Position numbers and translations under genes: made by a program. Below the pieces are notes generated by a model that saw only the letters and a list, made by a program, of their open reading frames with translations, was not told where the DNA came from and did not search any database. This document shows positions 1-38,651 of a stretch of DNA of 38,651 nucleotides, in pieces; the first letter of the stretch is position 1; each line of letters begins with the position of its first letter. This DNA comes from Pseudomonas sp. KBW05 (GTDB lineage Bacteria > Pseudomonadota > Gammaproteobacteria > Pseudomonadales > Pseudomonadaceae): positions 1 to 38,651 of the forward strand of contig NZ_QAJM01000040.1 of the NCBI RefSeq assembly GCF_003852405.1. Direction: 5' to 3'.

Positions 1-61
1 CGCTGTAAGAGCGGAACCATAGGTGGCCGTTACCTAAATAACGGATATGTACACAAAGCGA
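1..61. repeat. Possible edge of a dispersed intergenic repeat, with hairpin
   Basis: This stretch follows the aldehyde dehydrogenase stop codon. It contains a perfect inverted repeat at 27-44, CCGTTA-cctaaa-TAACGG, without a following T-run, so it is a poor intrinsic terminator. The reverse strand (GTGTACATATCCGTTA...) resembles an intergenic element I remember as frequent in fluorescent Pseudomonas genomes. That recall cannot be checked here, and the element is cut by the window edge. Confidence 0.35.
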
Positions 62-1582
62 CTAAAAGAACCCCAACGGATTAACGTCATAACTCACCAA
101 CAAATTCTTGGTCTGCTGATAATGATCCAACATCATCTTGTGATTCTCACGCCCCACCCCCGACTTCTTATACCCCCCAAACGCCGCATGCGCCGGATAC
201 AAGTGATAGCAGTTGGTCCACACCCGACCAGCCTTGATCGCCCGCCCCATGCGATACGCCCGGTTGATATCACGGGTCCACAACCCAGCACCCAGGCCAA
301 ACTCGCTGTCGTTGGCAATCGCCAGCGCTTCAGCCTCGTCCTTGAACGTGGTCACCCCTACCACCGGCCCGAAGATCTCCTCCTGGAACACACGCATCTT
401 GTTGTGCCCCTTGAGCAACGTCGGCTGAATGTAATAGCCGCTAGACAAATCACCCTCCAGACGCTCAGCCGCGCCGCCAGTGAGCAACACCGCACCTTCT
501 TCCTGGGCGATTTTCAGGTACGAGAGAATCTTGTCGAACTGCTGCTCGGACGCCTGCGCACCCACCATGGTTTCCGTGTCCAGCGGGTTGCCGCGCTTGA
601 TCTTGACGATCTTCTTCATCACCTCAGCCATGAACGCGTCGTAGATCGACTCCTGCACCAGCGCCCGCGACGGGCAGGTGCACACTTCACCCTGGTTGAA
701 GAACGCCAGCACCAGGCCTTCGGCAGCCTTTTCGATGAACGCAGGCTCGGCCTGCATGATGTCTTCGAAGAAGATGTTCGGCGACTTGCCGCCCAGTTCC
801 ACGGTGGACGGAATGATGTTCTCGGCCGCCGCATGCATGATGTGCGCGCCCACCGGGGTGGAGCCGGTAAAGGCGATCTTGGCGATGCGCTTGCTAGTGG
901 CCAACGCCTCCCCCGCTTCGCGGCCAAAGCCTTGCACGATGTTCAGCACGCCGGGTGGCAGCAGGTCATTGATCAGCTCGGCAAACACCATGATCGACAG
1001 CGGCGTCTGCTCGGCCGGCTTTAGCACGATGCAGTTACCGGCGGCCAGCGCAGGAGCGAGTTTCCACGCGGCCATCAGCAGCGGGAAGTTCCACGGGATG
1101 ATCTGCCCGACCACGCCCAGCGGCTCATGGAAGTGATAAGCAGCAGTCAGTTCGTTGATCTCGGCCGCGCCGCCTTCCTGGGCGCGGATGCAGCCGGCGA
1201 AGTAGCGGAAATGGTCAGCGGCCAGAGGCACGTCGGCGTTGAGGGTTTCGCGCACGGCCTTGCCGTTGTCCCAGGTTTCGGCGACGGCCAGCACTTCCAG
1301 GTTTTGTTCGATGCGGTCGGCGATTTTCAGCAGCACCAGCGAGCGGTCCTGGGCGCTGGTCTTGCCCCAGGCATCGGCGGCGGCGTGGGCGGCGTCGAGG
1401 GCTTTTTCGATGTCGGCGGCGCTGGAGCGCGGGAACTCGGCGATGACTTCGCCGGTGACCGGCGAGGTGTTGGTGAAATAGTTGCCATCGATCGGTGCGA
1501 CAAATTCACCGCCGATGTAATTGCCGTAGCGCGCCTTGAAGCTGACGATGGCGCCAGGGGTGCCGGGTTGTGCGTAGATCAT
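62..1582 (-). CDS. pedI: NAD-dependent aldehyde dehydrogenase of the alcohol-oxidation cluster
   Basis: A 506-residue cytoplasmic aldehyde dehydrogenase that would oxidise aldehydes made by the PQQ alcohol dehydrogenases to acids, such as acetaldehyde to acetate. The sequence shows the family landmarks in order: the PWNFPLLM segment, the FTGSTPVG nucleotide loop, the VELGGKSPN segment with the general-base Glu, and the catalytic Cys near residue 300 in GEVCTCPSR. Length and the C-terminal NPLGFF end fit the ExaC/AldB group. The ATG at 1582 is preceded by an AGAGG ribosome site. It is the last gene of a leftward run headed by pedF, 121 bases after pedH. That gap carries its own candidate regulatory site (1682-1701), so it may be separately transcribed. 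Family is certain; the symbol follows the P. putida ped locus (exaC in P. aeruginosa). Confidence 0.93.
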
Positions 1583-1681
1583 GGTGAGGCCTCTGTCGGG
1601 GTCCGGGCCTGTCGGTCAACAGGCGATGAGCCGATAGTAAAGAGCCCCCGCCGCCGGGCGTATGCGCCGTTGGCAGGGGGG

Positions 1682-1701
1682 CTATGGTCATTTGGTCGTA
1701 G
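1682..1701. promoter_or_regulatory. Candidate regulon site upstream of the aldehyde dehydrogenase
   Basis: CTATGGTCATTTGGTCGTAG lies about 109 bases before the aldehyde dehydrogenase start. It is a degenerate relative of the CTAGTCCCTTGGTAG motif found before pedF/pedE: the TTTGGT core and the outer CTA...TAG ends are kept, with longer spacing. It is the weakest of the six sites. Confidence 0.3.
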
Positions 1702-1703
1702 AA

Positions 1704-3479
1704 CTAGTGCTTGGCCACCAGCTCCTTGGGCAACTTGAAGGTCCAGAGCATGCCGCCCTGGTTGAAGTCCTTGACGCGCTTGGCCACTTCACCGCCCCAC
1801 AGCGGCACCGCGCCGCCCCAGCCGGAGACCACCGAGACGTACTGCTCGCCGTCCATGTCCCAGGTCACGGGCGAGCCGAGTACGCCGGAACCGGTCTGGA
1901 ATTCCCAGACTTTCTCGCCGGTCTTGGCGTTGAACGCTTGCAGAAAGCCTTCCGGCGTACCGGTAAATACCAGGTTGCCCTTGGTGGTCAGTACCCCGCC
2001 CCACAGCGGCGCGAAGTTCTTGTGGCGCCATACTTCCTTGCCGGTCTTCGGATCGATGGCGCGCAGCACGCCGATGTAGTCCTCGTTCAACGGTTTGATG
2101 GTGAAGCCCGCACCGAGGAACGCCGCGCCTTTCTTGTAGGCGATGCCTTCGTTCCAGATGTCCATGCCCCACTCGTTGGACGGCACGTAGAACAGCCCGG
2201 TGTCACGGTTGTAGGCCATCGGCATCCAGTTCTTCGCACCGAGGAACGCCGGTGCGACAAACACCGAAGTGCCTTTGGTTTCACTGCCCGGCGCGCCAGG
2301 ACGGCTGGCTTCGTTGTAGATCGGCCGACCGTTTTTATCCAGGCCGGTGGCCCAGGTGATCTTGTCCACGAACGGGAAGCCGCGGATGAACTTGCCGTTG
2401 GTGCGGTCCAGCACGTAGAAGAAACCGTTACGATCGGCAGTGGCGGCGGCTTTGATTTCCTTGCCGCCCTCGGTGTAGTTGAACGAGACCAGTTCGTTCA
2501 CGCCGTCATAGTCCCAGCCGTCGTGGGGCGTGCTCTGGAAGTGCCACTTGATAGTGCCGTCGTCCGGGTTCAGCGCCAGGCGCGAGGACGAATAGAGGTT
2601 GTCGCCCGGGCGCAGGTGGGAGTTCCACGGCGCCGGGTTGCCGGTGCCGAACAGCAGCAGGTTGGTTTCCGGGTCGTAGTAGCCGCCCAGCCAAGGCGCG
2701 GCGCCGCCGGTCTTCCACAGGTCGCCGGGCCAGGTCTTGCCCGCCTCGCCGCCGGAGATACCGTTCTCCACCGCCTTGCCGTCCTTGTACACGTAGCCCA
2801 TATGGCCTTCGACGGTCGGACGGCTCCACAGCAAGTCACCGTTTTTCGGGTCGTAGGCTTCGATCTTGCCGACCACGCCGAACTCGCCACCGGCCACGCC
2901 GGTGATCAGCTTGCCGTTGATGACCAGGGGCGCGGCGCTGATGGAGTAGCCTTCCTTGTGGTCGGCGACTTTCTTGCTCCACACCACTTTGCCGGTGTCC
3001 TTATTAAGCGCCACCAGCTTGGCGTCGAGGGTGCCGAAGAACACCAGGTCGCCGTACAGCGCCACGCCACGGTTAATCACGTCGCAGCAAGGGCGGATGT
3101 CGTCGGGCAGGCGCGCGTCGTATTGCCAGAGTTTCTTGCCGGTGCGCGCATCCACCGCAAACACCCGCGAGTAGGAACCGGTGAGGTACATCACCCCGTC
3201 CTTGACCATCGGCTGCGCCTGCTGGCCGCGCTGTTTCTCGCCACCAAAGGAAAACGCCCAGACCGGGCGCAGGTCCTTGACGTTGTCGACGTTCAGCGTG
3301 TCCAGCGGGCTGTAGCGCTGGCCCTGCACGCCGAGGCCGTTGGTGACGATCTGCTCGGGGTTTTTCGGGTCCTGGAGAATGTCCTGGTCGGTGACAGCGG
3401 CCAGGGCCTGGCCGGATAACAGGATGGCACCGAGCAACACACTCAAGGCGAAGGGTTGGCGACGTGCGGGTTGGGTCAT
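1704..3479 (-). CDS. pedH: Lanthanide-type PQQ-dependent alcohol dehydrogenase
   Basis: A 591-residue periplasmic quinoprotein that oxidises primary alcohols and passes electrons to a cytochrome c. It has a signal peptide ending near LSGQALA, the vicinal cysteines of RPCCD that contact PQQ, and repeated propeller tryptophan motifs. The catalytic segment reads GWDYDGVNE: catalytic Asp is residue 323 and residue 325 is also Asp. In XoxF and PedH enzymes that second Asp is the established marker of rare-earth rather than calcium use. The paralogue at 6875 has Ser at this position. An AGAGG-type ribosome site precedes the ATG. It follows the metallohydrolase by about 107 bases, a gap holding a TATAAC box and a large dyad, so it probably has its own promoter. 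Metal assignment is inferred from the residue signature. Confidence 0.93.
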
Positions 3480-3502
3480 GACGGCTACCTCTGCGGTTTT
3501 TT

Positions 3503-3508
3503 GTTATA
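3503..3508 (-). promoter_or_regulatory. Putative -10 box of pedH
   Basis: On the reverse strand this reads TATAAC, 24 bases before the pedH ATG. The hexamer 17 bases further upstream is CCAGAC, a poor -35 match, as expected for a promoter that needs an activator. Confidence 0.4.
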
Positions 3509-3509
3509 C

Positions 3510-3526
3510 CCGGGAAATTTTCCCGG
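3510..3526. promoter_or_regulatory. Dyad CCGGGAAATTTTCCCGG in the pedH promoter
   Basis: A 17-base inverted repeat, perfect around its central T, directly upstream of the putative TATAAC box and filling the spacer between -10 and -35. A related dyad (CGGGAAGTCTTCCCG) lies before pedE, and I did not see it elsewhere in the cluster. A protein bound here would block RNA polymerase. PedR2 is the natural candidate because in P. putida it switches pedE and pedH in opposite directions; this link is inference. Confidence 0.5.
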
Positions 3527-3586
3527 TCTGGTGCAGATTCTTGGGCGCAGGGGCCATTGTCACAATTGACCGCAGTATCGAGTTTG

Positions 3587-3601
3587 CTAGTTCCTTAGTA
3601 G
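3587..3601. promoter_or_regulatory. Candidate regulon site upstream of pedH
   Basis: CTAGTTCCTTAGTAG matches the pedF/pedE site CTAGTCCCTTGGTAG at 13 of 15 positions and lies about 115 bases before the pedH start. It overlaps the last codons and the TAG stop of the metallohydrolase gene, so the same bases are both coding and possibly regulatory. Confidence 0.5.
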
Positions 3602-4516
3602 CGGGTGCATCTGTTCGCGCTCGTAGCGCGGGTACAGGTGGCTGACGCTGCGGATCAGCTCATAGCGGCTCAGGCTGATCGCGGCAAAGCGCTCGGGGAT
3701 GGGGCTGCGGATCATCTCAGTCATGTCGCTGCCGCTGGCGGCGCCGTCGCGCAGCAGTTGATCGAGCCACGTCAGGTAGTCGCGCATCTGTTCGAAGGGT
3801 TGCGCATCCGTGGCGATCGGGCCGTGGCCGGGCACTACCAGGGTCCAGGGCAAACCTTGCAGGGTGGTGATGTCGGCCAGCCACGCGGCGAGTCCGGGGC
3901 TGTTGGGCGTGGTCAGGGCGCGCTGGTAAAACACCAGGTCGCCGGCGAACAACACGCCGGTGCTCTGGTCGAGAATCGCCAGGTCGGCGCCGGTGTGGCC
4001 GGTCAACGCCAGCAGGCGCAAATCGTGGTTGCCGAAGCTGCGCACGCCGGGCTCCAGCACTTCGCTGGGCAACACCACTTCGGTGCCGCGCATCCAGTCG
4101 CCGACCATGCGGTAGAGGTTTTCCGCCATGCCGTCGCCCTGCTCGTGCAGCAGCTTCGTGGTGTCGGCCAGGGCGCCGATGGGCACATCCTTGAACGCCT
4201 GGTTGCCCAAGGCATGGTCGGGGTGATGATGGGTGAGCAACACCTGGATTACCGGTTTCGCGGTAACGCTGGCGATGGCCTGGCGCAGCGCTTCGCCGTA
4301 GCGCCTGGACGGCCCGGTATCGATCACCACCACGCCAGCGTCGGTGACGATAAACGCCACATTGACGATATTGCCGCCATTGGCCTTGGCGAAGTTGTCG
4401 GTGCTGCCTTCCAGCAGCCAAGTGCCCTCGGCGATCTGCCGGGGTTTGAGGGCGTAGTCCATGTCGGCCAGGGCGGGCAGGCAGAGGCCCAGGCAGAACA
4501 ACAGTATCCAGCGCAT
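3587..4516 (-). CDS. Quinoprotein-relay zinc metallohydrolase (metallo-beta-lactamase fold)
   Basis: A 309-residue exported metallo-beta-lactamase-fold protein. The chosen start (MRWILLF) gives a signal peptide ending near ALAD, and a good AAGGAG ribosome site lies before it; an upstream in-frame ATG at 4600 would run into the preceding gene. The metal site is clear: THHHPDH at residues 95-101, later GHTGADL, the FAGDL aspartate, and a C-terminal VPGHGP histidine. It lies 16 bases behind the SoxYZ-like gene and is read with it. Families of this kind recur beside PQQ alcohol dehydrogenases and are annotated as quinoprotein relay hydrolases, but their substrate is not known to me. The context suggests periplasmic work with the SoxYZ-like carrier, perhaps hydrolysis of a carrier-bound thioester or persulfide (inference). 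Confidence 0.85.
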   Translation of the reverse strand: MRWILLFCLGLCLPALADMDYALKPRQIAEGTWLLEGSTDNFAKANGGNIVNVAFIVTDAGVVVIDTGPSRRYGEALRQAIASVTAKPVIQVLLTHHHPDHALGNQAFKDVPIGALADTTKLLHEQGDGMAENLYRMVGDWMRGTEVVLPSEVLEPGVRSFGNHDLRLLALTGHTGADLAILDQSTGVLFAGDLVFYQRALTTPNSPGLAAWLADITTLQGLPWTLVVPGHGPIATDAQPFEQMRDYLTWLDQLLRDGAASGSDMTEMIRSPIPERFAAISLSRYELIRSVSHLYPRYEREQMHPLLRN

Positions 4517-4532
4517 GCCGCGCTCCTTCTGG

Positions 4533-5282
4533 TCAGGGGATGGCCGCGTCGAACTCGTTGCCGCTGTTGTCACGCAACACCAGGCGCGTCTGCCCGCCAC
4601 CTTCGATATCGAAGGCCAGGTTGGGGTTTTCGCTGACCGCCGGGAACAGCTCCAGCTCGGCCATGACCTGGCCGTTGTCGCCGATTAATTGCGCGTGGTT
4701 GAGGTAGAACTCGGGGATGCCGCTGACCATGCCGTTGTCCATCGGGTGCGCCACCTGCACGCGCACGCGGCTGTACTCGCCACGGGGGTAGCGGCCGCCG
4801 AGCACTTCGCCGATGTGCTCTTCCCAACCCGGCTGGGTGCGCACCACGCTTGGCGCGGTGCAGCCACCCCCGGCGGCGTCGATCAACGTCGAGCCGACAT
4901 GCCACACGCCGTCATCGGTGAGTACGGCGGCGCGCAACGGCGTAGCCTGCTCGATGCGGATGCGCAACGACAACCATGGCAACACGCCGGCCTTGGGCTG
5001 GAAGTCGACGATCTTAGGCAACGGGTTCAGTTCGGCCCAGGCGAAGATGCGCACCACCCTGCCCTTGAACGCCCGTGCATCAATCTCCAACGGCACCTGG
5101 CGCGCATCCTCGGCGAACGGCGGAGCCAACAGCTTGACCCGCTCGTCGAACACAAACGGCGCGTTGTCGAGGAATTGCTTGTGATAGAACGCCCACATCA
5201 CCGACGGCACTGGATCGACCTCGGTGGCGTCGGCCGCCAGTGGCAACAGGCACGCCAGCAGGCATATCAAGCGGCGTTTCAT
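4533..5282 (-). CDS. Quinoprotein dehydrogenase-associated SoxYZ-like carrier protein
   Basis: A 249-residue exported protein with a signal peptide ending near LAADA. It appears to fuse a SoxY-like N-terminal half to a SoxZ-like C-terminal half. In sulfur oxidation SoxY carries substrate on a cysteine in a swinging GGCGG tail. Here the equivalent is AAGGGC with Cys141, placed between the two halves rather than at the C terminus. The gene overlaps the preceding substrate-binding-protein gene by an ATGA junction, which implies translational coupling, and the metallohydrolase follows 16 bases later. No other Sox gene is visible, so thiosulfate oxidation is unlikely. A carrier for an alcohol- or aldehyde-derived group or a redox relay is plausible but unproven. 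Confidence 0.83.
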   Translation of the reverse strand: MKRRLICLLACLLPLAADATEVDPVPSVMWAFYHKQFLDNAPFVFDERVKLLAPPFAEDARQVPLEIDARAFKGRVVRIFAWAELNPLPKIVDFQPKAGVLPWLSLRIRIEQATPLRAAVLTDDGVWHVGSTLIDAAGGGCTAPSVVRTQPGWEEHIGEVLGGRYPRGEYSRVRVQVAHPMDNGMVSGIPEFYLNHAQLIGDNGQVMAELELFPAVSENPNLAFDIEGGGQTRLVLRDNSGNEFDAAIP

Positions 5283-6154
5283 TGGTACATCTCGGGCACT
5301 TCGTAGCGCAGGCCGTAATGGCTGTAGATGGCTTGCAGGCTGCCGTCGCGGATCAGGCCTTCCAGCGCCTCTTCCACGGCATACGCCAGTTGCCGGTTGC
5401 TTTCATGCACGGCCATGCCGATCTCCCAACGTTGTCGGCCCATATTCGGGTAAGCGTTTTCCGCCAGGGCCAGTTGCGGGTCGCGGGCCTGATGCACCTG
5501 CCAGTCAATCTCGCCACGCATCGCCATCACCGCGTCGACGTCCCCGGCTTTCATCGCCGCAAAAGCCAGGGGCACGTTGGCATAGTGGCGGGTCTTGCCT
5601 GCCAGCATGCCGTTGAACACCGAGGTGAGATAGAACGAGGGCACGCTGTCCACTTCCACGCCAATCGGGTGTTCCTGGAACACCGCCACGCTGGCCACGC
5701 TGTCCAGGCGACGGCGGTCATAGGCCACCTGCCATTGTTCGTTCTGGTACGGCCCGAACATCACCACATGGCCGTTTTCCAGCTCGCCCTGATCGTTGCG
5801 CTTTTGCGTGTACTCATGGTCGTAGGGCGCGCGCATCATCAGGTCGGCCAGTTGCTGGTTATGCAACTGGCTGCCGCGCCAGATGTAGTCGCGCAGGTCG
5901 TCGTCGAGTTTCTCGCCGGCCGGCGCCCAGATCAGGCGCAACTGCACGCCCAAGGCCTTGGCCAGGGCCTGGGCGAGTTCCACGTCGACGCCGCGCGGGG
6001 TGCCGCCGTCATCGAAGCTGTAGGGCGCAAAATCCTTGTACACCGCCACTTTCAACTCGCCGGCGGCGATCATCTGGTCATAGCTGCGCACCTGCGCCTG
6101 TGCCGCCTGGCAGCACAGCAAGGCCAGGCTCAACACCAGGCTGATCAGGCGCAT
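5279..6154 (-). CDS. Quinoprotein dehydrogenase-associated periplasmic substrate-binding protein
   Basis: A 291-residue periplasmic protein of the amino-acid-type solute-binding fold (SBP_bac_3). It has a signal peptide ending QAAQA, the DFAPYSFDDGG motif early in the mature protein, GVDVELAQALAKALG, and a C-terminal GSLQAIYSHYGL typical of this family. No permease or ATPase adjoins it, so it may work without a transporter. A similar protein (XoxJ/MxaJ-like) accompanies methanol dehydrogenases and is thought to help the enzyme mature or dock with its cytochrome. It starts 3 bases after the cytochrome stop and overlaps the SoxYZ-like gene by ATGA, so it is firmly in the pedF operon. Ligand unknown. 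Confidence 0.85.
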   Translation of the reverse strand: MRLISLVLSLALLCCQAAQAQVRSYDQMIAAGELKVAVYKDFAPYSFDDGGTPRGVDVELAQALAKALGVQLRLIWAPAGEKLDDDLRDYIWRGSQLHNQQLADLMMRAPYDHEYTQKRNDQGELENGHVVMFGPYQNEQWQVAYDRRRLDSVASVAVFQEHPIGVEVDSVPSFYLTSVFNGMLAGKTRHYANVPLAFAAMKAGDVDAVMAMRGEIDWQVHQARDPQLALAENAYPNMGRQRWEIGMAVHESNRQLAYAVEEALEGLIRDGSLQAIYSHYGLRYEVPEMYQ

Positions 6155-6157
6155 GGC

Positions 6158-6619
6158 TTACTCCTCGACGCGCACGGAATCCAGGTAAGTACGCACTGCC
6201 CACAGGGCTTCCTGGCTCAGGTAGTCGGCCATTTTCGGCATGTACACGCGGCCGTCACGCACGGCACCGTGGCGCACCCGTTCGACAAACCACTCATCAC
6301 CCGCGTCGCCTTCATCAAGCATGCGCAGGTCCGGCGCGATACCCCCGGACTTGGCTTCCAGCCCGTGGCACGCGGCACAGTTCTGGTTGTAGGCGGAGGA
6401 ACCGATTTCGACAGCCTTGTCGTGCTCAGGGGACTTGCGATACGGGTTGTTGGCCGCCCAACCGTCGCCGTCGAGCGGCACGCCCGCGTCCTTGATCGGC
6501 GTCAGGCCTTTGGTTTCCACCGCCTGCGGTACCACGTTGCCATGGGCCCACACTGCGCCCACGTTGATCACACCCACCAGCAGGCCGGCCACGAGCAAGG
6601 CTTTGCGTTTTGTTGTCAT
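6158..6619 (-). CDS. pedF: Cytochrome c550, electron acceptor of the PQQ alcohol dehydrogenase
   Basis: A 153-residue periplasmic c-type cytochrome (ExaB/PedF). It has a signal peptide ending in AVWAH, one haem site CAACH at residues 81-85, and a likely axial Met in the MPKM segment near residue 130. It accepts electrons from the reduced quinoprotein and hands them to the respiratory chain. The start at 6619 is chosen because a GAGAGGA ribosome site lies before it; an ATG eight codons upstream lacks one. It heads the leftward run pedF, binding protein, SoxYZ-like, metallohydrolase. It is divergent from pedE, with which it shares a 255-base regulatory gap. Confidence 0.9.
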   Translation of the reverse strand: MTTKRKALLVAGLLVGVINVGAVWAHGNVVPQAVETKGLTPIKDAGVPLDGDGWAANNPYRKSPEHDKAVEIGSSAYNQNCAACHGLEAKSGGIAPDLRMLDEGDAGDEWFVERVRHGAVRDGRVYMPKMADYLSQEALWAVRTYLDSVRVEE

Positions 6620-6723
6620 TATTTTTGTCCTCTCAGATTGCACGCAAACCTCATTGCAGAGGCTATGGCAACCATCTTAGGAACCCCCAGGGATACACCG
6701 TATGCTGCTTTGGTGGCCGCGCT

Positions 6724-6741
6724 CTAGTCCCTTGGTAGTAG
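6724..6741. promoter_or_regulatory. Candidate regulon site CTAGTCCCTTGGTAGTAG
   Basis: An imperfect dyad (CTAGT... against ...TAGTAG) roughly midway between pedF (centre about 113 bases from its ATG) and pedE (about 142 bases). Near-copies lie upstream of pedH, the ABC operon, the CXXXCW gene, the FIST gene and, more weakly, the aldehyde dehydrogenase. LuxR-type regulators bind such dyads; AgmR/PedR1, encoded in this cluster, is the likely reader by inference. Confidence 0.5.
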
Positions 6742-6774
6742 GGCTTGTGGGGCACAGCTAAATCAGCGGCGGTT

Positions 6775-6789
6775 CGGGAAGTCTTCCCG
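6775..6789. promoter_or_regulatory. Dyad CGGGAAGTCTTCCCG upstream of pedE
   Basis: A perfect inverted repeat around a central T, about 93 bases before the pedE ATG. It shares CGGGAA...TTCCCG with the dyad in the pedH promoter. Confidence 0.45.
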
Positions 6790-6796
6790 GCAACAG

Positions 6797-6810
6797 CGGG
6801 AATTTTTCCG
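6797..6810. promoter_or_regulatory. Second, imperfect dyad CGGGAATTTTTCCG upstream of pedE
   Basis: It starts 22 bases after the start of the first dyad, that is two helical turns, so both would face the same side of the DNA. One position of the arms does not match. Confidence 0.35.
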
Positions 6811-6874
6811 TATCCAGCCACCGCCCCGGCGCACCACCCTGTGCAGGCCAAAACCTCCACTGGGAACTGCAACC

Positions 6875-8773
6875 ATGACAATAAGATCGCTACCCGCCCG
6901 TTCACCTTTGAGCCTTGCCGTGCAAGCCTTTTTGCTTGTGGGCAGCCTGTCCTTCAGTGCGGCAAGCTTTGCCGCCGCCGAACCTGCTGTCGCCAAGCAA
7001 ACCCGCAACGTCACCTGGGAAGACATTGCCAACGACCACCTGACCACCAAGGACGTGCTGCAATACGGCATGGGCACCAACGCCCAGCGCTGGAGCCCGC
7101 TGGCCCAGGTCAATGACAAGAACGTGTTCAAGCTCACGCCCGCCTGGTCGTATTCCTTTGGCGACGAGAAGCAGCGCGGCCAGGAATCCCAGGCCATCGT
7201 CAGCGACGGCGTGGTCTACGTCACCGGCTCGTATTCCCGCGTGTTCGCCCTCGACGCGAAAACCGGCAAACGCCTGTGGACCTACAACCACCGCCTGCCC
7301 GACAACATTCGCCCGTGCTGTGACGTGGTCAACCGTGGCGCGGCGATCTTTGGCGACAAGATCTACTTCGGTACCCTCGATGCGCGCCTGATCGCCCTCG
7401 ACAAAAACACCGGCAAAGTGGTGTGGAACAAAAAATTCGGCGACCACGCCGCCGGCTACACCATGACCGGTGCCCCCGTGCTGATCAAAGACAAGGTCAC
7501 CGGCAAAGTGCTGCTGATCCACGGCAGCTCCGGCGATGAATTCGGCGTGGTCGGCCAGTTGTATGCACGCGACCCGGACACCGGCGAAGAAGTGTGGATG
7601 CGCCCCTTCGTGGAAGGCCACATGGGCCGCCTCAACGGCAAGGACAGCACCACCACCGGCGACGTCAAGGCGCCGTCGTGGCCGGATGATCCGACCACCG
7701 AAACCGGCAAGGTCGAGGCCTGGAGCCACGGCGGAGGCGCCCCGTGGCAGAGCGCAAGCTTCGATGCCGAGACCAACACCATCATCGTCGGCGCCGGCAA
7801 CCCCGGCCCGTGGAACACTTGGGCGCGCACCTCCAAAGACGGCAACCCCCACGACTTCGACAGCCTCTACACCTCGGGCCAGGTCGGCGTCGACCCAAGC
7901 ACCGGCGAAGTGAAGTGGTTCTACCAGCACACGCCGAACGATGCCTGGGACTTCTCCGGCAACAACGAACTGGTGCTGTTCGACTACAAGGACAAGGACG
8001 GCAAGGTCACCAAGGCCACCGGCCACGCCGACCGCAACGGTTTCTTCTATGTGGTGGACCGCAACAACGGCAAGCTGCAAAACGCCTTCCCGTTCGTCGA
8101 CAACATCACCTGGGCCAGCCACATCGATCTGAAGACCGGGCGCCCCGTGGAAAACGAAGGCCAGCGTCCGGCCAAGCCGCTGCCGGGTGAAACCAAGGGC
8201 AAGCCGGTGGAAGTGTCGCCGCCGTTCCTTGGTGGCAAGAACTGGAACCCCATGGCCTACAGTCAGGACACGGGCCTGTTCTACATCCCCGGCAACCAGT
8301 GGAAAGAGGAATACTGGACCGAAGAGGTCAACTACAAAAAAGGCTCGGCCTACCTGGGCATGGGTTTCCGCATCAAGCGCATGTACGACGACCACGTCGG
8401 CACCCTGCGCGCAATGAACCCGACCACCGGCAAGGTGGTGTGGGAGCACAAGGAACACCTGCCACTGTGGGCCGGCGTGCTGGCGACCAAGGGCAACCTG
8501 GTGTTCACCGGCACGGGTGATGGTTTCTTCAAGGCCTTTGACGCGAAAACCGGCAAGGAGCTGTGGAAGTTCCAGACCGGCAGCGGCATCGTTTCGCCGC
8601 CGATCACCTGGGAACAGGATGGCGAGCAGTACATCGGCGTCACCGTCGGTTATGGCGGCGCGGTACCGCTGTGGGGTGGCGACATGGCTGAGTTGACCAA
8701 GCCGGTGGCACAGGGTGGGTCATTCTGGGTGTTCAAGATCCCGAGTTGGGATCAGAAGACCGCGCAAAAATAA
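6875..8773 (+). CDS. pedE: Calcium-type PQQ-dependent ethanol dehydrogenase
   Basis: A 632-residue periplasmic quinoprotein alcohol dehydrogenase (exaA of P. aeruginosa). The signal peptide ends near ASFAAAEPA. Adjacent cysteines 148-149 in RPCCD form the ring at the PQQ site, and the eight-bladed propeller shows repeated G-x-x-x-W-style blades. The catalytic segment is AWDFSGNNE: Asp359 is the base, and residue 361 is Ser where lanthanide enzymes have Asp, which marks calcium use. It should oxidise ethanol and other primary or secondary alcohols and reduce the PedF cytochrome encoded divergently. The ATG has only a weak GGGAA ribosome site. No pqq synthesis genes lie in the window, so the cofactor must be made from elsewhere. 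Confidence 0.95.
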   Translation: MTIRSLPARSPLSLAVQAFLLVGSLSFSAASFAAAEPAVAKQTRNVTWEDIANDHLTTKDVLQYGMGTNAQRWSPLAQVNDKNVFKLTPAWSYSFGDEKQRGQESQAIVSDGVVYVTGSYSRVFALDAKTGKRLWTYNHRLPDNIRPCCDVVNRGAAIFGDKIYFGTLDARLIALDKNTGKVVWNKKFGDHAAGYTMTGAPVLIKDKVTGKVLLIHGSSGDEFGVVGQLYARDPDTGEEVWMRPFVEGHMGRLNGKDSTTTGDVKAPSWPDDPTTETGKVEAWSHGGGAPWQSASFDAETNTIIVGAGNPGPWNTWARTSKDGNPHDFDSLYTSGQVGVDPSTGEVKWFYQHTPNDAWDFSGNNELVLFDYKDKDGKVTKATGHADRNGFFYVVDRNNGKLQNAFPFVDNITWASHIDLKTGRPVENEGQRPAKPLPGETKGKPVEVSPPFLGGKNWNPMAYSQDTGLFYIPGNQWKEEYWTEEVNYKKGSAYLGMGFRIKRMYDDHVGTLRAMNPTTGKVVWEHKEHLPLWAGVLATKGNLVFTGTGDGFFKAFDAKTGKELWKFQTGSGIVSPPITWEQDGEQYIGVTVGYGGAVPLWGGDMAELTKPVAQGGSFWVFKIPSWDQKTAQK

Positions 8774-8785
8774 CCTTTAGCTAAT

Positions 8786-8800
8786 GCGGGGCCCGCTTTT
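8786..8800 (+). terminator. Possible weak terminator after pedE
   Basis: GCGG-GGC-CCGC followed by TTTT, beginning 13 bases after the pedE stop. The stem is only 4 base pairs and the T-run is short, so partial read-through into the pentapeptide gene is likely. Confidence 0.3.
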
Positions 8801-8920
8801 GTGGCGAGGGAGCTTGTTCCCGCTGGGCTGCGAAGCGGCCCCGCTTTTCCTCCAGCAACACTGTGCAGCCAGGTTTTGCGACTGCTGCGCAGTCGAGCGG
8901 GAGCAAGCTCCCTCGCCACA
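8800..8920. repeat. REP pair (GTGGCGAGGGAGC subfamily)
   Basis: Two inverted arms, TGTGGCGAGGGAGCTTG at the left and CAAGCTCCCTCGCCACA at the right, enclose about 85 bases. The arm sequence differs from the GTGGGAGC repeats elsewhere in the window, so this is a separate REP subfamily. The right arm ends 11 bases before the ATG of the pentapeptide gene and touches its GAGG ribosome site. Confidence 0.8.
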
Positions 8921-8931
8921 GAGGTTCCGTG

Positions 8932-9579
8932 ATGAAATACCTGCCCTTGTTAGTCCTGCTATCGCTGCCACTCGCCCATGCCGACGACGGCGACGACGCC
9001 CCCTTGATCATCAACGGCTGCACCCTCGCCGAACACAGCCAATGCCCCGGCGCCAACCTCAAAGGCGCCAACCTGCGCAACCAGAACCTCAGCGGCATGA
9101 ACCTGGCCGGCGCCGACCTGCGCGACGCGGACCTGCGCCACGCCAACCTCGACCTGGCCAACCTGGAAAAAGCTCAACTGCAAGGCGCCAACCTCACCCG
9201 CGCCAGCCTGCAACAAGCCAACCTGCGCCTGGCCGACTTTACCGGCGCCACCCTGATGGCCGTGCAAGGCTGGGGAATGTTTGCCCAGGGCGCGCAATTT
9301 GAAAACGCCAACCTCAGCGGCGCCTACCTGCAATTTGCGCGGCTGTCGGGCGCGAAAATGCACAAGGCCAACCTGCGCGCGGCGGACCTGGAAATGACCT
9401 GGTTGAGCAAGGCCGACCTGCAAGGCGCAGACCTCAGCGATGCGAATCTGCAAGAAGCCAAGTTTGGGGAAAGTAATCTGGAGAAGGCCACCTTGAGTGG
9501 TAGCCGCCAGCACTACGCGAATTTCCAGGACGCCAATATGGAAGGCTGCAAGGACTGCCCGACCACCTGGGACCGCTAG
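8932..9579 (+). CDS. Exported pentapeptide-repeat protein of the alcohol-oxidation cluster
   Basis: A 215-residue protein with a signal peptide (MKYLPLL... ending AHADD) followed by about 25 A(D/N)LXX pentapeptides, which fold as a right-handed square helix. The end carries a CKDCPTTW motif with two cysteines. I chose the start at 8932 for the signal peptide and the GAGG site; the frame is open further upstream only through repeat DNA. In P. aeruginosa and P. putida a pentapeptide protein sits beside the ethanol dehydrogenase gene, so its association with the quinoprotein is conserved, but its role is unknown. It is probably read from the pedE promoter through the intervening REP element. Confidence 0.85.
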   Translation: MKYLPLLVLLSLPLAHADDGDDAPLIINGCTLAEHSQCPGANLKGANLRNQNLSGMNLAGADLRDADLRHANLDLANLEKAQLQGANLTRASLQQANLRLADFTGATLMAVQGWGMFAQGAQFENANLSGAYLQFARLSGAKMHKANLRAADLEMTWLSKADLQGADLSDANLQEAKFGESNLEKATLSGSRQHYANFQDANMEGCKDCPTTWDR

Positions 9580-9612
9580 AACACCCCATTTCGATCTGTG
9601 AACCCCATCCAC

Positions 9613-9701
9613 TGTGGGAGCTGGCTTGCCTGCGATAGCGGTGTATCAGTCACCCTTTCATTGACTGACCCGGCGCCATCGCGGGCAAGCCCGCTCCCAC
9701 A
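9613..9701. repeat. REPIN (GTGGGAGC-type inverted REP pair)
   Basis: TGTGGGAGCTGGCTTGCC... pairs with ...GGGCAAGCCCGCTCCCACA across an 89-base unit. It lies between two converging genes (pentapeptide gene and tpsB), a usual site for these elements, and may act as a bidirectional transcription end. Confidence 0.85.
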
Positions 9702-9723
9702 TAAGCTCGGTCCCGCAGGGCAA

Positions 9724-11385
9724 TCAGAACGCCTTGCTGACCTGCGCCCACACCCGAGGCGTGCGCGCCACGTCGCTTTGCGGATCAGCATTGCCAACAC
9801 GCCACGCGGCAACCGTGTTCAAGCGCCAGCCGCCCGCACTCCAGTTAGCGCCAACCCCGGTCGCCGACAGGCTGCGATGGTTCTCGCCATCGGCCCAGGT
9901 GTCCTTGTTCAAGCGCACGGCACCGTGGTCGACAAACGTCAGCAGGTTCCACTGCTCGGTCAACGCATAACGCAGTTCCAGGTTGGCCACGTAACCCTGA
10001 TCCCCGGACGCTTCACCCTGCGGATACGCACGCACACCGTACGCGCCACCCAGGCTGATCTTCTCGGAGGAGTCAAGGTTGCCATCGGCCCACTGTCCCT
10101 GCACTTGCCCATACAAACTGAAGCGTTCGCTCAAGCGTTGCAGGCGTACTACGCTCGGGTTGATCTTCTGGAAACGCCCGGCGGTCTTGGCGGTGAGGCC
10201 GTCGTACAGCTTGTCGAACTGACCGTCGAGGTTCAGGCTGCCTTCGCTCCAGGCCAGCGAGAAGGCACTGACGCCGCCGCCCAGCAGGTTGTCGCGCAGG
10301 TTGCCGTCGAGGCTGGTGGTGATCACCCGTGCCTGCTTCTTGCTTTTCGACTCGTAGAGGTCGATGTCATCGCGCAGGTGTTTGTGGTCGTACTGCACCT
10401 GGGCATTCAGGCTGAACGCACGGGTGCGGATCAGCGGCTGCTGCACAAACACCGTGGCGATGCGCGCATTGCCCTTGGCGTCGAGTTCGTCGAAGTCCTT
10501 GGCCAGTTGGTAGTCCATGTCCGAATAGGCCACGCCGACTTGGGTCGACCACGGCCCAATCGGCAATTGATACGCCGCGCGGTAGTAGTGCTGGTCTTCG
10601 TCGCTGCCCATCACCCGCACGCTGGCCTGGTCGCCCAGGCCCAGCGGGTTGGCCAGGTTCAGCGTACCGCCCAGGCGGTATTCGCCGGTGAAGCGGTTGC
10701 CGTAGTTGTCCAGATCGACCTGGCCGGAGAGCAGCGCTGCGTCCTTGACGTCCACCACCAGATCAGTAGCGCCGACGGCGGTGCCCGGTTGCAAGGTGGA
10801 GTGCACCGTAACGCCCGGCGTCTGTTGCAGCAGCAGCAAACTGCGCTCCAGCGGCGCGGCGTGCACCGCCTCGCCCGGTTGCAGCGCCGCCAACGGCTGG
10901 CGCAGGGCGAAGTCGCGCATGCGCGATTGGTTGTTGATCTTGACCTGACCGTATTGGCCTTCGAGCACGCTGATGGTGACCACGCCCTTGTCGATTTCCT
11001 GCGCAGGCAAATAGGCGCGGGCCAGCGGGTAGCCTTTCTGGCGATACAGCGCGGTGATCCGCGCCGCACCGGCCTGCAACTCGCCGAGGCTGACCACGCG
11101 GTTTTGCAGGTCGGCCAGCAGCGGCAGCAATTCGTCACTGGCGATGGCGGTGTTGCCGGACACGGTGAAGCCGTTGACCTGCAAGGTCGGGCCGGACACC
11201 TTTGGTGTGGTGTCCGGCGCTTCCGGCAGGTTCAGCTCCAGGGTCTGCTTGGGCGGTAGCTCCAGCGGCTGGTTCTGGATGTCACGGATCGACTGCCCCG
11301 CATCCGGGGCCCGTTCGGCGCCGTGGGCGGCGCCGGCAAAGGTGGTGAGCAAGGCAAGCGCGATAGGGTTTAAACGCAAACGCAT
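9724..11385 (-). CDS. TpsB outer-membrane transporter (ShlB/FhaC/HecB family)
   Basis: A 553-residue outer-membrane protein that exports the TpsA adhesin encoded just upstream. After a signal peptide (ending AAHGA) and a proline-rich linker comes a POTRA domain beginning near LQVNGFTVSGNT (about residue 68), a second periplasmic segment with ARAYLPAQEI and VLEGQYG, and then a 16-strand barrel. The conserved loop-6 motif is present as GVRAYPQGE around residue 450, and the protein ends in an aromatic residue (KAF), as barrel proteins do for BAM recognition. Its ATG lies 3 bases after the tpsA stop, so both are read as one leftward operon in tpsA-tpsB order. Length fits the family. Confidence 0.92.
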   Translation of the reverse strand: MRLRLNPIALALLTTFAGAAHGAERAPDAGQSIRDIQNQPLELPPKQTLELNLPEAPDTTPKVSGPTLQVNGFTVSGNTAIASDELLPLLADLQNRVVSLGELQAGAARITALYRQKGYPLARAYLPAQEIDKGVVTISVLEGQYGQVKINNQSRMRDFALRQPLAALQPGEAVHAAPLERSLLLLQQTPGVTVHSTLQPGTAVGATDLVVDVKDAALLSGQVDLDNYGNRFTGEYRLGGTLNLANPLGLGDQASVRVMGSDEDQHYYRAAYQLPIGPWSTQVGVAYSDMDYQLAKDFDELDAKGNARIATVFVQQPLIRTRAFSLNAQVQYDHKHLRDDIDLYESKSKKQARVITTSLDGNLRDNLLGGGVSAFSLAWSEGSLNLDGQFDKLYDGLTAKTAGRFQKINPSVVRLQRLSERFSLYGQVQGQWADGNLDSSEKISLGGAYGVRAYPQGEASGDQGYVANLELRYALTEQWNLLTFVDHGAVRLNKDTWADGENHRSLSATGVGANWSAGGWRLNTVAAWRVGNADPQSDVARTPRVWAQVSKAF

Positions 11386-11388
11386 GAA

Positions 11389-14300
11389 TCAGAGTCCTTC
11401 TGGAAGGCGCAGGCCTTGGTCAACGAGGGTATAGAGGTCGGACGGCAGTTGCGGTGCGCTACGGACCGGCGTCATCGGCACCTGCGGCAGGTTGCGCAGC
11501 GGCTGCACTTGCTCGGCCACGGTGTTGGCGGGCGGTGTATCAACGCTCAGCACGCCATCGGTGTAGGCGATGACGTAGTTGTTGGCGGACAAGCCCGAGG
11601 CGCTGACGCTGTATTGCCCGCGGTCGGAGGCTGACGTCGCCGTGGTGCTGAACGCCAGGTTGCCGCTCAGCTCCTGGCTGGCGGTGTCGGCGCCCAGCAG
11701 CCCCTGATAGGTGGCGACGAACAGCGGGTTGCCCTGCCCCTGCAGTTTCTGGCTGTTGGCGACACCCACGCTCAGCGTCGCCTTGCCGATATCTGCGGTG
11801 GTGCTGCTACTGGCGCCCAACAGGTAGTTGCCCGCATCGCTGCCGCCCAAGGTGATCCCGCTGACCGTCACGGTTTTACCGCTGCCGGCATTTTTATCGC
11901 TGAACGCGCCGTTGGCGGACACCACCGACAGATCATCTCCGCTCACCAGCCCGGTAAAGCCTGCTCCGGCGAGATTCAACGTGGCGGCGGTGGTGGCGTC
12001 GTAGACCTTGTTTTCGGCGGTGATGCCGTTGACGGTCAGGGCCTTGGCGATGATCGAAGCGCTGACGCCGGTGGGGTTGCTGAGGCTGTAGTTGCTCGCC
12101 AGCCCCGTGCCGTCCACCAGGCTTGCGCCGCTGACGTTGACGGTTTTGCCCATGCCGGCGTTTTTGTCGCTGAACGCGCCACTAAGGCCACCGAAGCCCA
12201 GGGTTTCGCTACCGACCAAACCGTCGAGCGTGCCGCCACTGAGGGTTGCGGCGGTAGTGCCGTCATAGACCTTGCCACCGGCGATGATGCCGGTGAGGGT
12301 CAGGGCCTTGGCGGTGATCGCCGCCGTGACACTGGCCGGGTTGCTGATGCTGTAGTTGCTCGCCAGGCCCGTGCCATCGGACAGGGTCGCGCCGCTGATG
12401 CTCACGGTTTTGCCGGTGCCGGCGTTCTGGGTGTCGAACTCGCCGGTGAGGCCGCTGAGTGTCAGGGTTTCGCTACCGACCAGGCCGTCAAGCGTGGCGC
12501 CGCTGAGGGTTGCGGCGGTGCTGCCATCGTAGACCTTGCCGTTGGCCGTCACGCCCGTCACCGTCAGGGCTTTGGGGGTGATGTTCGCGGTCACGTCCGT
12601 CGGAGAGATCAGGCTGTAGTTGCTGGCCAGGCCCAAGCCATTGAGCAGGGTTGAACCGAGCGTGACGGCTTTGCCGACACCGACATTGCTGTCGTCAAAC
12701 TGAGCAGTCAAAACAACGCCGAGGCTTTCACCGGCGACCACCCCAGAAAGGGTAGCGCCCGTCAGCCAAGCCCCGCGAGTGCCGTCATAGACCTTGTCGC
12801 CAGCGGTCACACCGGTGAGGGTCAAAGCCTTGGGCGTGATGCTGGCCGTGGTCGTGGCCACGTTGTCGGCGAAGCTGTAGTTGGCCAGGTCGGCGCCGGC
12901 CAGTGTAATGCCGCTGACCGTCACGCCCTTGCCGCTGCCGACGTTGGCGTCGCTGAACTGCGCAGAACCGCTGGCGAACGTCAGGTCATCGCCAGCGATT
13001 TTGCCGTTGAGGGTCGCGCCCAAGGCACTGAATGCCGCGCTGGCATTGCCGTCATAGACCTTGCTTGCTGCTACCAGACCGTTGACGCCACTGATGACTG
13101 CCTGGGTGATGGTCCCGGCGAAGGTTTGCGGGACGTCGAAGTTGTAGTTGACGCTGGGCACGTTGGAACTGGTCAGATCAACCTGGCCCAGGGTCACGGT
13201 CTTGCCGGTGCCGGCATTTTTATTGTCGAAGTTGCCGGTGAACTGCAGCACCAGGTTGTCCGTGCCGATCAGGCCATGGAGGACCGCGCCGGTGAGGGTC
13301 ACGAAGGTGCTGCCGTCATAGACCTTGTTGGCTGTCAGGCCGGTGACGGTCAGGGTCTTTTGCTTGATGGTGCCGGTCACCGGGCTGATCGCCAGCGGGC
13401 TGAGGCTGTAGTTGCTGGCCAAGCCGGTGCCATCGCCCAAGGTGGCGTTGACCTGCACGCTTTGCAGCGCGGCGTTCGGCGTGCTGAACTGCCCGGTCGC
13501 GCTCACGGTCAACTGCTCGCCGGCGGCCAGGCCATGGAGGATGCCGCCGCTGACGACGGCATCGGCGTTGCCGTCGTAGACCTTGCTGTTCACCACCAGG
13601 TCGGTGAGGGTCAGGGCCTTGACGGTAATGTCGGCGCTCAACGGGCTGCCGCTGTCGAAAATGTAGTTGCCGGCAGACGCGCCATCCAGGCCCAGGTCAA
13701 CCTGGATGCCGGTGCCGACGTTTTTGCTGGCATAGGTGCCCGTGACGGCCACCTGGCCCACATCGCGGTTCGCCAGGCCGACCAGCGTGCCGCCGCCGAC
13801 AGTGGCGACGGTGGTGCCATCGTAGGCCTTGCTGCTGGCGGTCATGCCGGTCTGGCTCAGCGCCGCCTTGGCCACGTCCAGGGTACCGTCGATGTAGTTG
13901 ATCGAGTAACCGTACTGCCCACCGGATGAGGTCAGGCCGCCCAGTTGCAGCGCGTGGGTCCCGGCGTCGATGGTGCTCTGCCCGGCGCCAACCAGCCCGA
14001 GCGTGCCGCTGACCCGCGAGTCGCCTGGGCCGGAACCGGTATAGCTGACGTTATGCGCCAGGCCATCGTAGGTTTTGCTGGCGCTGTCGGCGATGTAGGT
14101 GAGTTGCGTCATGAAGCTGCGCAACAGCGGGCCGGACACGCCGTCGTAGACCACCCAGGTGTTTTTCAGGTCCCAGCCGGCGGCGGCGAAGGCGGATTGG
14201 GAGAGGACTTGGTCACTGGACAGGCCACCGGCGGTGCTGCGGTTTCCACCGCCGCCACGGTCGTAGAGTTGCCCGGTCGCGGCCACATCCCAGAGGTTGC

Positions 14301-17300
14301 CGGCCAACGTGGTGTTGCCTTCGCCGACCAGCGCGCCCACGCTGGTGCTGGTGACTGGCACGCTAACACGGCCACTGGCAAAGCTATTGGACAGCACACT
14401 GTTATCCATGTGCCCCACCAGGCCACCAATGAAAAACCACTGCCCCGTCACACTGCCGCTGCCATAGGCATTGCTGAGCGTCGCGCGGCTCATGCGCCCC
14501 AGCAGCCCGCCAACCCCATAGGTACCCGACACCGATGCCGTGGAAAAAACGTTGGTCACACTGCCCTGGCTGAATCCGACCAAGGCCCCGGTGAATTCAC
14601 GCCCGCTGATGCTGCCACCTTCAAGGCCCAGGTTACTGATCGTCCCCGTCGACGAAAGGTTGGTGAACAAGCCGGTATAAGCATTTCCCAACCGGCTGAT
14701 CGTCAGCCCCTTGATCACATGCCCATTGCCATCGAGGTTACCGCTGAACGTTCCGGCGGTGCCGCCCAAGGCCATGAAACTCGAATCCCACACGTTGGTG
14801 GTACCCGCCGTGGCGCTTGCGTCAATGTCACGGCCCAAGGTGTAGTTGGCCGTCATGTCCATCGCCACCAACTGCAACTGGTGGGCATTGGTGAGGGTGG
14901 TGGAATACTCCGAGGCGAGCATCGGCAACGTGCTGCTCGCGTCGGAGTTGACGATCACCCACGCGTTGCCTGCCTGGCCCGGGGTGCTGCTGAAATTGAA
15001 CCCGCTGAAGCTGCCGGCGTTCTTCATTTGCCCGAAGGTCAAGCCCACCGCCGAGCCGGCGCCGACGCTGCCGGAACTCAAACCATTGCCCTGCCCCGAC
15101 AGCCCTGGGTTGGCGCTGAGGTTGTAATAGCCGTTGACCAGGGAGCCGCCGCTGTGTCGGCCAATCAGGCCGCCGGACTCACCCCCGGTGACGATGCCCG
15201 TGGCGTAGGCGTTGGCAATCGAGCCGCCATTGAGTCCGACCAGGCCGCCATTGTTGGAGGGATAGGACAACGAGCCCGTGACCGAACCGGTGCTGTAGAC
15301 ATTCGCCAGGCTGCCGCGGTTGATCCCGACCAGACCGCCACTGTAACTGCCGCTGCCTGCAGCGTTGAAGCTGACATTACCTGTGGCGTAGCTGTTGGTG
15401 ACTTGGCCACCGGCTTCGTTTTCCCCCACCAGGCCGCCGGCGGCGCCACCGCCGATGACGTTACCGGTGGCGTAGCTGTTGGTGATAGTGCCGGTGGCTT
15501 TGTTCCAGCCCACCAACCCGCCGTTGTACTGGGAGTTTTCAGTGCTGGTCACTGAACCGGAGGCGGAACTGCCGCTGATCGCGCCTTCGTTCCACAGCAC
15601 CAGACCGGCCAGGGTCATGGCTTTAAGGCCGATCACATCGCCGGTGGAGTAGCTGTTGATGATCTGCCCGCTCGCGGTGTTCAGCCACACCAGGCCACCT
15701 GCGCCGGCGTAGTCCTTGTCAGTCACCGTGCCGCTGAACGAACTGTTGCGGATCGTGCCGGCGTTGGTGCCCACCAACCCGCCCAGTTGCGCGCCATTGC
15801 TGGCCGACACGGCGGTGCTGGCGTAGCTGTTTTCCACCAGGCCGAGGTTATGGCCGACCAAGGCGCCGATATTGAAATACGCCGGGAAGTCACCGTCGGA
15901 GTCGCCCACCAGGTTCACTGCGCCGCCCACCAGGCCGACGTTGCGCACCACACCGCTACTGCCCACTGCGGCAAACAGGCCGCTATCGCTTTCGACGTGG
16001 CTGATTTGCAGGTTGCTGATGGTGTGGCCCAAGCCATCGAAAATGCCGGTGTAGCCGCCGCCCGCGACGGTGCCCAGCGAGTCGAAGCCCGCGCCGCCAT
16101 TCCACGCCACCGTGGCGGCAGCATTGATATTCGCGCCGAGCACGAAGTTGCCGCTCAGCGCGCCGTTGATCCCTTGCAGGTCCAGGCCGGTGACGCTGCC
16201 CATCGCGCCGAGGCTGGTGATCACGGTGTAGTCGATCTGCGTGCCGTCGCTGCCCTGCTTGGTGCTGTAGTGCTGCCCGGCTGACAAGTTGACCGGCGCC
16301 TTAACGTTGACGCTGCTGGTATTGCCCGCCGCGACCGCGCCCTGGCCATAGTTGACCGCCAGCTTGGCGGTGCCGGAGCCGAACATTTCCTTGTTGATAT
16401 TGACGTTGTTCTGCGCGGTGAGGGTCAGCGTGTTGGCGCTCCAGACCACGGTGTCGTTGACGTTGACATTGCCTTGGGTGCCCGTCAGCCCCTGGGTGCT
16501 CTGGATCTCGAAATCATTGGTCTTGAGCGCCTTGGTCACGGCCGTGCCGGTCATGTCGCCACCCGTGGCGGCAATGGTGAAGTCCACCGGGTCGATCAGC
16601 CATTTGCCGGTCTTGCCCTTGGCCGCTGCCGTGGTGATCTCTGCCGTATCGGCCACCTTGACATGGGCGCCCGAGGTTTCGATAAACCCGCCATTGCCAG
16701 CCACCGGCGCCGACGCATCCAGCGTGCCTGCGACCTGTACCGTGCCACCGTCAAAGCCGCCGAGCAGGACGATCTTGCCGCCCTTTTCGCCCAGGGTTTG
16801 CGCTTCGATCACGCCGGTGTTGTTGACCACCGTCTGCAACAGCGCATCGCTGGCCTTGGCGGTCATGATCACCTGGCCGCCGTTGGCCTGGATCAGTTGT
16901 TTGTTTTCCACCAGGGCATTCTTGGTGGCTTCATCGACCTGCACGTTGAGCAGGCCGTCACCGGCAAAATCCAGGGTGACTTTATTGCCCGCCGCCAGGG
17001 CCACGGTGCCGAGCTTGGCGGCGATCACACCCTGGTTGCTCACGGTGCCGCCGAGCAGCGCCACGGCGCCGCCGTCAGCGGCCTTGATCGAGCCCTGGTT
17101 GACCACGCTGGCGGTACTGCCCTTGCCGTCGAACTTGTAATTGCCGGCGGCAAAATCGCTGTTGGATATATCCAGCGTCGAGGCCACCAGCCCGCCGACA
17201 TCCACCGACGAGCCTTTGGCGAACAACACACCATTGGGGTTGACCAGGAACACCTGGCCGTTGGCATTCAACTGACCCATGATTTTCGAGCCGTCGGTGC

Positions 17301-17679
17301 CGACCACGCGGTTCAGCGCCACCGAGTCCTTGCCCGGTTGCACAAAGGTGACTTTCTTGTCGGCGCCGATGTTGAAGCTTTGCCAGTCGATGGCCAGTTT
17401 GTTGGAGGACTGGTTGATGATCATCTGTTGCTGATCAGGGGTGAGGATCTGGCCGCTGCCGAGGACCACTTGGCCGCCGGTGGGCAGGTCGGCGGCAGAG
17501 GCGCCAACCGGTGCCAGGACAAGTGCAATGGCCAGCGCCAACGCGCGCAACGGGCCCTTTTGCTCAGGGGTTTGAACCGCGCCAACCGAGGTGCGCTTGC
17601 CGTGTCGGCTGGCGTGTTCGCTGGCAACCACCCACGCGCTAAGACTGTGATTCCAGATCACGCTGAAAATGCGGTTCAT
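11389..17679 (-). CDS. TpsA filamentous-haemagglutinin-like exoprotein with GLUG and YDG repeats
   Basis: A 2,096-residue secreted or surface-bound adhesin exported by the neighbouring TpsB. The start at 17679 is chosen because it opens an extended signal peptide region (MNRIFSVIWNHSLSAWV, ESPR type) with a hydrophobic core ending ASAADLP. The TPS secretion domain follows (about residues 64-310) with the NPNGV motif. About residues 525-1010 carry GLUG-type repeats (GGLVG, NSYATG). About residues 1195-1895 carry nine YDG repeats, each opening with a K(V/A/T)YDG-like motif. Near residues 1966-2045 is an MBG-like domain, then a proline-rich tail. I see no cysteine after the start, typical of TPS cargo. 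No RGD, toxin or CDI module is visible, so adhesion or biofilm matrix is the best guess. Confidence 0.92.
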   Translation of the reverse strand: MNRIFSVIWNHSLSAWVVASEHASRHGKRTSVGAVQTPEQKGPLRALALAIALVLAPVGASAADLPTGGQVVLGSGQILTPDQQQMIINQSSNKLAIDWQSFNIGADKKVTFVQPGKDSVALNRVVGTDGSKIMGQLNANGQVFLVNPNGVLFAKGSSVDVGGLVASTLDISNSDFAAGNYKFDGKGSTASVVNQGSIKAADGGAVALLGGTVSNQGVIAAKLGTVALAAGNKVTLDFAGDGLLNVQVDEATKNALVENKQLIQANGGQVIMTAKASDALLQTVVNNTGVIEAQTLGEKGGKIVLLGGFDGGTVQVAGTLDASAPVAGNGGFIETSGAHVKVADTAEITTAAAKGKTGKWLIDPVDFTIAATGGDMTGTAVTKALKTNDFEIQSTQGLTGTQGNVNVNDTVVWSANTLTLTAQNNVNINKEMFGSGTAKLAVNYGQGAVAAGNTSSVNVKAPVNLSAGQHYSTKQGSDGTQIDYTVITSLGAMGSVTGLDLQGINGALSGNFVLGANINAAATVAWNGGAGFDSLGTVAGGGYTGIFDGLGHTISNLQISHVESDSGLFAAVGSSGVVRNVGLVGGAVNLVGDSDGDFPAYFNIGALVGHNLGLVENSYASTAVSASNGAQLGGLVGTNAGTIRNSSFSGTVTDKDYAGAGGLVWLNTASGQIINSYSTGDVIGLKAMTLAGLVLWNEGAISGSSASGSVTSTENSQYNGGLVGWNKATGTITNSYATGNVIGGGAAGGLVGENEAGGQVTNSYATGNVSFNAAGSGSYSGGLVGINRGSLANVYSTGSVTGSLSYPSNNGGLVGLNGGSIANAYATGIVTGGESGGLIGRHSGGSLVNGYYNLSANPGLSGQGNGLSSGSVGAGSAVGLTFGQMKNAGSFSGFNFSSTPGQAGNAWVIVNSDASSTLPMLASEYSTTLTNAHQLQLVAMDMTANYTLGRDIDASATAGTTNVWDSSFMALGGTAGTFSGNLDGNGHVIKGLTISRLGNAYTGLFTNLSSTGTISNLGLEGGSISGREFTGALVGFSQGSVTNVFSTASVSGTYGVGGLLGRMSRATLSNAYGSGSVTGQWFFIGGLVGHMDNSVLSNSFASGRVSVPVTSTSVGALVGEGNTTLAGNLWDVAATGQLYDRGGGGNRSTAGGLSSDQVLSQSAFAAAGWDLKNTWVVYDGVSGPLLRSFMTQLTYIADSASKTYDGLAHNVSYTGSGPGDSRVSGTLGLVGAGQSTIDAGTHALQLGGLTSSGGQYGYSINYIDGTLDVAKAALSQTGMTASSKAYDGTTVATVGGGTLVGLANRDVGQVAVTGTYASKNVGTGIQVDLGLDGASAGNYIFDSGSPLSADITVKALTLTDLVVNSKVYDGNADAVVSGGILHGLAAGEQLTVSATGQFSTPNAALQSVQVNATLGDGTGLASNYSLSPLAISPVTGTIKQKTLTVTGLTANKVYDGSTFVTLTGAVLHGLIGTDNLVLQFTGNFDNKNAGTGKTVTLGQVDLTSSNVPSVNYNFDVPQTFAGTITQAVISGVNGLVAASKVYDGNASAAFSALGATLNGKIAGDDLTFASGSAQFSDANVGSGKGVTVSGITLAGADLANYSFADNVATTTASITPKALTLTGVTAGDKVYDGTRGAWLTGATLSGVVAGESLGVVLTAQFDDSNVGVGKAVTLGSTLLNGLGLASNYSLISPTDVTANITPKALTVTGVTANGKVYDGSTAATLSGATLDGLVGSETLTLSGLTGEFDTQNAGTGKTVSISGATLSDGTGLASNYSISNPASVTAAITAKALTLTGIIAGGKVYDGTTAATLSGGTLDGLVGSETLGFGGLSGAFSDKNAGMGKTVNVSGASLVDGTGLASNYSLSNPTGVSASIIAKALTVNGITAENKVYDATTAATLNLAGAGFTGLVSGDDLSVVSANGAFSDKNAGSGKTVTVSGITLGGSDAGNYLLGASSSTTADIGKATLSVGVANSQKLQGQGNPLFVATYQGLLGADTASQELSGNLAFSTTATSASDRGQYSVSASGLSANNYVIAYTDGVLSVDTPPANTVAEQVQPLRNLPQVPMTPVRSAPQLPSDLYTLVDQGLRLPEGL
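12000..14090 (-). repeat. Nine tandem YDG repeat units inside tpsA
   Basis: The reverse complement of the YDG codons (GTCGTAGACCTTG and close variants) recurs at about 11999, 12262, 12528, 12784, 13049, 13316, 13574, 13820 and 14065, a period of roughly 245-267 bases (82-89 residues). The units starting near 12262 and 12528 are the most alike in DNA, with shared runs in the TLDGLVGSETL segment, which suggests recent duplication. Confidence 0.85.
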
Positions 17680-17875
17680 GACTGAGTCGTCCCTGAGACT
17701 AAAATGGCACCGTGCCATTACTTGTAGGACAATTCTGCATTGGTGCAACGGGTTTGTATGCGTGGAGAAACGAAAAAGTTCCGTTAAACGCCAATATTTA
17801 CACTTCTTTGGATCCAAATAGCGGTTTCTGATTGGCCGCGCATATCAATAGCATTAAACCCATCATTCAAACCTA
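17680..17875. promoter_or_regulatory. Upstream region of tpsA
   Basis: A 196-base, comparatively AT-rich gap between the response-regulator stop and the tpsA start, both read leftward. It holds the perfect dyad at 17703-17719 and no obvious intrinsic terminator for the two-component genes, so some read-through into tpsA is possible. Confidence 0.45.
17703..17719. promoter_or_regulatory. Perfect dyad AATGGCACCGTGCCATT before tpsA
   Basis: Eight-base arms around a central C, 23 bases before the tpsA ATG, so probably within the leader or core promoter. It could be an operator or a messenger hairpin next to the ribosome site. It contains TGGCAC but not the downstream TTGC of a sigma-54 promoter. 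Confidence 0.4.
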
Positions 17876-18502
17876 TCATCCCGCCACCCTGACCACCCCC
17901 AGATCAATCCCCACATGCACCAGTTCGGCATGGGAACTCACCTGCAACTTGCTCTTGAGCAGCGTCAGGTGGTTGGACACGGTCTTGCTGCTGATACTCA
18001 ACTGCTCGGCAATCTGCCGAGCCGGGGTGCCTTTGGCGAGCATCAGGAAAATCTCCAGCTCGCGCGGGGTCATGCTGTGCAGGCGCGGGTCGGCAGCCTG
18101 ACAGGCAAGCTGGGTGGCCAGGGGCTGTTCGATGTAGGCGTGGCCGTCAAGGATGCGCCGCACCGCTTCGATCAACACCTGGGGCGCCGAGATTTTGGTC
18201 AGGTAGCCCGCCGCGCCGGCGTCCAGCGCCTGGCGTACCAGGGGCAGTTCATCGTGCATGCTGAAAAACAGCACGCGCAGTTGCGGCAAGCGCTGGCGCA
18301 GGCGCCGGGTGGTTTCCAGGCCGCTGATGCCGGGCAGGCCAAAATCCATGATCACCAGGTTCGGCACCGCTTCGTGCACCCGTGCCATGGCCTCTTCGCC
18401 ACTGGCCGCCTCGCGCACTTCAATCGCCGGCAGCAACGCGCGCAGCAGGCTGGCGTAGCCCTGGCGCACCACGGCGTGGTCATCCACCAACAGAATATTC
18501 AT
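17876..18502 (-). CDS. pedR2: LuxR/NarL-family response regulator, PedR2/EraR-like
   Basis: A 208-residue response regulator. The receiver shows the acidic pair VDDH at residues 6-9, phosphoacceptor Asp53 in VIMDFGLPG, and the conserved Lys in YLTKI. A C-terminal LuxR helix-turn-helix follows (TPRELEIFLMLAKGTPARQIAEQL, with SSKTVSNHLTLLKSKL as recognition part). Its start overlaps the stop of the kinase gene by ATGA, so the pair is translationally coupled. The position near pedE and the pentapeptide gene matches PedR2 of P. putida and EraR (ExaE) of P. aeruginosa. In P. putida PedR2 activates pedE and represses pedH when lanthanides are absent. Orthology is inferred from context. Confidence 0.8.
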   Translation of the reverse strand: MNILLVDDHAVVRQGYASLLRALLPAIEVREAASGEEAMARVHEAVPNLVIMDFGLPGISGLETTRRLRQRLPQLRVLFFSMHDELPLVRQALDAGAAGYLTKISAPQVLIEAVRRILDGHAYIEQPLATQLACQAADPRLHSMTPRELEIFLMLAKGTPARQIAEQLSISSKTVSNHLTLLKSKLQVSSHAELVHVGIDLGVVRVAG

Positions 18503-19761
18503 AGCGCCTCCGCAGGCATGTCCAGCGCCAGCGCCCAGCCTTTGCCGGGGTGACTGACGATCTTCAATTCACCGCCCAGACAGCGGGCGCGTTCGTACAT
18601 CGAGTGCAGGCCGACGCCGGGGCGCTGGGGGTGTTGCGCACCCTGGCCGTTGTCGCGCACCCACAGGCGCAGGCGTGCGCCGCGATGCTGCAGGCGCACG
18701 TGCACCTGGCTGGCGTCGGCGTGGCGCACAATGTTGGTCAAGGCTTCCTGGAGCAAACGATAAAGGTGGGTCTTGTGGCCCGGGGATAATGGCGGCAACG
18801 CCTGGCTGACGTGCAGTTGGCAGTCGATGCCATGGCTGGCTCGCCATTGCGTCACCAGCATCGCGAACGCCTCGGCCATTGGCAGGTGTTGCAGGGCCAC
18901 TGGGTAGAGGTCGTGGACCAGCTCGCGAAAGCCCTGCTGCAAGTGTTCGCAGTGTTCTTCCAGCAACTGCACGGTGCGCGCCAGTGTCGCGGGTTGATGG
19001 GCGATCAGCGGCAACAGGCACACCTGGGCGCGAATCCCCGCCAGGTACTGGCCGAGGTCATCGTGCAGGGTCTGGGCCAGGCGCGTGCGCTCTTGTTCCT
19101 GTACCGCGAGCAGGGTTTGGGTGAGACGGGTGTTGTCGGTGCGCGCCTGTTCGAGGGCATCGGTCATGCGGTTGAAGTGCTGCGCCAGTTGTTGCGCTTC
19201 AGGCACCCCGGCGCCGCGCAGGCGCACGTTGAGACGGCCGCTGCACACGTGTTGCAGGGCCAGCAGCAGTTCATCCAGCACGCCCATGCCACGGCGCACG
19301 GCCCAGCGGATGGTCAGCAGGCTGAGGGCCAATGCCAGCGCACACACGCCCAGCAGTTGCTGCAAGGAATCCCAGACTTCGTCGATTTCATCACGTGGGT
19401 CAACGGCGATGGCCACGCGCCGGCCATCAGCCAAATCCAGCACCTGGGCGCTGTGGCGCGCCTGGGCGAACAACAGCCGGCCGAGCCAGGCGTCCAGCCC
19501 GTCTTGCTCCGGCGCTGGCAGGGTTTCGTCAGGCCCCAGCCAATGCACACGCACATGGCGCAGGCTGGCGGTGAGCCGTGGTTGCAGGCTGGCGGGGTCG
19601 CGCGCAGCGGTTTCGCTCAGGTAATGCACCACGGCTTCGGCCGATTGCAGTTCGCGCTCCACATCCGCCAAGGCCTGGTGCATCAGCAGCGCAGTGCAGG
19701 CACAGGTGACCAGGGCGAAGAAGCCGCACACCCACAGGTTGATCCGCCAGAGCGCCGACAT
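18499..19761 (-). CDS. pedS2: Membrane sensor histidine kinase, PedS2/EraS-like
   Basis: A 420-residue inner-membrane kinase. Transmembrane helices at about residues 8-28 and 139-156 enclose a periplasmic domain of some 110 residues, followed by a HAMP-like linker, a HisKA_3 dimerisation helix with His233 in TLHDDLGQ, and an HATPase domain with ALTNIVRHA and DNGQG. HisKA_3 kinases pair with NarL-type regulators, as here. In P. putida PedS2 is the kinase that responds to lanthanides. The periplasmic part ends with an acidic stretch (DPRDEIDE) that could take part in metal binding, which is speculation. A short ORF ends 2 bases upstream of its start codon. Confidence 0.82.
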   Translation of the reverse strand: MSALWRINLWVCGFFALVTCACTALLMHQALADVERELQSAEAVVHYLSETAARDPASLQPRLTASLRHVRVHWLGPDETLPAPEQDGLDAWLGRLLFAQARHSAQVLDLADGRRVAIAVDPRDEIDEVWDSLQQLLGVCALALALSLLTIRWAVRRGMGVLDELLLALQHVCSGRLNVRLRGAGVPEAQQLAQHFNRMTDALEQARTDNTRLTQTLLAVQEQERTRLAQTLHDDLGQYLAGIRAQVCLLPLIAHQPATLARTVQLLEEHCEHLQQGFRELVHDLYPVALQHLPMAEAFAMLVTQWRASHGIDCQLHVSQALPPLSPGHKTHLYRLLQEALTNIVRHADASQVHVRLQHRGARLRLWVRDNGQGAQHPQRPGVGLHSMYERARCLGGELKIVSHPGKGWALALDMPAEAL

Positions 19762-19763
19762 GC

Positions 19764-19880
19764 CTAGCGCGCCAATACCGTCGGCACAGACGTGGCCGAA
19801 CGTGGCGCATGGGGGCGATCAACCCCGATCAGGCTGACGATCAGCAGGAACGGCAGGAGCAACGCCTTGAAAATTCGCAT
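19764..19880 (-). CDS. Putative 38-residue leader/small membrane protein before the sensor kinase
   Basis: On the reverse strand an ATG at 19880 opens a 38-codon frame that stops (TAG) 2 bases before the kinase ATG. The product starts MRIFKALLLPFLLIVSLIG, a basic start and a hydrophobic stretch, then a short polar tail (about RPHAPRSATS...VLAR). It resembles a signal peptide or single membrane helix. The ribosome site is weak (a GGGGG run). The tight spacing suggests that its translation feeds the kinase gene. Too short for usual gene finders, and I do not recognise it. Confidence 0.5.
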   Translation of the reverse strand: MRIFKALLLPFLLIVSLIGVDRPHAPRSATSVPTVLAR

Positions 19881-20036
19881 GATCGTTCAACCCCCACACC
19901 GGACACTGGAGCCCCATGCTAAGACCCCGCCGCGCGCAGCGAGCTACTACCTTGATACTGCCCCAGCGCTACTTTCTGCATATTTGCAGGGGTAGCGGGG
20001 CTTTATATGCTGTCGCCACCTGTCATGGAGTGCCCT
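19881..20036. promoter_or_regulatory. Divergent promoter region of the two-component genes and the ABC operon
   Basis: A 156-base gap with one copy of the regulon motif (19944-19960). An imperfect dyad around 19962-20000 (CCCCAGCGCTAC...GGGGTAGCGGGG) could form a hairpin before the ABC operon start. Confidence 0.5.
19944..19960. promoter_or_regulatory. Candidate regulon site CTACTACCTTGATACTG
   Basis: Centred about 85 bases before the start of the ABC operon. It shares CTACTAC...TACTG with the site before the CXXXCW gene, which lies at almost the same distance (about 88 bases) from its ATG. Confidence 0.5.
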
Positions 20037-21227
20037 ATGCGCCAGCTCGCCCCTTTCGCCGTGATGTGCCTGCTGGCGCTCACCTGGGCCACCGCCGGCC
20101 AGGCCGCCGAGGCGCCGTTGCAGGTGCAGATCGGCTACCTGGGCTATCGACCGGACCCGGGGCCGCTGCTGTCCAACGTGATTCCCGAACCGACCGATGC
20201 CGGCTTGCGCGGCGCTGAACTGGCAATCATCGACAGCAACAGCACCGGCGCCTTTCTCAACCAGCGCTACAGCCTGACCGACGCCACGGTGGACAGCCCC
20301 GAGGCGCTGCTCGCCGCCGCGCAACAACAGCACGAGCAAGGCCTGCGTCTGTTCGTGGTCAACGCCCCCGCCGCCAGCCTGCGCCAACTCAGCGCCGCCC
20401 TGCCCGACAGCTTGCTGTTCAACGCCGGCAGCCCCGACGACAGCCTGCGCAGCACCGCCTGCCTGGGCAACGTGCTGCACACCCTGCCCAGCCGCGCCAT
20501 GCTCGCCGATGCGCTGGCGCAGTTTTTGGTGGTGCGCAAATGGCAGAAGGCGCTGCTGATCGTCGGTCCCACCGAGGACGACCAAGCCTACGCCGCCGCC
20601 CTGCGCCGCGCCGCCAAGCGCTTCGGCGTGCAGCTAGTGGCAGAGAAGGAATGGCGTTTCGACAATGACCAACGCCGCAGCGCCCAGGCCGATATGCCCC
20701 TCTTCACCCAGACCGCCGAATACGACGTGGTGCTGGTGGCCGACGAGCGCGGCGATTTTGGCGAATACGTGCCCTACCAGACCTGGTACCCGCGCCCGGT
20801 TGCCGGCACCCAAGGCCTGACGCCCACCGGCTGGCACAAGACCGTGGAAACCTACGGCGCCGCCCAACTGCAAAAACGCTTCGAAGCCCTCGCCGGGCGC
20901 TGGATGAACGACCGCGACTTCGCCGCCTGGATGGCCGTGCGCAGCGTCGCCAGTGCGGTGAGCAAGCTGCGCCAGGTCGACCCGATGAGCATCCGCCAGC
21001 TGCAAATCAGCGAGCAACTGCCGCTGGATGGTTTCAAGGGCCGCAAGCTCAGCTATCGCCCGTGGAATGGCGAGCTGCGCCAGCCAATCCCCATCGTGCA
21101 ACCGCGCGCGCTGGTGAGCACCTCGCCCCAGGACGGTTTCCTGCACCCCTTCAACGAGATGGACAGCCTGGGCTACGACAAACCCGAGGTGACCTGCCGC
21201 TTTCCCGAACACACACAACAACAATAA
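20037..21227 (+). CDS. Periplasmic binding protein of the PQQ-catabolism ABC system
   Basis: A 396-residue exported protein of the branched-chain-amino-acid-type binding fold. The start at 20037 is chosen for the signal peptide (MRQLAPF... ending GQAAEA) and for the TGGAG ribosome site. Landmarks are the IGYLGYRPDPGP opening, FNAGSPDDSLR with the conserved CLGNVLHTLPS stretch, and KALLIVGPTEDDQAYA. It is the first gene of a four-gene rightward operon with a beta-propeller protein, an ABC ATPase and a permease. The set corresponds to PedA1A2BC, which in P. putida KT2440 is needed for growth with PedH at low lanthanide levels, so metal or metal-chelate uptake is the favoured role; early work proposed alcohol export. 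I am not sure whether this is the A1 or A2 product. Confidence 0.83.
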   Translation: MRQLAPFAVMCLLALTWATAGQAAEAPLQVQIGYLGYRPDPGPLLSNVIPEPTDAGLRGAELAIIDSNSTGAFLNQRYSLTDATVDSPEALLAAAQQQHEQGLRLFVVNAPAASLRQLSAALPDSLLFNAGSPDDSLRSTACLGNVLHTLPSRAMLADALAQFLVVRKWQKALLIVGPTEDDQAYAAALRRAAKRFGVQLVAEKEWRFDNDQRRSAQADMPLFTQTAEYDVVLVADERGDFGEYVPYQTWYPRPVAGTQGLTPTGWHKTVETYGAAQLQKRFEALAGRWMNDRDFAAWMAVRSVASAVSKLRQVDPMSIRQLQISEQLPLDGFKGRKLSYRPWNGELRQPIPIVQPRALVSTSPQDGFLHPFNEMDSLGYDKPEVTCRFPEHTQQQ

Positions 21228-21237
21228 GGAATACGCC

Positions 21238-22197
21238 ATGCGCCGCACCCTGCTCTCCTGCGCCCTGCTGCTTGCCGCCGGGCACGCCGTGGCCGCCACG
21301 GCCTGGGTCTCCAACGAGAAAGACAACAGCCTGAGCCTGATCGACATGCAGACCCTGCAAGTCACCGACACGATCAAGGTGGGTCAGCGCCCGCGCGGCC
21401 TGCTGCTGTCCCACGACAACAAGCTGTTGTACATCTGCGCCAGCGACTCGGACCGCGTGCAAGTGATGGACGTGACCACCCGCAAGATCATCAAGGAACT
21501 GCCCTCCGGCAAAGACCCCGAGCAATTTGCCCTGCACCCCAATAACCGCTGGCTGTACGTCTCCAACGAAGACGATGCGCTGGTCACGGTGATCGACACG
21601 GAAACCTCCAAGGTGCTCGCCCAGGTCAACGTCGGCGTGGAGCCCGAAGGCATGGCCGTAAGCCCGGACGGCAAGTGGGCAGTGAACACCAGCGAAACCA
21701 CGAACATGCTGCACTGGATCGACACCAGCACCCAGACCCTGGCCGACAGCACCCTGGTGGACCAGCGCCCGCGCTTCGTCGAGTTCAACCACGACGGCTC
21801 GCAGCTGTGGGCCTCGGCGGAAATCGGCGGCACCGTGACCATCCTCGATGTGGCCAGCCGCGCGATCCTCAAGACCCTGACCTTCAAGATCAAGGGCGTG
21901 CACCCGGACAAGGTGCAGCCGGTGGGTATCAAGCTGAGTGCCGATGGCAAGTACGGTTTTGTCGCCCTCGGCCCGGCCAACCATGTGGCGGTGATCGATG
22001 CCAAGACCTACGAGATCCTCGACTACCTGCTGGTGGGCCGCCGTGTGTGGCAGTTGGCATTCACCCCGGATGAGAAACAGTTGCTGGCCACCAATGGCGT
22101 GAGCGGCGACGTGTCGGTGATCGACGTGGACAGCCGCAAGGTGCTCAAGTCGGTCAAGGTCGGGCGTTACCCGTGGGGCGTGGTGGTTACACCATGA
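21238..22197 (+). CDS. YVTN beta-propeller protein of the PQQ-catabolism ABC system
   Basis: A 319-residue exported protein with a signal peptide ending AVAATA and seven-bladed propeller repeats typical of the YVTN family: WVSNEKDNSLSLID, LLYICASDSDRVQVMD, WLYVSNEDDALVTVID, QLWASAEIGGTVTILD, YGFVALGPANHVAVID, LLATNGVSGDVSVID. A good AAGGA site lies before the ATG, 10 bases after the preceding gene, and its stop overlaps the ATPase start by ATGA. No enzymatic residues are evident. It probably works as a periplasmic binding or docking partner of the ABC system, in the pedA pair of PedA1A2BC. Confidence 0.85.
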   Translation: MRRTLLSCALLLAAGHAVAATAWVSNEKDNSLSLIDMQTLQVTDTIKVGQRPRGLLLSHDNKLLYICASDSDRVQVMDVTTRKIIKELPSGKDPEQFALHPNNRWLYVSNEDDALVTVIDTETSKVLAQVNVGVEPEGMAVSPDGKWAVNTSETTNMLHWIDTSTQTLADSTLVDQRPRFVEFNHDGSQLWASAEIGGTVTILDVASRAILKTLTFKIKGVHPDKVQPVGIKLSADGKYGFVALGPANHVAVIDAKTYEILDYLLVGRRVWQLAFTPDEKQLLATNGVSGDVSVIDVDSRKVLKSVKVGRYPWGVVVTP

Positions 22198-22925
22198 ACG
22201 CGCTGGACGCCCGCGCCATCAGCTTTGCCTATGGCGCGCGGCAGGCCCTGCGTGACGTGAGTTTCAGCCTGGCGCCCGGGCGGTTTGCCGCGTTGCTGGG
22301 GCCCAATGGTGCGGGCAAGTCGACGCTGATTGCGTTGCTCACGCGGCTGTATGACTTGCAGGGCGGTGACATCCAGGTTGGCGGCCACTCCTTGCGCGAG
22401 GCGCCCCGTGCAGCACTGCGCCAACTCGGCGTGGTGTTCCAGCAAAGTACATTGGACCTGGACCTCAGCGTCGAACAGAACCTGCGTTACCACGCCGCGC
22501 TGCATGGCCTGTCACGCCGTGAAACCGGGCTGCGGGTCGAGGCCGAGCTGGCACGCCAGGCGCTGGGCGAGCGACGCCGGGAAAAGGTCCGCGAACTCAA
22601 CGGCGGCCACCGCCGCCGCGTGGAAATCGCCCGTGCCCTGCTGCATCAACCGCGCCTGCTGTTGCTCGATGAAGCCAGCGTCGGCCTCGACCCGGCCAGC
22701 CGCCTGGCGCTGAACCAACACGTGCGCACGCTGTGCCGGGAACAGGGCCTCAGCGTGCTGTGGACCACCCACTTGCTCGATGAAGTGCAGGCTGACGACG
22801 CCTTGATGATTTTGCATCAGGGCCGTTTGGTAGCCAGCGGGCAACTCGACACACTGCTGCACGAACAAGGCGACGACCTCGGCGGCTTGTTCGCAAGGCT
22901 GACCCGCGCCGAGGTGTCGGCATGA
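22194..22925 (+). CDS. pedB: ABC transporter ATP-binding protein (PedB-type)
   Basis: A 243-residue cytoplasmic ATPase. Walker A is GPNGAGKST at residues 36-44, the Q-loop is VVFQQST, Walker B is LLLLDEA, and the switch histidine lies in TTHLLDE. The signature motif is LNGGHRRR instead of LSGGQ, a departure at two key positions. The start is placed at the ATGA overlap with the beta-propeller gene rather than seven codons earlier; the permease follows with another ATGA overlap. The transporter type (ABC-2 permease) normally exports, yet the P. putida homologue has been tied to lanthanide-dependent growth, so the direction of transport is open. Confidence 0.88.
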   Translation: MNALDARAISFAYGARQALRDVSFSLAPGRFAALLGPNGAGKSTLIALLTRLYDLQGGDIQVGGHSLREAPRAALRQLGVVFQQSTLDLDLSVEQNLRYHAALHGLSRRETGLRVEAELARQALGERRREKVRELNGGHRRRVEIARALLHQPRLLLLDEASVGLDPASRLALNQHVRTLCREQGLSVLWTTHLLDEVQADDALMILHQGRLVASGQLDTLLHEQGDDLGGLFARLTRAEVSA

Positions 22926-23713
22926 ACGCCTACTGGCAATGTTTCAGCGGCATCGTCCTGCGTGAATGGCTGCGCTTTGTATTGCAGCGCACGCGGTTCC
23001 TCAGTGCCCTGGTGCGGCCGCTGTTGTGGCTGCTGGTATTCGCCGCAGGTTTCAGGGCGGCGCTGGGCATTTCGGTGATCGAGCCCTACGACACCTACAT
23101 CCCCTACGAGGTCTACATCATCCCGGGGCTGGCCTGCATGATCCTGCTGTTCAACGGCATGCAGGGCTCGCTGGCGATGGTCTACGACCGCGAGATGGGC
23201 AGCATGCGCGTGCTGCTCACCAGCCCGCTGCCGCGCACGTTCCTGCTGTGCAGCAAGTTGTTGGCCACCTCGTTGATTTCGCTGTTGCAGGTGTACGGGT
23301 TCCTGGCGATTGCCTGGGTGTATGGCGTGCAACCGCCGGCCATGGGATTGCTGATGGCGTTGCCGGCGTTGTTGCTGGTGGCGTTGATGCTCAGCGCGCT
23401 GGGCTTGCTGCTGTCGAATGCGATCCGCCAACTGGAGAACTTTGCCGGGGTGATGAATTTCGTGATCTTCCCGCTGTTCTTCCTCTCATCGGCGCTCTAC
23501 CCGCTGTGGAAGATGCGCGATTCGAGTGAATGGCTGTACTGGCTGTGCGCGGTCAACCCCTTCACCCACGCGGTGGAGCTGGTGCGCTTTGCCCTTTACG
23601 AACGCTTCACCGGCCTGGCCCTGCTGGTGTGCCTGGGGCTGACCGGGGTGTTCACGCTGTTGGCGGTGCTGACCTTCAATCCACAACACGCGGCCCTGCG
23701 CAAAAAGGGCTGA
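22922..23713 (+). CDS. pedC: ABC-2 type permease (PedC-type)
   Basis: A 263-residue inner-membrane protein with about six hydrophobic helices and the ABC-2 layout: an N-terminal cytoplasmic helix (REWLRFVLQRTRF), then YDREMGSMRVLLTSPLPR, a conserved coupling region, and FPLFFLSSALYPLWKM near the end. It overlaps the ATPase gene by ATGA and closes the four-gene operon. With the ATPase it forms the membrane core; the two exported proteins upstream would be partners on the periplasmic side. ABC-2 permeases are usually exporters, which sits oddly with an uptake role. Confidence 0.88.
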   Translation: MNAYWQCFSGIVLREWLRFVLQRTRFLSALVRPLLWLLVFAAGFRAALGISVIEPYDTYIPYEVYIIPGLACMILLFNGMQGSLAMVYDREMGSMRVLLTSPLPRTFLLCSKLLATSLISLLQVYGFLAIAWVYGVQPPAMGLLMALPALLLVALMLSALGLLLSNAIRQLENFAGVMNFVIFPLFFLSSALYPLWKMRDSSEWLYWLCAVNPFTHAVELVRFALYERFTGLALLVCLGLTGVFTLLAVLTFNPQHAALRKKG

Positions 23714-23714
23714 T

Positions 23715-23731
23715 CTACTACTTTGGTACTG
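23715..23731. promoter_or_regulatory. Candidate regulon site CTACTACTTTGGTACTG
   Basis: It begins 2 bases after the permease stop and is centred about 88 bases before the CXXXCW gene. It is the clearest sign that the CXXXCW gene and agmR have their own promoter rather than depending only on the ABC operon. Confidence 0.5.
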
Positions 23732-23810
23732 GTTTTCCTGTCTATCGTCGCATTCCCAAGGCAGTGGGACTGGCGTGTAATGGCGGCATAACGATAAGGA
23801 TTGACCCGCC

Positions 23811-24350
23811 ATGCTGCCCGCTCGACTGCCCCTGTTGGCGTTGCTCTGCTTGCTCGTGACCAACGCCCAGGCCGACACCCCACTGTTTTCCGCCGATGGC
23901 TACCGTACCAGCCTGTACCGCAGCCCCACGCCCGACCAGGCGCCCGGTGCGACCATCGTCGACACCCCGGCCCTGCAAACCCTGCTCAACCAGACGCCCG
24001 CGCCGGTGCTGATCGATGTGTACCGGCGCCAATGGCTGCAAGGCCGCTTTATCGAAGACCAGCCCCACGCCAACCTGCCCGGCAGCCACTGGCTGGCGAA
24101 TACCGGCGACGGCGACCTCACGCCGGAATGGCAAGGCTACTTCGTGCGCCACCTGTATAAATTCACCGGCGGCAACCTCGCACGCCCGTTGGTCTTCTAC
24201 TGCCGCTCCGATTGCTGGTTGAGTTGGAACGCGGTAAAACGAGCCGCCAATCTGGGCTATACCTCGGTGTATTGGTACCGTGATGGCTTGGATGCATGGG
24301 AAGCGGCAAAACTGCCAGTGATGGCTGCGACACCCGAGCCTTTTCAATAA
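23811..24350 (+). CDS. PQQ-catabolism-associated rhodanese-like CXXXCW protein
   Basis: A 179-residue exported protein with a signal peptide ending NAQADT and a rhodanese-like fold. The equivalent of the rhodanese active loop reads FYCRSDCWLSWNA, with two cysteines three residues apart followed by Trp, instead of the usual single Cys loop. The tail YTSVYWYRDGLDAWEAAKLPV is typical of rhodanese domains. Proteins of this kind co-occur with PQQ-dependent alcohol pathways. A redox or sulfur-transfer role in the periplasm is plausible, perhaps for disulfide formation in the quinoproteins with their vicinal cysteines; unproven. The start is chosen for the signal peptide. The response regulator follows 27 bases later, probably co-transcribed. 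Confidence 0.82.
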   Translation: MLPARLPLLALLCLLVTNAQADTPLFSADGYRTSLYRSPTPDQAPGATIVDTPALQTLLNQTPAPVLIDVYRRQWLQGRFIEDQPHANLPGSHWLANTGDGDLTPEWQGYFVRHLYKFTGGNLARPLVFYCRSDCWLSWNAVKRAANLGYTSVYWYRDGLDAWEAAKLPVMAATPEPFQ

Positions 24351-24377
24351 AAAACCACAACAAGAAGGTGAACGGCC

Positions 24378-25043
24378 ATGTACAAAATCCTGATCGCCGA
24401 CGATCACCCGCTGTTTCGCGAAGCGATCCACAACGTGATCAGCGACGGTTTCCCCGGCAGCGATGTAATGGAAACCGCCGACCTCGACAGCGCCCTCGCC
24501 CTGACCCAGGACCACGACGACCTCGACCTGATCCTGCTGGATTTGAACATGCCCGGTATGCACGGCCTCAATGGCCTGATCAACCTGCGCAACGAATCGC
24601 CGACCATCCCGGTGGTGATCGTCTCGGCCGAGCAGGACAAGCAGATCGTGCTGCAAGCCATCACCTACGGCGCCGTGGGGTTTATCACCAAGTCGTCGCC
24701 GCGCCTGCAAATGACCGAGGCGATCCAACAAATCCTCAACGGCAACGTGTACCTGCCGCCCGACATCATCCGCACCCAGAAAAACCCCAACCAACGGCGC
24801 ATGAACGACGCGCCAGGCTTCGCCCCGGAACTGTTGCAGGCCCTGACGCGCAAGCAGTTGCTGGTGCTGGAGCGGATGACCAAGGGCGAGTCGAACAAGC
24901 AGATTGCGTACACCCTGGAGATTGCCGAGACCACGGTGAAGGCCCATGTGTCGGCGATATTGCGCAAGTTGAATGTGCATAACCGGGTGCAGGCGATCCT
25001 GAGTGCCGGCGACATCGACTTCGGCTCGTACTTGCGCCGCTGA
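24378..25043 (+). CDS. agmR: LuxR-family response regulator AgmR/ErbR/PedR1
   Basis: A 221-residue regulator starting [20 protein letters not shown], as in P. aeruginosa AgmR (ErbR) and P. putida PedR1. The phosphoacceptor is Asp55 in [10 protein letters not shown], the conserved Lys lies in GFITKSSP, and the LuxR helix-turn-helix is [26 protein letters not shown]...[11 protein letters not shown]. AgmR is the global activator of PQQ-dependent alcohol oxidation, controlling the dehydrogenase, its cytochrome and PQQ genes. An AGAAGGTGA ribosome site is clear. The candidate dyads upstream of six transcription units in this window would be its natural targets, which is inference. No adjacent kinase is on the same strand; the hybrid kinase at 25175 converges on it. 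Confidence 0.9.
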
Positions 25044-25067
25044 TCCCAGAGGCATAGGGAGATCCAC

Positions 25068-25157
25068 TGTGGGAGCGGGCTTGCTCGCGAATGCGGTGGG
25101 TCAGTCACTAGATTCATTGACTGACCCACCGCATTCGCGAGCAAGCCCGCTCCCACA
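25068..25157. repeat. REPIN between converging agmR and the hybrid kinase
   Basis: TGTGGGAGCGGGCTTGCTCGCGAATGCG pairs almost perfectly with its reverse complement across 90 bases; the inner part GGTGGGTCAGTCA...TGACTGACCCACC also pairs. A long, near-perfect palindrome that could serve as a bidirectional terminator. Confidence 0.9.
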
Positions 25158-25174
25158 TTTTGATCTGCGTTTTG

Positions 25175-27118
25175 TCAGGGGCGGCCGAGTAAGTGACTCA
25201 TCGCTGTTTTCAACTTCATCGGCCTTACGGGCTTATGCATCAGGGTATGCCCCAATTCGCGAATCTGCTGCTTCAGCTCATTGCTGTAGTTGGCCGTAAT
25301 CATCAACGCCGGGATCGCACTGCCGCGCCGGGCGTTGATGCGGGCCACGGCGTCGACGCCGTTCTGGTCGTCGTCCAGGTGGTAGTCGGCAATCAGCAAG
25401 TCAGCCTCGGCATGGTAGTTGTCCACCTGCCGCGCCAGGTCCTGCTCCGACAATGCGGTAATCACCCGGCAACCCCAGCCTTCCAGCAACGTGCGCATCC
25501 CCGCGCAGATCGCCGCGTCGTTATCCAGCACCCACACCCGTGCGCCCTGCAAACGCTCTAGCAGCGCCTCGCTCATGCACGGCAGCGGCAGGGACTTCGG
25601 CGCGGTAGCGCTCACGGGCACTTCCACGGAAAACATCGAGCCTCTGCCCGGCCAGGATTTGACGCTGATGCGATGGCCGAGAATCCCGGCGATTTTCTCG
25701 ACAATGGCCAGGCCCAGGCCCAGCCCGCGATCCTGGTCCGGGCGTTGCACATCGCCGCGCTTGAACTCCTGGAAAATCTCCTCCAGCCGCTCCTCGGCAA
25801 TGCCCATGCCGCTGTCCCACACCTGGATCAGCAAGCGCTGCTGCTGGCGTCGGCAGCCCAGCACCACGCGGCCTTTGTAGGTATAGCGCAGGGCGTTGCT
25901 GAGCAGGTTGCGCAGAATCCGCGCCAACAGCTGGATGTCACTGCGCACCAGCGCCGAGCAGGCGACGAAGTGCAACTCCAGGCCTTCGGCGCGGGCCAGT
26001 TCGGTGTATTCGGCGGCGAGGTTTTCCAGCAGTTCGCTAAGGGCAAACGGCGCGATATCGGCCTTGATCACGCCAGCGTCCAGCTTGGAAATATCCACCA
26101 GGGTGCCCAGCAGGTTTTCCACGTCGTCGAGGGAGTTGCTGACGTTGCGCACCAGGGTTTCGTTGGGCCGCTCCAACAGGGCGCTGGTGAACAAACGCGC
26201 GGCGTTCAGCGGTTGCAGCAGGTCGTGGCTGACGGCGGCGAGAAATTTGGTTTTCGACAGGTTGGCTTTTTCCGCCTCCTGCTTGGCTTCGCGCAGGCGG
26301 GTTTCCATGCGTCGGCGTTCGTCGATTTCCTGCAACAGTTGATCGTTGAGCGAGGTCAGTTCCGAGGTGCGCTGGGCCACGCGTTGCTCCAGGTGCTGGT
26401 AGGCCTGGTGCAGGGCTTCGGCGGTGCGGCGGCGTTCGGTGATGTCGCGGATCAACACAAAGATGCCCACCACTTCGCCGCTGGCGAGCATGTTTGGCAC
26501 ATAGGAACGCAGCATGTAGCGCTCCTGGTTGTTGATGTTGGTTTCAGCAAATTCGAAGGTCACGCTCTCCCCGGCCAGCGCGCGGGCGACGTAGGCGTCG
26601 AGGCGCTGGCAGTGCTGCTCGCTGTGCACTTCGCGCAGGCTCTGGCCGAGCATCATGCCGCGCGGCCAGCAGTACCATTCTTCGTAGACCTTGTTAGTGA
26701 ACTCGTAGACCAGCTCGGCATTCAGGTAGCCGATCAGCGCCGGCACGTTGTCGGTGATGAGGCGAATCCAGCGTTCGCTTTCCTGGGCTTTTTGCGCGGC
26801 CGCCTGTTCGCCGCGCAGGGTTTCGGCGCGCAGGCGCGCGTTGATCAGCAGGTGGTTGCTGGCCTTGAGTTCGGCCATCGCCTGATTCAGCGCGTCGGTG
26901 CGTTCGCGCACTTGTTCGGCCAGCACCACCGAATGCTGGAAGGTGGTGTACGGGTTGTTGCCCTGGGTCATGCCGGACTCGATGCGCTCGATCAGCGCCG
27001 CGTTGATCCGTGCCAGCTTGTGGTTGGCCTGTTGCAACTGGGCAACCTGGGCACGCAGTTCAGCGTCGGCCACGGGCAATGGCGACCCCGGTGAAGGTCT
27101 GGTTGATGTGCATGCCAT
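25175..27118 (-). CDS. nahK: PAS-containing hybrid sensor kinase, NahK/ErcS'-like
   Basis: A 647-residue soluble hybrid kinase. An N-terminal coiled-coil helix is followed by a PAS domain (about ERWIRLITDNVPALIGYL to GIFVLIRDITERR), a second coiled coil, a HisKA domain with His298 in AAVSHDLLQPLN, an HATPase with LRNLLSNALRY and LGLGLAIV, and a C-terminal receiver with Asp578 in LIADYHLDDD. No membrane segment is seen. In P. aeruginosa the gene next to the FIST gene (PA1975/PA1976) encodes NahK, also called ErcS', which links nitric-oxide sensing by NosP to the HptB path and has been tied to ethanol oxidation control. The ATG at 27118 has a GGAG site but overlaps nosP by 59 bases; a GTG at 27073 is an alternative start. 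Confidence 0.85.
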   Translation of the reverse strand: MACTSTRPSPGSPLPVADAELRAQVAQLQQANHKLARINAALIERIESGMTQGNNPYTTFQHSVVLAEQVRERTDALNQAMAELKASNHLLINARLRAETLRGEQAAAQKAQESERWIRLITDNVPALIGYLNAELVYEFTNKVYEEWYCWPRGMMLGQSLREVHSEQHCQRLDAYVARALAGESVTFEFAETNINNQERYMLRSYVPNMLASGEVVGIFVLIRDITERRRTAEALHQAYQHLEQRVAQRTSELTSLNDQLLQEIDERRRMETRLREAKQEAEKANLSKTKFLAAVSHDLLQPLNAARLFTSALLERPNETLVRNVSNSLDDVENLLGTLVDISKLDAGVIKADIAPFALSELLENLAAEYTELARAEGLELHFVACSALVRSDIQLLARILRNLLSNALRYTYKGRVVLGCRRQQQRLLIQVWDSGMGIAEERLEEIFQEFKRGDVQRPDQDRGLGLGLAIVEKIAGILGHRISVKSWPGRGSMFSVEVPVSATAPKSLPLPCMSEALLERLQGARVWVLDNDAAICAGMRTLLEGWGCRVITALSEQDLARQVDNYHAEADLLIADYHLDDDQNGVDAVARINARRGSAIPALMITANYSNELKQQIRELGHTLMHKPVRPMKLKTAMSHLLGRP

Positions 27119-28205
27119 TGAATTGTTCTCCGTAGGTGTTGAAACCCAGCACCCGTTGGCCTTGCAGGTAGTTGCCGATCTGTTCCAGGTTGCCGTTGTC
27201 TTCCAGCTCCATGCGCCGCAGGAAGCAGTCGCAGCCGATGGTCAGCAACAGGTCGCCGAGGCGCGCTTGCAGGCCATCGAACAAGTCTTGCAGGTTGGGC
27301 AGGATCGGGCCCGGTTGCATCAGGGTCAGCACAATGCCGTTCTCCACCGCACAGTAGAAACTCAGGCTGAGATCGTCATGCACCTGCTGGATCGCGCGCA
27401 CGTAATACTGGTCGTGGATGCGCACCGCCAGCGGGTGGGCGGCGAAGGTGCGATGGTCAAGGTCGGCCACCGCCACGCCGATGTGCCGCGCGTACTCTTC
27501 GGCGGCGGGTTCGGCATTGAGCTCAAAGACCCGGCGTGACGGGCTGTCGGCACCGGTCACCACCAGTTTTTCCGTGCGCGGCAGGATGTGGTGGGTGGTG
27601 AACACCTCGAAATCCAGCCAGGTATTGACCAGTACCACCACCGCCGCACCGCTGTGGAACACACCGTTGAAGTACACGTGGGTGTGGGTGAGGAAATTGT
27701 CGTCCCCGGCCGAGCCGCCGAAGTGCGGGATATCGCCAAGGGCGGCGCTGAGGGCGGCGAGCACCATCTCTTCACGGCTGGACAAGCCGTCGAGCAGGGT
27801 CAGTGCAAAGGTGTTGCCCTTGATCGGCGCCAGGGTGTTGCTGCGACAGCCGCCGACCAGGCGTTCGACCATGTCCTGGGCGCCGATCAGGCTGAAGTGC
27901 TCGACCTCGTCGATCAATTCGGTGGCGATGGAAAAGTGCGCGTGGTTGAAACCCATCGCGGTGATGCAATTGCGCCCGTAGCCTTGGGGCGTGATCTCGC
28001 CGGCGCTGGTGCAGCCGACCACGCGCACATTGCCGAAGCACTGCTGCAAGGCCTGGCCGAGGGCCTGCAAGTCGTAGCCAGCGGAACAGAAAAACAGCAC
28101 GAAGCCCAGGTACGGATGCAGCAGTTGGCGGGCCAACTCTTCAGCGGCCTGCCCTGGATCGGTGGCCTGGGACATGGCGCTGACTACGCCTTCACTGTTG
28201 TGCAT
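27060..28205 (-). CDS. nosP: FIST-domain haem/NO sensor, NosP-like
   Basis: A 381-residue cytoplasmic protein with FIST N (about residues 25-220, with LGFVLFFCSAGYD, VVGCTSAGEI and HFGGSAGDDN) and FIST C domains (ending NGMHINQTFTGVAI). The start at 28205 is chosen for the AGAGGGGG ribosome site. In several Pseudomonas species NosP binds haem, senses nitric oxide and inhibits the partner kinase encoded next door. The genes overlap, which fits a sensor-kinase pair. It lies in the same strand order as PA1975-PA1976. Its upstream region carries a regulon-like dyad (28261-28275), so NO signalling and alcohol oxidation may share control. Haem binding is known for relatives and is not demonstrated here. 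Confidence 0.83.
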   Translation of the reverse strand: MHNSEGVVSAMSQATDPGQAAEELARQLLHPYLGFVLFFCSAGYDLQALGQALQQCFGNVRVVGCTSAGEITPQGYGRNCITAMGFNHAHFSIATELIDEVEHFSLIGAQDMVERLVGGCRSNTLAPIKGNTFALTLLDGLSSREEMVLAALSAALGDIPHFGGSAGDDNFLTHTHVYFNGVFHSGAAVVVLVNTWLDFEVFTTHHILPRTEKLVVTGADSPSRRVFELNAEPAAEEYARHIGVAVADLDHRTFAAHPLAVRIHDQYYVRAIQQVHDDLSLSFYCAVENGIVLTLMQPGPILPNLQDLFDGLQARLGDLLLTIGCDCFLRRMELEDNGNLEQIGNYLQGQRVLGFNTYGEQFNGMHINQTFTGVAIARGRR

Positions 28206-28260
28206 CGTTGGTTCCCCCTCTAAGGCGTCAGTGTACGAAGGCCGGGGGGTGGGCCCTATG

Positions 28261-28275
28261 CTACTTGGGTACTGG
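28261..28275. promoter_or_regulatory. Candidate regulon site upstream of the FIST gene
   Basis: CTACTTGGGTACTGG lies about 63 bases before the FIST gene start. It shares ACTTNGGTACTG with the CXXXCW-gene site (11 of 12 positions), in the opposite orientation to its gene. Confidence 0.4.
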
Positions 28276-28324
28276 GTGGGGGGATGCGTTGGGAGGAGGC
28301 TCTCAAGACTGATGGAGACCAAAT

Positions 28325-28444
28325 TGTGGGAGCTGGCTTGTGTGGGAGCGGGCTTGCTCGCGAAAGCGGTGGATCAGCCAATGAATCTGTTGACTGACAC
28401 TCCGTATTCGCGAGCAAGCCCGCTCCCACACAAGCTCTCCCACA
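28325..28444. repeat. Nested REPIN
   Basis: An inner 90-base REPIN (28341-28430, TGTGGGAGCGGGCTTGCTCGCG...GCTCCCACA) sits between outer half-arms TGTGGGAGCTGGCTTG (28325) and CAAGCTCTCCCACA (to 28444). It looks like one element inserted in another. It separates the FIST gene promoter from the porin 3' end. Confidence 0.75.
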
Positions 28445-28455
28445 GTTTGACTGCG

Positions 28456-29631
28456 TTACCAAGTCAAGACGGCGCCCACGGCAAAGGTGTCGGTGTCTTC
28501 ATTCTGGGCACTGGTGTCATGCCCCTTGATCTGGAACTGGTTGTACTCCGCCACCAGCTTCAGGTTGGCGTTCACGTCATGGAACAGCGCAATCCCACGG
28601 GTTTCATAATCCGCGCCGCTGCCGACCACGCCGTTACCGTCATCCTTGGTCTTGCCGTAGGACAACGCCAGGCGGTTCTTGCCGAGTTTGTACGAGCCTT
28701 GTACCAGGTAGCCGTTGCTGTCGACATTGCGCAGGGTGGCTTCGCCGGCGTTGTTGGTGAAAAACGGGTTGATGCCCTTGGCCTGGAAACCCGAGCCGGT
28801 CAGCGACAGGCCGCCCATCTTCGCCTGTACGCCGTAGCCCAGGCCTTTGGAGGTCACGCTGGCGACGTTGGAGTCGGTGTTGTCCGAGGTCTGGTAGCTG
28901 CCGTTGAGCCAGCTGTAGATCTTCGCCCCGCCCACGTCGAACTGGTAGGTGATCTCGCTCTCGGTGCGCGGGTTCTTCTGGTAGGCCTTGCCCAGGGGGC
29001 TGCTGTCGTTGGTGTCCACCGGGTCCATGATACCGACGGCCACGCGCAGGCCGTCCATCACCGGGGTGCGGTAGGTGATCTGCGAGGTGGGGAACGGGTA
29101 CGGGTAGCCGCTGCCGATATTGCCGAACGACACACCGCCGCCATCCACCAGGCCGAGGCTGTCGCTGACCTGGCCATACCCGGCGAGCAGCTCATCAAGC
29201 AGGATGTTGGAACGGGCGAACAGGCCGAAGTCCTTGCCGATCAGCACTTCGCCCCATTCTTTATTGGCCACGGTGCCGTAGAACTGGCGCACGTCGATGG
29301 CGGTATCGGTGCCGTTGGTTTCGCTGTCGTTGATGGTCACCCAGAACGAGGCGCGGGCGCCGAGCTTGAGGTCGTCGACCTGCTTGGTCATGTTGAAGCC
29401 CAGGTAGTTGGGCAAGAAGCCCATCTTCACGCGGGATTGGCGGCGGTCGTATTGCTCGCCGGCGCGGTCCACGTCGCTGTTGACGTAGAAGGCGTTGATG
29501 TAGCCGTCGGTGGAAAAGGTGGTTTCGTCCTTGTCGTACAGCATGATTTCGGCGTCGGCGAACGGGCTCAGGCCGAGGCCGACGATAAAGGCAGGCAACA
29601 GACGCAGGGGGACATTTTTATTCTTATGCAT
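28456..29631 (-). CDS. Outer-membrane porin (Gram-negative general porin family)
   Basis: A 391-residue porin. The start at 29631 gives a signal peptide (MHKNKNVPLRL... ending FADAE), with a GGAG site before it; the longer frame lacks one. Amphipathic beta strands run throughout, for example FSTDGYINAFYVNSD, RVKMGFLPNYLGFNMT, ASFWVTINDSET and LALSYGKTKDD, and the last residue is Trp (GAVLTW), as barrel proteins need for assembly. I found only a single domain. The location beside the alcohol cluster suggests a role in substrate entry, but no specificity can be read from the sequence. It is not an OprD-type sequence that I recognise. Upstream bases 29632-29776 show no regulon motif. Confidence 0.85.
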   Translation of the reverse strand: MHKNKNVPLRLLPAFIVGLGLSPFADAEIMLYDKDETTFSTDGYINAFYVNSDVDRAGEQYDRRQSRVKMGFLPNYLGFNMTKQVDDLKLGARASFWVTINDSETNGTDTAIDVRQFYGTVANKEWGEVLIGKDFGLFARSNILLDELLAGYGQVSDSLGLVDGGGVSFGNIGSGYPYPFPTSQITYRTPVMDGLRVAVGIMDPVDTNDSSPLGKAYQKNPRTESEITYQFDVGGAKIYSWLNGSYQTSDNTDSNVASVTSKGLGYGVQAKMGGLSLTGSGFQAKGINPFFTNNAGEATLRNVDSNGYLVQGSYKLGKNRLALSYGKTKDDGNGVVGSGADYETRGIALFHDVNANLKLVAEYNQFQIKGHDTSAQNEDTDTFAVGAVLTW

Positions 29632-29776
29632 GGCGCGCTCCGCAACGGGGACTTGATGTCGGAGGCGATTATCAAAAGGCACAGGGCCCCGGCATACGCT
29701 GCCTTGGCCGTGGTTTCAGACTGCTTTGGGCGGGCTGCGGGTGCCCGCCAAGTTCGGTGTAAGCCAGGCCCGGCAC

Positions 29777-30589
29777 TTAGTGCGTAAGACCGGCCTTAGC
29801 CAACATGCCGACAGCCACCAGTACACACAGGCTGGCAAAACCGACCTGCAAGTACCGTGCGGGGATCACTGAACTCAGGCGCCGACCGGCGAGCATGCCG
29901 ACGATGCTCGCGCCGACAAACACCCAGCCCACCGGTTCGATGGTGACCCCGGCATGGAACGCACCGGCCACGCCGATCAACGACAGCAAACTGACCACCA
30001 TCAGCGAGGTGGCGACGATGCCGCGCATCTGTACGTCGGTGAGTTGCTTGAACGCCGGCACGATCAGGAAGCCGCCGCCCACGCCGAGCAAGCCGGACAC
30101 GGCACCGGTGACCGCGCCGAGGGCGGCCAGGGTGGCGCTGCATTTGGCGGTCCAGGTCAGGCGCCCGGTCTGCTGGTCGAGCATGCAGTTCTTCTGGCCC
30201 CAGGACGCGGTGCCATGGTCACTCGGCCCGGCCTGGAGTTTTTCACGCTGCAACATGCGCCAGGCCACCAGTACCATCAGCGCGCTGAACAGGCCCATCA
30301 GCACGGCCTCCGGTAATTGGTGGGCGAAAAACACCCCCACCGGCGAACATAACGCGCCCAACAAGGCGATCAACAACGCGGCGCGGTAACGCACCAGGCC
30401 ATGGCGCAAGCCGTCGAGCGCGCCCACCGCGGCCGCCGCACCAACGGCCAGCAGCGACACCGGCGCGGCCTGGGTCATGCTCAGGCCCAACCCCAACACC
30501 AGCGCCGGCACCCCAAGGATGCCACCGCCCGCGCCGGTCAGGCCCATCACCAACCCCATCAACAACCCAAGAACACTTGCCAACAACAT
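29777..30589 (-). CDS. TauE/SafE-family membrane transporter (sulfite/organosulfonate exporter)
   Basis: A 270-residue inner-membrane protein with about eight hydrophobic helices and the two family repeats: GLVMGLTGAGGGILGVPALVLGL at the start and GAVSGLLGVGGGFLIVPAFKQL after the middle, each with a G-x-G-G-G core. A hydrophilic loop near residues 110-145 joins the halves. Divergent from it, 131 bases away, is a persulfide dioxygenase, which makes sulfite from persulfides. Export of that sulfite is the natural joint function, as seen in other bacteria with this pairing. The specific substrate is inferred. An AGGTGG ribosome site supports the start. Confidence 0.87.
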   Translation of the reverse strand: MLLASVLGLLMGLVMGLTGAGGGILGVPALVLGLGLSMTQAAPVSLLAVGAAAAVGALDGLRHGLVRYRAALLIALLGALCSPVGVFFAHQLPEAVLMGLFSALMVLVAWRMLQREKLQAGPSDHGTASWGQKNCMLDQQTGRLTWTAKCSATLAALGAVTGAVSGLLGVGGGFLIVPAFKQLTDVQMRGIVATSLMVVSLLSLIGVAGAFHAGVTIEPVGWVFVGASIVGMLAGRRLSSVIPARYLQVGFASLCVLVAVGMLAKAGLTH

Positions 30590-30720
30590 TCAATCCACCT
30601 TAGGCCGGATGCTGCCGCGTGGCGTCACATCCCGCATTGCGATCCTTTGCCTCGGACCGTTTTTTTCACTTAAGCTCGCAAGCCTATGTGGAAATCACGT
30701 CTATACCAAGGACCACCGTC

Positions 30721-31584
30721 ATGTCAGCGTTGATCAAAGCCTTTCTGGACGAGGCGTCGTCGACCTACACCTATGTCCTGCATGAAGCCGATGACGGCCC
30801 CTGCGCCATTATCGATTCGGTGCTCAACTACGACCCGGCCTCCGGGCGCACCGACACCCGCCAGGCCGACCAGGTGATCGCCTACGTGCGCGAACACCGC
30901 CTGCAGGTGCAATGGTTGCTGGAAACCCATGCCCACGCCGACCACTTGTCCGCCGCACCGTATTTGCGCCGCACCCTGGGCGGCAAGATCGCGATTGGCC
31001 AGTCCATTAGCACCGTGCAGGACGTGTTCAAGAACCTGTTCAACCTCGAGCCGGAGTTTCGTGTGGATGGCTCGCAGTTCGACCATCTGTTTGCGCCGGA
31101 TGAGGTGTTCTACATCGGCAACATCAAGGCCCAGGCCCTGCATGTGCCGGGGCATACACCGGCAGACATGGCCTATCTGGTGGATGACCGGTTGATCCTG
31201 GTGGGTGACACCCTGTTTATGCCGGACGTGGGCACGGCGCGTTGTGATTTCCCGGGTGGGGATGCGCGGCAGCTGTATGCGTCGATGCGCAAGTTGCTGA
31301 GTTTTCCGCCGGAGACTGAGTTGTATGTGTGCCATGACTACCCGCCCGAAGGGCGTGAGGCGAAATGCCTGACGACCGTGGCTGAACAGCGGGCGGGGAA
31401 TATTCATGTGCATGACGGGATTGACGAAGCGGCGTTTGTCGCGATGCGCACCACCCGGGATGCCGGGTTGGGCATGCCGACCCTGTTGCTGCCGGCGATC
31501 CAGGTGAATGTGCGGGCGGGGAATATGCCGCCAGCGGAAGAAAACGGCGTGATCTACTTAAAGATCCCCCTCAACCAACTTTGA
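30721..31584 (+). CDS. Persulfide dioxygenase-like metallo-beta-lactamase protein
   Basis: A 287-residue cytoplasmic protein of the ETHE1/Blh group. Metal-ligand motifs are THAHADHLSA, HVPGHTPADM, GDTLFMPDVGTARCDFPGG and CHDYPPEG, the last two typical of the persulfide dioxygenase branch (mononuclear iron) rather than glyoxalase II. The reaction would be glutathione persulfide plus oxygen giving glutathione and sulfite. The start at 30721 has an AAGGA site; upstream in-frame codons have none. It is divergent from the sulfite exporter gene. No sulfide:quinone oxidoreductase or BigR-type regulator is visible, so the partner genes are elsewhere or absent. Confidence 0.87.
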   Translation: MSALIKAFLDEASSTYTYVLHEADDGPCAIIDSVLNYDPASGRTDTRQADQVIAYVREHRLQVQWLLETHAHADHLSAAPYLRRTLGGKIAIGQSISTVQDVFKNLFNLEPEFRVDGSQFDHLFAPDEVFYIGNIKAQALHVPGHTPADMAYLVDDRLILVGDTLFMPDVGTARCDFPGGDARQLYASMRKLLSFPPETELYVCHDYPPEGREAKCLTTVAEQRAGNIHVHDGIDEAAFVAMRTTRDAGLGMPTLLLPAIQVNVRAGNMPPAEENGVIYLKIPLNQL

Positions 31585-31599
31585 AAATGAATAATTAAA

Positions 31600-31689
31600 T
31601 GTGGGAGCGGGCTTGCTCGCGAATGCGGTGGGTCAGTCAATCAATTTAGTGACTGATACACCGCATTCGCGAGCAAGCCCGCTCCCACA
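31600..31689. repeat. REPIN between the dioxygenase gene and bkdR
   Basis: A 90-base unit, TGTGGGAGCGGGCTTGCTCGCGAATGCG...CGCATTCGCGAGCAAGCCCGCTCCCACA, in the gap between converging genes. Its arms are nearly identical to those at 25068 and 37343. Confidence 0.9.
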
Positions 31690-31706
31690 GTTTTGTCCTG
31701 CGGTGG

Positions 31707-32195
31707 TCAGTTACCTAGGTTTATGCCATTGGCCGGCAGCGGCAACGCGGTTTTATAGCGCACCTGCTTCAAGGCAAAACTCGACCGAATATTCGCCACC
31801 CCCGGCACCTTGGTCAAAAAGTCCATCATGAAGCGCTCCAGCGACTGGATCGTCGGCACCAGCACCCGGATCAGGTAGTCCGGGTCGCCGGCCATCAGGT
31901 AGCACTCCATCACTTCCGGGCGGTCGGAAATAGCGCTTTCGAACTGCTGCAATGCCAGCTCATTCTGCTTTTCCAGGCTGACGTGAATGAATACGTTGAC
32001 GTGCAGCCCCAGCAAATCCGCGTCCAGCAGGGTGACCTGCTCGCGAATCAAACCCAACTCTTCCATCGCCTTCACCCGGTTGAAACACGGCGTGGGCGAC
32101 AGGTTCACCGAACGCGCCAGGTCGGCGTTGGTAATGCGGGCGTTCTCCTGCAAGGCGTTGAGAATGCCGATATCGGTACGGTCCAGTTTGCGCAT
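31707..32195 (-). CDS. bkdR: BkdR, Lrp/AsnC-family activator of the bkd operon
   Basis: A 162-residue regulator with an N-terminal winged helix-turn-helix (residues ~3-60, [19 protein letters not shown] and [20 protein letters not shown]) and a C-terminal RAM-type ligand domain (about residues 68-145, with [20 protein letters not shown]). Length and sequence match P. putida BkdR, which binds the upstream region of bkdA1 and activates the operon in response to branched-chain amino acids. The gene is divergent from bkdA1 and separated by 195 bases, the usual arrangement for autoregulation. An AGGTGA ribosome site supports the start. Confidence 0.93.
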
Positions 32196-33626
<1,431 letters not shown>

Positions 33627-33627
33627 C

Positions 33628-34686
33628 ATGAACGATCACAACAACAGCATTGAAGTGGAAACCGCCATGACCACCACCACCATGACCATGATCCAGGCCC
33701 TGCGCTCGGCCATGGATGTGATGCTCGAACGTGACGACAACGTGGTGCTGTTCGGCCAGGACGTCGGTTACTTCGGTGGCGTATTCCGTTGCACCGAAGG
33801 CTTGCAGACCAAATACGGCAGCTCGCGGGTGTTTGACGCGCCAATTTCCGAAAGCGGGATTATCGGCGTGGCCGTGGGCATGGGGGCCTATGGCCTGCGC
33901 CCGGTGGCCGAGATCCAGTTCGCCGACTACGTCTACCCCGCCACCGACCAGATCATCTCCGAAGCCGCGCGCCTGCGTTATCGCTCGGCCGGGCAGTTCA
34001 CCGCGCCACTGACCATGCGCATGCCCTGCGGCGGCGGCATCTACGGCGGCCAGACCCACAGCCAGAGCATCGAAGCGGTGTTCACCCAGGTCTGCGGCCT
34101 GCGCACGGTGATGCCGTCCAACCCTTACGACGCTAAAGGTTTGCTGATCGCCTCCATCGAGAACGATGACCCGGTGATCTTCCTAGAGCCCAAGCGCCTG
34201 TACAACGGCCCGTTCGACGGCCACCACGACCGCCCGGTAACCCCGTGGTCGAAACACCCGCAAGCGCAAGTGCCGGACGGTTACTACACCGTGCCCCTGG
34301 ACGTGGCCGCCATCGTGCGCCCGGGTTCGGCCGTCACCGTGCTGACCTACGGCACCACCGTGTATGTGTCGCAAGTCGCCGCCGAAGAAACCGGCATCGA
34401 CGCCGAAGTCATCGACCTGCGCAGCCTGTGGCCGCTGGACCTGGAAACCATCGTCAAGTCGGTGAAAAAGACCGGCCGTTGCGTGGTGGTGCACGAAGCC
34501 ACCCGTACCTGCGGCTTTGGCGCCGAACTGGTATCGCTGGTGCAAGAGCATTGCTTCCACCACCTGGAAGCGCCGATCGAACGCGTCACCGGCTGGGACA
34601 CCCCCTACCCGCACGCGCAAGAGTGGGCGTATTTCCCAGGGCCGTCCCGTGTGGGCGCGGCGTTGAAACGGGTCATGGAGGTCTGA
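33628..34686 (+). CDS. bkdA2: Branched-chain 2-oxo acid dehydrogenase E1 beta subunit
   Basis: A 352-residue partner of the E1 alpha subunit. It shows the transketolase-like pyrimidine domain (residues ~20-190: VLFGQDVGYFGGVFRCTEGL, FDAPISESGI) and the C-terminal transketolase domain (VTVLTYGTTVYVSQVAAEE, CVVVHEATRTCGFGAEL). The start MNDHNNSIEVETAM agrees with the P. putida protein; a second ATG at 33667 follows but is less likely given the conserved extension. It is 1 base after bkdA1 and directly abuts bkdB, so the subunits are made in coupled amounts. Confidence 0.96.
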   Translation: MNDHNNSIEVETAMTTTTMTMIQALRSAMDVMLERDDNVVLFGQDVGYFGGVFRCTEGLQTKYGSSRVFDAPISESGIIGVAVGMGAYGLRPVAEIQFADYVYPATDQIISEAARLRYRSAGQFTAPLTMRMPCGGGIYGGQTHSQSIEAVFTQVCGLRTVMPSNPYDAKGLLIASIENDDPVIFLEPKRLYNGPFDGHHDRPVTPWSKHPQAQVPDGYYTVPLDVAAIVRPGSAVTVLTYGTTVYVSQVAAEETGIDAEVIDLRSLWPLDLETIVKSVKKTGRCVVVHEATRTCGFGAELVSLVQEHCFHHLEAPIERVTGWDTPYPHAQEWAYFPGPSRVGAALKRVMEV

Positions 34687-35946
34687 ATGGGCACGCACGT
34701 TATCAAGATGCCGGACATTGGCGAAGGCATCGCAGAAGTTGAACTGTCGGTCTGGCATGTCAAGGTCGGCGACCTGGTGGTTGAAGACCAGGTGCTGGCG
34801 GATGTGATGACCGACAAGGCGATGGTGGACATTCCCTCGCCGGTGCACGGCAAGGTGATTTCCCTCGGCGGCGCGCCGGGTGAAGTCATGGCAGTGGGCA
34901 GTATTCTGATCAGCATTGAAGTGGAAGGTGCCGGCAACGCGAAGGACGCGCCGGCAGTCAAGGAGGCGCCGAAGGCAGCACCGGTGGTTGAGGCCAAGCC
35001 TGCGCCAGTGGCGGTGGAAAGCAAACCTGCGCCCGTTATCGCAGCCCAGGCGCCCGTTGCCCGCGATGCCGACGAACGTCCGCTGGCTTCCCCTGCCGTG
35101 CGCAAGCATGCGTTGGACGCGGGTATTCAGTTGCGCTTGGTGCAAGGCACCGGCCCGGCCGGCCGCATCCTGCACGAAGACCTCGACGCCTACCTGCAAC
35201 AGGGCACGGCGAAGGCATCGACTGCCGTCAACCCCTACGCCGAACGCAACAGCGAAGAACAGATCCCGGTGATCGGCATGCGCCGCAAGATCGCCCAGCG
35301 CATGCAGGACGCTACCCGCCGCGCCGCGCATTTCAGCTACGTGGAAGAAATCGACGTGACCGCCCTCGACGAGCTGCGCGTGCACCTCAACGAGAAACAC
35401 GGCGCCACACGCGGCAAGCTGACCCTGCTGCCGTTTATCGTGCGTGCCATGGTGGTAGCGCTTAAGGACTTCCCACAGATCAACGCCCGTTACGACGACG
35501 AAGCCCAGGTCATCACCCGCCTCGGCGCGGTGCATGTGGGCGTCGCCACCCAAAGTGACATCGGCCTGATGGTGCCGGTGGTGCGCCACGCCGAAGCTCG
35601 CAGCCTGTGGGGCAATGCCGAGGAAATCACGCGTTTGGCCACGGCCGCGCGCAATGGCAAGGCCAGCCGCGACGAGCTGTCGGGCTCGACCATTACCCTG
35701 ACCAGCCTGGGCGCCTTGGGCGGCATCGTCAGCACACCGGTGCTGAACCTGCCGGAAGTGGCCATCGTCGGCGTCAACCGCATCGTCGAACGGCCGATGG
35801 TGATCAAAGGCCAGATCGTGGTGCGCAAGATGATGAACCTCTCCAGCTCGTTCGATCACCGCGTGGTCGATGGCATGGACGCGGCGCAATTCATCCAGGC
35901 CATTCGCGGCCTGCTCGAACAACCCGCCAGCCTGTTTCTGGAGTAA
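34687..35946 (+). CDS. bkdB: Branched-chain 2-oxo acid dehydrogenase E2 (lipoamide acyltransferase)
   Basis: A 419-residue core subunit that moves the acyl group from E1 to CoA. Domains in order: lipoyl domain (residues 1-80, lipoylated Lys44 in MTDKAMVDI), an Ala/Pro/Lys-rich linker (about 85-130), a peripheral subunit-binding domain (about 135-175, LASPAVRKHALD...GPAGRIL), and a catalytic domain (about 195-419) ending SSSFDHRVVDGMDAAQF with the active His. The start follows the bkdA2 stop with no gap, and lpdV begins 3 bases after the stop. Only one lipoyl domain is present, as usual for Pseudomonas BkdB. Confidence 0.96.
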   Translation: MGTHVIKMPDIGEGIAEVELSVWHVKVGDLVVEDQVLADVMTDKAMVDIPSPVHGKVISLGGAPGEVMAVGSILISIEVEGAGNAKDAPAVKEAPKAAPVVEAKPAPVAVESKPAPVIAAQAPVARDADERPLASPAVRKHALDAGIQLRLVQGTGPAGRILHEDLDAYLQQGTAKASTAVNPYAERNSEEQIPVIGMRRKIAQRMQDATRRAAHFSYVEEIDVTALDELRVHLNEKHGATRGKLTLLPFIVRAMVVALKDFPQINARYDDEAQVITRLGAVHVGVATQSDIGLMVPVVRHAEARSLWGNAEEITRLATAARNGKASRDELSGSTITLTSLGALGGIVSTPVLNLPEVAIVGVNRIVERPMVIKGQIVVRKMMNLSSSFDHRVVDGMDAAQFIQAIRGLLEQPASLFLE

Positions 35947-35949
35947 GGC

Positions 35950-37329
35950 ATGTCGCAGACTTTGAATACCACGCTGCTGATCATCGGCGGCGGCCCTGGC
36001 GGTTATGTGGCGGCGATCCGTGCCGGCCAACTGGGCATCCCGACCATTCTGGTGGAAGGCCAGGCGCTGGGCGGCACTTGCCTGAATATCGGCTGCATCC
36101 CGTCCAAGGCCTTGATCCATGTGGCCGAACAGTTCCAGCAAACCATCCGCCACAGCCAGGGTTCACAACTGGGCATCGAAGTGGATGTGCCGACCCTGGA
36201 CATCCGCAAAAGCGTGGAATGGAAAGACGGCATTGTTGACCGCCTGACCACTGGCGTCGCCGCGCTGCTGAAAAAACACAAGGTGCAGGTGATCCACGGC
36301 TGGGCCAACGTCGTGGACGGCAAGACCGTCGATGTCGGCGACCAGCGCATCCAGTGCGAACACCTGCTGCTGGCCACCGGTTCGAAAAGCGTCAACCTGC
36401 CGATGCTGCCAATTGGCGGGCCGATCATCTCGTCCACCGAAGCCCTGGCGCCGACCCGTGTGCCGAAACGGCTGATCGTGGTGGGTGGTGGTTATATCGG
36501 CCTGGAACTGGGGATTGCCTACCGCAAGCTCGGCGCCGAGGTCAGTGTGGTCGAGGCGCAGGACCGTATCCTGCCCGCCTACGACGCCGAGCTGACGCAA
36601 CCGGTGAACGAATCCCTCAAGCAGTTGGGCGTGAAGCTGTACCTCAAGCACAGCGTCACCGGCTTTGCCGATGGCAAGTTGCAAGTACGCGATCCAAATG
36701 GCGACACCTTGTCATTGGCCACCGACCAAGTGCTGGTAGCCGTGGGGCGCAAGCCCAACACCCAGGGCTGGAACCTTGAAGCCCTGAACCTGGACATGAA
36801 CGGCGCGGCGATCAAGATCGACAACCGCTGCCAGACCAGCATGCGCAATGTGTGGGCCATCGGCGATCTGAGCGGCGAGCCGATGCTGGCACACCGGGCC
36901 ATGGCCCAGGGCGAGATGGTTGCCGAACTGATCAGCGGTCAACACCGCGAATTCAACCCGGCGGCGATCCCGGCCGTATGCTTTACCGACCCGGAACTGG
37001 TGGTCGTCGGCAAGACCCCGGATGAAGCCAAGGCTGCTGGGCTGGACTGCATCGTGTCGAGTTTCCCGTTTGCGGCGAATGGCCGGGCGATGACCCTGGA
37101 GTCGAAAACCGGCTTCGTGCGGGTGGTGGCGCGGCGCGACAATCACCTGATCGTCGGCTGGCAAGCGGTGGGCGTGGGGGTTTCCGAACTGTCCACTGCC
37201 TTTGGTGTGAGCCTGGAAATGGGCGCGCGCCTGGAGGATGTGGCGGGGACGATCCATGCCCATCCGACCCTGGGCGAGGCCGTGCAGGAAGCGGCATTGA
37301 GAGCCTTGGGGCACGCGTTGCACCTGTAA
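35950..37329 (+). CDS. lpdV: Dihydrolipoamide dehydrogenase E3 of the branched-chain complex
   Basis: A 459-residue FAD-dependent E3 that reoxidises the E2 lipoamide with NAD. Landmarks are the FAD motif [19 protein letters not shown], the redox disulfide Cys44-Cys49 in [14 protein letters not shown], the NAD motif [12 protein letters not shown], the second FAD motif [13 protein letters not shown], and the C-terminal [10 protein letters not shown] with the catalytic His-Glu base. Last gene of the bkd operon, 3 bases after bkdB. It matches LpdV, the E3 dedicated to this complex. Confidence 0.95.
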
Positions 37330-37342
37330 GACCGCAACCCCC

Positions 37343-37432
37343 TGTGGGAGCGGGCTTGCTCGCGAATGCGGTGAATCAGTCAATAAATCTGACGACTGAC
37401 ACACCGCATTCGCGAGCAAGCCCGCTCCCACA
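37343..37432. repeat. REPIN between lpdV and ilvE
   Basis: A 90-base unit with TGTGGGAGCGGGCTTGCTCGCGAATGCG at the left arm and its near-perfect complement at the right. It lies between two co-directional genes and could end or stabilise the bkd messenger, leaving ilvE with its own promoter. Confidence 0.9.
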
Positions 37433-37501
37433 CAAAGCAAGAATGAAGTATTGTTGCGCCCATTCAGAAAAAAACCGACTTGACCAAAGATAGAGGGTGT
37501 C

Positions 37502-38521
37502 ATGGGTAACGAAAGCATCAATTGGGACAAGCTGGGTTTTGACTACATCAAGACCGACAAACGGTTTCTCCAGGTCTGGAAAAACGGCGAGTGGCAAGAA
37601 GGCACCCTGACCGACGACAACGTGCTGCACATCAGCGAGGGCTCCACCGCCCTGCACTATGGCCAGCAGTGCTTCGAAGGCCTCAAGGCCTACCGTTGCA
37701 AGGACGGTTCGATCAACCTGTTCCGCCCGGACCAGAACGCCGCCCGCATGCAACGCAGCTGCGCGCGCCTGCTGATGCCCCATGTACCGACCGACGTGTT
37801 CATCGACGCCTGCAAGCAAGTGGTCAAGGCCAACGAGCGGTTCATCCCGCCGTACGGCAGCGGCGGCGCGCTGTACCTGCGCCCGTTCGTGATCGGCACC
37901 GGTGACAACATCGGCGTGCGCACCGCACCGGAGTTCATCTTCTCGGTGTTCGCGATCCCGGTTGGCGCCTACTTCAAGGGCGGCCTGGTGCCGCACAACT
38001 TCCAGATTTCCACCTTCGACCGCGCCGCGCCACAAGGCACCGGTGCCGCCAAGGTCGGTGGCAACTACGCCGCCAGCCTGATGCCAGGTTCCGAAGCGAA
38101 GAAAGCCGGTTTTGCCGATGCGATCTACCTGGACCCGATGACCCACTCGAAAATCGAAGAGGTCGGTTCGGCCAACTTCTTCGGTATCACCCACGACAAC
38201 CAGTTCATCACACCGAAGTCGCCTTCGGTACTGCCAGGCATCACCCGCCTGTCGCTGATCGAACTGGCCAAGTCCCGCCTGGGCCTGGACGTGGTTGAAG
38301 GCGAAGTATTCATCGACAAGCTGGACCAGTTCAAGGAAGCCGGCGCCTGCGGTACCGCAGCGGTGATCTCGCCGATCGGCGGCATCCAGTACAACGGCAA
38401 GCTGCATGTGTTCCACAGCGAGACCGAAGTGGGTCCGATCACCCAGAAACTCTACAAAGAGCTGACCGGCGTGCAGACCGGTGATGTTGAAGCGCCAGAG
38501 GGTTGGATCGTCAAGGTCTGA
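37502..38521 (+). CDS. ilvE: Branched-chain amino acid aminotransferase
   Basis: A 339-residue fold-type IV pyridoxal-phosphate enzyme that interconverts valine, leucine and isoleucine with their 2-oxo acids using glutamate/2-oxoglutarate. Family landmarks are LHYGQQCFEGLKAYR, the RPFVIGTGDNIGV segment, Lys184 in GTGAAKVGGNYAASL as the likely cofactor lysine, and EVGSANFFGI with GEVFIDKLDQFKEAGACGTAAVISPI. It sits 172 bases after lpdV, beyond a REPIN; its AGAGGGTGTC leader supports the start. It provides the substrates of the adjacent Bkd complex in catabolism and can also serve biosynthesis. Confidence 0.94.
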   Translation: MGNESINWDKLGFDYIKTDKRFLQVWKNGEWQEGTLTDDNVLHISEGSTALHYGQQCFEGLKAYRCKDGSINLFRPDQNAARMQRSCARLLMPHVPTDVFIDACKQVVKANERFIPPYGSGGALYLRPFVIGTGDNIGVRTAPEFIFSVFAIPVGAYFKGGLVPHNFQISTFDRAAPQGTGAAKVGGNYAASLMPGSEAKKAGFADAIYLDPMTHSKIEEVGSANFFGITHDNQFITPKSPSVLPGITRLSLIELAKSRLGLDVVEGEVFIDKLDQFKEAGACGTAAVISPIGGIQYNGKLHVFHSETEVGPITQKLYKELTGVQTGDVEAPEGWIVKV

Positions 38522-38542
38522 CCGCAACACCACATAACTCAA

Positions 38543-38651
38543 TGTGGAGTGGGCTTGTGTGGGAGCGGGCTTGCTCGCGAAAGCGGTGATTCAGTCACTG
38601 ATGGATCGACTGACACTCCGTATTCTGGTTGACCTTACCCTGACCAAGCCG
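38543..38651. repeat. Nested REPIN with a missing right arm, at the window edge
   Basis: TGTGGAGTGGGCTTG is followed at 38558 by TGTGGGAGCGGGCTTGCTCGCG, the same nesting as at 28325. The similarity ends at ACTCCGTATTC (about 38625), where other copies continue into CGCGAGCAAGCCC. The right arm is therefore lost. Confidence 0.65.

Follow-up and report, generated by a model that had tools for sequence, protein, structure and literature searches.

A conserved inverted repeat at the ped alcohol-oxidation promoters of Pseudomonas sp. KBW05 as a candidate operator of AgmR

In pseudomonads, the ped cluster oxidises alcohols and solvents, and it serves both as a model for lanthanide use and as an engineering target; bacteria swap two alcohol dehydrogenase genes when rare-earth metals are present. 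Which DNA signal could tie these genes to a common regulator is the question raised by the window, the whole stretch of 38,651 nucleotides analysed here (contig NZ_QAJM01000040.1), in which a first-pass annotation had described one imperfect dyad recurring before six transcription units.

A 7-2-7 inverted repeat before about eight transcription units

We found all six dyads in place, and the 13/15 identity reported between the copies at 3587-3601 (pedH) and 6724-6738 (pedF/pedE) is exact. The core named at that stage, CTAGTCCCTTGGTAG, is replaced by an 18-mer with a 7-2-7 core, CTACTACCWWGGTAGTAG; this unit, box A, is the inverted repeat TACTACC-WW-GGTAGTA. Limits were corrected for the first and last copies, where the dyad itself stands: the one given as 1682-1701 occupies 1684-1701 on the minus strand, and the one given as 28261-28275 occupies 28258-28275. 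Because two of the dyads sit between divergent genes, the six cover about eight units: pedI, pedH, pedF, pedE, pedS2R2, pedA1A2BC, rhodanese-agmR and FIST-pedS1.

1684..1701, minus strand: box A of pedI (aldehyde dehydrogenase), divergent copy CTACGACCAAATGACCAT; score 5.8; -10-like GCATAC at 1660-1665
3587..3604, minus strand: box A of pedH; score 18.6; -10-like CAATTG at 3563-3568
6724..6741, unstranded: box A between divergent pedF (minus) and pedE (plus); score 24.0; pedF -10-like GCATAC at 6700-6705
19944..19961, unstranded: box A between divergent pedS2R2 (minus) and pedA1A2BC (plus); score 14.3; -10-like CATATT at 19979-19984 (pedA1) and TAGCAT at 19916-19921 (pedS2)
23715..23732, plus strand: box A of the rhodanese-agmR unit; score 23.5; -10-like GCATTC at 23750-23755
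28258..28275, minus strand: box A of the FIST-pedS1 unit, CCAGTACCCAAGTAGCAT; score 6.8; -10-like TACACT at 28230-28235

The distances from dyad to start likewise held, at 109.5 bases for pedI, 113.5 for pedF, about 115 for pedH, 85 for pedA1 and 88 for the rhodanese gene, taking 6619 as the pedF start and 20037 as the pedA1 start; an ATG stands at the aligned start in 71/80 pedF and 36/42 pedA1 orthologs. The pedH copy overlaps the stop codon of the metallo-hydrolase ORF upstream, and the pedS2/pedA1 copy reads TTGATA in the window versus TTGGTA in the listed orthologs. A reading of the FIST site as a mere -10 region was rejected, as the alignment reveals box A there, accompanied by a separate -10, TACACT.

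A -10-like hexamer occurs at one offset per promoter in 24/26 pedH (offset 19), 22/26 pedF, 19/21 pedA1 and 17/18 pedS2 regions. For pedI, pedE and the rhodanese gene, the crude -10 positions either scatter or fall at an offset that is implausible; the alignment shows GCATTC conserved for pedI and the rhodanese gene. Lying just upstream of the -10-like hexamer, box A would fit a class II activator.

Conservation across orthologs and scores against chance

Orthologs were drawn from the best 80 of 563 pedE relatives, a sample in which distant species are under-represented. Upstream regions shorter than 120 bases, those with ambiguous letters and BLAST hits that began beyond residue 40 were dropped before counting, and near-identical regions were collapsed (for example, 59 to 30 for pedI and 55 to 38 for the rhodanese gene). 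Close kinship among the loci inflates box A conservation even after deduplication.

Upstream of orthologous genes in this deduplicated sample, box A is kept at a fixed distance for pedH (25/31), pedF (25/26), pedE (24/25), pedA1 (21/21) and rhodanese-agmR (38/38), as well as for pedI, where 24/30 orthologs have a good box at the position that scores low in KBW05 itself. A de novo search of the pedI and rhodanese upstream regions returned the dyad without prior input. With leave-one-promoter-out matrices, trained on the other promoters only, held-out regions exceeded the 99% shuffle level in 23/30 cases for pedI, 26/31 for pedH, 24/26 for pedF/E, 21/21 for pedS2/A1 and 38/38 for the rhodanese gene, the pedI scores exceeding the best shuffle in just 2/30. 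Six internal control regions gave no score above 10 (pedD 0/67, pedG 0/56, soxYZ 0/74, pedC 0/41, pedB 0/44, pedA2 0/42); the further control regions agmR (5/61) and pedR2 (15/64) did so because the neighbouring gene was unmatched there and the box lies directly upstream. The FIST site has low matrix scores in all loci, and by alignment it is kept in 12/12 same-genus loci with enough upstream DNA (of 13 in all, our own among them, one is truncated) and absent from three loci of other families; in several FIST loci an additional, variable box lies 22 bases upstream of it.

Within the window, the four strong sites score 14.3-24.0 with the balanced matrix, and in 60 shuffled windows the best single site averages 9.0 with a maximum of 17.5. 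The pedI (5.8) and FIST (6.8) copies, previously called weak, do score low and reach no significance when the window is taken by itself (position 33550, in unrelated coding sequence, reaches 7.6), yet both occupy conserved positions, and it is this conservation that supports them. Box A is concentrated in the cluster: scanning 1.58 Mb of whole loci gave 244 matches above 15, where 20 column-shuffled matrices gave 0-3 apiece, with 211 of the 244 in five named intervals and nothing above 10.2 on the yiaY side of the loci.

A scan of the genome and of other ped loci, proposed in the first-pass annotation, bore out conservation at the ped loci; the consensus showed no genome-wide enrichment. At up to three mismatches, it occurs at five places in the KBW05 genome (three in the cluster) versus nine for the reversed control. 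Consensus and control counts are 25 versus 24 in 36 same-genus genomes and 29 versus 55 in all 57 genomes; the two own-genome matches outside the cluster score 15.0 (inside an ORF resembling a TonB receptor) and 0.1. As these counts are no higher than control, a genome-wide regulon defined by consensus was rejected as uninformative, and the evidence for box A is location, spacing and conservation. That conservation supports the regulon-type dyad earlier proposed for the two dehydrogenases with their accessory genes, for the ABC operon and for the FIST/kinase pair, and recurrence in another family also backs the membership of pedI, pedH, pedF and pedA1.

Candidate readers of box A

NarL and NarP operators follow a 7-2-7 arrangement, two inverted heptamers beginning TAC around a two-base spacer, and the NarL heptamer is TACYYMT. 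Box A has the same layout in its matrix and per-promoter consensus, although its heptamer, TACTACC, and its regulon differ. The proposed reader is likewise of the NarL/FixJ type, with a receiver and a LuxR-type (GerE) domain.

24378..25043, plus strand: agmR (pedR1, erbR), NarL-type response regulator, proposed box A reader; Pfam Response_reg and GerE

The closest solved chain to AgmR is NarL, and a recognition helix of 16 residues was identified; AgmR and the presumed CrbR (ErdR), its 44% paralog in the same genome, share the helix KAHV(S/T)AI(L/F)RKL, which PedR2 lacks. Passages of PMC13390443 report that PedR1, that is AgmR, is required for expression of pedE, pedF, pedI and pedS2R2, and that, among three sensors in E. 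coli, the strongest response came with PedR1 supplied; the sensors without added PedR1 also responded. The promoters so reported all carry box A, in agreement with the AgmR/ErbR/PedR1 regulon described in parts of PMC12997753 and PMC13390443. The regulon as described there also lists the pqq operon, unlike our set: pqqA was located in 10 of 25 pqq loci, and across these box A is not conserved at the gene. A pqqA match, CCCATCCCTTGGTAGGAG (14.5-14.9), was rejected, as it overlaps the ribosome-binding site; among those 10 loci it is similar in KBW05 and two close relatives and absent from seven others. Upstream of pqqF, the best box A score in our genome is 1.4.

Beyond the genus, seven loci of another family that have no PedR2 ortholog (best match to PedR2, 31-38% identity) retain box A near pedH and pedF, and the six whose stretches include agmR show 78-81% AgmR identity. 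In a third family (G040), a box scoring 17.0 lies about 113 bases before pedI; in a fourth (G036), box A was not found before pedI.

CrbR, the acetate regulator, would be the main reader if box A were a divergent ACTU motif, which we consider unlikely. Sections of PMC5715377 place the CrbR box of P. fluorescens acs, an imperfect palindrome, at -52 to -36 and describe the ACTU motif (TACTACCATCGTCGAAT at acs) as adjoining an RpoD promoter that a LuxR-type response regulator cannot activate without it; box A resembles this CrbS/CrbR element of strain SBW25 as an imperfect inverted repeat with TAC half-sites at a similar position just upstream of the promoter. The likeness of the two recognition helices also speaks for CrbR, as do the GTCGTA half of the pedI copy in the window, first-matrix scores for the pedI (3.2) and FIST (2.0) copies barely above that of our own acs site (1.8), and the description of ErdR, in part of PMC9927353, as a controller of ethanol-oxidation genes. 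Box A half-sites, however, favour TACTACC/GGTAGTA over GTCGAAT, its targets are alcohol-oxidation rather than acetate genes, and the four strong sites, which score 12-24 on that first matrix, are related to the published 17-base ACTU sequence but distinct from it. When ErdR was mapped across the P. aeruginosa genome on acetate, as excerpted from PMC9927353, acsA was found and the ercS and agmR promoters were not, and the requirement published in the passages of PMC13390443 names PedR1.

That several regulators (AgmR and CrbR, possibly others) share box A, which would then not be one regulon's box, seems slightly less probable again: the helices are very similar and most of the difference between the boxes is a single base in each half-site (TAC-TACC versus TAC-GACC), yet box A matrices give our acs site 1.8 and 4.7 against 12-24 for the four strong ped sites. 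These matrices do not set the acs site apart from the two weak ped sites. PedR2 as box A reader is disfavoured, and we regard it as very improbable. It is a LuxR-type regulator encoded in the cluster that acts on pedE and pedH (parts of PMC6115532), and pedF and pedI expression is moderately lower without it (parts of PMC13390443); against this, box A persists in the seven loci that lack a PedR2 ortholog, the PedR2 recognition helix differs from that of AgmR, and the pedS2R2 promoter, which bears box A, is reported in the same parts of PMC13390443 to need PedR1 only.

AgmR, earlier called the most natural reader, is most likely the best reader of box A among these candidates, because PedR1 is needed genetically, its helix resembles that of the presumed CrbR, for which a similar motif is published, and box A persists in genomes with AgmR and no PedR2 ortholog. 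We estimate at roughly 0.75 the probability that a phosphorylated AgmR dimer uses box A, a NarL-type inverted heptamer pair, as its operator about 40 bases upstream of the transcription start, overlapping the -35 region, and activates the cluster when alcohols are sensed. Its targets would be pedI, pedH, pedF (and pedE), pedS2R2, pedA1A2BC, rhodanese-agmR and FIST-pedS1. The site before rhodanese-agmR would let AgmR activate its own gene, the one before pedS2R2 would bring the lanthanide switch under AgmR, and the one before pedH would make AgmR a candidate for the pedH activator, called unknown in the literature.

A second dyad at pedH and pedE

Both alcohol dehydrogenase genes carry a further dyad absent from the first-pass annotation, box B (CGGGAA-N3-TTCCCG).

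3511..3525, unstranded: box B of pedH, CGGGAAATTTTCCCG; starts 79 bases after the box A start
6775..6789, plus strand: box B1 of pedE, CGGGAAGTCTTCCCG; strong copy
6797..6811, plus strand: box B2 of pedE, CGGGAATTTTTCCGT; weaker, 22 bases after B1
17876..18502, minus strand: pedR2 (exaE), LuxR-type response regulator, proposed (not sole) box B reader; Pfam Response_reg and GerE

At pedH, box B spans roughly +32 to +46 relative to the predicted transcription start and is an exact CGGGAAN3TTCCCG in 53/53 loci that reach 70% identity (4 of 57 pedH-like loci fall below and were left out); the spacing from box A is 79 in 51 of these and 80 in one, the remaining locus being under the box A threshold. 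At pedE, a strong and a weaker copy stand 22 bases apart in 74/76 loci, and a -10-like hexamer starts 24-25 bases after the TCC of B2 in 19/23 orthologs (this anchor was available in 23/25 deduplicated loci). Box B thus precedes the -10 at pedE, whereas at pedH it follows the predicted start.

By upstream region, box B occurs at pedH in 27/31 and pedE in 19/25, the PedR2 targets, and at pedI in 0/30, rhodanese 0/38, pedD 0/30, pedR2 0/44, pedS2 1/25, pedA1 1/21 and agmR 1/27; pedF windows contain it in 21/26 because pedF and pedE share one intergenic region, which holds the boxes of pedE. Two pedE-only loci (L246 and L247) that seemed to have no box B proved an exact-match artefact, near-B dyads being visible by eye. 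In the KBW05 genome, CSGGGAANNNTTCCSG matches without mismatch at four places, two of them in this window, and with at most one mismatch at 38 forward and 26 reverse places versus 19 and 14 for the control. The arms keep their sequence in 29/30 loci of another family while the centre varies, which favours DNA recognition over an RNA hairpin.

In the passages of PMC6115532, PedR2 activates pedE and represses pedH, and as in that PedS2/PedR2 lanthanide switch, the box B genes are the inverse PedR2 targets; the position of box B, upstream at pedE and downstream of the start at pedH, would explain these opposite effects. The recognition helix of PedR2, SSKTVSNHLTLLKSKL, is unlike that of AgmR. Among 64 long Pseudomonas loci, an exact box B stands at pedE in 53/60 with PedR2 in the stretch and in 1/4 without, where PedR2 may sit outside the stretch. 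Unlike the switch as described, however, box B is kept at pedH in the seven other-family loci that have no PedR2 ortholog, which weakens its reading as a simple PedR2 site and disfavours PedR2 as sole reader. We tentatively propose, at somewhat less than even odds, a two-box promoter code in which box A would confer alcohol induction and box B would set the sign by position. Tandem box B copies near -43 and -65 of pedE would activate, and the pedH copy, which spans roughly +32 to +46 and keeps a spacing of 79-80 bases to box A in two families, would block pedH; in PedR2-less genomes, a second, still unnamed factor would read box B, possibly the missing lanthanide-responsive pedH regulator.

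The literature names the key regulators, and in the portions consulted neither AgmR nor PedR2 is given an operator sequence. The text of PMC13390443 nowhere contains motif, palindrom or binding site, that of PMC6115532 lacks motif, binding site and consensus, and the regulator passages of PMC12997753 give no AgmR motif. Boxes A and B supply exact bases to mutate, together with a candidate for the pedH activator, and the dual action of PedR2 becomes a positional hypothesis that could be tested with a few reporters.

The ped cluster and its recurring dyad

The window spans an entire contig (C35) from a Pseudomonas-like genome and carries a ped cluster, whose gene names follow family matches and the P. 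putida KT2440 gene order given in PMC12997753:

pedI, pedH, metallo-hydrolase, SoxYZ, pedG, pedF: minus strand
pedE, pedD: plus strand
9724-17817, minus strand: two-partner secretion pair, inserted between pedD and pedR2
pedR2, pedS2: minus strand
pedA1A2BC, rhodanese gene, agmR: plus strand
pedS1, FIST: minus strand
28258-28275: FIST site, corrected coordinates

Among the fetched relatives, Pseudomonas sp. CBZ-4 is nearest (locus L001; pedE 99%). The secretion pair comprises a TpsB-like ORF and a TpsA-like ORF of 2142 aa with TPS and YDG domains; near-identical L001 lacks it, and among 80 fetched loci (many truncated at 10 kb or by the end of a contig) tpsB was matched in L004 only.

The first-pass annotation had read six recurring dyads as a regulon signature. 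All six stretches are present in the window, and ortholog conservation and leave-one-out matrices show the signature to be real and its interpretation reasonable. The core, which we call box A, is a 7-2-7 inverted repeat, TACTACC-WW-GGTAGTA. Expectation-maximisation on deduplicated ortholog upstream regions, given no site, recovered CTACTACCAAATAACGA for pedI in 26/30 and CTACTACTTTAGTACTG for the rhodanese gene in 38/38. The top motif was a different palindrome (box B) at pedH and pedE, a downstream block containing the -10 at pedA1/pedS2, and unrelated conserved sequence at agmR, pedD and pedR2.

A first matrix, refined from five seeds and trained on the promoters it scored, placed box A above a cut-off of 9 at pedI (24/30), pedH (25/31), pedF (25/26), pedE (24/25), pedS2 (18/25), pedA1 (21/21) and the rhodanese gene (38/38), and at none of 30 pedD upstream regions; where it did so at agmR (4/27) and pedR2 (9/44), the neighbouring gene was unmatched. 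Because of this shared training, we also tested matrices with each promoter left out. Left-out promoters exceeded the 99% level of dinucleotide shuffles in 23/30 (pedI), 26/31 (pedH), 24/26 (pedF/pedE), 21/21 (pedS2/pedA1) and 38/38 (rhodanese gene), with only 2/30 at pedI beating the highest shuffle. With these matrices, none of 324 sequences, drawn from these loci upstream of six further genes, scored above 10, and agmR (5/61) and pedR2 (15/64) again scored where the neighbouring gene was unmatched. Across 1.58 Mb, the first matrix gave 244 matches above 15, versus 0–3 for each of twenty column-shuffled matrices; five named intervals hold 211 of them, and the remaining 33 fall mostly in these promoters too, with the neighbour unmatched. 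Box A (score >8) also precedes pedH in 30/30 loci of another family within the order, the best 30 matches from a search of 81 genomes with a match in 34.

The copies at 1682 (pedI) and 28261 (FIST) had been called weak; they are indeed degenerate or low-scoring in the window, but both occupy conserved positions. The pedI copy, CTACGACCAAATGACCAT, occupies the position of a good box in orthologs and shares their downstream GCAT-type hexamer. The FIST site has low matrix scores (about -7 to 7); alignment shows it kept in 12/12 same-genus loci with upstream DNA, our own included, and absent from three FIST loci of other families. TACACT lies 22 bases downstream of it in the window, and in several FIST loci another box, itself variable, lies 22 bases upstream. 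Separately, the window's pedS2/pedA1 dyad (19944-19961) departs from the listed orthologs at one core base, with TTGATA in place of their TTGGTA, a change specific to this strain.

Position and limits of the regulon

By eye on alignments, a -10-like hexamer starts ~16–23 bases past the 18-mer. A crude score put it at a single offset per promoter for pedH (24/26), pedF (22/26), pedA1 (19/21) and pedS2 (17/18), scattered it at pedI and pedE, and gave offset 10 at the rhodanese gene. This spacing would set the dyad centre near -40, much like the box of the acetate regulator CrbR, placed at -52 to -36 in PMC5715377. Two box A dyads lie between divergent promoters. In loci including L069, L072, L076 and L078 the dyad-to-pedE distance has grown to ~190–224 bases while the distance to pedF is constant, so this dyad is primarily pedF's.

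At ≤3 mismatches, our own genome holds box A in five places, three of them in the cluster (control, 9). At ≤2 mismatches, 36 same-genus genomes gave 25 matches versus 24 in the control, and all 57 genomes 29 versus 55; neighbours assign 17 of the 25 to ped clusters and mutual spacing assigns two more (genome G022). No conserved box A was found at pqqA, which our script located in 10 of 25 pqq loci, and none before pqqF, covered in our own genome only. Scores on the side of the ped loci where yiaY lies (seen in L013) stayed at or below 10.2. The reported effect of AgmR on the pqq operon may therefore be indirect. Before pqqA in our own genome lie two CTTGGTAG copies (L086 1304-1355), the second overlapping the ribosome-binding site; among ten loci, two close relatives alone have similar copies. 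An upstream in-frame ATG there would lengthen PqqA.

Candidate readers of box A

In kind, box A adds one more example to the NarL/FixJ-type dyads and is closely related to the CrbR box already described. NarL is the nearest solved chain to AgmR (PedR1), the annotation's proposed reader. According to PMC13390443, PedR1 is required for pedE, pedF, pedI and pedS2R2, 1,3-butanediol elicits a response from six ped promoters, and the pedS2R2 promoter in E. coli responded most when PedR1 was supplied, although sensors lacking PedR1 also responded. CrbR is a possible reader too: its presumed form here, a 44% paralog of AgmR in our own genome (helix SEATIKAHVTAIFRKL), has a recognition helix like that of AgmR. 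The PedR2 helix, SSKTVSNHLTLLKSKL, is unlike both. Seven other-family loci with pedH and without pedE and PedR2 retain box A near pedH and pedF, which argues against PedR2 as its reader; the best PedR2 match in those genomes is 31–38% to the family's own PedR2, the control being 79% in G103, a genome with the cluster (the second control, G110, is the genome that supplied the query).

The words motif, binding site and consensus are absent from the text of PMC6115532, as are motif, binding site and palindrom from that of PMC13390443. We found no AgmR or PedR2 motif in the parts of PMC12997753 covered, and no paper announcing one among the open-access matches listed.

Box B and its possible part in the lanthanide switch

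Box B, with its fixed geometry, is the more surprising part of the finding. Exact CGGGAA-N3-TTCCCG occurs at pedH in 53/53 loci (identity at least 70%), 79 bases downstream of box A in 51 loci and 80 bases in one; in the last, box A is below threshold. The other family has spacings of 79 (25/30) and 80 (5/30), and box B is exact in 26/30, with a two-base spacer in 3/30 and one mismatch in 1/30. The strict palindrome CCGGGAARNTTTCCCGG, with zero mismatches, is found in 5/57 relatives: at pedH in our own genome, at the pedH-expected distance from box A in G004, G005 and G010, and in G035. A looser form occurs elsewhere in our own genome. Ahead of the pedH ribosome-binding site, a conserved A-rich tract (3480-3500, minus strand; ATAACAAAAACCGCAGAGG-like) resembles Crc/Hfq AAnAAnAA sites.

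pedE has two copies, one strong and one weaker, set 22 bases apart in 74/76 loci, the second ending TTTTCCGT, with a -10-like hexamer 24–25 bases past it in 19/23 deduplicated Pseudomonas loci and 7/9 of the other family (L246 and L247 gave no anchor). In the other family the pedE array is a longer run: past the first box B, L233-L239 continue with additional TTTTCC repeats, versus the two-copy array in Pseudomonas. Box B is absent upstream of pedI (0/30), the rhodanese gene (0/38), pedD (0/30) and pedR2 (0/44), and occurs once each at pedS2 (1/25), pedA1 (1/21) and agmR (1/27); the 21/26 pedF upstream windows with it include pedE's copies.

According to PMC6115532, PedR2 without lanthanum activates pedE and represses pedH. 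In our loci, the seven with pedE, pedH and PedR2 have exact box B at pedH in 7/7 and at pedE in 6/7. Two loci that have no pedH and a distant PedR2 (49–52% to the family's PedR2) lack exact box B at pedE (0/2), where near-copies are seen by eye. Evidence against PedR2 as the sole reader is that the pedH box is kept in 7/7 loci without PedR2 (L174 with a two-base spacer): in these loci the box is either read by another protein or no longer read at all. Relative to predicted starts, box B lies near -43 and -65 at pedE and at about +32 to +46 at pedH. This upstream and downstream placement would explain how PedR2 activates pedE and represses pedH, and it makes the lanthanide switch directly testable.
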